64,000 nt of DNA, taken from positions 212,501 through 276,500 of the forward strand of contig NZ_CP123639.1 in assembly GCF_029889745.1 (NCBI RefSeq), read 5' to 3'. Within the stretch, counting starts at the first letter, position 1. Each line of letters opens with the position of its first letter. Below the pieces are notes generated by a model, which was not told the origin of the DNA, ran no database searches, and was given only the letters and a program-made list of their open reading frames with translations. The stretch is from Ligilactobacillus faecis. Its GTDB lineage: Bacteria > Bacillota > Bacilli > Lactobacillales > Lactobacillaceae. The translations under genes and the position numbers were made by a program. Of the stretch, positions 1 to 64,000 are shown piece by piece.

Positions 1-1441
<1,441 letters not shown>

Positions 1442-1538
1442 AAAGTTTGTGACTCTTTATTTTTACTAGCGAATTGACTTCGCAAAATGTTTATTTGCTC
1501 TTATCTCTTAGATAAGAGACCCTGCACATTTGCTTATC

Positions 1539-1562
1539 GAAACTTTGTTCAGTTTTCAAAGA
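1539..1562 (-). promoter_or_regulatory. rRNA leader element upstream of 16S
   Basis: The minus strand reads CTTTGAAAACTGAACAAAG here. This is the conserved leader/processing sequence found just upstream of 16S genes in low-GC Gram-positive bacteria, where it helps form the precursor stem and supports antitermination. It lies between promoter P1 and the mature 5' end. Confidence 0.6.
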
Positions 1563-1591
1563 TCTACTTGATAGATACAATCAACATAATC

Positions 1592-1620
1592 ATTATATCA
1601 TATCATCAATTGTCTGTCAA
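1592..1620 (-). promoter_or_regulatory. rrn promoter P1
   Basis: The minus strand has TTGACA (1615-1620), exactly 17 nt, then TATAAT (1592-1597). This is a perfect sigma-A consensus and the closest promoter to the 16S gene, about 150 nt from its 5' end. Confidence 0.88.
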
Positions 1621-1666
1621 AAACTTTTTAAAATATTTTTAAGAAGTTTTTTCAGACGACTTATTT

Positions 1667-1695
1667 ATCTTATCAAAAGCATTAACTCTTGTCAA
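1667..1695 (-). promoter_or_regulatory. rrn promoter P2
   Basis: The minus strand has TTGACA (1690-1695), a 17-nt spacer and TAAGAT (1667-1672). It lies 75 bp upstream of P1 in the same direction, as expected for tandem rRNA promoters. Confidence 0.7.
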
Positions 1696-1740
1696 TAAGA
1701 AAATAATTTATTTGTTATGCTGTAACAAGTCAGCTTAAAT

Positions 1741-1770
1741 ATAATATCATGTGATCAAACTCAATGTCAA
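1741..1770 (-). promoter_or_regulatory. rrn promoter P3
   Basis: The minus strand has TTGACA (1765-1770), an 18-nt spacer and TATTAT (1741-1746), again about 75 bp further upstream. A weaker fourth candidate, TTGACG with TATACT 18 nt away, lies at 1820-1849. Confidence 0.6.
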
Positions 1771-1872
1771 CATCTTTTAATTATATTTTTGATAACTGCT
1801 CTGTATCAGCAACTTTTATAGTATAACAAGCTTTTATAACTATCGTCAATAATTTTTTCAAAAAAAGTAAAT

Positions 1873-1936
1873 TTTTTTATTTTCTCATCTACAATAGGTG
1901 TCATATCATCAAAAAGAATATTAATTTCTACACTCT
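1873..1936. repeat. dispersed repeat, copy 1
   Basis: This AT-rich stretch contains a tract reading ATAGGTGTcATatCATCAAAAA on the plus strand (case marks divergence). A related tract lies at 42629-42690. Both copies sit in gene-poor DNA, here between the ltaS terminator and the rRNA promoters. It is probably the remnant of a mobile or regulatory element, but I cannot name it. No gene is visible in the rest of 1442-1975. Confidence 0.4.
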
Positions 1937-1975
1937 ATTAGTAGTTGATCACTGTTCCAACTGCATTTTACCATC

Positions 1976-2018
1976 TAAAAATGACCTCTGAGCACACTAC
2001 TATTCGCTCAGAGGTCAT
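1976..2018 (-). terminator. terminator of ltaS
   Basis: A 13-bp perfect stem (ATGACCTCTGAGC at 1981-1993 with its complement at 2006-2018) is followed on the minus strand by a short T run (complement of 1976-1980). It lies just past the ltaS stop codon. Confidence 0.85.
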
Positions 2019-2026
2019 CGACCACT

Positions 2027-4090
2027 TTATTTTAATTCTGGCGCATCTGTTGTATATAGATCTTGCGTTGACTTGCCATTATTTTTCATCAAGACACTTG
2101 TCGGTGTCTTTTTTTGCGTTTCCTTGAGTTGTTTCATAACATCACTATACTTGTAGTTGTATTGTGTTTTATCGACTTTCTTAAAGTCTGATGGTGTATA
2201 GAAACGTAAAAGGTCGCCAGTAACGATCTTATCTGAAAGTGATAGCTGCTCATCAACAAAAGCTGTTTGAGCTTTTACCTCTTGCTTTTGTTCTGCCGTC
2301 AATTTGTCTGTAACATTTTCACCTTTATCATTATAGATCGTACTTCCGATCTTCGTAAATGTTGGCGAAACAAAGTCACCATTTCTAAAGGCAACGGTTT
2401 GATTTCGATCTTTAGCCAAAAGATCATTTCCAAGTTGGATCGTGTCTGTATTTTTGATACCTAATAGATCTAATAATGTCGGCATTACATCGATCTCACC
2501 ACCATAAGTGTGATCGATCCCACCCTTTAAGCCATCCATATGGATCATAAACGGTACTTTTTGGAATTGTGCAAGATCATAGCTATTTACACTTTCCTTA
2601 CCTAATAATTGGGCGATCGCCTTCTTATGGTTATTTGAGATCCCATAATGATCACCATACATCACGATCATCGAATTATCATATAAGCCTGCTTTTTGCA
2701 AATAAGCAATAAATTCACCAAAAGCATCATCTAAGTATTTCGCTGTTTGAACATATCCATCGACCGTACTATCTCCAGTCGTCGTTTTTTCGATCGTTTG
2801 GTTTTGTTTATCTAGCTCATACGGATAATGATTCGTCACTGTGATCAACTTAGCATAGAACGGTTGAGGTAATTGTTCAATATATTTAACAGATTGTTGT
2901 AAAAACAATTTATCTTTTAGGCCATAGCCAATGCTATAGTTTGTCTTGTTTTTATAGTAGTCTTCACTGAAGAAATATTGATACCCCCATGATTTATAAG
3001 TATTATCACGATTCCAAAAACTACCAACATCTCCGTGAAAAGCTGCTGTCGTATAACCTTGTTGGTCTAGGATCGCAGGCATCGCTTGGAAGGTATTACT
3101 TGTCCCATAAGATGTCATGACCGAACCAGACGGAAGACCATAAAGTGAGTTCTCTAACATCGTCTCAGCATCAGAAGTCTTTCCCTGCCCAACTTGGTGA
3201 TAAAAATTATCAAACGACAATGTATTTTGATCACTATAGAACTTATTGATATTTGGTGTGACCTCTTTACCATTTACTTTATAGTTGATCATAAACTGTT
3301 GGAAACTTTCCAGATGGAAAACAAAAACATTTTTCCCTTTGGCTTTACCATAGTACTCTGGATTGACTTCGGTCTTGTTTTCCTTAATGAATTTAAGAAC
3401 TTGATCAAGGTCACTACTACTTGCACTTGCTCGTGTCGCACTTTGTTTATGTGTTTGGTAAGCATTATAGCCAGCATAAAAGTTCAGTCCTAAGTATTTG
3501 ACGATATAGTTATTATCAAAAGTTCTCGTCAATAATTGTGGACGATCTTTTTCAGCCAGACCTAGATTGACTGCAAACAAAGCACAAGCAAGCCCTGTTA
3601 TCCCAAGTGGATAACGATATTTGACTGGACGCTTGTCGATCTTGATGATCTTAAATGCTAACAATAAAACAAGCACGATCACGTCTAAAAAGACTAATAG
3701 ATCGCTAGCATGCAAGATCTCACCAATACTCAAAGTTAGGTTATTTGAGACTGAACCAGATGACTTGATGATCCCTAAGGACAAGAAGTCTGAGAATTCA
3801 CGATAATATAGAATATTAGCAAATAACCAAAGAGATGCTAATAGATCCATGATCATCATGATCCAATAGGACTTTTTCCCTCTAAAATAAAGGGCGATCC
3901 CCAAGAGCAAGATCCCTAGTGGCAGTGGATTTAAGATCAGTAGTAATTTTTGGGCGCTGTTTGTGATCCCTAGACTGAACTTGTTTACATAAACAGCATA
4001 AGTCTTGATCCAAAATAGTACCAATGTTAGCACAAAAAAACCAGTGCGTGTATTAAGTCCGTCACGAACTTTCCTTAGTACTGAACGCAT
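2027..4090 (-). CDS. ltaS: lipoteichoic acid synthase LtaS (LTA polymerase)
   Basis: This 687-aa protein is a polytopic membrane sulfatase-fold enzyme. It transfers glycerol phosphate from phosphatidylglycerol to build the LTA backbone outside the membrane. Five transmembrane segments occupy about residues 15-175, and the extracellular catalytic domain starts near 250. Expected metal and catalytic positions are visible: Glu261 (HLES), nucleophile Thr305 (GQGKTSD), FHGD at 351-354 and MYGDHYG with Asp480/His481. An A-S-A stretch near 221-223 could be the signal-peptidase site known to release the domain in staphylococcal LtaS. The SD is GGAGG, 7 nt before ATG. The gene is single, ends in a strong terminator, and lies next to the glycolipid-anchor genes, which supports the role. 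Confidence 0.95.
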   Translation of the reverse strand: MRSVLRKVRDGLNTRTGFFVLTLVLFWIKTYAVYVNKFSLGITNSAQKLLLILNPLPLGILLLGIALYFRGKKSYWIMMIMDLLASLWLFANILYYREFSDFLSLGIIKSSGSVSNNLTLSIGEILHASDLLVFLDVIVLVLLLAFKIIKIDKRPVKYRYPLGITGLACALFAVNLGLAEKDRPQLLTRTFDNNYIVKYLGLNFYAGYNAYQTHKQSATRASASSSDLDQVLKFIKENKTEVNPEYYGKAKGKNVFVFHLESFQQFMINYKVNGKEVTPNINKFYSDQNTLSFDNFYHQVGQGKTSDAETMLENSLYGLPSGSVMTSYGTSNTFQAMPAILDQQGYTTAAFHGDVGSFWNRDNTYKSWGYQYFFSEDYYKNKTNYSIGYGLKDKLFLQQSVKYIEQLPQPFYAKLITVTNHYPYELDKQNQTIEKTTTGDSTVDGYVQTAKYLDDAFGEFIAYLQKAGLYDNSMIVMYGDHYGISNNHKKAIAQLLGKESVNSYDLAQFQKVPFMIHMDGLKGGIDHTYGGEIDVMPTLLDLLGIKNTDTIQLGNDLLAKDRNQTVAFRNGDFVSPTFTKIGSTIYNDKGENVTDKLTAEQKQEVKAQTAFVDEQLSLSDKIVTGDLLRFYTPSDFKKVDKTQYNYKYSDVMKQLKETQKKTPTSVLMKNNGKSTQDLYTTDAPELK

Positions 4091-4187
4091 CTAATTGCCT
4101 CCAATTTTGATATTTAATTGTCTCTGCGTCAAATTATAGATAATCTTCTAAAAAAAGAAAACCTCTTATATGAAACTTAAATTAAGT

Positions 4188-4421
4188 TTAATCATTTAAA
4201 AGGTCATAGATCTCCATCGCTGCTAGATCAATATCATCAAAATCGAATTTTTGTTGTGTTGCTAATTCTTCTAATTCGAAAGTATTAGTTGCTGGATCGT
4301 ATGTCACAAAGCCACGTTCTTGGCCATCACGTTCAAAACGACGAGATTGCACTTCGTTTCCTTCGACTTTGGTCATCGCATCTAATCTTTCGATAATTGC
4401 AACAAGTTGTGAATTTTCCAT
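4188..4421 (-). CDS. YkuJ-like small protein (DUF1797)
   Basis: A 77-aa acidic cytosolic protein that resembles the YkuJ/DUF1797 family of Firmicutes in length and in its C-terminal pattern (F-D-D/N-I-D then E-I-[YF]-[DE]-L-L). The molecular function of the family is not established. I start it at the ATG at 4419-4421 because GAGGAG lies about 10 nt upstream. The longer reading to 4466 has no ribosome-binding site. It stands alone between ltaS and the glycosyltransferase operon, and a TATAAT-like box lies about 55 nt upstream. A 17-bp AT palindrome (4173-4189) overlaps the stop and could be a weak terminator. Confidence 0.7.
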   Translation of the reverse strand: MENSQLVAIIERLDAMTKVEGNEVQSRRFERDGQERGFVTYDPATNTFELEELATQQKFDFDDIDLAAMEIYDLLND

Positions 4422-4549
4422 AGGTATGTTTCTCCTCTTCATTAAATGGGCTATCTGACCCATCATTTGATATATCTTAGCAAATTATATACTAACACAC
4501 CAGATATGATGAAACAATTCAAAAACAGAATTATCATCCAATGTTTGAA

Positions 4550-5569
4550 CTAAATATTTTTATTATATTTTTGTGGTGTGATCACTAAAGCGACCATGCC
4601 CCCAAACATAGCTAAGTAATAAGTGATCACGCGCCAAATGATCATCGCTAAAACGAGTTTGCTCCCACTATTGACAAAAGTTGAAAAAATCAAAGAAAAG
4701 CTATACTCAGCTCCACCAGCCCCACCAGGGATCGGGAACAAAGAGATGACCATCACGATCAACACATGTAAAGTCATCACTAACAAAATACTAGCGTGAT
4801 CAACGTGCAAGGCTAATAAAATAAAGTACGGAATGATGTAGTAGAAAAACAGTTGCACTAAAGTCACTAGACTCACTTTGAATAACAGCCGATAATTTGA
4901 CTTAAGCTCCAAACTTTCAAGATAAAAAGTATCGATCTTTTCATTGACCAATGTTTCGATCCGCGCATATCTTTCACGCGATATAAACCTTTTGAACGGC
5001 TTCAAACAAAGATTGAGCGCCTTTTTAGTAAAATCATACCAATACATCACAAGTAAAAGGCCCAAGATCACAGCTAAATGGATCAAAAAACCAAAGATCA
5101 ACAAAAAGCCCATCACATGTAATTTATCAGCGATCAGATGAAATCCTAAAAAAAGACAGACGATGAAGTTCAAAACGATCATCGACTGATAAACGACAAA
5201 TTTCATCAATAAGATCGAAGTTGCCCGCCCTGCATCTACACCTGATTGGAGCAAAGCAAAGAGTTGTGCTGGTTGCCCTCCAGAAGAAAAAGGTGTGATC
5301 CCGTTGAACAAAGCTTCGATCAACGGGATCCGAAGCGCATCTTTTAGTGAATATGTTGGGAATTGTCTTTTTAACAAGATCTTAACAACAAAACCTTCAC
5401 ATAAAACCGACAACAACATACAAATAAGCGCTACTGCTAACCACCCATAATGTAAGTGAGCTAATTCTCCCAAGATCGTACGATATGAGATGTCGCGGAT
5501 CGAATAAAAAAAGATCCCGATCCCGATCAATATCATCGTCGCAAGCGCAAACTTATTTTTTTTAGACAT
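4550..5569 (-). CDS. polytopic membrane protein, YbhN/LPG-synthase-TM (UPF0104) family
   Basis: A 339-aa hydrophobic protein with about eight membrane segments. It resembles the UPF0104/YbhN family, which is related to the flippase half of lysyl-phosphatidylglycerol synthases. A PIPGGAGGAEY motif near residue 280 is typical of the family. Its ATG lies 3 nt after the stop of the upstream glycosyltransferase, and that stop region holds its SD (GTGGGG), so the genes are translationally coupled. In Listeria a membrane gene follows the two glycolipid glycosyltransferases in the laf operon. By analogy this may help move or assemble the LTA glycolipid anchor. That role is inferred from context. Confidence 0.8.
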   Translation of the reverse strand: MSKKNKFALATMILIGIGIFFYSIRDISYRTILGELAHLHYGWLAVALICMLLSVLCEGFVVKILLKRQFPTYSLKDALRIPLIEALFNGITPFSSGGQPAQLFALLQSGVDAGRATSILLMKFVVYQSMIVLNFIVCLFLGFHLIADKLHVMGFLLIFGFLIHLAVILGLLLVMYWYDFTKKALNLCLKPFKRFISRERYARIETLVNEKIDTFYLESLELKSNYRLLFKVSLVTLVQLFFYYIIPYFILLALHVDHASILLVMTLHVLIVMVISLFPIPGGAGGAEYSFSLIFSTFVNSGSKLVLAMIIWRVITYYLAMFGGMVALVITPQKYNKNI

Positions 5570-5572
5570 ATT

Positions 5573-6592
5573 TTATTTCCCCACTTGTTTTTGATAGTAT
5601 TCAAGCCAGATCTTTGCTAAACGATCTTCAGAGTAAAATTCAGCAGCAGCTTTAGCTTTTTGTGTCAGATCAACCAATTTTGTTTGATCTGTTTTCAAAG
5701 TCAACAGTGTCTTTTCCATTGCGATCCGATCTTTACAACCAGCGTAATAACCTGAGATCACACCTTGATAGAGATCTAGTTCTCGTAAAACAACTGGAGT
5801 CTCGCAACTAAATGCTTCCAAAACACTCATCGGAAAAAGTTCATTGTACGAAGGCAACAAAAAAACATCAGCTAAATTATAGTATTCATTCATCGCTGTG
5901 CGTTCAACGATCCCAGGAAAACTTAAATTTTCAGGCGGATCAGCGATCACTTTTTTTAATTCGGCATATCCATCAGTGATCACTCCAAAAGAAAAACCTC
6001 CGACCCAGATGAATCGTAATTCTGGATTTGCCTTAGCCAATTCGATGAAATCAAAAACACCTTTTCGTTCTTGAACTTGACCGACCCCTAAAACAACAAA
6101 GTCATCTTCCTTAAGGCCTTGTTGTTTGCGCAATTGTGCTTTTTGTGTTTGCGAAAGTGGATAAAACTCTTCTTTAGATACAAAGTTAGGGATATACGTG
6201 ATCTTTTCACGTGCGATCCCGTAGGCTTCTAGTTTAGGAATAAAAGTCGGATTAACAACGACTAATGCATCCATCCGCTTGTAAAAAGCGATCACATAAC
6301 GATAAAGGATCTTTCGCGCAAGCCATGGGAGCTTCAAACTTCCCTCTAACGTTTCAGGCAAAAAATGAACATAACCGATCTTTTTCCCTCTTTTCTTTGA
6401 AAAAGTCGAAAAGAAAAAATTTAGATCGATCGTATGGTAATGGCTGATATCAGCGCGTCCTTTTTGATTAACAGTGATCTTTAATTGTTCAGGATAGTAC
6501 TTATTCAATAACTTGATCAGCTCAGTATACGCACTTCCCACACCTTGACCTTTGACCTTTGTCGCAGATGAATACATGTGAACGTTTAGCAT
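5573..6592 (-). CDS. GT4 glycosyltransferase, second sugar of LTA glycolipid anchor (LafB-like)
   Basis: A 339-aa cytosolic or membrane-associated GT-B enzyme of family GT4. The N-terminal acceptor half contains GQGVGSAYTEL near residue 15. The C-terminal nucleotide-sugar half has the GT4 E-x7-E motif (Glu251 and Glu259, in NELFPMSVLE). It lies 29 nt downstream of the first glycosyltransferase. The pair followed by a membrane protein matches the lafA-lafB arrangement of Listeria and bgs-type pairs in enterococci. These make the diglycosyl-diacylglycerol that anchors LTA. The exact sugar donor cannot be read from sequence. The SD is weak (AAAGGA about 17 nt upstream or GGGAAG nearer). Confidence 0.8.
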   Translation of the reverse strand: MLNVHMYSSATKVKGQGVGSAYTELIKLLNKYYPEQLKITVNQKGRADISHYHTIDLNFFFSTFSKKRGKKIGYVHFLPETLEGSLKLPWLARKILYRYVIAFYKRMDALVVVNPTFIPKLEAYGIAREKITYIPNFVSKEEFYPLSQTQKAQLRKQQGLKEDDFVVLGVGQVQERKGVFDFIELAKANPELRFIWVGGFSFGVITDGYAELKKVIADPPENLSFPGIVERTAMNEYYNLADVFLLPSYNELFPMSVLEAFSCETPVVLRELDLYQGVISGYYAGCKDRIAMEKTLLTLKTDQTKLVDLTQKAKAAAEFYSEDRLAKIWLEYYQKQVGK

Positions 6593-6621
6593 TTGACTTA
6601 CTTCCCACTTCCTTTAATATT

Positions 6622-7809
6622 TCAACTGAGTTCTTTAGAATGGTTTGAACGGCTCATCTTAAGATATTGACTCCTGCTTTGCTCATAAAATTCAATGATC
6701 CGTTCTCCAAAGTTATCAGCCGAGACCTCACTTAACTTTTGCTCTAAAACTTCAGAATATCCTTTTGAGACAGGCGCTGATAAATATGCGCCCGTTTTTT
6801 CGATAAATTCTTCATCCGTTTCAAAAACCGCTCCTAAAGCTGGATCATCTAACAACTTCTCTGTATAGGGGCTCTTATACGCAATGACCCTCGTTCCAGC
6901 AGCTAGCGCTTCGATATACGTCAAACCTTGTGATTCCGAAATAGAAGTCGAAACAAACAGATCTGCCGCACGGTAAAACTCACCGACATATTTATTTTCG
7001 ATCTCGCCCGTAAAAATAACATCTGTCGTCAGTCCCAATTCTTTGACCTGTGCTTCTAAACTCTCACGCGCAGGTCCATCACCAACGATCAAAAGCTTGA
7101 CACCTGTGACCTTTTCTCTGATAGTCTTAAAAGCTGTGATCAATTTATCGATATCTTTTTCAAAAGCTAGCCGACTCAATGTCAGTAATAGAGGCGTATC
7201 AGCTGCGATCTGATATTTTTGCCGAATGCTATTTGAGGCTGATGTTTGCGCTTGAAAACGCGTTAAGTCTACTCCAGTCGGAATGACTGTGATTGGTTCT
7301 TTGACGCCATAATTTTCAAGTGTCGTCAAAACACGTTCACTTGGAGCAACGATCCCGCTCATTTTTTCACAAAATGAACACGTCATCAAACGAACATGGA
7401 CTGGTTTTAAAAGTTTTCCTTTTGCAACATAATGTAAATAATCTTCATACATCGTGTGATAAGTATGCACACACGGTATCTTTAAAGCCTTAGCTACAAA
7501 TTTCCCGATCAATCCCATCGAAAACTCTGTTTGTGTATGCACGATATCTAAATTCAATTCTTTTGCAACTTGATAGGAGTGAAATAACCCTCGAACTGCA
7601 ATGCGTCTATCGGTAAATGAAATAAACGGAATACTAGCAAAACGGAAAATATTTCGTTCATAAACATTTTTTTCCACTTCAGGATCAGTCGTTGTAAAAA
7701 TATATACCGTGTGGCCTTTACGTTCGAGCTGTGCCCTTAGTGTTGCTATCGAGGTCGCCACACCGCTGACCTGGGGATAGTACGTATCTGTAAATATGCC
7801 GATATTCAC
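6622..7809 (-). CDS. GT4 glucosyltransferase, monoglucosyl-diacylglycerol synthase (LafA-like)
   Basis: A 395-aa family GT4 enzyme expected to transfer glucose from UDP-glucose to diacylglycerol, the first step of the LTA glycolipid anchor. The N-terminus (NIGIFTDTYYPQVSGVATS) is typical of this subfamily. The E-x7-E motif is at about residues 292-300 (SESQGLTYIE). I chose GTG at 7807-7809 because the strong SD AAGGAGG ends 6 nt upstream. An ATG two codons earlier directly abuts the SD and is too close. It is the first gene of a three-gene operon with a clear promoter at 7842-7870. galU, which makes UDP-glucose, is elsewhere in this window. Confidence 0.85.
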   Translation of the reverse strand: MNIGIFTDTYYPQVSGVATSIATLRAQLERKGHTVYIFTTTDPEVEKNVYERNIFRFASIPFISFTDRRIAVRGLFHSYQVAKELNLDIVHTQTEFSMGLIGKFVAKALKIPCVHTYHTMYEDYLHYVAKGKLLKPVHVRLMTCSFCEKMSGIVAPSERVLTTLENYGVKEPITVIPTGVDLTRFQAQTSASNSIRQKYQIAADTPLLLTLSRLAFEKDIDKLITAFKTIREKVTGVKLLIVGDGPARESLEAQVKELGLTTDVIFTGEIENKYVGEFYRAADLFVSTSISESQGLTYIEALAAGTRVIAYKSPYTEKLLDDPALGAVFETDEEFIEKTGAYLSAPVSKGYSEVLEQKLSEVSADNFGERIIEFYEQSRSQYLKMSRSNHSKELS

Positions 7810-7841
7810 AAGCATCCTCCTTAATTAGTTTATCAGTTTTA

Positions 7842-7870
7842 ATTATATGTTTTTGATAATTCCTTTGCAA
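7842..7870 (-). promoter_or_regulatory. promoter of the glycolipid-anchor operon
   Basis: The minus strand has TTGCAA (7865-7870), a 17-nt spacer and TATAAT (7842-7847), about 35 nt upstream of the GTG start of the first glycosyltransferase. Confidence 0.75.
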
Positions 7871-7965
7871 TGTTCTACCTTTTAGCAGTAAAAAACATAG
7901 CTATTCTTAATATTTTACCAAAAATTATTTTTAAAACCACCTGATTTGCCATTTCACCAATAAAA

Positions 7966-8001
7966 CAAAAAGAGGCTAGAAAAAACTCTAGCCTCTTTTT
8001 G
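7966..8001 (-). terminator. terminator of ptsHI
   Basis: AAAAAGAGGCTAGA pairs with TCTAGCCTCTTTTT across a 6-nt loop. The T run and position just after the ptsI stop make it the ptsHI terminator. Its A/T symmetry would also allow function in the other direction. Confidence 0.88.
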
Positions 8002-8016
8002 CCAACGTCTATGTCG

Positions 8017-9738
8017 TTATTTTGTGTATTCTTCCACTAAAGCAACGACTTCTTCAGTTGTTTCACAATCTTCAACTGCTTTAGTTGCTAATTCTTTCAT
8101 CTTGTTAGCATCGAGTTTCTTTAATAAACTTCTTGTCTTCAAGATCGAAGTAGCACTCATTGAAAATTCATCTAGCCCTAAGCCAAGCAAAAGTGGTACT
8201 GCCACTTGGTCTCCAGCCATTTCACCACACATACCAGTCCATTTACCTTCTTTATGTGAAGCATCAATGATGTTCTTGATCAAGCGAAGGATCGATGGAT
8301 TGTATGGTTGGTACAAGTAAGAAACGCGTTCGTTACCACGATCAGCCGCCATCGAGTATTGGATCAAGTCATTTGTACCAATACTGAAGAAATCAGCATA
8401 CTTAGCCAACTTATCAGCGATCATTGCAGCAGCTGGGATCTCCATCATCATTCCGACTTCAATATCGTCTGAAACTGGTACACCAGCCGCGATCAAGTTT
8501 GCTTTTTCTTCTTCAAAGATCGCCTTAGCATCTTTGAATTCTTTGACGGTCGCGATCATTGGGAACATGATCGCTAGACGGCCGTAGTGTGAAGCACGTA
8601 AAAGCGCACGTAATTGCGTTCTAAAGATATCTTGACGATCAAGCGAGATCCGGATCGCACGATAACCTAAGAATGGATTTTCTTCTTCTGGTAATGGTAA
8701 ATATGGCAGATCTTTATCTCCACCAATATCCATCGTCCGAACAACGACTTGCTTGCCATTCATACCTTCAACAGCTTCTTTATAAGCTTCAAATTGTTCA
8801 TCTTCAGATGGAAGCTCACTTGCATCCATGTATAAGAACTCAGAGCGGAAAAGTCCCACTGCTTCAGCGCCGTTTTCGACCGCACCGACAACATCTTTTG
8901 GTGTCCCGATATTTGCACCTAAAAGAACTTCTTTGCCGTCTTTTGAAACAGATTTAGCATCTTTTAATTGTTTCCATTCTTCTTTTTGAGCTTTGAAATC
9001 AGCTGCTTTTTGTTCATATTGAGCTAATTGGTCAGCACTAGGATCAACGATCGCATCGCCTTCGATCCCATCAATGATGACCATTTGCCCTTCGGCGATC
9101 TCAGTTGTTGCAGAACCAGAACCTACAACAGCTGGGATCTCAAGTGTCCGCGACATGATCGCAGAGTGCGATGTTCGCCCACCGATATCGGTAATGAAGC
9201 CTTTAACGAAGTTACGGTCTAACTGAGCTGTATCTGAAGGTGTCAGATCATGAGCAACGATCACGACTTCTTCATCGATCAAAGCTGGGTTAGGTAGAGT
9301 GACTCCTAATAAATGACTCATCACACGTTTTGTCACATCACGAATGTCACCAGCACGTTCTTGCATATAAGCATTATCAGTCATGCTTTCAAACATTGAG
9401 ATGAACATATCCGTTACGCTCTTTAGAGCCGCTTCGGCATTAACTTTTTCATTTTGGATCTTGTCTTTGATCTGACCAAGCATTTCTGGGTCAGCTAAGA
9501 TCGTTAAGTGCGCTTCAAAAACTTCCGCTTCTTCAGCACCTAAGTTTTGAGCCGCTTTAGCTTTGATGGCTTCAAGTTCGCCTTTTGATGCTTCAACTGC
9601 ATCATCTAGACGTTTGATCTCAGCTGCAGGATCATCAATGCTTTTTTCAGAAAATGAAAGATCGGGTTGAACGAGCATATATGCCTTAGCAGCTGCGATC
9701 CCATCGCTTGCTGCGATCCCTTTCAACATTTTCGTCAT
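8017..9738 (-). CDS. ptsI: PTS enzyme I (phosphoenolpyruvate-protein phosphotransferase)
   Basis: This 573-aa cytosolic enzyme takes phosphate from PEP and passes it to HPr, the first step of all PTS sugar uptake. The N-terminal HPr-binding domain is followed by the phosphohistidine loop GGRTSHSA, with active His at residue 191 of this frame. The C-terminal PEP-binding barrel has the RSEFLYM and [10 protein letters not shown] motifs. The length is normal. The start ATG overlaps the ptsH stop by one base (TAATG), the standard coupled ptsHI arrangement. It ends 16 nt before a strong terminator. Confidence 0.97.
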
Positions 9739-10004
9739 TATTCAGCAAGTCCTTCCTTAGACATTGTTTCTGTAATAGCTGCGATAGCTTCAGCTTCATC
9801 AGCACCATCAGCTGTGATAACGACATCAGCGTTTTGACCAACACCTAATGACATAACACCCATGATGGACTTCAAGTTAACTGATTTTCCTTGATATTCT
9901 AATGTGATATCAGAGTTGAATTTGCTTGCAGCTTGAACTAAAAGTGTAGCTGGGCGTGCGTGGATACCTGTTTCTGCGATTACGTGAAATTCTTTTTTTT
10001 CCAT
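9738..10004 (-). CDS. ptsH: phosphocarrier protein HPr
   Basis: An 88-aa HPr. His15 in GIHARPAT is the residue phosphorylated by enzyme I. Ser46 in [11 protein letters not shown] is the site used by HPr kinase for CcpA-dependent catabolite control in Firmicutes. AAGGAG lies about 12 nt before the ATG. It is the first gene of the ptsHI operon, behind a promoter at 10134-10162 and a leader of about 120 nt. That leader holds an inverted repeat (GTTCTC at 10069 with GAGAAC at 10101) of unknown meaning. Confidence 0.97.
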
Positions 10005-10133
10005 TGTGGATCATGCTCCTTTAAATATAAATAAGTTTGTGAAGTTCTACAACTTATGAAAATAAGCCGTTCTCATGCGTAGTAATTCGCTTACATTAGC
10101 GAGAACCTAAAAGCGCTTCACTTGCTATAAAAA

Positions 10134-10162
10134 ATAATACCATGAATTATTTAACAAGACAA
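10134..10162 (-). promoter_or_regulatory. promoter of ptsHI
   Basis: The minus strand has TTGTCT (10157-10162), a 17-nt spacer and TATTAT (10134-10139). A GAAGCGCTTTT motif just downstream resembles a catabolite-responsive element but is one base short of the consensus spacing. Confidence 0.6.
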
Positions 10163-10203
10163 GCGCCCACCTCAGTAATATTTAAAAATATTTTTAGGCT
10201 TTG

Positions 10204-10389
10204 TTATTCCGAGCGTTCGTAGTGATAACGTGCACCCCCGCCTCGCTTAGCTGTACCAACGACATTTTTGCGGTAGTTAAAATTCATTAAAATTTTTTGA
10301 AACTCCATAAACTCATCCGTATCGATCTCAAATTCCTCGATCTGACCAGTGTGTAATTCTTCAAGTAGCTTTTGATAATCTTTTGCCAT
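10204..10389 (-). CDS. small hypothetical acidic protein
   Basis: A 61-aa acidic protein starting MAKDYQKLLEEL and ending in a basic glycine-rich tail (RGGGARYHYER). I do not recognise a named family, although a small gene divergent from clpE occurs in relatives as far as I recall. I start it at the ATG at 10387-10389 because a GGGGG Shine-Dalgarno-like run lies about 9 nt upstream. The reading to 10422 has none. It is transcribed away from clpE, and its upstream region abuts the clpE promoter. Confidence 0.6.
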   Translation of the reverse strand: MAKDYQKLLEELHTGQIEEFEIDTDEFMEFQKILMNFNYRKNVVGTAKRGGGARYHYERSE

Positions 10390-10442
10390 TTTCACTTTAC
10401 CCCCTGTACAAGATATTATCATATTTAGCTTGATTTTTTTAC

Positions 10443-10470
10443 TTGCACTTCTTTAAAAAATTTGTATAAT
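10443..10470 (+). promoter_or_regulatory. clpE promoter
   Basis: TTGCAC (10443-10448), a 16-nt spacer and TATAAT (10465-10470). Transcription should begin near 10477, immediately before the CtsR operator. Confidence 0.75.
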
Positions 10471-10481
10471 AGAGCCATAAA

Positions 10482-10498
10482 GGTCAAAGTTGGTCAAA
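10482..10498 (+). promoter_or_regulatory. CtsR operator of clpE
   Basis: GGTCAAAGTTGGTCAAA is a direct heptad repeat with a 3-nt spacer, which is the CtsR operator consensus of class III heat-shock genes. It covers the predicted transcription start, so bound CtsR should block clpE until heat or protein stress. Confidence 0.92.
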
Positions 10499-10548
10499 CT
10501 TTTTTTGACACTTGCCCAAAACTATCTATAGAAAGGTCGTGTCTGACT

Positions 10549-12699
10549 TTGTTATGTCAAAACTGCCATCAAAATCCGGCAACACTGCATTTAACTGCTA
10601 ATATCAACGGTACAAGAACTGCGGTCGATCTTTGTCAAAACTGTTACCGCGACTTGAAAGCTCGTTCTAATAGTAATGAACGTTTAAATAATATGATGCA
10701 AGATCCATTTGGATACGATCCTTTTGGCGATCTCTTGCGTAATTTCAATCAAGAAAATCAAAGAAATATGGAAGCAAAACGAGCTGCTCAGCCAAAACCG
10801 GCTGGAGCAGACGGTAATATTTTAGACAAATATGGACTCGATCTCACCAACGAAGCGCGAAACGGTAATATCGATCCTGTCATCGGCCGTGACAAAGAGA
10901 TCGCCCGCGTGATCGAGATCTTAAATCGGCGCACAAAAAATAACCCCGTTTTGACTGGGGAAGCTGGGGTCGGAAAAACAGCTGTCGTGGAAGGCTTAGC
11001 GCAAAAGATCGTTGACGGCGACGTTCCCCAAAAACTTCAAAACAAAAAAGTGATCCGTTTGGATGTCGTCTCCTTAGTACAAGGTACTGGGATCCGGGGT
11101 CAATTCGAAGAGCGTATGCAACAGCTGATGGATGATCTGAAACAAAAACAAGATATCATCCTCTTTATCGATGAGATCCATGAGATCGTTGGCGCTGGGA
11201 ACGCTGAAGGTGGCATGGATGCTGGTAACGTCTTGAAACCCGCTTTAGCTCGAGGCGAATTCCAATTAGTCGGAGCGACGACTTTAAATGAATTCCGCAC
11301 GATCGAAAAAGACGCCGCTTTAGCCCGACGCTTACAACCAGTTCAAGTGGCGGAACCTTCAAGTAAAGAAGCACTTGCGATCTTACATGGGATCCGCGAT
11401 AAATACGAAAAATATCACCAAGTCAAATATAGCGATGAAGCTCTCCAAAGCGCCGTTACGCTTTCAACACGCTACATCCAAGATCGTTATCTTCCCGATA
11501 AAGCGATCGACTTATTAGATGAAGCTGGTTCGCGGAAAAATCTCACTTTACGACCTTTTGATCCAAGCGAGTTGCAAGAAAAACTTGCTGATGCTGAATT
11601 GAATAAACAACGCGCGCTCGACGCCGAAGATTATGAAAAAGCAGCCTTCTTCCGTGATCAAGCTGTCAAATTCAAAGAACATTTAGCTAACAACGAGCAA
11701 AATGGTGAAGCTCCAACTGTGACTGGCAAAGACATGGAACAGATCGTCGAAGAGATGACCAAGATCCCAGTTGGTGAGCTCAAAGAAAAAGAGCAACAAC
11801 AATTGCGCACTTTAGAGCAGACGCTCAAAGAAAATGTGATCGGCCAAGATCTAGCGGTCGAACGAACCGCTAAAGCGATCCGTCGCAACCGGATCGGGTT
11901 CAATAAGACTGGGCGTCCGATCGGTTCGTTCTTATTTGTTGGCCCAACTGGGGTCGGAAAAACTGAAGCTGCGAAACAATTAGCCCTTGAACTCTTTGGA
12001 ACAACAGATGCGATGATCCGCTTTGATATGAGTGAGTACATGGAAAAATTCTCAGTCTCTAAATTGATCGGTTCACCTCCTGGATATGTCGGTTACGAAG
12101 AAGCTGGGCAACTCACCGAACAAGTTCGGCGTCATCCATATAGTTTGATCTTGCTTGATGAGATCGAAAAAGCGCATCCCGATGTCATGCACATGTTCTT
12201 ACAGATCTTAGACGACGGGCGTTTGACTGATTCACAAGGTAAGACAGTCAGCTTTAAAGATACGCTCATCATCATGACAAGTAATGCTGGTTCAGGCGAT
12301 CCGATCGCAAGTGTCGGCTTTGGGGCTGGTAATGAAAAAACAAACTCTCAGATCTTAGACAAACTGACTAACTACTTCAAACCAGAATTCTTGAACCGTT
12401 TTGACGATATCATCGAGTTCAACGCTTTGACAAAAGCCGATCTCAGTCAGATCGTCAAATTGATGTTAGCCAAAGTCGATCAAACACTTGTCGACAATGG
12501 CATGTCACTTCACGTCAGTGATGAAGTGATCGAAAAACTCGTCGAACTCGGTTATGATCCAAAAATGGGTGCTCGTCCTCTACGTCGGACGATCCAAGAA
12601 GAGATCGAAGACCGGGTAGCTGACTATTATTTAGATCATCCAAAAGAAACAAATTTCAATGCTACTTTAGTCGATGGTCAGATCGTGATCAACGCTTAA
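10549..12699 (+). CDS. clpE: ATP-dependent Clp protease ATPase subunit ClpE
   Basis: A 716-aa HSP100 unfoldase that feeds substrates to ClpP. It starts with the ClpE zinc-finger (CQNC about 30 residues before a second CQNC). Two AAA modules follow: Walker [10 protein letters not shown] and the IDEIHEI box in the first, GPTGVGKTE in the second. A UVR-like coiled linker ([14 protein letters not shown]) lies between them. I place the start at TTG 10549-10551, giving LLCQNC. GAAAGG lies 12 nt upstream, and an in-frame CTG at 10543 sits at ideal spacing, so the start is uncertain by two codons. Reading further upstream would run into the promoter's own -10 box. It is controlled by CtsR. Confidence 0.94.
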
Positions 12700-12715
12700 A
12701 ATAACTAAAGAAAAC

Positions 12716-12884
12716 GTGACATAAGTAAAAAGACATCTTCAAATTCCAACATTCGGAATTTGGAAGATGTCTTTCTTTATTCTGAAAATACTAGTTTTTA
12801 AGACTTTGCAATGTAAAGTAACAATGAATAATAATGATCTAGCGGTAGTTTTTATTATATAATATGAAAAACTACTTATGTCAC
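12716..12884. repeat. 169-bp segment bounded by 12-bp inverted repeats
   Basis: GTGACATAAGTA at 12716-12727 is repeated in inverted form at 12873-12884. The interior is AT-rich, contains the clpE terminator and has no credible gene. On the right the repeat extends outward as GGGTCT, the kind of end seen in insertion sequences. The left side lacks that extension. It may be a MITE-like remnant. No target duplication is obvious. Confidence 0.4.
12727..12776. terminator. terminator between clpE and the convergent ABC genes
   Basis: AAAGACATCTTC and AATTCC pair with GGAATT and GGAAGATGTCTTT across a short loop, with A and T runs on either side. It sits 30 nt after the clpE stop. Confidence 0.8.
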
Positions 12885-12892
12885 AGACCCTT

Positions 12893-13381
12893 TTACATAT
12901 TAAAAAATAAGGTCCCAACTCCAAAAAGCACCATCACTAAAAATAAAAAAATACTACCTCGGCGATCACGCGCTGAAAGTTCATAATAGCTAAAGGTCCC
13001 AACTCCAACTTGAACTAAGATCGGCGACCAGACAAAAGTCATTTGAAAAAGGTCTAGCGCTAACAAGTCAGCGGTATTAGCCAAGCTAAGTGCCAAAGAT
13101 AGCGCAATAAATAATGCTTCATTATTGCCTTTTTTTGAAAGTTTCAATACTAGGCTACAAACTAAATAGATCACTCCAAAAGAAATAACTGAATAGAGTA
13201 AAACGAGCAAGATCTGGAAGATCAAAAACTGGAGTGAACTCAGCGCAAGTTTGTTCTGCACATAAAGAAGCTCTTTTTGGGGGCGAACTGTGAGCAACAT
13301 AAAATACGATACGAGCTGCGTGAAGGGAACACTTGTAAAGATTATGAGTTTATACCATAGATTTAATTTTTCTTCAGCCAT
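12893..13381 (-). CDS. membrane protein linked to an ABC ATPase
   Basis: A 162-aa hydrophobic protein with about five membrane-spanning segments. I do not recognise the family. Its ATG overlaps the last 8 bases of the ABC ATPase gene (ATGGCTGA), so the two are co-translated. It is probably a membrane partner of that transporter. There is no recognisable substrate-binding or enzymatic motif. With the upstream permease broken, it may no longer have a complete complex. Confidence 0.6.
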   Translation of the reverse strand: MAEEKLNLWYKLIIFTSVPFTQLVSYFMLLTVRPQKELLYVQNKLALSSLQFLIFQILLVLLYSVISFGVIYLVCSLVLKLSKKGNNEALFIALSLALSLANTADLLALDLFQMTFVWSPILVQVGVGTFSYYELSARDRRGSIFLFLVMVLFGVGTLFFNM

Positions 13382-13970
13382 GCTTTTTCCTCCCTAAGAT
13401 GTCGTGAATATCAACTTGAAGAGCCTCTTTTAAGGTAAGCGCATGCGAAACTACGATGATCGGACAGCATTTCTTTTCCTGTAAAATACATAATTGTTCT
13501 AAAATAAGTGCAACACTTTCACGATCGATCCCATTTAAAGTTTCATCCAAAACGATCAGGCTATATTGCGTTTCAGAAAACAGCAAGGATAGCCCCACCT
13601 TATTTTGATTTCCAAGTGAACTTTGCGCGTATAAAGTTTCTAGATATTTTTCTTCTCTAAATAGAGGTAAAAAATTCTCTTCATTTAAATTGACCCCTAA
13701 GATCTGGGCACTAAGCTCGATATTATCTCTTAGATCTAAATACGGCAAGCCGATCCCAACATCAGTCAAAAATAAGAGTGGCCGTTTGGCATAACTATTT
13801 TGTACTTGACCTGTTACCTTACGATCGAATCCAGCAATAATTTTTAATAAAACTGACTTGCCACTACCATTTTCCCCATTAAGTTGATAGAGCCGATCTG
13901 AAAATTCATAATTGACGTGTGTGAAACTGAAATCTTTAAGTTGTTTTGAAACATTTTCCAACCTGATCAT
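13374..13970 (-). CDS. ABC transporter ATP-binding protein, short
   Basis: A 198-aa single-domain ATPase. Walker A is GENGSGKS near residue 33, the signature region reads SSLGNQNKVGLSLLF (a divergent LSGGQ), and Walker B is SLIVLDETLNGID. The H-loop is VVSHAL. Catalytic residues are therefore present, though the protein is shorter than typical ABC-2 ATPases and the signature is atypical. A strong AAAGGAGGGG lies before the ATG. It follows the disrupted permease gene with a 21-nt gap. The substrate is unknown. Peptide or bacteriocin export or immunity is possible but unsupported. Confidence 0.8.
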   Translation of the reverse strand: MIRLENVSKQLKDFSFTHVNYEFSDRLYQLNGENGSGKSVLLKIIAGFDRKVTGQVQNSYAKRPLLFLTDVGIGLPYLDLRDNIELSAQILGVNLNEENFLPLFREEKYLETLYAQSSLGNQNKVGLSLLFSETQYSLIVLDETLNGIDRESVALILEQLCILQEKKCCPIIVVSHALTLKEALQVDIHDILGRKKHG

Positions 13971-13991
13971 ATGTTGCCCCTCCTTTTTATA

Positions 13992-15121
13992 TCAACTGAC
14001 AAACCCTAATAACGAAACTAGAACTAAAAGTAGATACTCTTCCCAAAAATACGGACGCTTCTTTTTTAGAACGCTGATATCTTTTTCGAGATAAGTAGCG
14101 TAACTCAAAAGTCCTACTAGATAAGTTAAAACTAAAATAAGTTGTCGCATGTAAAAAACTTTATAACAGACTAAAATGAATACTGTGATCCCAAGTAAAA
14201 CAATGCAATGTAGCGTTTGATACATGACATTTCCATAAAATAGCTTTAACCATTTGTGCTTACTTCCTTGTAAAAATAGCGCACGGGCACAAAAATTTGT
14301 ATCTTTAGTAAATAAGAGCTGCAAATAAAGCAAACATTCAAATAAGAAATATAGGGCGACAAGTGGTAAGACACTATTAATCATTTTAAATTTATCCGTT
14401 AACCAGATATATATGAGCACTAAAATAAACTCAAATAATTTATCTAAAGTTTTATCTCAAAATGTACTTGTGATAAAAGCCAAGCTCAAAGTGGGCATCT
14501 TTTTTAAAGCTTTTTCTCCAACGTCCATCTCATCTTTGTCAAAGATCAGATATATCGCGACAAGTAAAGCCACAAACGCTAAACAGCGGATAAACGTCAA
14601 ATTTTTAGGACTGACAAACTGCAAATATAAGCTACCTGCGATAAACACGTAGGCACAAAGCTTTAAACAATAACGTTTAAAAGATACTGTTACGGCTACC
14701 AAAACTAAAGAATAAGCCCCTGTAACTAAATAAAATTCCCAAAAATATGCTGTGTCTGGTGTAAGTAAGCCCCAAATACAGTAGCTACCTATAAACACAA
14801 AATAGCTCGCTAATAGCGGATCAAATATCAATACTCTAAAAAACGGTATTTAAAATAGCTCCGATAATTCTGACGATATATCAGTGGCATCCGGATGGTC
14901 ATTCTCTGGACCAGCTGCAGTTCATAACCTAACAAGATATATGTTATTCCTAAAGTTACAAGACTTTTAGCATAGAGCTTAGTAAATAAAGTTACACTAA
15001 AAGCCAAACTCACTCCGATCAAGCCCAAACAAAGAAGGTATCCATAAAACAACCAGCGCAGATCACTACGTTGCTTTAATTTATAGCGCCAAGCAAAACT
15101 TTGAACTAAAGCCCGTCTCAT
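13992..15121 (-). pseudogene. ABC-transporter-type membrane protein, broken by a frameshift and a stop codon
   Basis: Three hydrophobic reading frames (97, 124 and 142 codons) line up head to tail. The first ends at TGA 14829-14831 with a frame change. Adding one T to the run of six T just upstream joins it smoothly to the second frame. The second and third frames are in the same phase and separated only by one TGA (14457-14459). The reading beyond it stays open for 12 codons before the third frame's GTG. Repaired, the product is about 375 aa with many membrane spans, located just upstream of an ABC ATPase, so a permease is likely. The 5' end has a good GGGGG SD and ATG at 15121. The family is not recognised. 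Confidence 0.65.
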
Positions 15122-15464
15122 ATTTCCCCCTACTACACAATTAGAATAACTTTAATATTTTAATTATAATCAAATTTATTTTATGTATATCCGCATTTTA
15201 CAACACCAAAACAGCGTACGCAACTTATTTTTACTTAGAAACATCAACGATCTATAAATTATATATTTATAATTTAAGATACCATTCACCCTACACTGAT
15301 CTTTACTTTTCATAAGGCAAATTTTTCAAATAATCATCTCAATAATTTTTTAGCTATTTCAGTTTTTTTCTTTTTATTATTACTAAATGATAGTTTATAA
15401 TTAGTATTGGAGAAGAACTTTGTTGACTTTAGTCGACAAACATTTGCAAAGGGGGAAATTGATT
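15122..15464. other. AT-rich divergent intergenic region
   Basis: No gene is visible. It separates the broken permease (minus) from the DUF1827 gene (plus). A TATAAT at 15396-15401 is a possible -10 for the latter, with a poor -35. A near-palindrome (TGTTGACT...AGTCGACA, 15421-15438) lies just before the DUF1827 SD. Confidence 0.5.
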
Positions 15465-15743
15465 ATGATGCAACTAATAGACGTAACTAATAGTTATTCG
15501 CGGATGATCCACCGCGAATTGATCGAATCACCCGCGCATTTCATCAAAGTCTATACGCTTGGGAATTCAAAAGTCGTCTATAAAAAGAAACACGCCTTTT
15601 CACAGATCGTGATTACAAATAAACTACGACCGATCACAAATAAAGAGGTAGACCTTGTCAAAGAAAAATTATTAAAAGATAAAGCATCCCAAGCAACTGT
15701 AACGCGTGGTGAAAAAGCTGTTGAAATAGTCGTAGACCACTGA
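15465..15743 (+). CDS. DUF1827-family protein
   Basis: A 92-aa protein starting M-M-Q-L-I-D-V-T-N-S-Y. It matches my memory of the DUF1827 family of lactobacilli and streptococci (start K/QLI-x-VTNS, then FVKVYxLG). The function is unknown. I start at ATG 15465 because AAAGGGGG lies about 9 nt upstream. The next codon is also ATG. The upstream extension to 15420 has no SD. The gene is monocistronic, with a terminator immediately after it. Confidence 0.7.
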   Translation: MMQLIDVTNSYSRMIHRELIESPAHFIKVYTLGNSKVVYKKKHAFSQIVITNKLRPITNKEVDLVKEKLLKDKASQATVTRGEKAVEIVVDH

Positions 15744-15747
15744 TCGA

Positions 15748-15790
15748 AGTCACTTGCTTTCAAAAAAGGAAAGTGAGTGGCTTTTTTTTC
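15748..15790 (+). terminator. terminator of the DUF1827 gene
   Basis: An imperfect 14-bp stem (AGTCACTTGCTTTC with GAAAGTGAGTGGCT) is followed by seven T. Confidence 0.8.
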
Positions 15791-16080
15791 GTTATCTCAA
15801 AAATTACGACATAATTTTGTGCAATCATTTTTGAGATACGGTATAATTGACGTGATATAGTAAAGGGATCAGTGAATAATTCTTCTTTTTTGAGCATATT
15901 TGGATAAAAGAAAAAAATGTGAAATCCGATATGTTTTAACATGACCTTAGTCACCATCCCTTTGAGTAACACCTAAACTTTTAGGTTAGAGTCTAGAAAA
16001 TGATGATCAGCATCATTTTCCTGCACTATCAGAGTTAGCCTCTTTTATTTTGTGCGCGCGATGCTGGTAGTAATAAAACT
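15791..16080. other. gene-free region with a palindrome
   Basis: No credible gene is present. The 70-codon minus-strand frame has no SD and shows no protein-like composition. A perfect 10-bp-arm palindrome (GAAAATGATG, 5-nt centre, CATCATTTTC) is at 15996-16020. A TATAAT at 15842-15847 has no good -35. The end of the region, from about 16058, resembles the leader at 42193-42225 on the other strand. Confidence 0.5.
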
Positions 16081-16138
16081 AGGAAAGGAAAAGCTATATT
16101 TCTTTTATTTATTCACATGATATAGTAGGCGAGCAGAG
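16081..16138 (+). promoter_or_regulatory. structure-spaced ribosome-binding site of the MucBP-like gene
   Basis: SD AGGAAAGGA is at 16081-16089. The arms CTATAT (16094-16099) and ATATAG (16120-16125) form a stem. The TTG start follows 13 nt after the stem. Linear SD-to-start distance is 49 nt, too long without folding. The first 35 or so bases of this leader nearly match the minus-strand leader at 42183-42225. Confidence 0.6.
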
Positions 16139-17263
16139 TTGGCACATAGACCTAAATCAAAACATAAAAAAACATCACCACGCTCACGTTATGCTAAGCG
16201 CAGTTCTATCGCCCCCTTTGATCCAGTTGGGCTGATCAGACCAGCTGCTCTTCCACGCGAAAAAATCGCGCCAGCTAAAGAAGATATCGCACCTGAGCCT
16301 TTAAAAAAACAAACGACTCCGATCTTAGAAGAAAAAGTCAAACAAACGACAACTTTACGCAAAAAAGCCACTTCACAAGATTCAACTGTGATCCTCATCT
16401 ATCAAGATGAAGATCAAAAGTTTTTAGCTTCCCCCCAGATCATTTCTGGTAAGCGCCATGAACCGATCAAATTCACTTTTAAAGATTTTGATGGTTATAA
16501 TTTTATCCGCGTCGATGGCTTTACCCGCGATTTTGTTTTACCTTACGCCGCGATCACATTTACGTACCGCAAAAAAGATGCTGGTAATATTTGGATCTTT
16601 TGCCAAGATATCGATGACCGCCATTTTTTGCAAAAACCAACTTTTGTCAAAGGTAAAGTCGGTGAATCCTTTACCCTTTCTGCCCCAGCGATCAGAAACT
16701 ATACGCTTTTGCGTGCTCGGGGCTTGACTAGTGGGATCTTCACATATGATCAGCAAGTCGTAACATATTTTTATCGGCGTGACGTTTGGAAAGAGGTCGA
16801 ATATACACCACGTTATCTCAGATTCAAGACTGCCGTCCAAAGTCTAGATGCGCCTGATGGGCATTTGACAGAAGTCGTTTTAGCCCCAGGAACTGTTTGG
16901 CAAACATTTGAAACGATCACGACTGATAACGAGCAACGTTGGTATTGCCTCGGAGGTAATCTTTGGGTCAAATATGACATTGAAGCGATGGAACTTCTTG
17001 ATAAGAAACCAACTACTTTAAAACCACCTGCTTCTGACCTCAAACTACCCAACACGATCACCTTACAGCATAATGCCATGATCGACTTTATTCCTGAAGG
17101 TCAGTTAGTCTTATATGATAAACCGTTTGGGCAAAAGATCGGCACGATCTCAGACGGACAGATCGTCAATTTAACTGGTCGGATCAGGATCGATGGAATG
17201 CTGTGGTTTGAAGTCAATGGTCTTGGTTGGACGATCCGAGAGTATTTAGACCTTGATCCGTGA
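16139..17263 (+). CDS. MucBP-like repeat protein with C-terminal SH3-like region
   Basis: A 374-aa protein. A basic, proline-rich N-terminus (1-80) has no hydrophobic signal peptide. Two MucBP-like beta modules follow at about 80-150 and 155-225 (each with an aromatic, D-G-x-T pattern and ending in V-x-Y-x-Y-R), then a C-terminal SH3-like region (about 300-374). MucBP domains are normally secreted and bind mucin glycans, so the missing signal peptide is odd. The protein might act inside the cell, or leave by another route. No better start was found: TTG at 16139 lies 13 nt after a hairpin-spaced SD. The gene is monocistronic, followed by a bidirectional terminator. Confidence 0.6.
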   Translation: MAHRPKSKHKKTSPRSRYAKRSSIAPFDPVGLIRPAALPREKIAPAKEDIAPEPLKKQTTPILEEKVKQTTTLRKKATSQDSTVILIYQDEDQKFLASPQIISGKRHEPIKFTFKDFDGYNFIRVDGFTRDFVLPYAAITFTYRKKDAGNIWIFCQDIDDRHFLQKPTFVKGKVGESFTLSAPAIRNYTLLRARGLTSGIFTYDQQVVTYFYRRDVWKEVEYTPRYLRFKTAVQSLDAPDGHLTEVVLAPGTVWQTFETITTDNEQRWYCLGGNLWVKYDIEAMELLDKKPTTLKPPASDLKLPNTITLQHNAMIDFIPEGQLVLYDKPFGQKIGTISDGQIVNLTGRIRIDGMLWFEVNGLGWTIREYLDLDP

Positions 17264-17270
17264 TAAAACT

Positions 17271-17312
17271 AAAAATGCTAGCAAACTTTAAAAAGTTGCT
17301 AGCATTTTTTTA
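17271..17312. terminator. bidirectional terminator, MucBP-like gene and prfC
   Basis: AAAAATGCTAGCAA pairs with TTGCTAGCATTTTTT across a short loop, between two convergent genes. Confidence 0.9.
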
Positions 17313-18887
17313 TAGTTTAGCTGTCAGTTTAACGTCTGGATATTTGTCCATGAACCACCGTTCGGCAAATTGATTTTCAAATAAGAAGAGTGGCGCACCA
17401 AAACGATCTTTTACAAGTAAGTTCCGCGAACTTGACATCTTTTCATCTAATTGTTCTGGTTCGATCCAGCGGGCGATCTTATTGCCCATCGGCGTCAGCA
17501 CGACTTCTGAATTATATTCATTGGCCATCCGGAATTGGAAGACTTCAAATTGAAGTTGTCCAACTGCACCTAAGATGTAATCGCCTGTGCTATAGCTTTG
17601 ATAAAGTTGGACGGCTCCTTCTTGAACTAGTTGTTGGACACCTTTATGGAACGACTTTTGTTTCATCACATTTTTAGCGGTCACGCGGGCAAAGAGTTCA
17701 GGCGTAAATTGTGGTAATTTTTCAAAAGCTAACGGTTTTTTCCCTGTATAGATCGTATCTCCGATCTGGAAATTACCTGTATCATATAGCCCGATGATAT
17801 CCCCTGCAACCGCTGTTTCAACTGTTTCACGTGAATCAGCCATAAATTGCGTTGAATTTGATAAGCGGATCTTCTTGCCACTGCGTTCTAAAAAGACATC
17901 CATCCCTCGGTCAAATTCACCAGAACAGATCCGGACAAAAGCGATCCGGTCGCGGTGATTTGGATTCATATTCGCTTGGATCTTAAAGATAAAGCCTGAG
18001 AATTTTGGATCATCAGGTGCGATCTCTTCACCACTTTGCGTCTTATGCGCACTTGGTGCAGGCGCAAATTCTAAATAAGCATCTAAAAAGGTCTTGACCC
18101 CAAAATTAGTCAACGCCGAGCCAAAGAAGACTGGCGTCAATTGTCCATTTGCGATCTTTTCGGCATCAAATTCATTACCAGCATCTTTGACAAGTTCGAC
18201 TTCTTCTAAAACTTGTTGGTAAATGCTATCTTCTTTGAGGGGATCATCACCTTTGATCTCACCTGTTTCATCGAGCTCTAAAAATTGTTGACCTTGATCT
18301 TCGCTACGGTAAAGTTCGATCCGGTTATTGTAAATGTCATAGATCCCTTTAAGACCTTTCCCCATCCCGATCGGCCAGTTCATCGCATAAGCATCGATCC
18401 CTAAAACTTCTTCTAATTCAGCTGTTAATTCAAGTGGTTCACGTCCATCACGGTCGAGCTTATTGATGAAAGTAAAGATCGGGATCCCCCGCATCTTACA
18501 GATCTGGAAGAGTTTCTTTGTCTGTGGCTCGATCCCTTTAGCTGAGTCAATGACCATCACGGCTGAATCGACCGCCATCAATGTTCGATACGTATCTTCG
18601 GAAAAATCTTCGTGCCCCGGAGTATCTAAAATATTGACTCGTTTGCCTGCATAATCAAATTGCATCACTGAACTTGTAACTGAGATCCCACGCTTTTTTT
18701 CGATCTCCATCCAGTCAGATTTAGCAAAATTTCCACTTTTTTTAGCTTTAACAGTTCCTGCTTGTCGGACAACGCCCCCAAACAAGAGCAATTGTTCTGT
18801 GATCGTTGTCTTCCCGGCATCAGGGTGAGAAATGATCGCAAACGTGCGACGTTTAGCGACTGCTTCCTTTAATTCTTCTTTATTCAT
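17310..18887 (-). CDS. prfC: peptide chain release factor 3 (RF3)
   Basis: A 525-aa translational GTPase that recycles RF1/RF2 from the ribosome. G1 is SHPDAGKTT near residue 17, G2/G3 include DTPGHEDFS, and G4 is NKLDRD. The C-terminal domain (QFEVFQFRM) matches RF3. The start is ATG 18885-18887 with GTGAGG upstream. The longer frame to 18917 is unsupported. Transcription converges on the MucBP-like gene. Confidence 0.95.
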
Positions 18888-18935
18888 ATTGACCTCACAG
18901 TATATTTTAAATATCAAATATTATCTTACTTGAAA

Positions 18936-18976
18936 AAAAGGCCGGTTTCAACACTAAGTGCTAGACCGACCTCAAG
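18936..18976 (-). terminator. terminator of the CNNM/CBS gene
   Basis: An interrupted stem (AGG-CGGT...ACCG-CCT on the minus strand) is followed by seven T, directly after the stop codon. Confidence 0.6.
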
Positions 18977-18977
18977 C

Positions 18978-20180
18978 TTATTCTTCTGTTGCAGTAAAAC
19001 ACGCAAGAACTTGCGTGATCCGAGCATCATCTACGATCTCTTTGGTTTTTAGCGTCAATGTCTCATCGACTTTAACTGTTAAAACTTCACCGTCATCAGG
19101 GATCTTTCCTGTTTTAGCGATGATATAGCCTGCGATCGTATCGACATCATTTATCGAAAGGTCTGTGCCAAATTCATCATTGAATTCATTTAGCGTCATC
19201 TTTCCTTGGACAAGATACGTTTTATGATCGACTTTTTTGACGAGTTTGTCTGGTTCATCTGACTCATCATCGATCTCACCGACGATCTCTTCTAAAAGAT
19301 CTTCTAAAGTCGTCAAACCCACGACACCACCGTACTCATCTAACAAGATCGCCATCTGATTTTGCGTTTTTTTCATTTGATATAACAATTCATCGATCGG
19401 CATCGTTTCAGGGACAAAGAATGCCGGGCGCATGACTTGACGGATCGTTAACCGCTCAAAGCCATAGCGACGAGCATATTTCAAAACATTTTTAAGATGC
19501 ACGAGCCCGACGATATTATCCTTATCTTCATGATATACGGGGATCCGCGAATAATCCATTTCCAAAATACTATCGATGTTACGATCGTTATCATTTGTGA
19601 TATCGATCATAAATGCATCTGTTCGTGGGACCATGACCTCGCGGGCCGCTTTATCGTGTAAAGATAAGACCCCACTGATCATTTCATACTTATCCGGATC
19701 AAGTGCGCCTTCGCTCCGCTGTTCTTCAAATGTTGTCACTAATGTATCCAATAATTCATCTTCTGGCGCACCAGCCTTAGCTGCTTGAGCATTGAGCTGG
19801 TCTTCGAGCAGCAAAAGCGGTCTAAAGATAAACTGTGCACTTGTCTTGAGCCAGCGTGTACGTTGCAAATAGCACCTATGATTTTTCTCAGTCAGCATCT
19901 GGGCCAATAAAGCCTGCCACAAATAAAGTCCTAGACAACTACCAACTAAGCTCAAACATATTTTTAACGGATCTTTAAAAACAAAAGATCCATTTAAACC
20001 GCTGTAAAACACTAAAGCCCAGGTAAATTGAGCAAAAGTCAATGCGCGCTTAGCACTTAACTCACTAAACTCGCTTTTTTCAAAATTCAAAGCAAATTTA
20101 CTTACTGTATTTAAACTAAAAAAGATCAGAGCAATAAAGCTCAAGACGCCCCATAGAAAATTCACATCGGGATCTTCCAT
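18978..20180 (-). CDS. CNNM/CBS-domain transporter-associated protein (HlyC/CorC family)
   Basis: A 400-aa membrane protein. Its N-terminal third is hydrophobic (CNNM/DUF21 domain with about three or four spans). Two CBS domains follow at about 180-300, beginning VMVPRTDAFMIDI and including AILLDEYGGVVGLTTLEDLLEEIVG. The C-terminal CorC_HlyC domain (from about 320) closes it. The family includes bacterial magnesium and cobalt efflux proteins. The older name hemolysin is misleading. The ATG has AGGGGG upstream. Twelve bases separate it from the TagH-like gene, so the two probably form an operon. Confidence 0.85.
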   Translation of the reverse strand: MEDPDVNFLWGVLSFIALIFFSLNTVSKFALNFEKSEFSELSAKRALTFAQFTWALVFYSGLNGSFVFKDPLKICLSLVGSCLGLYLWQALLAQMLTEKNHRCYLQRTRWLKTSAQFIFRPLLLLEDQLNAQAAKAGAPEDELLDTLVTTFEEQRSEGALDPDKYEMISGVLSLHDKAAREVMVPRTDAFMIDITNDNDRNIDSILEMDYSRIPVYHEDKDNIVGLVHLKNVLKYARRYGFERLTIRQVMRPAFFVPETMPIDELLYQMKKTQNQMAILLDEYGGVVGLTTLEDLLEEIVGEIDDESDEPDKLVKKVDHKTYLVQGKMTLNEFNDEFGTDLSINDVDTIAGYIIAKTGKIPDDGEVLTVKVDETLTLKTKEIVDDARITQVLACFTATEE

Positions 20181-20191
20181 TAAAATTCCCC

Positions 20192-21616
20192 CTATTTTGG
20201 TACATATAAAGTTTCACCAGCTGTCAATTCAGTACTCGATCCAAGGTTATTCAACTCTTGGATCTTTTCCACAGTTGTCGCATATTTAGCTGCTAATGAC
20301 TCAAGCGTATCACCATCTGCCACATTGATCGTTTGTGTGTTAGCCCGCTCAGAATCTAATTTAGCTTGGCTTTCGCTACTTGCTTTTTTTGCACTTTCTG
20401 AAGCTTGCTTACTTTTTTCACTTGCTTCAGAAGCTTTTTTAGCACTCTCTGAAGCTTGACTTTCGCTAATACTTTTACTTGCAGCTTGACTTTCACTTGC
20501 TTCCTTAGCACTCAAAGCTTTACTTTGACTGATACTATTGGAAACTTTAGCTGCTGAACTCGCCTTAGCCTGACTTGAACTGACTTTATCAGCTTGACTA
20601 AGTGTTTGTTGTCTTTCACTTTGATACCAATAAGCTCCACCCAATAATAGCACTAAAATAAGTAAGATCGCCGCCAAAAGTGGACCTTTTTTCTTCTTTT
20701 CTAGGACTGTTTCTTTCCCTTTATCTAAACTAACAGGATCATCGCCTCGGTCAACAAAAAATGCTTTACGCATCCGCGGTTCGTCTTTGCGAGTATATCC
20801 ATGTTTAAATTGTTCACTTTTGAAAATTTCATAGATCTTATTGACATCAAAGCGCACTTGATCACGTTGCTTTTCAGCTAAGTATTCATTTTTCTCTGGT
20901 AATGATAGATTGATGAACCAATCACACGCATACTCATATTGGCGCACCACCTCAGTCGTAGCACCAAAATCTTGTAAAAGTCCAAACTGTAACCAAGCGG
21001 TCTGTTCACAAAGCGTTTCGATGATCACTGGTCGAACTTCGGCGATCATAAACGAAATTCCAGCATCTTTTAACTCTTGGATCTTTTGGACGACTTTAAA
21101 ATAAAAATTACGATCAAGTGGTGATAAAACTTCATCTAGCAAGACTAATTCTGGTTCAATAAATAACGCGATACTGACAGCTAAACGCGCTGTCATCCCA
21201 GCAGAATAATCACTGACTGGTCGATAGATCCATTCTCCGATCTCTGAGAAATCAATGATCCCGTTAGTAAGATGATCTCCTTTGAAGTTATCTACTTTTG
21301 CATTTGTGATCGCTTGGCGAATATTCTCTAACCCAGTCTTACTCTCATCTAAAGTATCTAACGCAACATATGTTATTTTATTTTTTGTAGTGATGAAGCC
21401 TGTTGTTTGCTTATCTTTTCCGCCGATGATCTTTAACAAAATATCTTTGCCAGAACCATTATCACCGATCAACCCGATCGCTTCTCCATCGTTGACTTTT
21501 AAATCGATCCCACGTAGTTCCCACAATTTTTCATTTGTTTCATTTGGGCGCCGATCTTTTTTGTCGACTAATAAAGAAACTCCTTTTGTAATATATTTTA
21601 TTTCGATTTTTGCCAT
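20192..21616 (-). CDS. TagH-like ABC ATPase with LysM tail, degenerate ATP site
   Basis: A 474-aa protein. Residues 1-230 form an ABC ATPase like TagH of wall teichoic acid export. Next are a basic linker, one membrane segment (about 311-330), a Ser/Ala/Lys-rich low-complexity stretch (340-425) and a C-terminal LysM (425-474). The ATP site is abnormal. Walker A reads GDNGSGKD, with Asp58 where Ser or Thr is required. The H-loop histidine appears replaced by Glu193 (MIAEVRP). The signature is YSAGMTARL and Walker B LVLLDE. No TagG permease is adjacent. It may have become a wall-anchored structural or regulatory protein, or it may pair with a permease elsewhere. Confidence 0.75.
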   Translation of the reverse strand: MAKIEIKYITKGVSLLVDKKDRRPNETNEKLWELRGIDLKVNDGEAIGLIGDNGSGKDILLKIIGGKDKQTTGFITTKNKITYVALDTLDESKTGLENIRQAITNAKVDNFKGDHLTNGIIDFSEIGEWIYRPVSDYSAGMTARLAVSIALFIEPELVLLDEVLSPLDRNFYFKVVQKIQELKDAGISFMIAEVRPVIIETLCEQTAWLQFGLLQDFGATTEVVRQYEYACDWFINLSLPEKNEYLAEKQRDQVRFDVNKIYEIFKSEQFKHGYTRKDEPRMRKAFFVDRGDDPVSLDKGKETVLEKKKKGPLLAAILLILVLLLGGAYWYQSERQQTLSQADKVSSSQAKASSAAKVSNSISQSKALSAKEASESQAASKSISESQASESAKKASEASEKSKQASESAKKASSESQAKLDSERANTQTINVADGDTLESLAAKYATTVEKIQELNNLGSSTELTAGETLYVPK

Positions 21617-21798
21617 TTTCTTTTCACCTATAAAACCTAAAAAACACTGATTTAAAAAATATTGAACTAACTCTCATAGTACAAAATTGCTTTGAGAGCG
21701 TCAACTGGAAACCTCATTCAACTTGATAAAATAAAGCGACTTTAATATAATTGTTAACGTTGTTTTACAACAAAATCAAAGAAGTCGAGGTCTTTAGT

Positions 21799-22206
21799 TT
21801 GAAAAGTTTTTATCAACGCTATCAAAACTTCTTTTCCTACACTCTTTTTGGCACACTAGCAGGGGCTTTAAATATCATTTTATTTCACCAACTAGAACAA
21901 AAAGGCCTAAATTATCTTTTAGCTAATATCATCGCCTATCTCATCGCACTTCTCTTTACTTTTATCACAAATAAATATTTAGTTTTTGAGACTAAACACC
22001 ATTCACTTGAACAAACTCTACGCGAATTGATCGCCTTTTTACATATTCGCTTTCTCTCATTTTTACTAGATCTTGGGTTAATGTTTTTAGGCGTCCAAGT
22101 TTTCTTATTATATAAAGATCTAGCTAAATTACTCGATCAGATCGTCTGTGGGATCTTAAATTATTTTTTCAGTAAATGGCTTATTTTCAATAAAAAAAGT
22201 GCTTGA
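21799..22206 (+). CDS. GtrA-family membrane protein
   Basis: A 135-aa protein with four membrane segments and the GtrA/DPMS pattern (F-x-x-Y-T-L-F-G at the start, TFxxNKYLVF in the middle, then NYFFSKWLIF near the end). GtrA proteins flip undecaprenyl-linked sugars used to glycosylate cell-wall polymers. In Listeria and Bacillus, GtcA/GtrA proteins act with CsbB and YfhO in teichoic acid glycosylation. A YfhO homologue lies at 34320. I chose TTG 21799-21801 because GAGG sits 7 nt upstream. The upstream reading to 21751 has no SD. Confidence 0.8.
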   Translation: MKSFYQRYQNFFSYTLFGTLAGALNIILFHQLEQKGLNYLLANIIAYLIALLFTFITNKYLVFETKHHSLEQTLRELIAFLHIRFLSFLLDLGLMFLGVQVFLLYKDLAKLLDQIVCGILNYFFSKWLIFNKKSA

Positions 22207-22230
22207 GCCTTGACTCAAGCACTTTTTAGT
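22197..22230. terminator. bidirectional terminator, GtrA gene and gpsA
   Basis: AAAAAGTGCTTGAG and CTCAAGCACTTTTT form a perfect stem between convergent genes. It overlaps the end of the GtrA gene. Confidence 0.92.
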
Positions 22231-23262
22231 CTACGATTTACGTTTTCCGATAACTTCTGACTTACTATCGCGAGTCATCAAGCTACCGATCTCTTCTTTA
22301 ATATCTGCTTTATTGTAGAGGACGTTATAGATCGCTTCTGTGATCGGCATCTCGATATGTTCATCACGAGAAAGATCATAAGCAGCTTTCGCAGTATTGA
22401 TCCCTTCAATGACCATTCCCATATCTTCGATCACTTGGTCAAGCGGTTTGCCTTGCCCTAGTTGTTCACCACAGCGCCAATTTCGTGAGTGCACTGAAGT
22501 ACATGTAACGATCATATCACCCACACCAGAAAGACCCATAAAAGTCAATGGACTAGCACCATAGGCCATTCCTAAACGTGCAACTTCAGCTAACCCGCGC
22601 GTGATCAAAGCTGCTTTGGCATCATCACCATATCCTAAACCATGTAAGATCCCGGCTCCGATCGCGATCACGTTTTTAAAAGCTGCGCCAGTTTCGACCC
22701 CAACGACATCATCGTTAGTGTAGATCCGAAGATAATCGTTTGTAAAGAGATCTTGCACTTTTTTCGCTGCTTTTTCATCGGCACTAGCAGCTGTGATCAA
22801 CGTGATATCTTTTTTCGCCACTTCTTCAGCATGGCTCGGACCAGATAAAACAGCGATGTTAGAACAGTAGCGATCCGTCAACTCTTCATGGATGATCTCT
22901 GAGATCCGCTTATGTGTTCCGATCTCAAGACCTTTGCTAGCATGGATCACAAGTGGCCGTTGATTCAATTTAGCCAAAACTTCTTTTAGTTGTTTTGCGA
23001 CAAGACGTGTGACCTTAGTCGGAACGACAAATAAGATCGCATCAGCGCCGTCAACAGCTTCTTCTAAGTCGGTCGTTGTGTAAAGTTTGTCAGAATACTT
23101 AAATCCCGGCATGTATCGTTCATTTGTATGCTTTTCATTAAGCTCAGCAGCCTGCTCTGCTACATTTGTATAAAGCGTAACGTCATGACCATTTTCAATT
23201 AACACGCTCGCAAGAACACTGCCCCACGAACCTGCACCCAACACTGCTATTTTCTCTGTCAT
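22231..23262 (-). CDS. gpsA: NAD(P)-dependent glycerol-3-phosphate dehydrogenase
   Basis: A 343-aa cytosolic enzyme that reduces dihydroxyacetone phosphate to sn-glycerol 3-phosphate, the precursor for phospholipid and thus LTA backbone. The N-terminal Rossmann motif is [10 protein letters not shown], the family motif SGPSHAEEV lies near 145, and the catalytic-domain segment [14 protein letters not shown] near 200. The start is ATG 23260-23262 (MTEKIAVLG). The SD is AGGGAT. The gene appears to be single. Confidence 0.96.
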
Positions 23263-23346
23263 AATATACATCCCTACTTATAAGATATTTTCAATACATT
23301 TTCAAAATACCACAAATTTCAACTACTCGCAACCAAGATCATAGGT

Positions 23347-24465
23347 CTAACGTTTAGGATCTTGTAATTTCCAAATGTCATATAAATAAACGACTACAAC
23401 TTTTGTCACTGCATACGCTGGGATCGCTAAGATCATCCCTAAGAGCCCAGCAATATTTCCAGCAGCTAATAATATCATAATGATCGTCAGTGGATGAATA
23501 TCTAAACTCTTGCCAATAACATTTGGATAGATGAGATTTCCATCGACTTGCTGTACAACAACACAGACAACGATCACTAAAATAACTTCTTTAAATGATA
23601 GCGATAACGCTATAAAGATCGCAGGGACTAGACCGATATATGGTCCAAGATACGGAATGATATTGGTGATCCCAGCAAACATCCCGATCAATAAAGCATA
23701 GGGGATCCCGACTAAACTATAACCGATCGCCGAAAACGTCCCAACAAATAAGCATTCGATCACTTGCCCAGAAATATATTTAGCGATCGTATCACTCATT
23801 TTGACTAATAACTCAGCTACAGCATCAGCACGATTTTTAGGTAAGACTTTTTTTATATTTGGTAAAAGCTTAGGCCCATCTTTTAGCATATAAAAGAGAA
23901 CAAATGGTACTGTGACGATCGTGATCGTTACGCTTGTAACTGCCCCGATCATCGAACCGATACTTGTTGTCAAAGAGCCCATGAAGCCTTTCAAGATCCC
24001 ATTTACTGAACCTTTGATATTATCTAAATATTCAGTAAGATCGATCTGATCAAACCAACTCGGCCGCTTAGTATTCTTCGTAAGCTCTGTCAAATATACT
24101 TGTAATTCGTTTAAATAGCGTGGAGTCCGTGCAACTAGTTGTTCAACTTGGTTAGCTAATTTTGGCACTAAGTAAGCCGCAGCTAAACCGATAAGCACGA
24201 AAAAAAAGATAAAAACTAAAGTGACCGCTAACGTTCGCCCAACTTTGAAACGCTTATAGCGGATCCGCATCAAAAGATTGACGAGTGGATTTAACGCATA
24301 GAATAGGAAACCTGCGATCAAAACAGGCATAAATAACGTTGAAATAAAGATCCCGATCGGTTTAAAAATAAAATCGATCTGCGTACAAACAAAAACTAAA
24401 AGTGCTAATAATAACAGTTCTAACGTCCAATACAGGAGACGCGTCCTTTTTTTCTTATCTAACAA
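23347..24465 (-). CDS. AI-2E family transporter (PerM/YueF-like membrane protein)
   Basis: A 372-aa polytopic membrane protein with about eight spans and the family's central GITNIIPYLGPYIG motif near residue 260. Members include ion antiporters and putative autoinducer exporters, so the substrate cannot be assigned. I use TTG 24463-24465 because GGGG lies 6 nt upstream. The ATG at 24501 lacks an SD. No partner genes are adjacent. Confidence 0.85.
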   Translation of the reverse strand: MLDKKKRTRLLYWTLELLLLALLVFVCTQIDFIFKPIGIFISTLFMPVLIAGFLFYALNPLVNLLMRIRYKRFKVGRTLAVTLVFIFFFVLIGLAAAYLVPKLANQVEQLVARTPRYLNELQVYLTELTKNTKRPSWFDQIDLTEYLDNIKGSVNGILKGFMGSLTTSIGSMIGAVTSVTITIVTVPFVLFYMLKDGPKLLPNIKKVLPKNRADAVAELLVKMSDTIAKYISGQVIECLFVGTFSAIGYSLVGIPYALLIGMFAGITNIIPYLGPYIGLVPAIFIALSLSFKEVILVIVVCVVVQQVDGNLIYPNVIGKSLDIHPLTIIMILLAAGNIAGLLGMILAIPAYAVTKVVVVYLYDIWKLQDPKR

Positions 24466-24645
24466 TTTTCTACCCCGACTATACCAAATGCAGTGTAGCA
24501 TAAAGCATGCTACTTCAAAGAAATATAGACTTCCTTCCTTATTTTTTATTTTTATAAACGCAGAGAGCCTTTAAAATCCACAGCATCTAACCTACATTTT
24601 TCTTTTTATTAGATACAAAGCACAGCTTAGCTCTATTATAGCTTC

Positions 24646-24680
24646 TAAAAAAGGCTGCGAACTTCATCGCAGCCTTTAGC
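24646..24680 (-). terminator. terminator of the DUF402 gene
   Basis: AAAGGCTGCGA pairs with TCGCAGCCTTT around a short loop, followed by T on the minus strand. Confidence 0.85.
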
Positions 24681-24693
24681 TATAAACAGACAC

Positions 24694-25239
24694 TTACTGC
24701 CGTCGCGACAATTCTAGATAGCGGTTATACCAGATCTCGACATACTCCTTTGAAAAAGGACCTTTACCATGTTCGATCCAGTCAACTAATGTTTTTACAT
24801 TATGCTTTAAGATCTGATCAGTCTTAGCCGGATACTTCCACTTTGCACTATGCTCTTCGTATTCATCTACATCGAGCAAACGTTTTTCCCCATTGGGAAA
24901 GACTTTAACGTCCAGATCGTAATCTATATATTTTAGTGCCTCTTTGTCTAAAACAACTGGTGATGCTAAATTACAATAATACGATACGCCATTATCGCGG
25001 ATCATCGTAACGATATTGAACCAATAATGTTTATGAAAATAAACAAGAGCTGGTTCACGGGTGACCCACCGCCTACCGTCAGCTTCGGTGACTAGTGTAT
25101 GATCATTGCAACCTATCAGAGCATTTTCGCTCGTCTTTAACACCATCGTGTCGCGCCATGTTCGATGTAAGCTACCATCGTGTTTATAACTCTTGATCGT
25201 AATAAACTCGCCTTCCTTTGGTCCTTTTGAATGACGCAT
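24694..25239 (-). CDS. DUF402 nucleoside tri-/diphosphate phosphatase (YgaC/Ntdp-like)
   Basis: A 181-aa cytosolic protein that matches the DUF402 family. The N-terminus is [21 protein letters not shown], and the metal-binding region includes [22 protein letters not shown] and [14 protein letters not shown], with D-x-D-E-Y-E-E-H. The staphylococcal homologue hydrolyses nucleoside tri- and diphosphates. The SD AGGAAT precedes the ATG. It is a single gene between its own terminator and the RNA methyltransferase. Confidence 0.85.
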
Positions 25240-25340
25240 AATATTCCTGCTTTCTCTAAAACACGGGTGTCTCTACACCAATATCATTTTAATTATACCA
25301 AAGATTTAGCTTATTGCCTATGCTATCTCACTGGAACATC

Positions 25341-26729
25341 TTACCGGCGTTTAACTAATTTAACAACACACTCGACCCGTGCAGTCTGCGGAAACATATC
25401 AACAGAACGAATATATTCAACATCGTATACTTTAGTCAAATCAACTAGATCACGTGCTAAAGTTGAAGGATTACACGAGACATAGACGAATTTAGCTGGT
25501 GCATAGTACAAGATCGTTTGGATCAATTTTTTATCCAGACCAGTTCGAGGTGGATCAACGACTAAAGCATCAAAACTAAATCCTTCTGCGATCCACTTTG
25601 GCAAAATATCTTCTGCTTGTCCGACTTCATAACGCGTCTTAGGTAAGCCATATTTTTGTGCATTTTTTTGTGCATCTGCGACCGCTTCAGAAATAACATC
25701 CATCCCTCGTACTTCTTTTGCATTTTGCCCAACATAAGCGCCGATCGTTCCTACACCGCAATAAGCGTCGACAAGTGTTTCATTTGCTGTTAGATCCAAA
25801 GCTTTTTTGACTTCATCGTATAAGACTTTCGTTTGTGGCGGATTCATTTGAAAGAATGCCCGAGCCGAAAGTTCAAAGGAGAGCGGTCCTAAAGTTTCAG
25901 TGATCGTTTCTTGGCCAGCAAGTAAAAATGTCTCTTCTCCCCAGATCAGTGAAGTTTTCTTTGGGTTGATATTTTGCATAACTGAGATCACTTCAGGCAA
26001 AAGCTGTTTTAGATCAGTTAAAAAACCGTTTTTTTGTGGAAATTTCTTACTAGTCGTCACTAAAACAAGTTGAGCTTTACCTGTAGCAAACGATTCACGT
26101 ACAACTAAAGTTCGCACAAGACCAGTGTGCTTTTGTTCATCATAGATCGAAATATGCCATTTTTCTAATAAGCTCAAAACTTGACGAATGATCTTTAACG
26201 TCAAAGGACGTTGGGTCTCAAAAGTCGGTAGATCAACGAGTTGGTGACTATTAGCTTTATAAAGACCTGCGATCAGACCGGTTTTAGTTTGCCGCACTTG
26301 AAACTGTGCTTTATTTCGATAATGATACGGTTCTTTCATTCCTAAAGTTTCTAAGATAGGATAAGTTTGATAGCCTTTAGGTCGAAATTTTGCTAATGCT
26401 TGTGCAATAACATCTTGCTTAAACTTCAATTGTTCTGGATAAGCGAGATGCTCAAGTTCGATCCCTCCGACATCATATTTATCGACAGGTTCTACACGAT
26501 CAGGGCTTTTCTTCTTGATCTTTAACAGACGCGCTTCGAGATATTTGGGTCGCGCCTGAACGATCTGCGCTAAAACGACTTCACCTGGAAGTGCCTTAGG
26601 AATAAAAACGATCTTTTTTTTATAATATCCGATCCCTTCTCCATTGATACCTAAACGTTTGATCGTCACAACAAATTTTTGTCCTTTTTTCAAAATAACT
26701 CCAGGTGCTTGTTTTTTTGTTTGTACCAA
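25341..26729 (-). CDS. 23S rRNA (uracil-C5)-methyltransferase, RlmD/RlmCD type
   Basis: A 462-aa SAM-dependent RNA methyltransferase of the TrmA/RumA family. An N-terminal TRAM domain (about 8-70, including RLGINGEGIGYY) is followed by the SAM-binding domain (DAYCGVGTIGAY) and motif DPPRTGLDKK. The catalytic cysteine is in FVYVSCNPSTLARD near the C-terminus. Gram-positive RlmCD modifies U747 and U1939. The N-terminal iron-sulfur cysteines of E. coli RlmD are not evident. I start at TTG 26727-26729 because AGAAAGG lies 8 nt upstream. The ATG at 26786 has no SD. Confidence 0.9.
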   Translation of the reverse strand: MVQTKKQAPGVILKKGQKFVVTIKRLGINGEGIGYYKKKIVFIPKALPGEVVLAQIVQARPKYLEARLLKIKKKSPDRVEPVDKYDVGGIELEHLAYPEQLKFKQDVIAQALAKFRPKGYQTYPILETLGMKEPYHYRNKAQFQVRQTKTGLIAGLYKANSHQLVDLPTFETQRPLTLKIIRQVLSLLEKWHISIYDEQKHTGLVRTLVVRESFATGKAQLVLVTTSKKFPQKNGFLTDLKQLLPEVISVMQNINPKKTSLIWGEETFLLAGQETITETLGPLSFELSARAFFQMNPPQTKVLYDEVKKALDLTANETLVDAYCGVGTIGAYVGQNAKEVRGMDVISEAVADAQKNAQKYGLPKTRYEVGQAEDILPKWIAEGFSFDALVVDPPRTGLDKKLIQTILYYAPAKFVYVSCNPSTLARDLVDLTKVYDVEYIRSVDMFPQTARVECVVKLVKRR

Positions 26730-27290
26730 AACTTTTTTCCTTTCTTTGAAAGCATATAATAGTTCAAACCACTTGGTCTGATCCATAATATAAATAAAGA
26801 CGGCCTAGCTTGATCGTAAAGATCATTTCATCTAAGCTAGAATAACGCTTATCATTATTTCTGACCGTTATTTTCATTTTCTGCCTCTTTTAAAGCTTTT
26901 TTGATCTTCTTTCTTCTACTTGCGTACCTTCGGGCAACAAGCTAATGCTCTCTTAAAAAATTTATGGTTGTTCTGTTTTTTATTGATCGATCCTGCTAAT
27001 ATAATGACCTCAATATGATATTAGCAAATAGATGTCTAAATAACTCAAGACCAACGCTCCTTTTTTGATATTTGACATCAATTCCAAAAACGCGTAATTC
27101 AAAAGAAAGATCACGAGTTTTTGCTTTATTTAACATCTTAAATACAAAATTTTGCCCGAGCATATCGCCCAGAAGGTAACTTTGTAACTTTTAAAATGCC
27201 ATCTTTTCGCTACCTTAACAAAGTGGAGCGACTGCTTTATAATAACTGTATTACTTCATTTGTGCTTATAATATGTTTTGATATAAAATA
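26730..27290. other. gene-poor region with a decayed reading frame
   Basis: No intact gene. On the minus strand, about 27215-26996, two overlapping frames read protein-like peptides (KDGILKVTKLPSGRYAR, then frame change, then VFKMLNKAKTRDLSFELRVFGID) ending in TAG at 26996-26998. This looks like a remnant of a regulator or acetyltransferase, but too little survives to name it. The rest is AT-rich without recognisable structure. It adjoins the IS200/IS605 insertion. Confidence 0.35.
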
Positions 27291-27340
27291 GCGATTTTAA
27301 TGAGATTCAGCCGGAAATCCCGTGACTTTAGTCATGGGAA

Positions 27341-27790
27341 TCAAGCTCCGTAAGGAGCTTTTTTCATCTCATTGTATTTTTGATCGTTTATATATTTCTC
27401 AACTACTTCTTTACTCATATTACCTAATGTGCTCATGTAGTAACTAGGCGACCATAAATGACCACCCCAGTATCGGGACTGCCGAATTTCCGGGTGTCGA
27501 CGTAAGAAAATAAAGGCACTTCTGCCTTTGAGCGCTTTGATGGCGCTAGTCGGTGCCTTGCTAGGCGGAAAGCTAATTAAGACATGAACATGGTCAGGCA
27601 TAACTTCCATTTTCTCGATTAAGATTTCGTTATCCTCGGCTACTTGCCATAGGATATCCTTCATTTCGTTTGATAACTCATCAGTAGTAAAAGTTTTATG
27701 ACGATATTTAGTAACCCAAATTAGATGGAAATGGAAGTTATAGATATATCGTCTGGTATATACTGCGTCTTTGATTTTATCTTTACTCAT
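27341..27790 (-). CDS. tnpA: IS200/IS605 transposase TnpA (Y1 HUH endonuclease)
   Basis: A 149-aa single-domain HUH transposase. The metal-binding HxH is in MPDHVHVLISF, and the nucleophilic tyrosine is in SPSYYMSTLG near residue 125. It cuts and rejoins single-stranded ends at the hairpins that flank the element. The start is ATG 27788-27790 with AGGGG upstream. The longer frame to 27880 would cross into the divergent promoter. It is oriented away from tnpB, with about 75 bp between starts. Confidence 0.93.
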   Translation of the reverse strand: MSKDKIKDAVYTRRYIYNFHFHLIWVTKYRHKTFTTDELSNEMKDILWQVAEDNEILIEKMEVMPDHVHVLISFPPSKAPTSAIKALKGRSAFIFLRRHPEIRQSRYWGGHLWSPSYYMSTLGNMSKEVVEKYINDQKYNEMKKAPYGA

Positions 27791-27864
27791 TTTATTTACC
27801 CCTATATTTATTATCATTGACATATGATACAATATCATTATATCAATTAAGGAGGTGAAATTAA

Positions 27865-29115
27865 ATGAAGTCAATGGCAAAAATGCAATATCATTATGGC
27901 CTGAAAATGCGTTGCTACCCTAGTGACCAACAAAAGCAGTTGATTAAAATTAACAGTGACGCTAGTCGCTTTATCTATAACGAAATGGTTGCGATCGGTA
28001 AGGAACTGATGCAACTTCGCAGAGTTAAGTTATCGATTGACACAGTCCAGGAGCGTATTAAGCAACTAACTATGCGTCAAAACGCTAAACAAATGTCTAA
28101 TCACTATCAATTTTTAGAAGATAAACGAATTGACAGTTTGGCGAAAGCTAATGCCATTCAGAACTACCGAAAAGCTTGGAATGCTTTTCGGAAGATTCAC
28201 ACTGCTGGTGTTCCTAAATTTCATCGAAAGAGTTATCGCTGGCGTTATCAAACCAATTGTCAATACCCAGGGCAAAAGACTGCGTTGCTAACTAACGGTA
28301 CAGTATGTTTTCTAGATAATAGCCATATCAAAGTACCTAAAATAGGATTGTTACGTGTTGCCGGTTCCCAAGCACGTCTCTTGAGGAGAATGTGTGAGAC
28401 TAGAATTGGTACTGTGACATTGACTAAAGATCCAGCGGATCACTTCTTTCTATCAATGCAACTAGCTTCAGATGAACCTTTTGTTAAAGTGTCCAAGGCT
28501 AATCACGGACATATTGGAATTGATCTTAATACTGATAATTTCTTAACCGATAATGAAGGTAACACAGTTCCTAATCCACGATATTATCGCACTATTAAAG
28601 GTAAATTAGCTAAAGAACAGCGTATTCTATCTAGACGACAACGGCGTGTCAAAAAAGAACATCGTTCTTTACGCGATAGTAAAAATTATCAAAAGCAACG
28701 CTTGTTAGTTGCTAAACTCCATGCCAAAGTAATGAACCAAAGACATAATTTTCTCCAACAAATCTCTACTGCACTAATCAAGAACCACGATTTAGTAGTA
28801 GCTGAGGAGTTGCGTAGTAAGAATATGCTCAAGAATCATGCTTTAGCGCTTAGTATTTCTGACGTTGGCTGGCGTTCCTTTCTCGGCATGTTGGCTTATA
28901 AAGCAGATCTATATGGTCGACAATTTATCACAATCAGCCCAAGAAATACTACACAAACATGTCACAATTGTGGCTTTGTGATGGGTACTAATGGCACGAA
29001 CAAACTAACGTTAGCTGATCGAAAATGGACGTGTCCGAACTGTGGTATTCATCATATTCGTGATTGGAATGCAGCTAAAAATATTCTGGATAAGGGAATT
29101 GCTAAATTATCCTAG
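27865..29115 (+). CDS. tnpB: RNA-guided nuclease TnpB (IS605 OrfB)
   Basis: A 416-aa TnpB, the ancestor-like relative of Cas12. RuvC residues are visible: Asp in GIDLNTDNF near 210, Glu in VVAEELRSKN near 310 and Asp in HIRDWNAAKN near 403. A zinc finger (CHNC...CPNC) lies between the last two. The length is full. A strong AGGAGG precedes the ATG by 9 nt. A -35-like TTGACA lies about 50 bp upstream in a palindromic region. Known TnpB proteins use an omega-RNA made from the 3' end of the element to cut sites adjacent to the element's target motif, which helps retain it. Confidence 0.92.
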   Translation: MKSMAKMQYHYGLKMRCYPSDQQKQLIKINSDASRFIYNEMVAIGKELMQLRRVKLSIDTVQERIKQLTMRQNAKQMSNHYQFLEDKRIDSLAKANAIQNYRKAWNAFRKIHTAGVPKFHRKSYRWRYQTNCQYPGQKTALLTNGTVCFLDNSHIKVPKIGLLRVAGSQARLLRRMCETRIGTVTLTKDPADHFFLSMQLASDEPFVKVSKANHGHIGIDLNTDNFLTDNEGNTVPNPRYYRTIKGKLAKEQRILSRRQRRVKKEHRSLRDSKNYQKQRLLVAKLHAKVMNQRHNFLQQISTALIKNHDLVVAEELRSKNMLKNHALALSISDVGWRSFLGMLAYKADLYGRQFITISPRNTTQTCHNCGFVMGTNGTNKLTLADRKWTCPNCGIHHIRDWNAAKNILDKGIAKLS

Positions 29116-29295
29116 CTTATCTGTCCCTATGGCAACCTGGGGACATAAAAGGCGTTGGTAATTAGACGACCGCTACTTGATTGCAACCTTGGTTGGTCAA
29201 GCAAGTTGTCCCTATCTACGCAAATTGTGGTCTGAAATCCACGAGGATTTTCGGCTCACAAGCCATTGACTTTAGTCAGTGGTGGTTGACTTAAC
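29060..29295 (+). ncRNA. putative omega-RNA (reRNA) of TnpB
   Basis: TnpB guide RNAs span the 3' end of tnpB and the right end of the element, with the guide taken from DNA just outside. The 180 nt after the tnpB stop hold no gene but contain several complementary segments (GTCCCTATGGCAACCTGGGGAC; ATCCACGAGGAT) and the right-end hairpin. The extent is inferred from the family. The guide would start around 29290-29300. Confidence 0.45.
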
Positions 29296-29324
29296 TATAC
29301 CATATCCAAGGAAGGAAAGATCAT

Positions 29325-30125
29325 ATGCCTAAAAAAATAACTTCGATCGCTGTGCAAAAAAAAGCCGGACGTTTTAATGTCTTTTTAGACGGGCATTACG
29401 CCTTTCCAGTCAGTGAAAATACTTTGATCAAATACCGCCTTGCCAAAGGAATGGAAATTTCTGATAATTTGATCGAAGTTTTAAAAAAAGAAGATCAGTA
29501 TCAAAAGGCTTATAGTAAAGCCTTAGATCACTTGAGTTATCAACTACGAACAGTCAAAGAGATGAAAACATATTTAAAAAAACTCGCTATTCCTGAACAT
29601 GATATAACACGGGTCATTATCACTTTGACAGAGGCTAAATATTTAGATGACCTCAACTATGCTAAAAGCTACGTCCGAACTAGCGCAAAAACGACAGATA
29701 AAGGACCAGTCGTGATCACTCAAAAACTTAGACAAAAAGGAGTCGCCTCTGATTTGATCGAAGAGGCTCTACTCGAATTTGATTTTGAGCAACAAGTCAC
29801 AAATGCACTTAAAGTGGCACAAAAAACAGTTGCTAAAAACCATAAGCTTTCTTTTCAAGCTTTAAAAAATAAGCTTTATCAGACTTTGTTAGCAAAAGGT
29901 TTTCCAAATCAAGTCATCGACGGCGCACTAGCCGAGCTTGAGCTCGAATTAGACGAAGAAGCTGAATGGGATACATTAGTCGCCCAAGGTGACAAACTCT
30001 GGCCCCGTTACCGCCGTTTAGCTGAGCCAAAGCGTTCCTTAAAATTCAAGCAGGCTCTCTACCGTAAAGGTTTTTCGTTGAGTTTGATCGATGAATATTT
30101 AGCTACACTAGAATTTGAAGAGTAA
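29325..30125 (+). CDS. recX: regulatory protein RecX
   Basis: A 266-aa RecX, which caps and inhibits RecA filaments. It is made of repeated three-helix units, with the family segments ALDHLSYQLRTVKEM, YLDDLNYAKSYVRT and KGFPNQVIDGAL visible. Gram-positive members have this longer form. AAGGAAGG precedes the ATG. The gene diverges from the rRNA methyltransferase. The IS605-type element sits upstream and may have separated recX from its original promoter. Confidence 0.92.
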   Translation: MPKKITSIAVQKKAGRFNVFLDGHYAFPVSENTLIKYRLAKGMEISDNLIEVLKKEDQYQKAYSKALDHLSYQLRTVKEMKTYLKKLAIPEHDITRVIITLTEAKYLDDLNYAKSYVRTSAKTTDKGPVVITQKLRQKGVASDLIEEALLEFDFEQQVTNALKVAQKTVAKNHKLSFQALKNKLYQTLLAKGFPNQVIDGALAELELELDEEAEWDTLVAQGDKLWPRYRRLAEPKRSLKFKQALYRKGFSLSLIDEYLATLEFEE

Positions 30126-30158
30126 AAAAAAGTTGCGTTCAGAGCGCAACTTTTTTAT
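30124..30158. terminator. bidirectional terminator, recX and YihY gene
   Basis: AAAAAAGTTGCG and CGCAACTTTTTT pair around a 7-nt loop between convergent genes. Confidence 0.92.
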
Positions 30159-31081
30159 TTCTTTTTAAAAACACGCTTGACCTGCTTTTTAACGGCAGTG
30201 TCTGTAAAATGATCCAACGCTCCTTTGGCTTTGACTCTACCACCATATAATTCTTCAAGGGAAGCATTGATCACGACTCCAAGCATGATCACATAAGCAC
30301 TGTAATTTAACCACAGCAATAAAACAATAAAAGTCCCAAGCGTCCCATAACTTAAAAAAGAGCGCGCAAAATAACGAACGTAGATACTAAAGACTTGCGT
30401 CAACATCATCCAGCCTAATGTTGCTACGACTGCCCCAGGCCAAATATATTTTAGATGAACTTTGGCATTAGGCACTAAAAAATATAAAATAATAAAGATC
30501 AAAAAAAGTCCTAACACTGTCGTTGGCCATTTTAACTGGCTAAATGTCGTCAACCAGTCTGCTGGTAACTCAAATAGTGGTGTAAGATGTTCTAAAACAA
30601 GCTGACCAAAACTATAGATCACAAAGAAAATGATCAACATGACTCCGATAAAGATCATGATCAAAAATGATAAGATCCGTTGTGTGACTACACCTTGATC
30701 TTTCCCGACATCATACGCTTGATTAAAAGCTTGTTTCAAAGCATTGATCCCCCGACTTGTTGCCCATAATGTCACAAGCCCACTGATCGAAGCAACACTT
30801 CCCGAAGCACCAGTTTGTAAAAATTTAGTGATCAGTGGCTCTAAAGTCGTGTAGATCGATCTGGGCATTGCCATTTCAAGATACGGAAGCACGGCATCAA
30901 CTTCTAGGCGTAACAACGGGAGAATATTTCCAATAAAAATGACCATTGGAAAGATCGTCACTAGCGTATAATATGCGATCACGATCGCCGTACTACTAAC
31001 GTTAGCCCGCTTAAAATTTTTTTGAAAAAGTTCGCTAAAACGTGCTAAACGTTTTTTAGTTGTTGCTAGGTCTAATTTCAT
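30155..31081 (-). CDS. YihY/BrkB-family inner membrane protein
   Basis: A 308-aa protein with about six membrane segments and family motifs: TAIVIAYYTLVTIFPMVIF near residue 35, TLWATSRGINALKQAFN near 130, and FIVLLLWLNYSAYVIMLG near 260. It was once annotated as RNase BN, which is wrong for this family. The function is unknown. An AGG lies 9 nt before the ATG. It follows the LysM gene by 10 nt, so it is probably in the same transcript. Confidence 0.87.
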   Translation of the reverse strand: MKLDLATTKKRLARFSELFQKNFKRANVSSTAIVIAYYTLVTIFPMVIFIGNILPLLRLEVDAVLPYLEMAMPRSIYTTLEPLITKFLQTGASGSVASISGLVTLWATSRGINALKQAFNQAYDVGKDQGVVTQRILSFLIMIFIGVMLIIFFVIYSFGQLVLEHLTPLFELPADWLTTFSQLKWPTTVLGLFLIFIILYFLVPNAKVHLKYIWPGAVVATLGWMMLTQVFSIYVRYFARSFLSYGTLGTFIVLLLWLNYSAYVIMLGVVINASLEELYGGRVKAKGALDHFTDTAVKKQVKRVFKKK

Positions 31082-31091
31082 CTACTTGGAC

Positions 31092-31736
31092 CTATTCATC
31101 TGTATCAGATCGAGAAGCTTGCGAACCTACCGTTTGCTCAGTTTGAGAGGTCGGCGTACTTTCTTCCTCTGCCCCAGTTTCATCTTGATCGCTATAAGAC
31201 GAGTCAGTCGCCACAGAACTTTGTGAGGTAGTAGCGGCCCCTGTATTGGAGCTATCAGTTTCTGCTGGTCTTTCTCCATTGTCTGGAATTTTTAATACTT
31301 CGCCAGCAGCCACGCGTCCATTAGCAGGAAGATCATTTATTTGGATCAGATCTTGAACACTCACCCCATAGCGCATGGCGATCGCTGTCAAAGAATCACC
31401 AGAACGCACCGTATAGTTTACGTACTCTGTAGTTTTTTTACTTTCTTTCAAACTACTTGCTGAACTCTTTTTTTGACTAGACGGATCTTCTTTTTTTGAA
31501 GTTTGACTGCTTTGCTTTGCTGGACCATATTTTTTAGCAGCTAAGGCCTTTTGTTTTTCATACTCTTCTTTTTGATATTTAGCACTATCCCCAAATGTAT
31601 TGATCACTCGACTTTTGATCGTTTCATTTTGCCAAGCAAGAGCACTCAGTAAACCTACACAAAACACGCCAAGTAAAATTTGTCCTCCTACTTTAAGTTT
31701 TTTGTGTTGTTTATGTTTTTGATGTCTTTTTGTCAT
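31092..31736 (-). CDS. LysM-domain membrane-anchored cell-wall protein
   Basis: A 214-aa protein. A very basic cytoplasmic start (MTKRHQKHKQHKKLK) leads to one membrane segment (about 18-35), a Ser/Lys-rich linker, one LysM near 105-150 (YTVRSGDSLTAIAMRYGVS) and an acidic Ser/Thr-rich tail. It is probably a type II membrane protein bound to peptidoglycan. ATG 31734-31736 has GGGATCAC just upstream and fits this topology. The frame open to 31823 would overlap the galU end without an SD. Confidence 0.8.
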   Translation of the reverse strand: MTKRHQKHKQHKKLKVGGQILLGVFCVGLLSALAWQNETIKSRVINTFGDSAKYQKEEYEKQKALAAKKYGPAKQSSQTSKKEDPSSQKKSSASSLKESKKTTEYVNYTVRSGDSLTAIAMRYGVSVQDLIQINDLPANGRVAAGEVLKIPDNGERPAETDSSNTGAATTSQSSVATDSSYSDQDETGAEEESTPTSQTEQTVGSQASRSDTDE

Positions 31737-31762
31737 GTGATCCCTTCCCTTCTTTTTTAAAT

Positions 31763-31796
31763 AAAAAAGTTGGGGGCTTATGCTACCCCCAACTTC
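31763..31796 (-). terminator. terminator of galU
   Basis: AAGTTGGGGG and CCCCCAACTT form a 10-bp stem followed on the minus strand by TTTTTTATTT. Confidence 0.88.
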
Positions 31797-31803
31797 ATGA
31801 GCT

Positions 31804-32676
31804 TTACTTGAGCGTTTTACCAAGTTCCTTGATATAAGCTTTCAATTCATCTTGAACTTCTGGATGACGGAGCCCAAATTGAATCGAAGTTTTAAGATAG
31901 CCAAACTTATAACCTACATCGTAACGTTGCCCTTTAAATTCATGAGCAAAGACACGTTGGATCTTATTCAAACGATCGATCGCATCTGTTAATTGGATCT
32001 CATTGCCAGCACCTGGCTTTTGTGTTTCAAGCATTGTGAAGATCTCTGGCGTCAAAAGGTAGCGTCCAATGATCGCTAAATCAGAAGGAGCCTTATCAAC
32101 GTCTGGTTTTTCAACAAATTGCTTTACGTCATAAAGACCTGGTTTTGTCTCTAATGTTGGATCAATGACACCGTACTTGTTAACTTCTTCATGTGGCACT
32201 TTCATAACGGCTAACGTTGACGCATGTGTTTCGTCATAGCGATTCATCAATTGTTTTGTCAATGGAACTTTATCTTCCATGATATCATCGCCTAACATAA
32301 CGACAAACGGTTCATTACCGACAAAGTCTTTTGCCATCAAAACAGCATCTCCTAAACCACGTGGATGCGATTGACGGATAAAATAAAGGTTGATATCTGT
32401 TGTCTGCTCAACTAAACGCAAAAGGTCTTTTTTACCTTTTTCTTTTAAATTTTGTTCGAGCTCTGGTACCGAATCAAAGTGATCTTCGATCGGACGTTTA
32501 CCCTTTCCAGTAACAACTAAAATATCTTCGATCCCTGATTTCTTAGCTTCTTCAACAATGTATTGGATCGTTGGCTTATCAATGATCGGCAACATCTCTT
32601 TGGCTAAAGCTTTTGTTGCAGGTAAAAATCTTGTCCCTAACCCAGCGGCTGGAATAACTGCTTTTCTTACTTTCAT
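31804..32676 (-). CDS. galU: UTP-glucose-1-phosphate uridylyltransferase
   Basis: A 290-aa enzyme making UDP-glucose from UTP and glucose 1-phosphate. It has the nucleotidyltransferase signature [21 protein letters not shown] at the N-terminus (residues 10-30), plus VVMLGDDIM and the K-x-F-V-E-K-P segment. The length is standard. The SD AGAGGT lies 8 nt from the ATG. UDP-glucose feeds the LTA glycolipid glucosyltransferase near 7 kb and wall polysaccharide synthesis. It is monocistronic with its own terminator. Confidence 0.97.
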
Positions 32677-32776
32677 TAAAGTGTACCTCTTTTAAAATTT
32701 AGATGTCTTAATAAAACACCCGAGTATTCTAAAAATATTATACCAGTATCAGTGATATTTACAAGTCCTATACCTA

Positions 32777-33571
32777 TTAGTCCTTTTTATACAGATATTT
32801 AGCATCGATATCAGGATCTTGTGAGGTTAAGATCTTAGGACCATCTTTAGTGATCACGATCGTATGCTCATATTGGCACGATAAACTTCCATCTGCCGTA
32901 CGTGCGACCCAGCCATTTGGATCACTCATATCAGCTTGCCAGCTACCAGCATTGACCATCGGTTCGATCGTGATCGTCATCCCTTCGCGCAAACGCACAC
33001 CTTTACCAGCTTCACCAAAATGAGGGACATTAGGGCTCTCATGCATCGTTGGTCCGATCCCATGTCCGATAAATTCGCGCACATCACCATAACCATTTTC
33101 ATCTTCGACGTATTTTTGGATCGCAGCTCCGATATCACCGATCCGATTTCCGACTTTAGCTTGCTCGATCCCTAGATAAAGTGCTTTTTTAGTCACTTCC
33201 ATCAAACGTTCAACTTCGGGTGTCGCTTTACCAACAACATAACTCCAGCAAGAATCGCTCATTGCTCCATGATAGTTGACGACCGTATCGACTTTGACAA
33301 GATCGCCTTCTTTTAAGATCAAGTTCTTACGCGGAAAACCGTGGCAGATCTCGTCATTTACACTGACACAAGTTGCGTATTCATAACCTTCAAATCCGAT
33401 CTGTTCAGCGATCGCATCATGTTCTTTAAAATACTTCCGCGCAAACTCTTCGATATCCCAGCTAGAGATCCCCGGTTTGATCAGGTCACGTAAGCCAACG
33501 TGCATCCCAGCTAAGATCGCACCGGATTTAGCCATTTCTTCTATTTCACGTGGTGATTTGATCGTTATCAT
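32777..33571 (-). CDS. map: methionine aminopeptidase, type I
   Basis: A 264-aa metalloenzyme that removes the initiator methionine from new proteins. The pita-bread fold residues are visible: His in NDEICHGFP, Asp in KVDTVV and DSCW, His in FIGHGIGPTMHE, and Glu in ITIEPMVN and YEHTIVIT. The C-terminal extension (YKKD end) matches lactobacillal forms. The start ATG 33569-33571 has no nearby SD. The only SD is AGAAAGGA at 33614-33621, with a hairpin between (see separate entry). Confidence 0.95.
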   Translation of the reverse strand: MITIKSPREIEEMAKSGAILAGMHVGLRDLIKPGISSWDIEEFARKYFKEHDAIAEQIGFEGYEYATCVSVNDEICHGFPRKNLILKEGDLVKVDTVVNYHGAMSDSCWSYVVGKATPEVERLMEVTKKALYLGIEQAKVGNRIGDIGAAIQKYVEDENGYGDVREFIGHGIGPTMHESPNVPHFGEAGKGVRLREGMTITIEPMVNAGSWQADMSDPNGWVARTADGSLSCQYEHTIVITKDGPKILTSQDPDIDAKYLYKKD

Positions 33572-33621
33572 AATATTTTTTGCCTAAAATGTGCCGTTTG
33601 GGAAAATTAGGCTTCCTTTCT
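33572..33621 (-). promoter_or_regulatory. structure-spaced ribosome-binding site of map
   Basis: On the minus strand: SD AGAAAGGA (33614-33621), stem arm GCCTAA (33607-33612), 19-nt loop, arm TTAGGC (33582-33587), then 10 nt to ATG. The linear SD-to-start distance is 42 nt. Folding would reduce the effective gap to about 11 nt. Confidence 0.65.
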
Positions 33622-33745
33622 AAAAACTTGATTTAACTGGATAAAACAGCGACTGGCGACACATTTACTTTCCCACAGTTAAAAATTACCTAACTCCTAT
33701 ATTATACAACAAGCTCACAATTTTTTCGTATTCATCTCACAAAGA

Positions 33746-33773
33746 TTTTTGTTTGGCTAATATTTGGTATAAT
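33746..33773 (+). promoter_or_regulatory. promoter of the flavodoxin gene
   Basis: TGGTATAAT provides an extended -10 (TATAAT at 33768-33773), with a weak TTTTTG -35 at 33746-33751. The start codon follows 40 nt downstream. Confidence 0.6.
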
Positions 33774-33812
33774 ATTTGTGAATCTTTAATCTATGAAAGA
33801 AGGAACTATATT

Positions 33813-34265
33813 ATGGCTACTGCTAAAATCGTTTTTGCTACGATCACAGGAAACAATGAGGACATTGCTGATATCATCGCCCAAGCGCTTGAAGAAAAAG
33901 GCTTGAGCGTCAGCGTTGAAGAGATCTCCCAAGCCGATCCAGCTGACTTTGAAGACGTCGATCTTTGTGTTGTTTGTCCTTATACTTATGATGAAGGCTC
34001 TCTTCCAGATGAAGGTCTTGATTTTTATGAGGAATTAGCTGAAGTCGATCTCAGTGGCAAAGTCTTTGGAGTCGCAGGTTCAGGTGATACTTTTTATGGG
34101 GAATATTTTGGTGTTGCAGTCGATAAATTTGCCACTGCCCTTGAAGCTGCTGGAGCAACTAAAGGCGCCCCCAACTTAAAGATCAATTTAGCCCCTGATA
34201 GTGAAGAAGACATCCAAGCGCTAGATGATTTTGCAGCAACATTAGCACAAGCAGTTATCGCTTAA
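33813..34265 (+). CDS. flavodoxin
   Basis: A 150-aa FMN electron carrier. The FMN phosphate loop ATITGNNEDIA lies near residue 10 (T-x-T-G-N pattern). Residues around VVCPYTYDEGSLPDEG and FGVAGSGDTFYGEYFG form the isoalloxazine loops. It is very acidic, as usual. ATG 33813-33815 has GAAGGA upstream. The frame open to 33753 has no SD and overlaps the promoter. The yfhO gene follows 54 nt later with its own structured leader. Confidence 0.93.
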   Translation: MATAKIVFATITGNNEDIADIIAQALEEKGLSVSVEEISQADPADFEDVDLCVVCPYTYDEGSLPDEGLDFYEELAEVDLSGKVFGVAGSGDTFYGEYFGVAVDKFATALEAAGATKGAPNLKINLAPDSEEDIQALDDFAATLAQAVIA

Positions 34266-34281
34266 ATCAAGTTAATCTAAC

Positions 34282-34319
34282 GAAAGGAATCGCCAGGACC
34301 TTCTGGCCAAACAAAGATC
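34282..34319 (+). promoter_or_regulatory. structure-spaced ribosome-binding site of yfhO
   Basis: SD GAAAGGA (34282-34288), stem arm GCCAG (34292-34296), 6-nt loop, arm CTGGC (34303-34307), then 12 nt to GTG at 34320. The linear distance is 31 nt. Confidence 0.6.
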
Positions 34320-37190
34320 GTGGAATTTTCATTTACTAAAAAAAAGAACTCACACCTTTATTTGACATATTCGTTAGCTTTTCTCATCGTTGCCTTTTTT
34401 GTTTACGGCACGTATTTGATCACTGGTCATGCCTTGATCTGGCATCTTGATGGTGCAAATCAACATTTACCATTATTAGAAGAGTATCGGAGCTATCTAC
34501 ACGCTTTTTTTAAAGATCCAAGTACAATAAGTACATGGTCCTGGCACTTTGGGCTCGGGAGCGACGTTTTTCAAGTCTACTCTTATTACACGCTAGGTGA
34601 CATCTTTATCTACCCGCTCTTACTCTTGCCAGCTAAAGCACTTGTCACAGGCTATCAGGTAATGATCGTTATTCGGTTGTATTGTGCAGGACTTGCTTTC
34701 TGCTACTTTGCCAATCATTTTGAGTTCGATCGTTTTACGATCACTGGCGGAGCATTAGTCTATCTTTTCAATGCTTTTTTGCTCTATTCAAATGTGGCAC
34801 AACCGTTTTTTACAACACCATTCATTCTCTTTCCTTTGATCATTGTTGCACTTGAACGAACTTTACAACAAGGAAAGATCGGGCCACTGATCCTCGTTTT
34901 TAGTTGGATGTTGATCAGTAGTTTTTACTTTGCTTATATTTTAGGGATCGGCGCGATGCTTTATTTAGGTTTGCGCTTTGGTCTGACGTATCGTAAAAAG
35001 ATCAAAACTTTAAAAGCTCGCATCCATCTTTTAAGTAAATTAGCCCTTGCCACGGTGATCAGCTTACTTTGTTCTAGTTTTCTCCTTGTTCCAGAGATCA
35101 TCGCTGTCAAAAATTCAACTCGTTCAGGTGGTGTCTTTGCTAACGGGTTAAACGTTTACCCACTCTATTATTACTTAGCTTTGCCAAGCCAGTTGATCAA
35201 TGGAGCTAACCGTGACTTTTATTTTTGGAGTGCGCTTGGTTTTTCAAGTATCGTCTTTTTTGCGCTTATCTACATCATTTTGCATAAAAAGACGTATCGT
35301 CTGACCTTTTGGGCCTTATATCTTAGTTTTATCATGTTGCTCTTACCACAATTTGGAGCACTTATGAATGGGCTGATGGCCCCTTCGAACCGTTGGACAT
35401 TACTCAGTTGCTTACCGATCGCTTTTGCAGTCTGTGTTTTGCTCAAAGATCTGCGATCACTTTCAGAAAAAACTTTGCGGATCTTTTCTTTTGCCCTCGT
35501 TGGCTATGTGACTTTTATCGGTCTGACCTATCTTTTCCAAAATGATGAAAAGCTCTTTGTCCCGATGATCTTTTTATTTGTCTTTTGGGCTCTACTTGGC
35601 AATGCGAATAAAAAAAAGACGCCCCAAAAGTTTCTTTTGAGTGCGATCTTATTAAATGTCTGTCTCAACGCGATCTATTTTGAAGCCCCCTTTAACGGAG
35701 GCTATGCTGCTGAGATGTTACCACTAAAAGCTTATGAAACTTTAAAAACTAAACGCTTTGCAGGATTGGAAAAAAATTTACCCGATCCTAAAGACGATTT
35801 TTATCGGATCTCTACGTTGAGCAAAAATTACAATTTAGGTTCAAACTATCACCTATATAACGTTTTGGGCTCCAAACTCTATTCGATCAATTCATATTAT
35901 TCTTTACAAAATAAAGCACTTAGCGACTTTGCTAATGCTTATCAAAACGCACAATATGAAGCTAATATCCCCCTAGGACAATTATCAGATCGAACTATTT
36001 TGAATAACTTTTTAGGGGTCCGTTATTTATTTACTCAGATCAATCAACCTAATGCAACTAAACTTCCTTATGGCTATCAACTCGTGCAAACGACGCCAAA
36101 GATCAGTGACGCCAATGGTGACAGTTCAAAAGACCGTCAAACTAAACTTTATCAAACTAGATCAGCGTTTCCACTCGTTTATTTCCAAACTAAAGTGTTG
36201 CCAACGACTGAAGCCAAAAAACTTTCGGCTACAGAACAAGAGCGAGCTTTGCCTCTTGGAGTCGTTGTTTCACAAGCTGCTACTACTGGTTTAGCTAAAG
36301 TCGATCAAAAACAGTTGCGCTCTGAAGTGCAAGAGCTTCCTTACCAATTGATCTCGAGCCGTGGTAACGTCGTTTCACCAAATGAGCTAGATAAACAGGA
36401 TTCAGAGCAAACGTATACGCTCGTTTTACAACTTCCAAAAGAACAAACTATCAGTGGTGAGTTGCAACTTGATCTCTCACATATCAAATATGCCCCGTAT
36501 ACTTTAAAAAAACAGCTTGCTTTAGAAGAACAGCAAAAGGTAAGTGATCTGACCCAAGGGCTATTGGAACAAAACAAACTTTTAACCAGTTATAAATATT
36601 TCCGCTACCACATTTTACAAGGGTCACCAGATAATAGTTTCTCCTTGAGCGTCAGTTCACCTTTAGGGAGTGAAAAGCTCTTTCAACCAAAACAAAATGC
36701 TCTCTCTTTTTATAAAGTCGTAACTGCAGGTACTTTAAATCTTGGTTACTTTGAAACGCTCCCGCAAACTTTGACGTTGACACCATCTAAGTTAGGTAAC
36801 TACCATTTTGACTTAAAAGTTTACGTTCAAACTTTAGGTCCAACTTATGTAAAGCAAGTTAAAGAGCTACAAAAGCACGCTCTCCAACAAATCAAACTGA
36901 CCCCAACTGGACTTTCAGGGCAGATCAAAGTCGACCAAGCTGGGATCTTAACATCTTCGATCCCCTATGCTAAAGGTTGGAGCGTTAAAGTAGACGGTAA
37001 AAAACGCCCTGTTTTGAAAACTAACCATGCTTTTGTCGGTGTACGTTTAACAAAGGGAAAACATCAGATCCGCTTTAGTTATACGATCCCAGGACTCAAG
37101 TTAGGAGCCTATCTTTCACTTAGTGGACTCATTTGTTTAGGCTTCTGTCTTATCTTTGAAAAATATTATTTCAAACGATCAGGCCAATAA
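34320..37190 (+). CDS. yfhO: YfhO-family polytopic glycosyltransferase
   Basis: A 956-aa protein with about a dozen membrane segments in residues 10-490 and again at the C-terminus (about 925-945). A large extracytoplasmic region of about 430 residues lies between. The topology and the early DGANQHLPL motif match the YfhO (DUF6044-like/GT-C) family. In Bacillus and Listeria, YfhO acts with CsbB and GtcA to glycosylate LTA outside the membrane. Here a GtrA protein lies at 21799 and the LTA genes near 2-8 kb. The start is GTG 34320 behind a hairpin-spaced SD. The first in-frame ATG alternatives lie far inside. Its terminator is split by an insertion sequence. Confidence 0.87.
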   Translation: MEFSFTKKKNSHLYLTYSLAFLIVAFFVYGTYLITGHALIWHLDGANQHLPLLEEYRSYLHAFFKDPSTISTWSWHFGLGSDVFQVYSYYTLGDIFIYPLLLLPAKALVTGYQVMIVIRLYCAGLAFCYFANHFEFDRFTITGGALVYLFNAFLLYSNVAQPFFTTPFILFPLIIVALERTLQQGKIGPLILVFSWMLISSFYFAYILGIGAMLYLGLRFGLTYRKKIKTLKARIHLLSKLALATVISLLCSSFLLVPEIIAVKNSTRSGGVFANGLNVYPLYYYLALPSQLINGANRDFYFWSALGFSSIVFFALIYIILHKKTYRLTFWALYLSFIMLLLPQFGALMNGLMAPSNRWTLLSCLPIAFAVCVLLKDLRSLSEKTLRIFSFALVGYVTFIGLTYLFQNDEKLFVPMIFLFVFWALLGNANKKKTPQKFLLSAILLNVCLNAIYFEAPFNGGYAAEMLPLKAYETLKTKRFAGLEKNLPDPKDDFYRISTLSKNYNLGSNYHLYNVLGSKLYSINSYYSLQNKALSDFANAYQNAQYEANIPLGQLSDRTILNNFLGVRYLFTQINQPNATKLPYGYQLVQTTPKISDANGDSSKDRQTKLYQTRSAFPLVYFQTKVLPTTEAKKLSATEQERALPLGVVVSQAATTGLAKVDQKQLRSEVQELPYQLISSRGNVVSPNELDKQDSEQTYTLVLQLPKEQTISGELQLDLSHIKYAPYTLKKQLALEEQQKVSDLTQGLLEQNKLLTSYKYFRYHILQGSPDNSFSLSVSSPLGSEKLFQPKQNALSFYKVVTAGTLNLGYFETLPQTLTLTPSKLGNYHFDLKVYVQTLGPTYVKQVKELQKHALQQIKLTPTGLSGQIKVDQAGILTSSIPYAKGWSVKVDGKKRPVLKTNHAFVGVRLTKGKHQIRFSYTIPGLKLGAYLSLSGLICLGFCLIFEKYYFKRSGQ

Positions 37191-37209
37191 AAAAGACTTC
37201 CCTTAGAGG
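37191..37209 (+). terminator. left half of a terminator split by an insertion sequence
   Basis: AAAAAAGACTTCC plus the loop-side CTTAGAGG matches GGAAGCCTTTTTT at 38784-38796. Joined without the element, they form one hairpin between yfhO and wecB, serving both convergent genes. The insertion has pulled the arms 1.58 kb apart. Confidence 0.75.
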
Positions 37210-37253
37210 CAATGTCATTAAGTTAAGCCTACAGTACTAAAGATTAGATATTG

Positions 37254-37301
37254 AAAAAGAGATCAGAAACATATTTTGTAGTTATCTGATCTCTTTTTAT
37301 C
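37254..37301 (-). terminator. terminator inside the insertion sequence
   Basis: AAAAAGAGATCAG and CTGATCTCTTTTT pair around a 19-nt loop, downstream of the transposase gene. Confidence 0.8.
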
Positions 37302-37350
37302 ACGACAAATAAGCTGATAGTTAATCAAATTTTTTTATCAGCACGTTCTT

Positions 37351-38658
37351 TTATGTTATTCTGTAGTTGAATCCTGATGCTTTTCTTCTGCTGGATGATC
37401 TTTTATAATGCCGACCATTCCTGATTGGAAGAATATTTTTAGAAATATAGGATTCTAACCGTTTTGGTGGGGATTTTCCTCTAATAAAAGATCTACACAG
37501 TCTCACAGCGACTGTAAAATTAACTTTATATTGATATGATCGAGCCTTTTCTTGGAGTGATACATGATCTATGATCATTTGGGTGAAATTGTACACTATA
37601 AGTTTAGCGTAGATCTCTTGAAGGATCCCCACTATTTTTTTAGCGTGAAAGTTCAATAATCCCAAGGTATGTTTCAATGTCCTGAATGCTGTTTCTATCC
37701 CCCAACGTAAATGGTAAAGCTTTTTTAGTTTCCAAGCTGGATATGAACTTTGATTTAGATTAGTTACTACAGTCACATCCTTGTCTTCGGATACAGAAAA
37801 ACGTACTATTCTAAATTCAAGTGAATAAAATTCAGTTGGGTCAGCTTTCTTGGTTTTTTGTGATAAAAAATCGAAGGTCACATTGGCCGGTATAAATCTA
37901 TAAGAATTACGTTCTCTAAATAATTCCTTAGTTTCTCTAGTTTGTTTACGTGTTAATTTTAGTGTGAAATGTTTATCGAATTGGCGTTCATCTGGAAGTG
38001 CTATTCCACTGATCACGCCATTGTTGTTTCGTACTCTGATCAAGAAAGACCAACCTTTTTCTTGGATGTGCGCTAAGGTATTATAAGATTCATATCCTCT
38101 ATCGCCAATAATGAGCGCCTTAGGGATTTTAGAACGAGCGATCATTTTATTCAAGGCATTGCGCTCATTATCCATACCTTTTTGGACGATCACATCTGTA
38201 TAAATTTGTTTGTCTAAGTCAAAGAGTGCGTTAAGGTGAAGTAAATTATAAGCTTTGCGACCATTTGGAGATGGAAAATAAGAGCTTTTATCAGTTGGAT
38301 CAGTTGGGATATGAATACTAGAGCCATCGATAGCTAGGATCCTGATTTGACTTTGAGTGTTTTGTGATAATCGATCGGAAAACAGATGGAAGAATTTTTT
38401 AAACGCCTCAGCTTTTACTTTATATCTTTGTTGTGTAAAAGCTGAAACAGTGAGTTCCGGTATACCTCCTGTTAGTTGTGATAATTCACTTAGAATAGTC
38501 CCGCCACCCATTGATAGAATATAAAGTAGCGTGTCTTTAAAAACAAGTTTTCTCTGACGTATAAAATCACGTTTGGGATCGACAACATATTTTTCTTTTT
38601 CTTGGTCGATCGAGTCAAGGGTAGTTAAAAATAACTTTTTCAGTTGTGCTATATTCAT
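37351..38658 (-). CDS. IS4-family DDE transposase
   Basis: A 435-aa transposase. The DDE triad is seen as Asp in LAIDGSSIHIP (near 110), Asp in IIGDRGYES (near 190) and Glu in the YREK-type signature YHLRWGIETAFRTLKH (near 320). The length is typical of the IS231/IS4 group. I start at ATG 38656-38658 because GGAGGTG lies 6 nt upstream. The gene is intact with no stop or frameshift. Confidence 0.95.
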   Translation of the reverse strand: MNIAQLKKLFLTTLDSIDQEKEKYVVDPKRDFIRQRKLVFKDTLLYILSMGGGTILSELSQLTGGIPELTVSAFTQQRYKVKAEAFKKFFHLFSDRLSQNTQSQIRILAIDGSSIHIPTDPTDKSSYFPSPNGRKAYNLLHLNALFDLDKQIYTDVIVQKGMDNERNALNKMIARSKIPKALIIGDRGYESYNTLAHIQEKGWSFLIRVRNNNGVISGIALPDERQFDKHFTLKLTRKQTRETKELFRERNSYRFIPANVTFDFLSQKTKKADPTEFYSLEFRIVRFSVSEDKDVTVVTNLNQSSYPAWKLKKLYHLRWGIETAFRTLKHTLGLLNFHAKKIVGILQEIYAKLIVYNFTQMIIDHVSLQEKARSYQYKVNFTVAVRLCRSFIRGKSPPKRLESYISKNILPIRNGRHYKRSSSRRKASGFNYRIT

Positions 38659-38710
38659 AATGCTCACCTCCGTACATTAATAATCTCTATTAACGTCATA
38701 GATGTCAAAA

Positions 38711-38760
38711 AAGAGAGCTTGTATCAAATTTCTAAATTGAAATTTGATACAAGCTCTCTT
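38711..38760. repeat. 21-bp perfect hairpin at the upstream end of the insertion sequence
   Basis: Arms at 38711-38731 and 38740-38760 are perfectly complementary (AAGAGAGCTTGTATC on the left), with an 8-nt loop. It lies between the inverted repeat and the transposase start. Such hairpins in insertion sequences block read-through transcription or translation from outside. Confidence 0.85.
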
Positions 38761-38794
38761 AACTTAATGACATTGCCCTTAGAGGAAGCCTTTT

Positions 38795-39937
38795 TTATTT
38801 TAGATCACTAGGACGAGCAGTGCGTTTGCCAAAATAATACTCGATCGCTGCGATGATCCGTTGACTAGCTTTTCCATCTCCATAAGGATTTTTAGCTGTC
38901 GCCATCGCTTGGTAAAGCTCTTTATCTTCGAGTAAAGCTAACATCTCTTTTTTTACGATAGCTTGTTTAGTACCAACTAATTTCAAAGTCCCAGCTTGAA
39001 GCCCTTCTGGTCGTTCTGTCGTATCTCTTAAAACTAAGACTGGCTTGCCTAAAGATGGTGCTTCTTCTTGAACACCACCTGAATCACTCATAATAAAATA
39101 GCTTCGGGCTGCTAAATTATGAAAATCAACGACATCGAGCGGATCGATCAAATGAACTCGTTTGATCCCATCTAAAACTTCATGTGCGATTTTTTGGACA
39201 GTCGGGCTCAAATGAACTGGATAAACGATCTCAACGTCAGAATGCGTCAAAACAACATCACGTAAAGCTAAAAAAACTTCGCGCATTGGTGCGCCTTGAT
39301 TTTCTCGGCGATGCATCGTCACTAAAATAAGCTTTTGCTCAGGCGCGATCTGCTCCAAGATCGCATGTTGATAATCGTCAGTTACCGTCTGTTTTAAAGC
39401 ATCGATCGCTGTATTTCCTGTCACATAGATCTTCTCTTGTGGATGGTTTTCTGCCAAAAGATTTTTTTTACTTTGCTCTGTTGGTGCAAAGTAAAGATCG
39501 GTCAAGACATCGGTCATCTGACGATTCATCTCTTCTGGATAAGGGGAATACTTATTCCAAGTTCGCAAACCAGCTTCAACGTGACCGATCGCGATCTGAT
39601 TATAAAAAGCAGCTAAACTAGCAGCAAACGTTGTAGTCGTATCGCCATGGACCAAGATGATATCTGGTCTTTCTTTTTTGATGACTTGATCTAATTTATC
39701 CAAAACATTTGCGGTGATCTCAGTGATCGACTGATCCTTTTTCATGATATCTAGATCATAGTCAGGTGTGATCTTAAAGATCGCTAAAGCTTGATCTAAC
39801 ATCTCACGGTGTTGGGCCGTTACAGTCACGATCGTTTCAAATTCAGCCTGTCTTTTTTGTAGTTCTAAAATAAGTGGTGCCATCTTGATCGCTTCTGGTC
39901 GCGTTCCAAAAACAGTCATTACTTTGATTTTTTGCAT
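38795..39937 (-). CDS. wecB: UDP-N-acetylglucosamine 2-epimerase
   Basis: A 380-aa GT-B-fold enzyme interconverting UDP-GlcNAc and UDP-ManNAc, a precursor for wall teichoic acid linkage units and polysaccharides. Motifs include TVFGTRPEAIKMAPL at the start, VHGDTTTTFAASLAAFY near 95, HVEAGLRT near 120, and SDSGGVQEEAPSLGKPVLVLR near 290. I start at ATG 39935-39937 (MQKIKVMTVFG). The open frame upstream to 40057 is an artefact crossing a structured leader. The SD is AGAAAGGA, separated from ATG by a small hairpin. It converges on yfhO across the insertion sequence. The symbol mnaA is also used. Confidence 0.95.
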   Translation of the reverse strand: MQKIKVMTVFGTRPEAIKMAPLILELQKRQAEFETIVTVTAQHREMLDQALAIFKITPDYDLDIMKKDQSITEITANVLDKLDQVIKKERPDIILVHGDTTTTFAASLAAFYNQIAIGHVEAGLRTWNKYSPYPEEMNRQMTDVLTDLYFAPTEQSKKNLLAENHPQEKIYVTGNTAIDALKQTVTDDYQHAILEQIAPEQKLILVTMHRRENQGAPMREVFLALRDVVLTHSDVEIVYPVHLSPTVQKIAHEVLDGIKRVHLIDPLDVVDFHNLAARSYFIMSDSGGVQEEAPSLGKPVLVLRDTTERPEGLQAGTLKLVGTKQAIVKKEMLALLEDKELYQAMATAKNPYGDGKASQRIIAAIEYYFGKRTARPSDLK

Positions 39938-39979
39938 GAGAATCTCAATATCGCCTACAGACGATACTTTTTCCTTTCT
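39938..39979 (-). promoter_or_regulatory. structure-spaced ribosome-binding site of wecB
   Basis: On the minus strand: SD AGAAAGGA (39972-39979), arm TATCG (39962-39966), 8-nt loop, arm CGATA (39949-39953), then 11 nt to ATG. The linear distance is 34 nt. Confidence 0.6.
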
Positions 39980-40085
39980 AAAGATCAATTTAGGTCTATT
40001 ATAACAAACTTCCGATCTTATGCTATGATAGTACAAGAAAAGTTTACCTCGATCCAACTTCGAGCTAGTGGTAAAGCAAACCTTT

Positions 40086-40140
40086 AGAAGGGGGGGCTAT
40101 GTGTCTGGATCACATTTAGCTCACACATAGCATCAAAAAT
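40086..40140 (+). promoter_or_regulatory. structure-spaced ribosome-binding site of the aminopeptidase gene
   Basis: SD AGAAGGGGG (40086-40094) directly abuts arm GCTATGTGT (40096-40104). The complementary arm ACACATAGC (40123-40131) is followed by 9 nt and ATG at 40141. The 9-bp perfect stem is the strongest of the set. The linear distance is 46 nt. Confidence 0.7.
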
Positions 40141-41379
40141 ATGACTCTACCAAATTTCGAAGAAAAATTAGCCCGCTATGCGCATTTGATCGTTAAAATG
40201 GGTGTCAATATCCAACCTGGACAAACTGCCATTTTATACATCTCAGTGACCCAACAGAAATTAGCCCATCTGATCGTTGCTGAAGCTTACGCTGCTGGTG
40301 CTAGCGAAGTGCTCGTCAAATGGAACGATGAGTATTTGACACGCCAATTTTTACAGCATGCACCTCTTAAACGTTTAGAAACAACACCGAAGTATCAAAT
40401 TGCCGAAGCTGATTATATCGTTGCTAAAAAAGCAGCCCGGATCTCCGTTATCTCTGAAGATCCAGATGCCTTAAATGGACTTTTACCTGAAAGGATCGCT
40501 ACTTACCAAAGTAGCCGTGGCAAGGCTTTACAACAAGTTCGCCAAGCTACGCAAAATAACGACTTGACTTGGACAGTCGTTGCTGCAGCCGACGAAGCAT
40601 GGGCCAAAAAAGTCTTTCCTGAGCTTGCTCCTCAAAAAGCAGTTGACCGTCTCTGGGAAGAGATCTTTAAAACATGTCGGATCGACACAAAAGATCCTCT
40701 GAGCGCTTGGCAAGAACATGAGCAAGCCCTCCAAAAAAGAGCAGCTTGGCTCAATCAAGAGCAATTTGTCGCTTTACACTACACTTCGCCTAAAACAGAT
40801 CTTATAGTTGGCCTTCCTAAAGATCATCATTGGGAAGCTGCTGGAAGTGTTAGCCAAGAAAAAATCAAATTTTTAGCTAACATGCCTACTGAAGAAGTTT
40901 TTACCGCAGCTGATAGCCGCCATATCGATGGTTATGTCACTTCGACTAAACCATTGAGTTATGCAGGCCATATTTTGGAAGATATTCGCTTTACTTTTAA
41001 AGATGGCCAAGTCGTTGATGTCCAAGCAAAAGACCATGTCGAGATCTTAGAGCACCTTTTAGAAACTGATGCCGGCGCGCGTTCTTTGGGCGAAGTTGCG
41101 CTTGTCCCCGATCCTTCACCGATCTCACGCTCAAAGATCATATTTTACAATACACTCTTTGACGAAAATGCAAGCAATCACTTTGCTTTAGGCTCAGCCT
41201 ATCCATTTAGTATCCAAGGTGGAACAGATATGACACCAGACGAACTACGCAAACATGGGCTAAACATCAGCCAGACGCACGTTGACTTTATGGTCGGCTC
41301 AAACACAATGAACATCGATGGGATCAAAGCTGACGGCACTAAGATCCCTGTCTTTCGGCAAGGTGATTGGGCAAATTGA
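40141..41379 (+). CDS. pepS: M29-family aminopeptidase (PepS/AmpS type)
   Basis: A 412-aa cytosolic metallopeptidase that removes N-terminal residues from peptides. Family M29 ligand regions are visible: Glu in NMPTEEVFTAAD (near 255), Glu in GARSLGEVALV (near 320), His in NASNHFALG (near 350) and His-x-Asp in SQTHVDFMVG (near 380). The length is typical. The ATG at 40141 begins the conserved N-terminus (LPNFEEKLARYAHLIVKMGVN). It has no close SD and depends on the structured leader. A bidirectional terminator follows. Confidence 0.92.
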   Translation: MTLPNFEEKLARYAHLIVKMGVNIQPGQTAILYISVTQQKLAHLIVAEAYAAGASEVLVKWNDEYLTRQFLQHAPLKRLETTPKYQIAEADYIVAKKAARISVISEDPDALNGLLPERIATYQSSRGKALQQVRQATQNNDLTWTVVAAADEAWAKKVFPELAPQKAVDRLWEEIFKTCRIDTKDPLSAWQEHEQALQKRAAWLNQEQFVALHYTSPKTDLIVGLPKDHHWEAAGSVSQEKIKFLANMPTEEVFTAADSRHIDGYVTSTKPLSYAGHILEDIRFTFKDGQVVDVQAKDHVEILEHLLETDAGARSLGEVALVPDPSPISRSKIIFYNTLFDENASNHFALGSAYPFSIQGGTDMTPDELRKHGLNISQTHVDFMVGSNTMNIDGIKADGTKIPVFRQGDWAN

Positions 41380-41384
41380 TCTAT

Positions 41385-41421
41385 AAAAAAGGAGCTCGCG
41401 CTAGTGAGCTCCTTTTTTTAT
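41385..41421. terminator. bidirectional terminator, aminopeptidase and cytochrome-b5-like genes
   Basis: AAAAAAGGAGCTC and GAGCTCCTTTTTTT form a perfect stem between convergent genes. Confidence 0.92.
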
Positions 41422-41424
41422 AGA

Positions 41425-41658
41425 TCAGTCGATCAATTTTCCTACTTTAGTTAACTTTGCTAAAACACTTTTCTCGTGGGGAGCATGCTTGATCGCTTCA
41501 CTTAGATCTTGCCCGGCATGATTACCATGGTGGGTCCCGTCTTTCCAAGCTGAGATATTGGTGACATCATAAACGATCCCATCAACTGCTACATAAGCTG
41601 GCCGACCATCACGACCATCAAACTTAGCTAAACTTTTTCGATCAAATTCTTTTTCCAT
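41425..41658 (-). CDS. cytochrome b5-like haem/steroid-binding domain protein
   Basis: A 77-aa cytosolic protein made of one cytochrome-b5-like domain: RKSLAKFDGRDGRPAYVAVDGIVYDVTN, then WKDGTHHGNHAGQDL. The classical HPGG loop is replaced by THHGNHAG, as in other short Firmicute members, and a second histidine pair is in KHAPHEKS. Haem binding is plausible but unproven for this type. The start ATG 41656-41658 is preceded by a hairpin-spaced SD. A haem-efflux operon lies 6 kb away. Confidence 0.85.
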   Translation of the reverse strand: MEKEFDRKSLAKFDGRDGRPAYVAVDGIVYDVTNISAWKDGTHHGNHAGQDLSEAIKHAPHEKSVLAKLTKVGKLID

Positions 41659-41735
41659 CGCTCTTTTTGCTATATAAAATGTGAATCAAGCTACTTTGAA
41701 AACTCTGTGAGGAAGAAATATAGCGTTCCTTTCTT
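41659..41735 (-). promoter_or_regulatory. structure-spaced ribosome-binding site of the cytochrome-b5-like gene
   Basis: On the minus strand: SD AAGAAAGGA (41727-41735), arm GCTATAT (41718-41724), 42-nt loop, arm ATATAGC (41669-41675), then 10 nt to ATG. The stem is 7 bp and perfect. The linear distance is 68 nt. Confidence 0.7.
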
Positions 41736-41929
41736 AGTTTTAAACATATTCTAAGCTCAGTTGCTCAAACGCTCAACTTTTGAGCTAGCACTCCTACTTT
41801 AGACGCTTTGCTTCACATTTTATCTTTCTCACAAGTGCTAGAGTATGAGTCAGTACGGTCAACTAATATAATGTTGATCCCCTCTTTACCCTACCACAGT
41901 TTAAAACAACCACCAAACCTTTTGATCTT

Positions 41930-42112
41930 TCACCCTAAAAGTACGACCCGCACTAAGAGATAGCTCCCTACAAACAAGCAAAAGATCCCAATGATCATTA
42001 AGATGAGCTTCATTATAAAAGAACTGCGCTCACGCATATTATAAGCACTGATGATCATCAATAATCCAAATAAACAAAGTAACAAAATGATCAAAATCGT
42101 TGAGAGCCGCAT
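41930..42112 (-). CDS. small two-span membrane protein
   Basis: A 60-aa hydrophobic protein with two membrane segments (about 5-22 and 35-57) separated by a short charged loop (NMRERSSF). I do not recognise a family. I place the start at ATG 42110-42112 because the upstream in-frame stretch to 42238 runs through a nested RNA hairpin and an SD. That places the SD AGGAAAGGA in a structure-spaced leader like those of other genes here. No SD lies close to the ATG or further upstream. Confidence 0.6.
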   Translation of the reverse strand: MRLSTILIILLLCLFGLLMIISAYNMRERSSFIMKLILMIIGIFCLFVGSYLLVRVVLLG

Positions 42113-42201
42113 CTTGATCCCGGCTACATAAAATATGGGATTATGTAGAACAAAATGTCTAAGCCCCACATAATCAGAAAGAAATATAGCTTTTCCTTTC
42201 C
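42113..42201 (-). promoter_or_regulatory. structure-spaced ribosome-binding site of the small membrane protein gene
   Basis: On the minus strand: SD AGGAAAGGA (42193-42201), outer arms GCTATAT (42183-42189) and ATGTAGC (42123-42129), inner arms GATTATGT (42168-42175) and ACATAATC (42139-42146), then 10 nt to ATG. The outer stem holds one G-U pair. The linear distance is 80 nt, the longest of the set. Confidence 0.7.
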
Positions 42202-42300
42202 TAGTTTTATTTACTACCGTCAACGCTAAGGTTCCCATATTCTAATAAGCGGGAAATGTGACATTGACTAGCTCTGTTAGTTTAGGGTGTGACCACCCCG

Positions 42301-42570
42301 TCATATTTTCTGATTTAATAAAGCTAAAAGATCAGCTACTGCATTTTTATCTCGATCCGTGATCGCACCACACTTAGCATAACATTGCAGCTTTTTAGAA
42401 GTACATGTACCATTTGTATTTTCTTGACATCTAGATCTTCTATCACGTTATAACTTGACTCTCGGCTATTTTTCTTAATAACCCTTTATTCACAACACGT
42501 TTTCTAGCTGATTTTCTTTGGTAATCCTTGATACGTTTATAGAGTCGCTTCAAATTTAGCTTCATAACCT
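42301..42570 (-). pseudogene. decayed TnpB (IS605 OrfB) C-terminal remnant
   Basis: The minus strand holds broken frames with TnpB character: LKRLYKRIKDYQRKSARKR, then a frame change and VIEDLDVKKIQ, then CYAKCGAITDRDKNAVADLL before TGA at 42301-42303. The last part resembles the end of the TnpB zinc finger and its final Asp region. Several frameshifts are needed to join the parts. No ends or tnpA are visible. It is unrelated in detail to the intact copy at 27865. Confidence 0.6.
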
Positions 42571-42628
42571 TAATGAATTAGCAGCACTGATCTTTTAGGA
42601 TCATTCATGACATAAGTCCCACTCCATA

Positions 42629-42690
42629 TTTTTTCTTTCTCATAGGTGTTATGCCATCAAAAAAGATATTATTCTATATTTCCATTGACC
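42629..42690. repeat. dispersed repeat, copy 2
   Basis: It shares an ATAGGTGTtATgcCATCAAAAA core (case marks divergence) plus flanking AT-rich sequence with 1873-1936, in the same orientation. It lies beside the TnpB remnant, in a 500-bp stretch without intact genes. Confidence 0.4.
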
Positions 42691-42778
42691 GTTGCTTCCT
42701 TCAGATCCACTAAAAAGTTTATCCATCAATGATTATAATACTTTAATTCACTTTTTTTCATTAAAATTCCTTTAATTA

Positions 42779-42815
42779 CACAAAAAAAGAGAGCTACTTT
42801 CGCATCTCTCTTTTG
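42779..42815 (-). terminator. terminator of the apf-like gene
   Basis: AAAAGAGAG and CTCTCTTTT pair around a short loop, with a T run on the minus strand. Confidence 0.8.
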
Positions 42816-42834
42816 ACCGTTAACTGATTTAATT

Positions 42835-43596
42835 TTAGTACCAGCCCTTTTGTAACCAATGTTGCTTAGCATTTGACCATGAGCCATAGCGTGATGTTAC
42901 GTAGTTGTTAGCAACACGTTCTTGGTTTTCAGCTGAGTAATCACCATTTAAATATGAAGCAGATAATTGATATTTACCAATGTATTGCCCGTTAGAAACT
43001 GTGTAAGAACCACCAGATTCTTTGTTAGCGATCCATGCACGTGCTTCATCTTCATCATTGCTCAAAGATGTTGTAGCTGAAGCATTTTGGGTAGCTGCTT
43101 GGGCTTGAACTGCTTGTTGCGCTTGAGCTTGCGCCACTTGTTGGGCTGCTTGAGCTTGGATCGCTGCTTGTTGCGCTGCTTGCGCTTGGGCTGCTGCTTG
43201 TTGGGCGGCTACTTGCGCTTGAGCTTGGGCTGCTTGTTGCGCTGCTGCTTGGGCTTGAGCTGCTGCTTGTTGTGCTGCTTGCGCTTGCGCTGCTTGTTGT
43301 GCTGCTACTTCTTGCGCAGATGGTTGTGCAACTGCTGTGGCTGTCGTTGCTACTGGTTGCGTTTGAGCTTCACCATTTTCGCCGACTTCGATCGTTTGCC
43401 CTGGGAAGATCAAGTTGATATTTTCTAAGTTGTTTAATTTTTGAAGAGCATCAACTGTTGTGTTGTGGCGAGCTGCAATGTGTGAAAGAGTATCACCTGC
43501 TGAAACTGTAACTGAATCAGCATTAGCTGCTGCTGCTGTTGCTGCTGAGAAACCTAAGACCGTCGCGGCTGACAATAAAACTTTATTTAACTTCAT
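42835..43596 (-). CDS. apf: secreted LysM protein, aggregation-promoting-factor (Apf) type
   Basis: A 253-aa exported cell-wall protein. A signal peptide (1 to about 27, ending ANA-DS) precedes a LysM (VTVSAGDTLSHIAARHNTTVDALQKLNNL, about 28-72). A long Ala/Gln repeat region (about 95-170) follows, then the C-terminal domain (about 185-253) with AWIANKESGGSY, NGQYIGKYQLS and the WLQKGWY end seen in Apf proteins. These are abundant, wall-bound and linked to cell shape and aggregation. The SD AGGAG lies 12 nt from ATG. It is monocistronic with a long upstream region. Confidence 0.9.
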   Translation of the reverse strand: MKLNKVLLSAATVLGFSAATAAAANADSVTVSAGDTLSHIAARHNTTVDALQKLNNLENINLIFPGQTIEVGENGEAQTQPVATTATAVAQPSAQEVAAQQAAQAQAAQQAAAQAQAAAQQAAQAQAQVAAQQAAAQAQAAQQAAIQAQAAQQVAQAQAQQAVQAQAATQNASATTSLSNDEDEARAWIANKESGGSYTVSNGQYIGKYQLSASYLNGDYSAENQERVANNYVTSRYGSWSNAKQHWLQKGWY

Positions 43597-44057
43597 AAAT
43601 AATATTCACTCCTGTAAATTTCTGTTCATTTTTCTTATCTAATTTAATTTCTTAATCTATTTTCAAGTAATACTTGCTTTAGCCCCTTGCGAGCTAACAA
43701 TGAATAGTATACGGATGTAATGTGACATTGAAGTACCATTTATTTTACTCAAAATAGATTTTTTGTAATTTTTGTAACATAACGTAATATTTAGTAATAT
43801 AACTCGGCTCAAGCATATTCTTTAGCAAACACTAAACGCGTTATATCGGAAAGCAGCACTCTTTCCTCTTTTATGACAAAAAAACAGTTTTTTTTCGCTT
43901 CTGCGCTGAAATTTTTCGCAAGAATTTCAAAAAAAAATTTTTTTCTAGAATAAAATAGCAAAAAAAGGTCATTTTCCGCATTTTTTACTCGTTTTTGTTA
44001 CATTCATGAAATAGTGTAACACCCAAAAGAACAAGCGTTCGCTTAAGCTTTAAAAAT
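43597..44057. other. long AT-rich region upstream of apf
   Basis: About 460 bp without a credible gene. It contains several TGTAA or TGTTAC motifs (around 43765-43800 and 44000-44020) that recall WalR-type sites, but the spacing does not fit the consensus. Long A and T runs near 43875-43950 suggest bent DNA. It is likely the apf promoter region and possibly a long 5' leader. Confidence 0.45.
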
Positions 44058-44098
44058 AAAAATAACGTAATGGTCATTTGACCACTACGTTATTCTCA
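44058..44098 (-). terminator. terminator of the DedA/VTT gene
   Basis: AATAACGTAGTGGTCA and TGACCATTACGTTATT pair with one mismatch, followed on the minus strand by TTTATTTTT. Confidence 0.85.
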
Positions 44099-44797
44099 CT
44101 TTTTTTCATGTCGATGTTTGCGGTAAAATTCGATCCCCGCTGCCCCTAAGACAACCACACATAAAATACTTACCCCTAAACGTACGACATTTCCATTAAA
44201 GATCGCTTCGCCTCCATAAGCATAAAGAAACGATGTTGGTATGACTCCAATGATGATACATAGTAGTTGCTTTTTAGAACTTATCTTCGATTTAGCACCA
44301 AAATAGTTAACTAAAGATGAGGGAATGATCGGGATCATATAGCCTAAGATCAAAGCCAGCATCTTATTTTTAAAATGCGCAAGTCGCTCAAATAAACGAT
44401 TTGGTCGCTTATGTTTATGGTCTGGTTCACGCTCATCGCTAAATTTTCTAAAAAAGCCAGCAACTAGTGAATTGCCTAAAGTATTCCCCGTAATGTTGAG
44501 CAGTAATCCTAAAAATGGCCCAAAGCAAACACCATTAAAAATACAAATAACAGAACTCGAGAGGGCTGGTACCGCTGAAGTCAATGCTGTCAACAAGATC
44601 AAGAGAAGCGCATCTTTAGGACTTCTATCGCGGAAAGTTCGCATCAACAGTAACTTATCTTTATCTGGATCAAAAAATTGCATAAATTGTGCGGAATGCT
44701 CTAAAAAGAAAAGGTATAACAAAACGCTCACTAAAACGACACCAAGAATACTTGTTACATAGATCGCAGTTCTACGCCTTATTCGTAATTTTTTCAT
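44096..44797 (-). CDS. VTT/TVP38-TMEM64 (DedA-like) membrane protein
   Basis: A 233-aa protein with about five membrane segments. The VTT/SNARE-associated core is visible as VCFGPFLGLLLNITGNTLGNSL near residue 95, followed by a G-x-x-I-P-x-x-P-x-S-L-V-N-Y segment near 155. Relatives scramble or translocate lipids and affect membrane homeostasis. The start ATG has GGTGG 4 nt upstream, a rather short spacing. It is single, between its terminator and gdhA. Confidence 0.82.
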   Translation of the reverse strand: MKKLRIRRRTAIYVTSILGVVLVSVLLYLFFLEHSAQFMQFFDPDKDKLLLMRTFRDRSPKDALLLILLTALTSAVPALSSSVICIFNGVCFGPFLGLLLNITGNTLGNSLVAGFFRKFSDEREPDHKHKRPNRLFERLAHFKNKMLALILGYMIPIIPSSLVNYFGAKSKISSKKQLLCIIIGVIPTSFLYAYGGEAIFNGNVVRLGVSILCVVVLGAAGIEFYRKHRHEKK

Positions 44798-44867
44798 TTT
44801 TCCACCCCAATATCTTCGTTAATTTTAGTGTAACAATTAATTGGTCCTAGTGCTAGCTTGAGCTACA

Positions 44868-44904
44868 ATAAAAAAAGGGCCAAAAAGATCTTGACCCTTT
44901 TTCT
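44868..44904 (-). terminator. terminator of gdhA
   Basis: AAAAAGGGTC and GGCCCTTTTTTT pair around a loop, followed by T on the minus strand, 20 nt after the stop. Confidence 0.8.
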
Positions 44905-44924
44905 ACCTATATATAGGTAAGTTT

Positions 44925-46340
<1,416 letters not shown>

Positions 46341-46484
46341 CTATATTTTCACCATGATCCACATCCGCTTCTCATTGGTAGTTAGTTTAATATTCTAATT
46401 TTACATTAATATAGTATCTAGATTCAAGTTTTGTGTCCTAGCAAATTTTATTATTATTGTTTTAAGACTATATTTGAACCTAAG

Positions 46485-46513
46485 TTGTCAAACTTGTGTT
46501 ATTCATTTATTTT
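46485..46513 (+). promoter_or_regulatory. possible mscL promoter
   Basis: TTGTCA (46485-46490), 17-nt spacer and TATTTT (46508-46513). The -10 is weak. Confidence 0.4.
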
Positions 46514-46558
46514 AGCTAAAATAAATACTATAAAAAAACATATAAGGAGGTGAGAATC

Positions 46559-46930
46559 ATGTTAAAAGAATTTAAGGAATTTATTTCTCGCGGAAGCGTC
46601 CTCGATCTTGCAGTCGGTGTTATCATCGGTGGAGCATTTACCTCGATCGTAACTGCACTTGTTAAATATTTGATCAATCCATTTTTAGGACTTTTCCTTG
46701 GTAAGATCGATCTTTCTAATTTAAAATTCACGGTTGGTGAAGCAACTTTTAGGATCGGAAGCTTTTTGAATTCTGTGATCGAATTTTTGATCATTGCTTT
46801 TGTTGTCTTTTTGATCATCAAAGCAGTCAACTCTGTTTTACCTAAGAAAGAAAAAGAAGAAGAAGTCCCAGATGTTGAAGTCGAACTTTTGACTGAGATC
46901 CGTGACCTCTTAAAAGAAAAACGCTCGTAA
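46559..46930 (+). CDS. mscL: large-conductance mechanosensitive channel MscL
   Basis: A 123-aa channel subunit that opens under membrane tension to release solutes in osmotic downshock. The N-terminal helix and first span (FKEFISRGSVLDLAVGVIIGGAFTSIV), second span (about 75-98) and a charged C-terminal helix (KKEKEEEVPDVEVELLTEIRDLL) match the family. ATG 46559 is preceded by AAGGAGGTGAGAATC. A GTG three codons earlier lies inside the SD. Confidence 0.96.
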   Translation: MLKEFKEFISRGSVLDLAVGVIIGGAFTSIVTALVKYLINPFLGLFLGKIDLSNLKFTVGEATFRIGSFLNSVIEFLIIAFVVFLIIKAVNSVLPKKEKEEEVPDVEVELLTEIRDLLKEKRS

Positions 46931-46958
46931 ATTCGTTTATTGAGCTTGATCACCATGG

Positions 46959-46999
46959 TCTTCTATGTGCTTTTCTCAAGTACTAGAAGATTTTTTTTT
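46959..46999 (+). terminator. terminator of mscL
   Basis: TCTTCTA and TAGAAGA pair around a loop and are followed by nine T. Confidence 0.75.
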
Positions 47000-47092
47000 G
47001 AAAAAATCAAGTTCACTTTTTTACTTAGTTTACGGCAGACAGCACTCCTTGTTACACTATTAAGTAAGATAAACTTTACAGGGGGATAAAAA

Positions 47093-47932
47093 ATGAAAAA
47101 ACGACTCGTACAAACACCTTGGTTTTACTGGATCGTCTTCTTTGTAGCTTTAGAACTGATCGCGATCTCAGTCAATTATTTTTACGCACCGATCAATATT
47201 GCTGCTGGGGGAGCCACTGGGATCGCGATCTTAGTCGATGCTGCTTTTGGGATCGAACGTTCTTTGACAGTCTTGATCGTCAACCTACTCATGATCCTTT
47301 TAGCCTGGATCTTTTTAGACAAAAAAACCGTTAAAAATATTATCGTCGGTAGCTTTAGTTTACCACTTTTAATGTATCTTACACCGAGCCAAAAGATCAT
47401 AACTGACGATCTTTTGGCAGTCATCGTGGGGGGCGCTGTTTTTGCTTTAGGAGTCGCTGCCCTATATCGGATCAATGCTTCTAGTGGCGGGACCACAGTG
47501 CCACCGATGATCTTTAAAAAATACTTTCATTTGAACCCAGCCTTTTCGCTTTTAGCGATCGATATGCTCGTAACGTTTTTTAATATTTTTGTTTCTGGTC
47601 TAAACGCTTTTTTCATGGCTTCCTTTTCGTTAGTCATTACTTCGCTTGTTATGCGCTATACCGAAGCTGGACTTGACCACAAATATCAAGTCCAAGTAAT
47701 GAGTCAAACAAAATTACCTGAGATCAAACAAATGTTAGAGTCAGAAGATCACGCGATGACGATCTTTAATGTTCGTGGGGGCTACTCAGCTAATGAAAAA
47801 GAATTATTGATGGCAGTCATTGATAATCAAAGTTATGGTCCACTACTAGCAGCTGTTCACGATATCGATCCTGATGCTTTCATCATCGCTTCAAATGTCG
47901 TCAAAGTCCATGGCGGAACTTTTGGGATCTAA
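47093..47932 (+). CDS. YitT-family membrane protein (DUF161 + DUF2179)
   Basis: A 279-aa protein with five or six membrane segments in residues 10-195 (including the family's NIAAGGATGIAILVD and INASSGGTTVPPMIFKKYF) and a cytosolic DUF2179 domain from about 200 to the end. The function is unknown. The SD GGGGG lies about 8 nt from the ATG. It is monocistronic. Confidence 0.87.
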   Translation: MKKRLVQTPWFYWIVFFVALELIAISVNYFYAPINIAAGGATGIAILVDAAFGIERSLTVLIVNLLMILLAWIFLDKKTVKNIIVGSFSLPLLMYLTPSQKIITDDLLAVIVGGAVFALGVAALYRINASSGGTTVPPMIFKKYFHLNPAFSLLAIDMLVTFFNIFVSGLNAFFMASFSLVITSLVMRYTEAGLDHKYQVQVMSQTKLPEIKQMLESEDHAMTIFNVRGGYSANEKELLMAVIDNQSYGPLLAAVHDIDPDAFIIASNVVKVHGGTFGI

Positions 47933-47935
47933 CTT

Positions 47936-47965
47936 GCCAACTGCCTCTAATAGGCAGTTTTTATT
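47936..47965 (+). terminator. terminator of the YitT gene
   Basis: AACTGCCT and AGGCAGTT pair around TCTAAT or similar, followed by TTTTTATTT. Confidence 0.85.
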
Positions 47966-47975
47966 TCAGCCTATG

Positions 47976-48005
47976 TTGACACAGTGTCACTTTTGGTGTT
48001 ATGGT
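47976..48005 (+). promoter_or_regulatory. promoter and HrtR-type operator of the haem-efflux operon
   Basis: TTGACA (47976-47981), 18-nt spacer and TATGGT (48000-48005). A perfect 13-bp palindrome, TGACACAGTGTCA (47977-47989), overlaps the -35. From memory, the Lactococcus HrtR operator has this same core. A repressor bound there would occlude RNA polymerase. Confidence 0.8.
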
Positions 48006-48038
48006 TAAAACAACAACAGAAATGAAGGTGTTATCTCT

Positions 48039-48548
48039 ATGGTCTCACAGACTTTTAAAAATCTCTCTGCTACTAAAAAAGAGCGGATCTTGACTGCTCT
48101 TTTACACGAATTTACTGCACATCCACTCAAAGAAGCAAAAGTCGCTCCGATCGTCAAAGAAGCTCAGATCGCTCGCGGTGCTTTTTATAAATATTTTACT
48201 GATCTAAACGATGCCTACGCTTATTTATATCAGCAAGCGCTCCTTGATGTGCATGCCCCTTTTTCTCGGAAAATGACTTTATCAGAAATGGAACACGCTA
48301 CTCGTGAATTTATTACTAAAGCAACAGTTAGCCCTTACTTTGAATTTCTACGCCTACATTTGACAGTCAATGAAAAGCCTTTAGCTGTAAAAGAAAATAA
48401 ACCTTTACAGCCAACTAAAATCTGGGCCGCAATGACTTTATGTCACCAAACGATCCGCGAAGCTTTGGCCGACCCTACTTCCCAAGAAGACTATCTTCTT
48501 CGCCTCGAACAAAGTCTAGCGTTACTTTCAGAAAGGAAGTCTATTTAA
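48039..48548 (+). CDS. hrtR: TetR-family regulator, HrtR-like haem sensor
   Basis: A 169-aa regulator. The N-terminal HTH (about 12-55: KKERILTALLHEF...ARGAFYKYF) is TetR-type. The C-terminal ligand domain has His72 (DVHAPF), the same number as a haem ligand in Lactococcus HrtR, and another His at 136 (LCHQT) that may serve as the second ligand. It is the first gene of a three-gene operon, and its stop overlaps the next ATG by one base. An HrtR-type palindrome lies over its promoter. I infer that haem releases repression. Confidence 0.78.
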   Translation: MVSQTFKNLSATKKERILTALLHEFTAHPLKEAKVAPIVKEAQIARGAFYKYFTDLNDAYAYLYQQALLDVHAPFSRKMTLSEMEHATREFITKATVSPYFEFLRLHLTVNEKPLAVKENKPLQPTKIWAAMTLCHQTIREALADPTSQEDYLLRLEQSLALLSERKSI

Positions 48549-49609
48549 TGTATTTAGCCGTAAAAGAGATCAAACATGAAAAACTGCGCTATTCTCTGAT
48601 CATCGCAATGGTCATTTTGATCAGTTATCTGATCTTTGTTTTGACTAGTTTAGCTCTAGGGCTTGCAAAAGAAAATACTTCAGCTATTGATAGCTGGAAT
48701 TTCAACAAGATCGTCTTAAATAAAGATGCTGATATCAACTTACGCCAATCACTTTTGACCAAAGAACAGACTGAAGCATTCAAAACTGATAAAAAAATAG
48801 CTTTCCTTGGCCAAGCCAATATCGTCGTCAAAGAAAAAACTCATCCACAAGTTTCTGCAACTTTTATTGGGATCAAACCAGATCAATTTCTTTATCAAGA
48901 ATTAGAAGTAAGTGCTGGTAAAAAACCGACCCGCGCTGATCAAGTCATCGTCGATTCCTCTTTTGAAAATAAAGGTTATCACCTAAACGACAAGATCTAT
49001 TTCAATTCGCAAGAAAAACCTTACCAGATCGTAGGCTTTACTAAAAATGCAATGTTAAATGTCACACCTGTCGTTTACGGACAACTTGAAGCTTGGAGCG
49101 CTTTGAAAAATATCACACCTAACTTCAGTGCTAGTGCGCTTTTAACAAAAGAAACGCCCAAAGAAGCGCTCGCCCCTGAACTTAAAGCTTATTCTAAACA
49201 AGAGCTGATCGAGCAACTTCCTGGTTATGAAGCTCAAAATAAAACATTTACTTTTATGATCGCCTTTTTGATGATCATCTCCTTGATCGTGATCGCTGTT
49301 TTCTTATACATCATCACGATCCAAAAACTTCCAAACTATGCTGTTTTACGCGTACAAGGGATCTCAAAGAAAGTTTTGATCGAAAATACTGTTTCTCAAG
49401 CCATCCTCTTAGTTCTCGCTGGTCTTTGTGGTGGTTCGCTCTTAACTGGGCTCACAGCCCTCTTTATCCCTGCAAGTGTCCCAATGGCTTTCGACTTGAA
49501 GCTTTTGAGCTTGATGGCGCTCTTATTGCTTTTGATCTCGATCTTAGGGTCATTTGTCTCGGCAAATACGATCGCCAAGATCGATCCAACTAAAGTTTTG
49601 GGTAATTAA
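48548..49609 (+). CDS. hrtB: haem-efflux ABC transporter permease, HrtB-like
   Basis: A 353-aa MacB/FtsX-type permease. One N-terminal span (about 15-40) is followed by a large extracytoplasmic domain (about 45-230) and three C-terminal spans. The early GLAKENTSAIDSWNFNKIVLN segment and overall length resemble HrtB. ATG 48548 overlaps the hrtR stop (TAATG), and AAAGGAAG lies upstream. The frame open upstream to 48440 lies inside hrtR and is not used. The ATPase gene follows 16 nt later. Confidence 0.82.
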   Translation: MYLAVKEIKHEKLRYSLIIAMVILISYLIFVLTSLALGLAKENTSAIDSWNFNKIVLNKDADINLRQSLLTKEQTEAFKTDKKIAFLGQANIVVKEKTHPQVSATFIGIKPDQFLYQELEVSAGKKPTRADQVIVDSSFENKGYHLNDKIYFNSQEKPYQIVGFTKNAMLNVTPVVYGQLEAWSALKNITPNFSASALLTKETPKEALAPELKAYSKQELIEQLPGYEAQNKTFTFMIAFLMIISLIVIAVFLYIITIQKLPNYAVLRVQGISKKVLIENTVSQAILLVLAGLCGGSLLTGLTALFIPASVPMAFDLKLLSLMALLLLLISILGSFVSANTIAKIDPTKVLGN

Positions 49610-49625
49610 GAAAGGATGTCTGGCA

Positions 49626-50300
49626 ATGGCAATTATTAAATTTGAGCACGTCAATAAGTTTTATGGCACTGGTCTCGCCAAAGTTCATGTTTTACATGAT
49701 GTTTCTTTTTCTGCTGAAAAAGGCGAATTTATCTTGATCTTAGGTCCTTCTGGTGCAGGAAAAAGTACTTTTCTTTCGATCGCTGGTAATCTCTTAGCCC
49801 CAACAGACGGTGAAGTTTGGATCGATGGCAAAAATATCACGGCTTATACTGAAAAAGAGCGCGAACGTCTCCGCTTAGAAAAACTAGGCTTTATCCTCCA
49901 ATCACATGCCCTTGTCCCCTATTTGACAGTCGCCGAGCAATTCGAACTCGTTAAACGCGTCAAAAAAAGTGGTAATTTAACAAAGCAGCAGTTGCAAGAG
50001 CTTTTAAGCTCACTTGGGATCGCAGAACTTCAAAATAAATACCCTAGCGAACTTTCTGGCGGTCAAAGCCAACGTGTTGCGATCGCTCGGGCTTTATATA
50101 CTGATCCAAAGATCATCTTAGCCGATGAACCAACTGCTGCCCTTGATAGTAAACGCGTTTTAGTCGTTGGCCAATTACTCAAAGAACTCGCGACAAAACA
50201 ACAAAAAACTGTGATCGTTGTTACCCATGATCTTCGTTTGACTCAAGTTGCTGATAAAGTTTATCAGATCCTTGACGGTCACTTGACTTTACAAAAATAA
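49626..50300 (+). CDS. hrtA: haem-efflux ABC transporter ATPase, HrtA-like
   Basis: A 224-aa ATPase with Walker A GPSGAGKS (near 42), signature LSGGQSQR (near 140), Walker B IILADEPTAALDS and H-loop VVTHDL. It belongs to the MacB/LolD group that pairs with FtsX-type permeases. The SD AGAAAGGA lies 9 nt before ATG 49626, a normal spacing for the octamer that other genes here use with a hairpin. It ends the hrtRBA-like operon with a terminator. Confidence 0.87.
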   Translation: MAIIKFEHVNKFYGTGLAKVHVLHDVSFSAEKGEFILILGPSGAGKSTFLSIAGNLLAPTDGEVWIDGKNITAYTEKERERLRLEKLGFILQSHALVPYLTVAEQFELVKRVKKSGNLTKQQLQELLSSLGIAELQNKYPSELSGGQSQRVAIARALYTDPKIILADEPTAALDSKRVLVVGQLLKELATKQQKTVIVVTHDLRLTQVADKVYQILDGHLTLQK

Positions 50301-50307
50301 AAGGAAA

Positions 50308-50343
50308 AACGCATCTTTCATTTTTTAGAACGATGCGTTTTTA
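50308..50343 (+). terminator. terminator of the haem-efflux operon
   Basis: AAAAACGCATC and GATGCGTTTTT pair around a 14-nt loop just after the last stop codon. Confidence 0.85.
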
Positions 50344-50360
50344 GTCAACTAAAAAATTCT

Positions 50361-50730
50361 CTAGTAAGTACTTGCGACTTGTTTGACGATCACACAGTCA
50401 GCAGCTTGTTTTTCAAAAAACATCTCGATCTGTAAAGACCAAGTTGCTGGGCCTGTCCCCCAGATCCGATTCTTGACCTGACTTTGTCCGATCAGAATTG
50501 CTTTAGTCCCTTCGATCTTGAGATCTTTGATCGCTTTTTCATGCTAAGAATAGTACGTCATCTCCCCGTCTCGATCTGAGTCAACCACTCAGAGACTGGT
50601 TGCACATAGCCCGTCATGTGGCCTAAGACTGTATCTGGTTTTAATAATTTTCAAGCGTAGCCGTATCTTTTGCGACCATCGCTTGATCAACTTGGCGATA
50701 TTTAGCTTTTAAGAGCTCTTCATCAGACAT
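50361..50730 (-). pseudogene. NTF2-like/SnoaL-like (DUF4440) protein, broken
   Basis: From ATG 50728-50730 (SD GGGGG upstream) the frame reads MSDEELLKAKYRQVDQAMV and continues to ENY, then hits TAA where one T is missing. The next frame gives KPDTVLGHMTGYVQPVSEW up to ETG, where one G is missing. A third lesion, TAG, follows a Tyr-Tyr-Ser. The remaining frame (HEKAIKDLKIEG, ILIGQSQVKNRIWG) runs to a natural stop at 50361. Restored length is about 122 aa. The pattern matches nuclear-transport-factor-2-like proteins such as DUF4440. Confidence 0.75.
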
Positions 50731-50854
50731 CATGATCCCCCTCGTTTGTTTCCTTTAATTATACAAGCTATCTTAGCAAAAGTTCCTAGACTATTTTTAG
50801 ATAACTGATAGAATTATTTCCTCAACCAAACGAGCGGATTTTGAGCGGATTTTT

Positions 50855-51835
50855 TCACTTAAGTTTATAGACTCGATCTCGGGTCGACCCCGTAACTTGG
50901 AGTAACCCAAGATCTACAAAGCGCTTTAAGTAGCGACGGGCAGTAGCTGCACTAAGACCCGTGAGCGCTTTAGCATCACTGTTAGTGATCTGTTGATTTT
51001 TTTTCAAATACGCTTCAATTATTTGGTAGAGCTCAAGTTCTCGCGGTTTTAGATCTGTTACAATATTTCTAACAGTACCTTTATTCACTCTTATTTTATA
51101 ATTTTCCAAAGTCTCTAAAATATCTTGTAGCATAAATTCGATAAAAGCAGTGGAGTCATTGGTCGTGTTGCTAATAGTCAGGGCATCATAGTATCCTTGT
51201 TGATGTTCATAAATAACCGATTCGATCGGGACCCATTCAAAAAGGCGGTTCCATTTACTCAAGATCAAACTTTGCCATAAGCGCCCCATTCGTCCGTTTC
51301 CATCTTCAAACGGATGAATGATCTCTAACTCGAAGTGAACGATACAAGATTTAACAATGTCTGAAATTTGACTTTCTCTAGCCCATTGAAATAATTCACG
51401 GATCAGTTCTGGAACAAATTGCGGTCTAGCTCCGATATGCACGACCGTTCCGATTGAATCATAAACCCCAACATCGCCTGATCGAAATCTTCCTGGATGC
51501 TTTACGAGTCCGTTTGTTAGTAAATAATGCGCCAGTAAGAAATCCTCAACATCATAAGGATCTAATTTAAAAACCCGTTCATAAGCTTCATATGCATTTT
51601 GTACTTCGTGAATATCTTTAGGTGGTCCAAGTACTCTATCACCAGCAATAATTCCCGTTACTTGTTCTAGTGTCAAACTATTATTCTCGATCGCAAGTGA
51701 TGATTGGATCGAACGGATCCGATTCTCTTTACGCAAATGTAATTCTCGTTTTTCAAATGAAAGTTCTGTTGTCAATACAGAAATTCTCTGAACCAAGTTC
51801 AACATTTGCGTGGTTATTCGATAATTTGGTCGCAT
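50855..51835 (-). CDS. Fic-domain protein with C-terminal winged-helix
   Basis: A 326-aa protein. The catalytic Fic motif HPFEDGNGRMGR lies near residues 174-185 and is complete, so AMP transfer (or related modification) is expected. An N-terminal S-x-x-x-E-N-N motif (SLAIENN, near 46-52) is the inhibitory helix of class II Fic proteins, so no separate antitoxin is needed. A winged-helix-like C-terminus (about 265-326) suggests DNA binding. I start at ATG 51833-51835, 9 nt after AAGAG. The ATG three codons earlier abuts that sequence. The target is unknown. Confidence 0.85.
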   Translation of the reverse strand: MRPNYRITTQMLNLVQRISVLTTELSFEKRELHLRKENRIRSIQSSLAIENNSLTLEQVTGIIAGDRVLGPPKDIHEVQNAYEAYERVFKLDPYDVEDFLLAHYLLTNGLVKHPGRFRSGDVGVYDSIGTVVHIGARPQFVPELIRELFQWARESQISDIVKSCIVHFELEIIHPFEDGNGRMGRLWQSLILSKWNRLFEWVPIESVIYEHQQGYYDALTISNTTNDSTAFIEFMLQDILETLENYKIRVNKGTVRNIVTDLKPRELELYQIIEAYLKKNQQITNSDAKALTGLSAATARRYLKRFVDLGLLQVTGSTRDRVYKLK

Positions 51836-51983
51836 ATCTTTCATCTCTTTTCCAAGAACTTTTGTATGTAGCTCACATTCTGAGTGCTATAAAAAAACTA
51901 TACTTCTTTATTATTATTTTATCTCAAAAAACTGCCGATAAGTTCTCTAAATTTATGGACTTCTAAAAAATCTAGGTCAAAAC

Positions 51984-52020
51984 AAAAAAACGCACTGCCC
52001 ACCAAAGTGAGCAATGCGTT
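51984..52020 (-). terminator. terminator of rplM-rpsI
   Basis: AACGCATTGC and GCAGTGCGTT pair with a G-T, plus an inner CAC/GTG, followed on the minus strand by a T run. Confidence 0.85.
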
Positions 52021-52043
52021 TGAAACGTTGATATAACAGAATA

Positions 52044-52436
52044 TTAACGTTTTGAGAATTGGCTAGCCTTACGAGCTTTCTTAAGACCAGGTTTCTTACG
52101 TTCTTTCATACGTGCATCACGTGTCAAGAGACCTGCACGTTTCAAGACGCCACGGAAGTCTGGATCTACTTCAAGCAAAGCACGTGCGATACCATGACGT
52201 GTAGCGCCAGCTTGACCTGAGAAGCCACCACCATGAACATTTACCAATACATCGTATTGATCTTTTGTTTCTGTGGCAACGAATGGTTGAGCCATAACTT
52301 CGCGTAAGTTTGCAAATGGAATGTATTCTTCTGCAGATTTGCCGTTCATTGTGATCTTACCTGTACCAGGAACTAAGATCACACGTGCAACTGAGTTTTT
52401 ACGACGGCCTGTGCCGCGATATTGTACTTGTGCCAA
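52044..52436 (-). CDS. rpsI: 30S ribosomal protein uS9
   Basis: A 130-aa basic protein starting [19 protein letters not shown] and ending in the conserved [17 protein letters not shown], where the final Lys-Arg reaches the P-site tRNA. GGAGG precedes the ATG. It follows rplM by 12 nt, the universal pairing. Confidence 0.98.
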
Positions 52437-52448
52437 ATTCGTTTCCTC

Positions 52449-52892
52449 CTAGATTAAGTTTGTGATGTCTAATACTTCTGGGTTTTGAGCAGCATGCTTG
52501 TGATCTGCACCACGGTATACGTGAAGCTTCTTAGCTTGTGCACGACCAAGAGTACCCTTTGGAAGCATACCTTTAACAGATAATGCGATCAATTTTTCTG
52601 GGTCTTTTTCACGGTAGTCACCAGCTGTCCGAGCTTTCAAGCCACCTGGGTGGTTTGAGTGGTGGTAATAGATCTTATCTGTTGCTTTACGACCTGTCAA
52701 AGCAACTTTATCAGCATTGATGACGATCACAAAGTCACCTGTATCAACGTTTGGTGTAAAAGTAGGTTTGTTTTTACCACGCAAAACAGATGCCACAACT
52801 GTGGATAAACGTCCCAAAGGAACATCTGTAGCATCTACGACATACCATTTACGTTCTACTTCGCCTGGTTTTGCAATATATGTTGTACGCAC
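52449..52892 (-). CDS. rplM: 50S ribosomal protein uL13
   Basis: A 147-aa protein. The GTG start (52890-52892) is 8 nt after GGAGG, giving [21 protein letters not shown]. The alternative ATG five codons upstream overlaps the SD. Motifs include [14 protein letters not shown] near 30 and the [17 protein letters not shown] region near 110. It is first in the rplM-rpsI operon with its own promoter and leader. Confidence 0.97.
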
Positions 52893-52899
52893 GTTTATT

Positions 52900-52975
52900 T
52901 CCTCCATTTAATGTATACATGTTTGACAAACAATAAGTTTAACGGGGCTTACTGTGGGGCAAACAATACCAAATA
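52900..52975 (-). promoter_or_regulatory. candidate L13 leader RNA
   Basis: In Firmicutes the rplM-rpsI transcript carries an autoregulatory L13 leader. This short leader contains GCCCC twice and complementary AAACTTATTGTTT-type segments. I cannot confirm the fold by eye. Confidence 0.45.
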
Positions 52976-52977
52976 CT

Positions 52978-53006
52978 ATATTACGATTTTTTTTAGGTAT
53001 AGTCAA
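52978..53006 (-). promoter_or_regulatory. promoter of rplM-rpsI
   Basis: The minus strand has TTGACT (53001-53006), a 17-nt spacer and TAATAT (52978-52983). Confidence 0.75.
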
Positions 53007-53044
53007 TTATAACTTTTAAGAAAACTTCAAATCAAGCCTAATTT

Positions 53045-53806
53045 CTATTCTTCTGTCGGATAGTAGACTTTTTTTAAATAAAGTCCACTTGCTGGAGCAG
53101 TTTCCCGGCATTCATTACGATCTTTGACTTCATACAAACGTAAGAAATCATGTACTGGGCGTTTACCGTTGCCGATCTCAAGGAGCGTGGCGACCATGAT
53201 GCGGACTTGATTGTATAAAAATCCATTGCCGTAAAATTCAAAGATCACTTCGTTTTGCTCCTGATCTTCACGCACAGTTGCTTCATAGATCGTGCGCACG
53301 TGGTCTTTTGTCTGACTGCCAGAAGCAACAAAACTTGAAAAATCATGTGTGCCAACGACATCTGGCAAGGCTTCTTTGATCCGCTCGATATCTAATGGAT
53401 ATTTATAATGCCCCGTGTAAAAACGTTTAAATGGATCAGTGAACCACGAGCGACTCACTCGGTACATATAGCGCTTGCCGTGTGTCGTAAACCGCGCATG
53501 AAAATCGTCACTGACGATCTTACACTCTAAAACCTCACAATCAAGTGGCAACATTGAATTTAACCCCCGCAACATCCCTTGTGCTGAGATCTCATGGGGA
53601 AAATCAAAGTGGATCACTTGCCCTAAAGCGTGCACGCCTGCATCAGTGCGACCTGAACCATAAACAGTGATATAGTCATCAAGTTTGCTCATCTTATTGA
53701 GCGCTTTTTCTAAGACAGATTGGACGGTCCGTTGCTTTGGTTGTGTTTGAAACCCCGCAAAATTCGTACCATCATAAGCTAAAGTTATCATATAGCGTTG
53801 TGTCAT
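53045..53806 (-). CDS. truA: tRNA pseudouridine(38-40) synthase TruA
   Basis: A 253-aa enzyme that isomerises uridines 38-40 in the tRNA anticodon arm. The catalytic Asp is in [11 protein letters not shown] near residue 53. [17 protein letters not shown] near 205 and the initial [13 protein letters not shown] match the family. GAGGA lies about 10 nt before the ATG. It follows ecfT directly, as in many Firmicutes. Confidence 0.96.
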
Positions 53807-53819
53807 CTAACTAAATTCC

Positions 53820-54614
53820 TCAATTTCTCAAAAATAATAAACCTAATGTCAAAGCCAAAAAGACGCCTAAAGCAATGGTATCGCGTAAATGCCATGTTTG
53901 CGCACGATATTTGGTCCGCCCTTCGCCTCCACGATAGCCTCGTGCTTCCATCGCCGTCGCAAGCTCTTCAGCCCGTGAGAGCGCACTGACAAATAACGGG
54001 ATCAAAAGTGGGATCACAGCTTTGATCCGATCTTTCAAACTCCCGGCACTAAAATCGACTCCGCGCGAACGTTGGGCATTCATGATCTTAGTCGTTTCAT
54101 CCATCAAAGTCGGCACAAAACGTAAAGCGATCGAAAGCATCAACGAGATCTCATAGACAGGAACTTTGAGCTTTTTAAGCGGCTTTAATAACGATTCAGT
54201 CGCATCGGCGATCGCAAGCGGAGGAGTCGTCAAAGTCAATAACGTTGAAATGAAAATGATCAACACAAAACGACAAAAAACAAAGACGCCATTGACTAGA
54301 CCAAACTGCGTCAACGAAAATGGTCCCCATTGCCAATAAACAGGTCCACCGCGGGTAAAAAAGACTTGCAGTAAAACGGTAAATAAGATCAACCAGATCA
54401 ACGGCAAAAGTCCTTTGATAAAATAGCGTAAATCGATCTTTGAAAGCAAAACAAAGATCAATGTCGCTCCAGTCAATAAAAGATAGCTTTGCCAATTATT
54501 ACATAAAAAGATGATCAAGACAAAGTAAAAACATAAGACTAATTTTCCCCGCGGATCAAGCCGATGGATCAACGAATCGCCTTGGAGATAACGGCCTAAT
54601 AAAAGTTTATCCAT
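53820..54614 (-). CDS. ecfT: energy-coupling factor transporter transmembrane protein EcfT
   Basis: A 264-aa membrane subunit. It couples the two ATPases to vitamin-binding S components. Five or six spans are visible, and the two Ala-Arg-Gly-type coupling motifs appear as AQRSRGVDF and AMEARGYRG. Its ATG overlaps the ecfA2 end by 8 bases. SD AGGTGAG. Confidence 0.95.
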   Translation of the reverse strand: MDKLLLGRYLQGDSLIHRLDPRGKLVLCFYFVLIIFLCNNWQSYLLLTGATLIFVLLSKIDLRYFIKGLLPLIWLILFTVLLQVFFTRGGPVYWQWGPFSLTQFGLVNGVFVFCRFVLIIFISTLLTLTTPPLAIADATESLLKPLKKLKVPVYEISLMLSIALRFVPTLMDETTKIMNAQRSRGVDFSAGSLKDRIKAVIPLLIPLFVSALSRAEELATAMEARGYRGGEGRTKYRAQTWHLRDTIALGVFLALTLGLLFLRN

Positions 54615-55476
54615 CTAACTCACCTGCCTTTAACTTTTGCGCTAACGTTTGCGCAAGTTCTTTTTCGGTCAAAGGAAGTTCTGGAAAAACAAAGCCTTTT
54701 TTTTGCAATTTAGTCGCAAAAGCTGTCGTTTGCGGTAAACTCAAATGATGTTCTAAAAGCCAGTTTGGATCTTTGAACAGTTCTTTTGGCGTTGTATCGG
54801 CGATCAAATGCCCTTCTTCTAGCACTAAAACATGCTCGGCATAATTAGCGACATCATTCATCTGATGCGTCACTAAAATGATCGTTAACCCTTCTTCTTG
54901 GTGGAGACGTTTGAACATCTCCATCATTTCGACGCGTCCACTTGGATCAAGTCCTGCTGTCGGTTCGTCTAAAACTAAGACTTTGGGCGACATCGCTAAG
55001 ATCCCAGCGATTGCAACGCGACGCATCTGTCCGCCTGAAAGTTCAAATGGTGAGCGCTCTAAGAGACTCTCATCTAGATGAACGAGTTTTGCTTTTTGGC
55101 GTGCGATCTCGTTAGCTTCTTCTTCGGTTTTTCCAAAGTTTTTCGGGGCAAATGCAATATCTTTTAAAACCGTCTCTTCAAAAAGTTGTGCTTCTGGAAA
55201 CTGAAACACGATCCCGACTTCTCTACGCAATTCCCCGAGCTCTTTATTTTTTGTTTCGGCAGTGATCTTTTTGCCATTGATCGTTAAAGAGCCTGCCGTT
55301 GGTCGTAAAAGGCCGTTTAAGTGTTGTAAAAGCGTAGATTTACCACTTCCAGTGTGTCCGACTAAAGCGGTAAAGCTTTGATCAGCGAGCGTAAAACTGA
55401 TATCAGCCAGCGCCTTTTTTTCAAGAGGCGTTCCTATTTGGTAAGTATAGCCTAATTTTTCGAGATGTATCGCCAT
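54607..55476 (-). CDS. ecfA2: energy-coupling factor ATPase EcfA2
   Basis: A 289-aa ATPase with Walker A GHTGSGKS (near 40), signature LSGGQMRRVAIAG and Walker B LVLDEPTAGLDPSG. The C-terminal region is longer than in general ABC ATPases, as in ECF pairs. I start at ATG 55474-55476, 7 nt after GGTGG. The two codons before it (TTG GTT) are an alternative. It overlaps the ecfA1 end by about 25 bases. Confidence 0.94.
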   Translation of the reverse strand: MAIHLEKLGYTYQIGTPLEKKALADISFTLADQSFTALVGHTGSGKSTLLQHLNGLLRPTAGSLTINGKKITAETKNKELGELRREVGIVFQFPEAQLFEETVLKDIAFAPKNFGKTEEEANEIARQKAKLVHLDESLLERSPFELSGGQMRRVAIAGILAMSPKVLVLDEPTAGLDPSGRVEMMEMFKRLHQEEGLTIILVTHQMNDVANYAEHVLVLEEGHLIADTTPKELFKDPNWLLEHHLSLPQTTAFATKLQKKGFVFPELPLTEKELAQTLAQKLKAGELDG

Positions 55477-56291
55477 AACCAATCCACCATTTCCTTTTCT
55501 GTTAAATATTCTTTTGGAACTGTGATACCTAACTGTGAAAGCTCGTGTTTTAAACGTTCTTGATAAGGGACGTCTAATCCTAGCGCCAGCAATTCATTTC
55601 CACGTTCAAACACATTTTTAGGGGTGTCATCTTGGATGATCTGACCATTATCTAAAACGATGATCCGGTCAGCTAAGGCAGCTTCGTCGATATCATGTGT
55701 GATCGAGATAACGGTAAAATGCTCTTCTTGATTCAATTTTTTCATCAAAGAAACGATCTCTCTACGTCCTTCAGGATCAAGCATACTCGTTGACTCATCA
55801 AAGATCACGATCTTAGGGCGTAACGCTAAGACACCTGCGATCGCAACGCGTTGCTTTTGCCCGCCTGAAAGCCGGACTGGCTCATATTTGGCAAAGCGTT
55901 CCATTTTGACAGCTACTAACGCCTCTTTGACGCGCTTTTGCATCTCTTCGCGCAAAACGCCACGATTTTCAAGGCCAAACGCGACATCCCCTTCAACATC
56001 AGCTCCGACAAATTGGTTATCTGGATTTTGAAAGACCATTCCGATCTGTTCACGAATATCCCAAATATTTTCTTCATTTAAAATTTTTCCATCAACTTTG
56101 ATCGTTCCAGACTGTGGTGTCAAAAGACCGTCGATCAATTTAGCTAAAGTGCTCTTGCCACTGCCATTATGTCCGATCAAAGCGACCCATTGGCCAGCTT
56201 CGATCGTCAGATCAACGTCATGTAAGACCTTCTTTGCCTGCTCTTCACCGTATGCAAAGTTGAGTTTTTCGATCTCAATAATTGCGCTCAT
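55452..56291 (-). CDS. ecfA1: energy-coupling factor ATPase EcfA1
   Basis: A 279-aa ATPase with Walker A GHNGSGKS (near 42), Q-loop FQNPDNQFVG, signature LSGGQKQRVAIAG and Walker B IVIFDESTSMLDPEGR. Ser replaces the usual Pro-Thr after the DE, a known feature of EcfA1. It is the first gene of ecfA1-ecfA2-ecfT-truA, which powers vitamin and metal uptake with S components encoded elsewhere. Confidence 0.94.
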   Translation of the reverse strand: MSAIIEIEKLNFAYGEEQAKKVLHDVDLTIEAGQWVALIGHNGSGKSTLAKLIDGLLTPQSGTIKVDGKILNEENIWDIREQIGMVFQNPDNQFVGADVEGDVAFGLENRGVLREEMQKRVKEALVAVKMERFAKYEPVRLSGGQKQRVAIAGVLALRPKIVIFDESTSMLDPEGRREIVSLMKKLNQEEHFTVISITHDIDEAALADRIIVLDNGQIIQDDTPKNVFERGNELLALGLDVPYQERLKHELSQLGITVPKEYLTEKEMVDWLWRYISKN

Positions 56292-56418
56292 TCTTTTTTC
56301 CTATCTGTTTGACGTACTTTTTGATTACTATTATACCATGCACAGAAAATTTCTCTCTTGCTTGTTTTGTTAAATAATTTGACCTATAATTATCACCGTT
56401 AGAAAAGAGGTCATTTTT

Positions 56419-56952
56419 ATGAAAAAGATCGGGATCATCATCGGAAGCACGCGTCCTGGGCGTAAAAGTCCCCTGATCGCCGAGTGGTTTTACGCTAATC
56501 TTTCCCATCCAGAATTAAATTTTGAGGTCATCGACTTAAAAGATCATCCCTTACCTTTTTTAGATGAGCCCCAAATGCCCCAGACTGGGATCTATACAAA
56601 ACAGGCGACTAAAGCTTGGAGCCAAACGATCGCTGCACTAGATGGCTTTATCTTCATCGTGCCTCAATATAATTGGGGCTATCCTGCCGTCTTGAAAAAT
56701 GCCTTAGACTATCTTTACCAAGAATGGCAAGGCAAACCAGCTTGTTTAGTCAGTTTTGGCGGACACGGTGGAACGCAAGTCCAACTTGCTTTGCGCCTTG
56801 TGTTCCAAGGCCTAAAAATGCCCGTCACAGCTGTAGCTCCTCAGATCAGTTTAGCCCCAAGTGCAAGTGAAGCTGAAGCACTCGAAACTTTAGAAGCTTA
56901 CCGCCCACTGTTACCCGCACTAGCGATTGAGTTTTTGCGTTTGACTAAATAA
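56419..56952 (+). CDS. NADPH-dependent FMN reductase family protein
   Basis: A 177-aa flavodoxin-fold reductase. The FMN phosphate loop GSTRPGRKSPLIAEWF begins at residue 9, and the PQYNWGYPAVLKNALDYL segment near 85 is typical of azoreductase and chromate/quinone reductase relatives. The substrate is unknown. The SD AGAGG lies 8 nt before the ATG. It is monocistronic, with a bidirectional terminator. Confidence 0.9.
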   Translation: MKKIGIIIGSTRPGRKSPLIAEWFYANLSHPELNFEVIDLKDHPLPFLDEPQMPQTGIYTKQATKAWSQTIAALDGFIFIVPQYNWGYPAVLKNALDYLYQEWQGKPACLVSFGGHGGTQVQLALRLVFQGLKMPVTAVAPQISLAPSASEAEALETLEAYRPLLPALAIEFLRLTK

Positions 56953-57002
56953 AAAATAAGATCGCAACTTCTCTTTAGAGGTCGTGCGATCTTATTTTTA
57001 TT
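56950..57002. terminator. bidirectional terminator after the FMN reductase gene
   Basis: AAAAATAAGATCGCA and TGCGATCTTATTTTT form a long stem between convergent genes. Confidence 0.9.
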
Positions 57003-57006
57003 TTTA

Positions 57007-57648
57007 TCACACTTTAGCTAAAGCCTCTTTGATCGGTGTTTGGCCACTTCGCATAGAAATGACTTTCTTTTTCGTATTATCAAATTCAAGCAATAACGCT
57101 AAAGTTTTCGCTACATCAGAGATCGGATTAGTAGCGACTTTTCCTGTGCCTAATGTGATTTTTTCGGTTCCAGGCTCTTCTGTCAAAGCAGTTGGTTGTA
57201 AGATCGTATAGTCTAGGTCGGTCTGGTTGACTAAATAGTTATCAGCAAAAAATTTAGCCACGTTATAATTCATGATCTGTTCTAAACCTGGTCGATGCCA
57301 GAATTTTGGTTCAAGTGAGTGCACTGAACTCAACATGATATAGCGTTTGATCTGATTTTTTTGAGCTGCTTGCATCGTTTTGACAGCCCCAAAAGCATCA
57401 GTTTGTAAAAGATCTTTGCCACGTGAACCAGCAGTAAAGTAGACCACATCTTGGTGTCCGATCAATTCTGCTAATTCAGCGACGTCTGCATGTAGATCTA
57501 GTTTAACTGCTGTCACATGGGGATCATCTTTTAAGCTGACATTTTCAGGATGGCGCGCTGCCGCCGTCACTTCATGGCCATTTTCAACTAATGCTTTGAT
57601 CAATTCAGTCGCAACACGTCCTGAAGCACCAACAACAAAAATCTTCAT
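57007..57648 (-). CDS. NAD(P)-binding atypical SDR (YwnB/YhfK-like)
   Basis: A 213-aa Rossmann-fold protein. The nucleotide loop GASGRVATELIKAL lies at residues 7-20, and the AVKLDLHADV and YFTAGSRGKD segments are typical of NmrA/atypical SDR proteins. The Tyr-x3-Lys of classical SDRs is not clear, so it may be a redox sensor rather than an enzyme. AGAAAGGA lies 11 nt before the ATG, a normal spacing. It follows the flavoprotein reductase by 17 nt, so they probably form an operon. Confidence 0.85.
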   Translation of the reverse strand: MKIFVVGASGRVATELIKALVENGHEVTAAARHPENVSLKDDPHVTAVKLDLHADVAELAELIGHQDVVYFTAGSRGKDLLQTDAFGAVKTMQAAQKNQIKRYIMLSSVHSLEPKFWHRPGLEQIMNYNVAKFFADNYLVNQTDLDYTILQPTALTEEPGTEKITLGTGKVATNPISDVAKTLALLLEFDNTKKKVISMRSGQTPIKEALAKV

Positions 57649-57665
57649 TTAGATCACGGTCCTTT

Positions 57666-58997
57666 CTATTTTAAAACATCGTTCAAAGCTTCACTCATCG
57701 TCGGATGCGTGTAGATCTGGTCACGTAAAAGCGTATATGGAAGCTCAGCTTTCATCGCTAAAGCTAGCAAGTTGATCAACTCATGGGATTCAGCTGCATA
57801 GATCGTTGCCCCTAAGATCGCATCGCTATCTTTAGCCACTAAGATCTTAAAGATCCCTTGTGTCTCTTGTAAAACACGCGCTTTAGGAATGGCTGCGACA
57901 GGGAGCTTGAACAAACGATACTCTATCCCTTTGGCTTTAGCTTCTTTTTCATTCAACCCAACTTTTGAGAGTGGTGGTTCAATAAAGACACTGTAGGGCA
58001 CGACTACACGGTCACTTACCCGCCGTTTTCCCGTGCCAAAGAGCTCATCTTTGATGATCCGAAAATCATCCAGCGAGATATACGTGAACTGAAGCCCTCC
58101 TTTAACATCCCCTAAAGCCCAGACATTTGGAACTGTCGTATGCAACTGGTCATCGACAACGATCGCTCCGCGTTCATCGACTTTGATAGCTGTATTTTCT
58201 AGACCAAGCTTTGCTGTGCGCGGTTTTCTTCCAGTCGCAGCCAAGATCTTATCTGCTTTGAGGGTCACTTCGTTTCCATCTTTTTCATAGCTGATTTCGA
58301 CGTGATCTAAGACATCTTTGACTTCTTTGACGTTGACCCCTAATTCGAAGTTGACCCCTGCTTTAGTCATATCTTTAAAGACAAGTTCTGAAACATCGCT
58401 ATCTTCACGAGGGATAAAGTCAGTATGGAGATCTAACACGGTGACTTTTGAACCGTAACGAGCAAACATTCCTGCAAATTCAAGCCCAATATAGCCAGCT
58501 CCTAAGATCACAAGTTCTTTTGGCAACTTTGTCTCGTCCATCGCTTTGGTAGAATCAAGGACATTTTTACTTTCTTTTAAACCTTTGATCGGTAAAACGA
58601 CTGGTTCAGCCCCAGTGTTGATAAAGATCCGTTCACCTTCAAGTTGAACTTTTTGACCATCTGCTTTAGTCACTTCAACAACATGATCTGAAACAAAGCG
58701 CGCTTCCCCGTCTAAAACAGTGACTGAGTCTTCATCTGCCAACATATGGTAGTTTTTATCACGCAAAAAGGCTGTCATCTCATTTTTGCCAGCTACGGCA
58801 TGACTGAATTCAGTCCCCTTGGTCGACTCGATGATCAACCGCTTTGAAGGCAAGCAGGCGATGTTGATACATGTGCCCCCATACATCTGATCGGAACGTT
58901 CAACAACGACGACTTCTTCACCTTTTGCTGCTAAAGTCTTTGCCAATGTTTTGCCACCTTTACCAAAACCAATGATCAGATTCTTTACTTTTTCCAT
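57666..58997 (-). CDS. flavoprotein disulfide reductase, RclA / hypothiocyanite-reductase type
   Basis: A 443-aa FAD and NAD(P)H enzyme of the class I disulfide reductase family. FAD-binding GFGKGGKTLA is at the N-terminus. The redox cysteines are in GGTCINIACLPSK (C-x4-C, near 43-48). The NAD(P)H loop GAGYIGLEFAG lies near 165, the second FAD motif ALGDVKGG near 295, and HPTMSEALND near the C-terminus carries the catalytic His. The GFGKxGKTLA start and the ACLPSK variant resemble RclA and streptococcal hypothiocyanous-acid reductase rather than lipoamide dehydrogenase. It likely protects against reactive chlorine or hypothiocyanite. The start depends on a hairpin-spaced SD. Confidence 0.87.
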   Translation of the reverse strand: MEKVKNLIIGFGKGGKTLAKTLAAKGEEVVVVERSDQMYGGTCINIACLPSKRLIIESTKGTEFSHAVAGKNEMTAFLRDKNYHMLADEDSVTVLDGEARFVSDHVVEVTKADGQKVQLEGERIFINTGAEPVVLPIKGLKESKNVLDSTKAMDETKLPKELVILGAGYIGLEFAGMFARYGSKVTVLDLHTDFIPREDSDVSELVFKDMTKAGVNFELGVNVKEVKDVLDHVEISYEKDGNEVTLKADKILAATGRKPRTAKLGLENTAIKVDERGAIVVDDQLHTTVPNVWALGDVKGGLQFTYISLDDFRIIKDELFGTGKRRVSDRVVVPYSVFIEPPLSKVGLNEKEAKAKGIEYRLFKLPVAAIPKARVLQETQGIFKILVAKDSDAILGATIYAAESHELINLLALAMKAELPYTLLRDQIYTHPTMSEALNDVLK

Positions 58998-59042
58998 TGT
59001 TTTTCACCGCTATATGTCTAAACATATAGTCTTTCCTTTCTT
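58998..59042 (-). promoter_or_regulatory. structure-spaced ribosome-binding site of the flavoprotein reductase gene
   Basis: On the minus strand: SD AAGAAAGGA (59034-59042), arm CTATATGT (59022-59029), 4-nt loop, arm ACATATAG (59010-59017), then 12 nt to ATG. The stem is 8 bp and perfect. The linear distance is 36 nt. Confidence 0.7.
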
Positions 59043-59179
59043 GCACTTGCTTACTACTAGCGATCCAAACTAAACTATCAGCTGACCACTTATAACACCC
59101 GACATTCCCTTTTTGATTTCATTCTTACAAATAGTAAGTTAACATGTTATCTACTCGATTGCAATTATTTTGTCTTACA

Positions 59180-59214
59180 AAAAAGCTAGGCTAAAAGACC
59201 TAGCTTGCTTTTTC
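59180..59214 (-). terminator. terminator of the SDR gene
   Basis: AAGCTAGG and CCTAGCTT pair around an 8-nt loop, with a T run on the minus strand. Confidence 0.85.
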
Positions 59215-59215
59215 T

Positions 59216-60028
59216 TTAACTTGCATTCATCATGATCTTATCAAAAAGACTTGTTGGTAATACCGTGTGTAAAAAGACAAGTGGTTTTGCCATGAACCCG
59301 ATCAAATAGCGAGGACGCGGACGTTTAGCCGCAACTGCCTTACCGATCGCTTTTGAAACGATCATTGGGTCAGACATCATGTTGCCACTGTATTGTTTGC
59401 GCATCCCAGCAGCTGTCTTTTGCGCGACTGCTTCATACGCACCACCTTGAGCCGATTTTTCTAATTTATCAGCTGCGATGTGCCCAAAATCAGTCTTGAT
59501 CCCACCAGGCTCGATCAATGATACTTTGATCCCAAATTGTTTGACTTCCATCCGCAATGCATCTGAGAAAGCTTCAACTGCATATTTTGTCGCATGATAC
59601 CAAGCACCTAAAAAGCTTACTAAGCGTCCACCCATGGAAGCGACGTTAATGATCCGCCCCGCCTGTTGCTTGCGCATATATGGCAAAACTGCCTTTGTCA
59701 AGCTAGCTAGTCCAAAGAGATTGACTTCAAATTGACGTTTAGCTTCATCTAACGATACATCCTCGATCGCTCCATAAGAACCATAACCAGCATTATTGAT
59801 CAAAACATCGATCCGCCCTTCATTTTGGATGATCGTTTGGACCGCTTCATTGATCGAAGACTCATCAGTCACATCTAAACGTAAGGGTGTGACCCCAAAA
59901 GCTTTCAATGATTCCATTTGCTCGATGCGTCTTGCACCAGCATAAACTTTATAGCCTTGCTTAGCTAGAAATTCAGCTGTCTGTTTGCCGATCCCACTGC
60001 TTGCCCCAGTCAATAAAATAATTTCCAT
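59216..60028 (-). CDS. classical short-chain dehydrogenase/reductase
   Basis: A 270-aa NAD(P)-dependent oxidoreductase. The cofactor loop TGASSGIGKQT lies near residue 6, NNAGYG near 77, the catalytic Ser in NVASMGGR near 130 and Tyr-x3-Lys in YHATKYAVEAFSDALR near 145. The substrate is unknown. The SD AAAAGGGG lies 8 nt before the ATG. It is single, with its own terminator. Confidence 0.9.
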   Translation of the reverse strand: MEIILLTGASSGIGKQTAEFLAKQGYKVYAGARRIEQMESLKAFGVTPLRLDVTDESSINEAVQTIIQNEGRIDVLINNAGYGSYGAIEDVSLDEAKRQFEVNLFGLASLTKAVLPYMRKQQAGRIINVASMGGRLVSFLGAWYHATKYAVEAFSDALRMEVKQFGIKVSLIEPGGIKTDFGHIAADKLEKSAQGGAYEAVAQKTAAGMRKQYSGNMMSDPMIVSKAIGKAVAAKRPRPRYLIGFMAKPLVFLHTVLPTSLFDKIMMNAS

Positions 60029-60227
60029 TTTTCTACCCCTTTTCTTTTGGCTTTGTTATCTATATTGTGCCATAGGAGTTTAAAGTTTCAAACATCATTT
60101 CACGCCAAAAAGACATCTCTTGCTGTCATAGTTGACGCTTGACTGGATCTGCCCTATAATGCTTAATAACATAGGTATTTGCCGGCGAGACCTAGGCCAA
60201 AAGCGCCGACGAGAAGAAAGGATCAGT

Positions 60228-60899
60228 ATGCGGATCAATATTTTGCAACATACACCAAATGAAGGGCCCGGTGCGCTCAGAGCTTGGGCCAAAGAACATG
60301 GACATGAACTTTATATCTATCATCCTTATCAATTTGACGGTGTCTTACCTTCAGCTGATACGACTGACTTCCTTGTTATTTTAGGGGGGCCGATGAGTCC
60401 AAATGATGACCTTTTTTGGATCAAACAAGAACGCCAACTCATAAGAGAACTCTTAGCTAAACACGTTCCGATCTTTGGCGCTTGTTTTGGAGCTCAACAG
60501 ATCGCTAAAGCTTTAGGCTCTCAGATCACAAAAGCTCCTGCTAAAGAAGTCGGTTGGGCGCCAGTCTATTTAAAAAGCACTGTGATCCCTGGTATTCCTA
60601 AACGCTTAACTGCTTTACATTGGCACGAAGAACGCTTTGAGATCCCAAAAGAAGCCGTCCATTTATTCGAGAGCGATCTTGTCAAAGAGCAAGGCTTTTT
60701 AGTCGGTGATAATGTATTAGGTCTACAATTTCATTTCGAACCAGAAGCCGACGATGTCCGTGAGATCGCTTTGAATGATCGGACTTATCCAAATGAAGGT
60801 AATGCTTTAAAACAAAGCACGCTAGATATTTTACAAGCCAAAGTCCCAGCCGAAAATAAAGCTGTCTTGTTCAAATTGCTTGATTTCATTACACAATAA
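60228..60899 (+). CDS. class I glutamine amidotransferase-like protein
   Basis: A 223-aa cytosolic protein. The nucleophile Cys is in FGACFGAQQIAKALG (near 88). The His is in LQFHFEPEAD (near 168), and a downstream Glu completes the triad. It resembles YfeJ/GuaA-like stand-alone GATases whose substrate is unknown. ATG 60228-60230 has AGAAAGGA 5 nt upstream, a direct spacing. An imperfect GC-rich hairpin (about 60180-60211) precedes the SD. Confidence 0.87.
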   Translation: MRINILQHTPNEGPGALRAWAKEHGHELYIYHPYQFDGVLPSADTTDFLVILGGPMSPNDDLFWIKQERQLIRELLAKHVPIFGACFGAQQIAKALGSQITKAPAKEVGWAPVYLKSTVIPGIPKRLTALHWHEERFEIPKEAVHLFESDLVKEQGFLVGDNVLGLQFHFEPEADDVREIALNDRTYPNEGNALKQSTLDILQAKVPAENKAVLFKLLDFITQ

Positions 60900-60902
60900 A
60901 CT

Positions 60903-60932
60903 AAAAAGTCCTGCTAACAGGACTTTTTTAGT
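60903..60932. terminator. bidirectional terminator, GATase and AraC genes
   Basis: AAAAAGTCCTG and CAGGACTTTTTT form a perfect stem with a 4-nt loop. It overlaps the last codons of the AraC gene. Confidence 0.9.
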
Positions 60933-61920
60933 GCTCATTTTGAGCGCGATATTCGCTGACACTGATCCCCCGCCAAACGATGAAAGCGCGTAAAAAAGAA
61001 TTTAATTCTTGGTAACCTAGTAGATAAGCGATATCGTTCGTAGTCATCGTGATATTTTTTAAATAGTGTAATGCTAAGATCTCACGGGCACTATTCAATT
61101 GTTCTTGAAACGTCGTATTTTCTTCTTTTAATCGGCGTTGCAAAGTTCGTTTAGAATATCCGAGCTTTTGGGAAATATCTTCGATCGAAAATAAGCCACT
61201 AGCTAACGATTCGGTGATCGCATTGCGAACTTTAGCACTGACCGAATCATCAACTGCTAGTTCGGCTAAACGTTTCTTTAATTCTGGTTCAAAGTAGTCC
61301 CACATCGTCTGATCATGACTTTTAAAGGGACGTTTGAGATCAGCCAGCGCAAAGGTTATTTGATCTTTTGCCCCTGAAACAGGAGCAACTAAGAAAAAGT
61401 CGGCTAAAGCAGAGGTTTCTTTAGGCATAAGCTCATGAAACTGAACTTTTTGCGGTCTAACTTCAAAGCCAGTTGCTTTCCGCAACATCCCCACCATAAA
61501 TGCAAACTCACTTTTAGCGATAAAGCGTGGGATGCTTAGTTCACTTGCAGTCGAATGTAACTCGATCGTTAAAGTGGTCTCAGTTTGTTTGAGTTTAAAC
61601 GTCATCGGACCGATCAATTTTTTATACTGAGCGATCCGCTTGATAAAGGTTTGACCGTCTTGACTACAGTAAGCGGCAAAGATCGGGGGCGAAAATTGTT
61701 CGATCTTCTCTTGCGTCGCCATCTTGACCGGTAACAAAGGATCACTTAACTTATGTTCGATCAGTTCCATCAAGTGGTAATAATCTCTTTCAGCCACAAG
61801 AGGGCGTTCTTTTGTAAAAGTCTCAGGCGCTAAGCCAACTTCAGTCAAAAGTTCCTTTAGGTCAAGACCATATTCTTCAAAGAGCTGTGCATACCGACCA
61901 TCGATCACAAATTTTTCCAT
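60928..61920 (-). CDS. AraC-family transcriptional regulator (arabinose-binding-like N-terminus)
   Basis: A 330-aa regulator. The N-terminal 200 residues resemble the AraC-binding-like domain of OruR/ArgR-type regulators (PF12625). The C-terminal 90 residues hold the double HTH (SIEDISQKLGYSKRTLQRRLKEE, then TTNDIAYLLGYQELNSFLRAFIVWRG). I chose ATG 61918-61920 because TAGGGATAGT lies directly upstream. The frame open to 61950 would overlap the ALDH stop. The aldehyde dehydrogenase gene lies 8 nt upstream in the same direction, so this may regulate it. Confidence 0.85.
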   Translation of the reverse strand: MEKFVIDGRYAQLFEEYGLDLKELLTEVGLAPETFTKERPLVAERDYYHLMELIEHKLSDPLLPVKMATQEKIEQFSPPIFAAYCSQDGQTFIKRIAQYKKLIGPMTFKLKQTETTLTIELHSTASELSIPRFIAKSEFAFMVGMLRKATGFEVRPQKVQFHELMPKETSALADFFLVAPVSGAKDQITFALADLKRPFKSHDQTMWDYFEPELKKRLAELAVDDSVSAKVRNAITESLASGLFSIEDISQKLGYSKRTLQRRLKEENTTFQEQLNSAREILALHYLKNITMTTNDIAYLLGYQELNSFLRAFIVWRGISVSEYRAQNEH

Positions 61921-61927
61921 ACTATCC

Positions 61928-63343
61928 CTACTTACGTGAAATATTTTCAAAAACAGCTTGCATATCTATTTTAGCACTGTTCAAATATTTTTCATTTGTA
62001 AACTCGCGCATCCCCGAAAAACTCATCTCACGCCCGTATCCCGAGTCTTTGATCCCACCAAAGGGGATCGCATATGAAGCCATCGTCGGCTGATTGATCG
62101 AGATCGCTCCCGCTTCTAATTTTTCGCCTAAAGCAGCTGCTTTTTTAGGATCTGTTGTATACACTGACGCCCCTAGACCAAAAGGCGTTCCGTTTGCAAG
62201 CGCAAGCATCTCAGCTTCATCTTTATACGAAAAGACCATAAAAACAGGGCCAAAGATCTCTTCTTTTGCGATCGGATTATCTTGTGTCACTTCAGTCAAG
62301 AGCGTTGCTTGGACCCAAGCACTATCGGCCGGAACTTCTGGTCCGATCGGTGTTGCTTTAGCTCCATGGCTTACTGCTTTTTGGATCTGAGCTTTAACTT
62401 TAGCAGCAGCTTTTTTAGAACAAAGCGGACCATAAGATGTGGTTTCTTCTAAAGGATCGCCAATGGTGAGTTCATTTGTTGCTTTTGTTAGTTCGTCTAA
62501 AAATGTTTGGTATAACGATTCATGGATCAACATCCGTTTATCAGCTAAACAAACTTGACCTGAATTTGTCAAACGTCCAAGCAAGGCACCTTCGATCACA
62601 GTTGCCATATCGGCATCAGGTAAAACGACCATCGCATCTGAGCCACCAAGTTCCATCACATTTTTCTTCAAAGCATGGGTTGCTTTAGCCGCGACTTCAC
62701 GTCCGACTTCAGTACTACCAGTGATCGTGACCCCACTGATCCGTGGATCGCTCAATAAACGATCTGATTGTTCATAATCAACAAAGAGATTTTGGAAAAC
62801 TCCTTCTGGTAAGCCAGCATCCAAAAGTAATTTTTCAAAAGCTAAAGCACATTGGGGCACATTTGATGAATGTTTCAACACGACAGTATTACCAGCCATC
62901 AGCTGAGCGGCTGTAGGACGTGCCATTTGGAAAAAAGGCACATTCCAAGGTTCGATCTCATAGATCGTACCTAACGGTTGGTAGATCCCGATCGCATCCC
63001 CAGCTAATTGGTCCTCGGTCTTTAAATAATGTGGCGCTAAAAATTCAGCTGCATGTTCAGCATTATATTCGAAAATATCGGCACACATTTGGTTTTCCCA
63101 TAAAGAGATCGTGATCAATTTCCCCGTCTCTTTTGTATTTAAAGCCGCTAACTCTTGATTTCTTTCACGAAACAGTTTAGCTGCTTTTTTTAAGATCTGT
63201 GCTCGTGTAGCAAAACTTGTTTCCTTCCATGTCTTAAATGCTTCTTCTGCTTTGGCGATCTTTGCTTCAAATTCAACATCTGTCAAAGTTTCAAATTCAG
63301 CCATCACTTCGTTACTGTATGGATTTTTACTTACATATGCCAT
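61928..63343 (-). CDS. NAD(P)-dependent aldehyde dehydrogenase, succinate-semialdehyde type
   Basis: A 471-aa cytosolic enzyme oxidising an aldehyde to its acid. The catalytic Cys is in SGQVCLADKR (near 270), the general base Glu in ELGGSDAMVV (near 240), and Asn in EPWNVPF (near 135). The cofactor loop is GSTEVGREV. Similar Lactobacillus proteins are called succinate-semialdehyde dehydrogenase, but the substrate cannot be read. The SD GGGGG precedes the ATG. It follows the partial SDR by 15 nt and precedes an AraC regulator, suggesting an inducible catabolic or detoxification operon. Confidence 0.9.
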   Translation of the reverse strand: MAYVSKNPYSNEVMAEFETLTDVEFEAKIAKAEEAFKTWKETSFATRAQILKKAAKLFRERNQELAALNTKETGKLITISLWENQMCADIFEYNAEHAAEFLAPHYLKTEDQLAGDAIGIYQPLGTIYEIEPWNVPFFQMARPTAAQLMAGNTVVLKHSSNVPQCALAFEKLLLDAGLPEGVFQNLFVDYEQSDRLLSDPRISGVTITGSTEVGREVAAKATHALKKNVMELGGSDAMVVLPDADMATVIEGALLGRLTNSGQVCLADKRMLIHESLYQTFLDELTKATNELTIGDPLEETTSYGPLCSKKAAAKVKAQIQKAVSHGAKATPIGPEVPADSAWVQATLLTEVTQDNPIAKEEIFGPVFMVFSYKDEAEMLALANGTPFGLGASVYTTDPKKAAALGEKLEAGAISINQPTMASYAIPFGGIKDSGYGREMSFSGMREFTNEKYLNSAKIDMQAVFENISRK

Positions 63344-63358
63344 CTTTATTTTCCCCCA

Positions 63359-64000
63359 TTAATTATCAGCACTACCGCGTTCTTGTAATTTATAAACATT
63401 ATCTAACAACAACTTCTTTGGGATCATCGGTGATAAATTCATAAACGGCTTTTGTAAAGCTGTCAGCCCTGCAATCACTTCTAATTCACCTTGAAGCATC
63501 GCATCATAACCAGCTTGAGCGACTTCAAGTGGCGAGACTGCATTAGCAAAGAGTTTAGTATCACTCAAGCCCCCTGCCTGAGCAAAACCCGTTTGCATCG
63601 CACCAGGCATCAAACAGGTAACTGTGACGCCGGTATCTTTCACTTCACGCCATAAAGCTTCAGACCAACTTGTGAGATAGGCTTTAGTTGCATAGTAGAC
63701 TGCTTGGAGTGGGCCTGGCATAGCTGCTGCAGTCGAAGAAACATTCAAGACTTTACCATTACCACGCTTGACGAAATCAGGTAAAAATAGTTTCGCCAAT
63801 CTCGTTGGTGTTTCGATATTGACTGCGATCATCGCCATATCTTGTTCCATCGTTCGAGCAATAAACTCACCTTGACCGCCAAAACCAGCGTTATTGATCA
63901 AATAATCAACTGTCCAACCGTTTGCCTCACACGTATCATAGATCGACCAAGCTGCTTCTTTTTCTGCCAGATCAACGGCGATCGTATGTGCTGTGATCCC
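63359..64000 (-). CDS. short-chain dehydrogenase/reductase, 5' end outside window
   Basis: The frame is open to the window edge, adding TAHTIAVDLAEKEAAW and following residues before NNAGFGGQGEF. Visible motifs are NNAGFG, the Ser of NVSSTAAAMPG and Tyr-x3-Lys in YYATKAYLTSWSEALWREV. The C-terminus matches SDRs of the DltE/YqjQ kind. The N-terminal cofactor loop lies beyond the window. It is probably in the same transcript as the aldehyde dehydrogenase, 15 nt downstream. Confidence 0.85.
   Translation of the reverse strand, partial: GITAHTIAVDLAEKEAAWSIYDTCEANGWTVDYLINNAGFGGQGEFIARTMEQDMAMIAVNIETPTRLAKLFLPDFVKRGNGKVLNVSSTAAAMPGPLQAVYYATKAYLTSWSEALWREVKDTGVTVTCLMPGAMQTGFAQAGGLSDTKLFANAVSPLEVAQAGYDAMLQGELEVIAGLTALQKPFMNLSPMIPKKLLLDNVYKLQERGSADN

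Follow-up and report, generated by a model that had tools for sequence, protein, structure and literature searches.

Hairpins carry ribosomes past an inserted stretch in phage T4 gene 60 bypassing and in the mitochondrial byps. Those systems act during elongation, whereas the hairpin-bridged leaders described here would act at initiation. In phage T4 genes 25 and 38, according to the excerpted report (PMC3014915), a stem cuts the distance between the Shine-Dalgarno sequence (SD) and the start codon from 27 to 11 nucleotides (nt) and from 22 to 5 nt, respectively, and initiation falls on stem-destabilizing mutation. Our leaders resemble these hairpin-bridged ('split') ribosome binding sites in having a distant SD, an intervening stem and near-normal unpaired spacing, but the T4 cases are single phage genes, whereas here there are dozens of bacterial genes, with longer loops, a pseudoknot to an upstream hairpin, and carriage by a transposon.

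That transposon is like the IS607 family, as far as the excerpted sources describe it, in its serine recombinase TnpA with an N-terminal DNA-binding domain (the MerR label is from Pfam), its TnpB and, possibly, its GG-type targets. The excerpts of PMC6188088 and PMC11061315 give the TAM of published IS607 TnpBs as AGGAG in 18 of 22 strains and GAGGG in 4 of 22, both of which are SD-like; the left flank in our copies is GGGAG. The same excerpts draw no link between the right end and translation of a downstream gene, and the word 'Shine' occurs 0 times in PMC11061315. IStrons are transposons of the IS605/IS607 kind whose insertion is made harmless at the RNA level (PMC4227781, in the portion cited), but they self-splice by a group I intron, whereas the insert here would stay and the ribosome would be guided past it. 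We conclude that the leaders are probably IS607-type transposon ends inserted into SDs, which supply a hairpin-bridged replacement, and that many of them are now host leaders.

Nine leaders in the window

The window is the whole 64,000 nt stretch analysed. A sequence-only reading had proposed nine leaders with a stem between SD and start, and all nine were found where it had placed them (the coordinates that it gave being SD positions). We denote by S2 the bridging stem between SD and start and by P0 a hairpin upstream of the SD; a and b are the loop strands of P0, c and d those of S2, and a:c and b:d the helices that they form. The stems measure 5-9 bp, as claimed; they begin 2-5 nt past the SD core (..AAGG or AAGGG; 1-5 nt past the SD had been claimed), and the 3' foot lies 9-12 nt before the start, within the proposed 9-13 nt. 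Other figures differ: loops span 4-54 nt, which leaves the lower bound of the claimed 4-69 nt standing and lowers the upper; SD end to start is 32-82 nt rather than 31-80 nt; and the SD said to be mostly AGAAAGGA has that form in five of nine leaders and another in four (two AGGAAAGGA, one ACGAAAGGA and one AGAAGGGG). Each S2 outscores its own dinucleotide shuffles (p 0.0025-0.047; 400 shuffles each). Pairing of the SD with the 3' end of 16S rRNA, a stretch that is masked in the source genome, is an assumption that we take from relatives.

The P0 arrangement is clear in three leaders (the MucBP-like gene, map and pepS) and probable in two (the cytochrome-b5-like gene and gdhA). The MucBP-like leader (16081..16126, plus strand) has its SD at 16081-16088, S2 at 16093-16099/16120-16126 (p 0.032) and a TTG start at 16139, with P0 at 15893-15900/15928-15935, a at 15904-15912, b at 15917-15923, c at 16100-16108 and d at 16112-16118; its arrangement score of 24.5 was equalled in 0 of 60 shuffles, and a model of the transposon right end, R1, matches it at 16082-16129 (E 2.8e-4). 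The map leader (33582..33622, minus strand) has its SD at 33615-33622, S2 at 33607-33612/33582-33587 (p 0.015), an ATG start at 33571-33569, P0 at 33676-33679/33652-33655, a at 33668-33674, b at 33657-33665, c at 33600-33606 and d at 33588-33596 (score 23.0, equalled in 0 of 60 shuffles), and its a and c strands are non-consensus (GGGAAAG/TTTTCCC). The pepS-type leader is a full element (40043..40131, plus strand): SD 40085-40092, S2 40096-40104/40123-40131 (p 0.0025), ATG start 40141, P0 40043-40048/40070-40075, a 40051-40056, b 40062-40067, c 40106-40111 and d 40117-40122 (score 22.0, equalled in 0 of 60 shuffles), with wholly non-consensus helices (a GATCCA with c TGGATC, b GAGCTA with d TAGCTC).

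The cytochrome-b5-like leader (41669..41735, minus strand) has its SD at 41728-41735, S2 at 41718-41724/41669-41675 (p 0.0125), an ATG start at 41658-41656 and a probable P0 at 41831-41834/41808-41811, with a at 41826-41829, b at 41812-41821, c at 41714-41717 and d at 41676-41685; b:d is 10 bp, the arrangement score of 19.2 was equalled in 2 of 60 shuffles, and R1 matches with E 1.9e-5. For gdhA (46271..46341, minus strand) the SD is at 46334-46341, S2 at 46322-46329/46271-46278 (p 0.027), the ATG start at 46259-46257, and the probable P0 at 46376-46379/46351-46354, with a at 46368-46374, b at 46358-46365, c at 46313-46319 and d at 46282-46289 (score 18.5, equalled in 1 of 60 shuffles). The small membrane protein leader (42123..42202, minus strand; SD 42195-42202, S2 42184-42190/42123-42129, ATG start 42112-42110) has an S2 p of 0.047 and an R1 match with E 7.3e-7; its P0 candidate at 42296-42323 does not stand out from chance (score 17.8, equalled in 5 of 60 shuffles). 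Upstream of its SD, at 42220..42280 on the minus strand, lies a probable remnant of the transposon RF03014 (Transposase-1) RNA, with 25.8 bits, under the gathering score of 42.8 (E 0.0022 in 501 bases).

Three leaders have S2 only: the yfhO-type leader (34280..34307, plus strand; SD 34280-34287, S2 34292-34296/34303-34307, GTG start 34320; p 0.015), the wecB leader (39947..39980, minus strand; SD 39973-39980, S2 39960-39968/39947-39955, ATG start 39937-39935; p 0.0025), whose product, counted from that ATG, matches TIGR00236 from residue 4, and the leader of a flavoprotein (RclA/MerA-like) reductase (59010..59042, minus strand; SD 59035-59042, S2 59022-59029/59010-59017; p 0.0025), in which the ATG start at 58997-58995 is followed by GGTGA. 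At E<=0.01, R1 matches four of the nine leaders, including that of gdhA, which belongs to the model's own set; map and pepS have only the architecture in common with the transposon right end, and the three S2-only leaders only SD and S2. We infer that the latter descend from the same element.

Genome-wide enrichment

Searching for an SD word followed by paired arms gave real counts above those from shuffled leaders in three genomes. The scan of the source genome (G000) covered 844 kb, in which 709 ORFs of 80 amino acids or more were called and 52 genes had a distant SD word only. A stem score of at least 6 was reached by 38 of these 52 (shuffled mean 13.2, maximum 21), at least 7 by 28 (5.4, maximum 13) and at least 8 by 20 (1.8, maximum 5). 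At a score of at least 7 the counts were 19/52 in G298 (800 kb scanned; shuffled 5.0, maximum 9) and 12/24 in G297 (400 kb; 2.5, maximum 5), and the same-genus outgroup G304 (400 kb) was not enriched (1/9 versus 0.4). Control words at that threshold gave 0/6 for complements of SD words and 1/11 for reverse complements; A/G-swapped words gave 14/101 versus 6.4 (maximum 10), a mild excess and so not a clean negative. The pattern AGAAAGGAANNNCTAT has 24 matches in G000, its reversal 0, and it occurs in 7 of 26 genomes of the genus (G000 24, G298 12, G311 7, G297 6 and three with 1). Over 88 leaders, with the start codon picked as the best stem partner, the SD-start spacing has a median of 46 nt and the unpaired nucleotides summed from SD to start a mean of 13.4. 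Minimum free energy folding, a method without pseudoknots, retains S2 in 53 of the 88 and pairs at least four SD bases in 36.

Orthologues and paired changes

Hairpins co-occur in orthologues of G298 and G297 (8 with a hairpin in both genomes, 15 and 8 in a single one, 260 in neither; Fisher p 3.7e-6) and of G000 and G298 (5, 9, 11 and 167; p 0.0027), and not significantly in those of G000 and G297 (p 0.11). Covariation is seen in relatives: across 15 orthologous pairs (11 genes), 45 stem positions are altered on both sides and 5 on one, in a set partly ascertained through having stems and with some shifted registers. The trmB stem is AACTAGTT/AACTAGTT in G000 and CTATGTA/TACATAG at the same place in G298 and G297; that of recN, CTGTT/AACAG, is common to G298 and G297, and G000 alone differs. 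By eye, the map orthologue in G298 has a different stem (GCTGTAT/ATACGGC), and in G297 and G311 the orthologues show a GAAGGG-type SD close to the start. The gdhA orthologues L031 and L036 carry elements with different helices (scores 20.5 and 19.8), and the flavoprotein reductase orthologues in G311, G297 and G298 read AGAAAGTGGG.. without a hairpin. A paired glmU stem seen by eye in G000 was dropped, the sequence being only TGCC/GGCA with mismatches above. Plain SDs occur in 31/57 orthologues without a hairpin versus 758/1731 of all such genes, no clear excess; among distal-SD genes with a plain-SD partner, 17/44 also reach p<=0.05, so this orthologue control is not a true negative. One gene appears in three states: a tnpB-bearing copy in G296, SD with a short stem in G298, and plain GGAGG in G297.

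Probable origin in an IS607-type transposon

An IS607-type transposon with tnpA, tnpB and RF03014 RNA has SD plus S2 as its right end and P0 as its left end. Its TnpB carries PF07282, PF01385 and PF12323, and the TnpA fragment of L056 carries PF00239 and PF13411 (the tnpA frame is broken in L056 and L061). In L056, a whole copy, RF03014 lies between tnpB and the SD with 68 bits, above the gathering score of 42.8, but the matched stretch contains no SD, S2 or P0. A search at Rfam gathering scores found no group I intron in the window, and none was found in L056 5800-6400. Helices between left and right ends were found in two whole copies, and the SD-like left flank GGGAG in 3/3 whole copies, which do not stand in front of a gene.

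Within the 844 kb, a start codon (ORF of at least 50 amino acids) follows 2-20 nt on in 22 of 26 right-end matches, versus 609 of 4000 random places. Most of the right ends examined in relatives and other genera end 5-13 nt before a start codon (19 loci hand-picked from 34, mainly ones that carry tnpB or lie beyond the hairpin-rich clade; the start codons at L366-L373 open frames that merely reach the ends of short stretches). The 34 comprise 30 from the genome scan and 4 from viral contig scans (3 stretches plus 1); each genome offered 317 to 6180 candidates, of which one transposon-end scan scored 150, and another scored only 24, so the counts are lower bounds. Right ends read ..GCAG in 17 of 18 loci with the end found, and ..GCAA in L352. 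The element probably inserted into native SDs, which would make SDs its target and account for the uniform 3' spacing.

Putative pairing with the left end

Scores of at least 20 for P0 with a:c and b:d were reached in 30 of 69 real cases and in 0, 0, 0, 2, 0 and 1 with shuffled upstream sequences. A b:d helix of at least 8 bp occurs in 13/52 (shuffled 1.1, maximum 5; partners swapped 4/52). Positions interrupting the helices are G.U in 19 cases and A.C in 6 (p 0.007, helices having been picked with G.U allowed, which somewhat favours it), and this excess argues that the pairing acts in RNA. Among 51 elements there are 42 distinct 5' strands for a:c, 44 for b:d and 49 for P0, with pairing kept, and the SD is constant among elements whose a-d strands differ. 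Swapped partners pair at a fraction of 0.49-0.68, the own fraction being 1.00 by construction because elements were picked by pairing (element L046 is from G298 and L047 from G311). As a riboswitch test, we looked for a conserved ligand-binding sequence in the 51 elements and found none, a, b, c, d and P0 all varying. Simple recombinase inverted repeats are disfavoured, if not strictly, as the source of a:c and b:d: wholly non-consensus pairs exist, and a mirror repeat would place c after d, whereas c before d, the only order scanned, is well above shuffles.

Proposed mechanism and alternatives

In the mechanism that we propose, the leaders would be whole, miniature or worn-down transposon ends. 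An IS607-type transposon would insert in an SD (left flank GGGAG), pushing the target gene's SD away, and its right end would bring its own SD (AGAAAGGA) with S2 directly behind. With the 3' foot of S2 at the right terminus (..ATATAGCAG), the SD and the remaining 9-13 nt would meet at the base of the helix, and the ribosome would encounter near-normal spacing and presumably initiate through the hairpin-bridged SD. In many long-loop copies a and b would pair with c and d, so that the left end locks the stem, with S2, a:c and b:d joined in a three-way junction; S2 and the P0 pseudoknot would then form together. Many genes would retain only SD and a short stem, maintained by compensatory changes. 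That the helix joins SD and start, as the sequence-only reading held, is the best interpretation at the sequence level, because the stem sits between the two, beats shuffles and keeps paired changes; the P0 pseudoknot and the transposon origin had been missed.

We give a limited chance to a translational switch, compatible with bridging, which would alternate between a state with loop CTTTCT paired to AGAAAG of the SD and a state with that loop strand withdrawn. CTTTC occurs in 20 of 52 long loops (shuffled 2.9) and could pair with the SD in consensus members, but in non-consensus members (map, pepS, L085 and L087) the c strand tracks strand a of P0 and not the SD, for which reason CTTTC as an SD-masking pseudoknot was set back; short-loop leaders have no room for a masking strand, and the hairpin-leader genes that NCBIfam could name have no common function.

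It is also quite unlikely that SD and stem are a transposon end only (recombinase site and guide-RNA scaffold), with translation through residual AGG/GGTG or weak initiation. The right end does adjoin tnpB and RF03014, there are consensus repeats GAAAG/CTTTC, and G is commoner at positions 2-5 past the stem than at 6-10. Following the stem, GGTG occurs in 10/88 leaders (shuffled 2.3, maximum 8) and AGG in 25/88 (16.3, maximum 25), and GG is not enriched (40/88 versus 32.9, maximum 43); GGTG is possibly a remnant of the native SD and could suffice alone as a residual SD in some genes. Against this explanation, short-loop leaders keep SD and S2 with no other visible part of the element, paired stems differ between orthologues, the SD is unchanged where a-d vary, and G.U over A.C indicates RNA. 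The idea of a split SD, in which the 3' remainder extends anti-SD pairing, is only partly supported by these counts.

Leaderless initiation from promoters within the hairpin, on transcripts beginning 3' of it, is very improbable: -10-like words lie within 16/88 hairpins, but also in the approximately 60 nt upstream of the SD in 32/88 leaders (a raw count, with no shuffled control), stems of widely differing sequence cannot all be promoters, and covariation is left unexplained. Translation by re-initiation after a short upstream ORF driven by the SD is scarcely credible: an ATG stands at SD spacing in a few leaders (pepS and the flavoprotein gene) but start codons 4-11 nt past the SD (24/88 versus 30.8 +- 4.3 in shuffles) are not enriched.

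Returning to hairpin-bridged initiation at transposon ends, we somewhat favour the fuller reading that lactobacillus IS607-type transposons seek SDs, carry a replacement, hairpin-bridged ribosome binding site at the right end, locked through a pseudoknot by the left, insert almost harmlessly even in the SD of an essential gene, and in one clade have left dozens of host genes with domesticated ends as their sole ribosome binding site. If so, a transposon would neutralize its insertion not by splicing but at the step where translation initiates, a strategy absent from the excerpts of the papers cited; two T4 curiosities would become a genome-scale bacterial initiation mode with many natural variants; the SD-start separation allowed on the 30S subunit would become directly testable; and gene finders may misjudge the ribosome binding sites of these genes. 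The SD-like TAMs of IS607 TnpBs would be explained, and because the published ones (AGGAG and GAGGG) are SD-like, SD targeting with RNA-level repair is perhaps general in the family. The recombinase depends on the right end as well, and so, probably, does the TnpB guide RNA; in whole copies S2 may be kept for those roles.

Putative stem-bridged leaders in the window

In the leader family analyzed here a Shine-Dalgarno (SD)-like word goes with a stem and, in many members, a pseudoknot, whose pairings covary; the set is fixed to the right end of an IS607-type transposon, and that end sits at the SD position of genes. All nine window leaders picked out by the sequence-only reading (MucBP-like, map, yfhO, wecB, pepS-type, cytochrome-b5-like, small membrane protein, gdhA and flavoprotein reductase) were confirmed as first described (9/9), with a distant SD, then a stem (S2), then the start codon. 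The stems have 5-9 bp and start 2-5 nt past the SD, their 3' feet lie 9-12 nt from the start codon (n = 9 for both), and their loops measure 4-54 nt; each stem scores above its own shuffles (p 0.0025-0.047). An additional upstream hairpin, P0, with loop strands (a, b) complementary to strands of the S2 loop (c, d), is clear in the MucBP, map and pepS leaders (matched by 0/60 shuffles each) and probable in the gdhA leader (1/60 shuffles as good) and the cytochrome-b5-like leader (2/60). In the small-membrane-protein leader P0 is indistinguishable from chance (5/60 shuffles equal); this leader retains a sub-threshold match to the RF03014 RNA. A single intergenic region (window 39935-40143) separates wecB from the pepS-type gene, which are transcribed divergently, and it holds a putative bridged leader for each, with S2 only for wecB and the full arrangement for pepS-type. 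A further candidate, glmU, was removed on re-check of the sequence.

Genome-wide enrichment of candidate bridging stems

A gene-by-gene scan covering 844 kb of the window's own genome, G000 (the window and a further 39 stretches, each 20 kb long and taken at fixed steps), bore out that such stems exceed chance. In 52 genes an SD word occurs at a distant place only, and 28 of these genes have a stem score of at least 7, compared with 5.4 (maximum 13) when the SD-to-start sequence was permuted with dinucleotides kept. The same scan found stems in 19/52 genes of the same-genus genome G298 (5.0 shuffled), in 12/24 genes of G297 (2.5 shuffled) and in 1/9 genes of the same-genus outgroup G304 (0.4 shuffled). 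Control words with A and G swapped gave a mild excess (14/101 versus 6.4 shuffled), and the stem score alone is therefore not perfectly clean. At a score of at least 6 the G000 sample holds 38 genes, with about 13 expected by chance, and extrapolation from the scaled sample suggests a total on the order of 70-110 genes of this kind in G000.

By NCBIfam best matches, some below cutoff, the hairpin genes include ruvX, zapA, mprF, purR, yfmF, rodZ, trmB, proB, PBP2B-like, glyQ, recN, wecB and others, among which no common function was found; an NCBIfam match was absent for 7/30 proteins scanned.

A predicted pseudoknot with the upstream hairpin

Long loops (at least 14 nt) occur in 52/88 leaders, and they are enriched in CTTTC (20 versus 2.9 shuffled), by eye close to the 5' arm, and in CACAT (16 versus 1.4), by eye ahead of the 3' arm. 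The end of such a loop is complementary to an upstream stretch over at least 7 bp in 21/52 of these leaders (4.5 shuffled, maximum 10) and over at least 8 bp in 13 of 52 (1.1 shuffled, maximum 5), compared with 7 and 4, respectively, after exchange of loop ends between elements; among short loops the upstream complementarity was found in only 1/35. A combined scan for P0, a:c and b:d gave scores of at least 20 in 30/69 leaders (0, 0, 0, 2, 0 and 1 in six shuffled sets) and of at least 18 in 36 (0-4 shuffled). The order of the elements is P0 5'-a-x-b-P0 3'-(9 to 149 nt)-SD-S2 5'-c-(3 to 56 nt)-d-S2 3'-start, the 3 to 56 nt often being a hairpin. Within the small gaps allowed by the scan, c lies 0-2 nt after S2 5' in 48/51 elements and d lies 0-1 nt ahead of S2 3' in 43/51, an arrangement in which S2, a:c and b:d would join at a three-way junction. 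The consensus strands are GAAAG/CTTTC (a/c) and AAATGTG/CACATTT (b/d); non-consensus strands pair in pepS (GATCCA/TGGATC, GAGCTA/TAGCTC) and at locus L085 (GGCAAA/TTTGCC, AGATATAGC/GCTATATCT). Interrupted helix positions hold more G.U than A.C (19 versus 6, p 0.007), a bias that RNA from this strand should show.

Orthologues and turnover

Hairpin presence is correlated between species (G298/G297: hairpin in both for 8 genes, in one only for 15 and 8, in neither for 260, p 3.7e-6; G000/G298: in both for 5, in one only for 9 and 11, in neither for 167, p 0.0027; G000/G297: in both for 2, in one only for 11 and 3, in neither for 89, p 0.11), yet many orthologues of hairpin genes have a plain SD, and gain and loss are therefore fast. 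The covariation in relatives proposed as a check on the stems was found: in 15 pairs from 11 genes, both members with stems, 45 stem positions differ in both arms and 5 in a single arm, a count inflated by register shifts, repeated genes and ascertainment. Clear examples are trmB (AACTAGTT/AACTAGTT in G000 versus CTATGTA/TACATAG in G298 and G297), GCTATATT/GATATAGC versus GCTGCATT/GGTGCAGC, and ACTATAT/ATATAGT versus ACTGCAG/CTGCAGT. Of 29 orthologues of hairpin genes in which the only SD is distant, 17 contain a stem that beats its own shuffles at p<=0.05. The same holds for 17/44 distant-SD genes whose partner has a plain SD, a figure that fits fast turnover and is no negative control. The gene MEKQTFAVIGLGRFG has an identical stem in G297 (L040) and G311 (L030), the loops between its arms measuring 3 and 36 nt.

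Probable origin from an IS607-type transposon

The top matches to the right end in G000 and its relatives directly follow the 3' end of tnpB. Locus L056 carries a whole element, reading 5' to 3' a left end with a hairpin (AATATCTAC..GTAGATATT, preceding tnpA), tnpA (encoding a resolvase and a MerR domain in a broken frame), tnpB (PF07282, PF01385), the RF03014 RNA (68 bits, between tnpB and SD), the SD and S2, which terminates ..ATATAGCAG. In L056 the loop of the left-end hairpin is complementary to that of the right end, in the manner of the small elements (score 29.0; 25.2 in locus L061). The P0 b strand, AAAATGTGA, overlaps an SD-like GTGAGG ahead of tnpA (L056 4247-4360, L061 8249-8360), and pairing of the two ends could therefore also silence tnpA translation.

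An open frame starts 5-13 nt past the right end in 12/19 loci; the exceptions are L332, L333, L339 (ATG present, frame of 20 codons), L345, L353 (no right end found), L354 and L361. In other genera a start codon lies 7-12 nt past the right end in 8/8 copies examined, with frames followed no further than the roughly 330 bases covered, and a tnpB end lies upstream, by eye, in 6/8 (all except L368 and L371). L332 and L333 are viral contigs of one metagenome, both with a tnpB end and the same right end; the transposon may thus ride on phages, or these may be host pieces.

We built a covariance model of the right end (R1: SD, stem and loop ends) from 28 sequences. In the 844 kb of G000, 22/26 of its matches are followed by a start within 2-20 nt, versus 609/4000 random places, and three of the four misses are whole copies of the transposon. 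At E<=0.001 there are at least 45 matches in G000, 20 in G297, 14 in G298, 13 in G311, 8 in G296, 4 in G314, 3 in G309, 2 in G315, 1 in G305 and 1 in G310, all lower bounds because only part of the candidates was scored; among the candidates scored, 16 other genomes of the genus had none. In the family, at least 11/201 genomes have matches, 7 of these outside the genus. The pattern AGAAAGGAANNNCTAT has 24 matches in G000 (0 for its reversed form) and is concentrated, among 26 genomes of the genus, in G000, G298, G311 and G297; in the order it matches in 102/295 genomes, with at most 5 matches per genome other than G000 among those listed.

Model and relation to known systems

Insertion into an SD would part it from its start codon; the right-end SD would pair with 16S rRNA, whose 3' end we take to be CCUCCUUUCU, and S2 would restore the missing proximity of SD and start, perhaps helped by a GG left over from the native SD. 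The left-end hairpin would pay for the long loop, and copies would shrink over time to an SD with a short stem. One gene is found in three states: with a tnpB-bearing copy in G296 (L348; tnpB interrupted, partly N), with an SD and short stem in G298, and with GGAGG in G297. The 16S rRNA gene of the window (1-1442, minus strand) is cut by the window edge, and the genome sequence is masked at the 3' end of the gene.

Targeting of SDs is proposed from the flank word, from where the right ends lie and from published target-adjacent motifs (TAMs). The left border is GGGAG in three whole copies and, by eye, in L368, a small element of another genus, where it stands ahead of AAGGTAATTG; the target is the weak point of the model, because the three whole copies with this visible flank have no gene behind them. 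IS607 elements insert at GG with no duplication (PMC6188088), and their TnpB TAMs, AGGAG in 18/22 strains and GAGGG in 4/22 (PMC11061315), are SD-like, the word 'Shine' having 0 occurrences in the latter paper. T4 genes 25 and 38 are the precedent for bridging (PMC3014915), and IStrons make insertion harmless via splicing (PMC4227781). Our literature search gave no usable report linking IS607 to SDs or on split SDs, and no description of this combination of known kinds, a bridged SD and an IS607 end.

Elsewhere in the window, an L13 ribosomal protein leader (RF00555) lies at 52916-52970 on the minus strand (51.6 bits). The second contig, 3 kb long (L331), resembles a small plasmid: parts of it match Lactobacillus plasmids, and one of these matches spans an Fst-type toxin gene.
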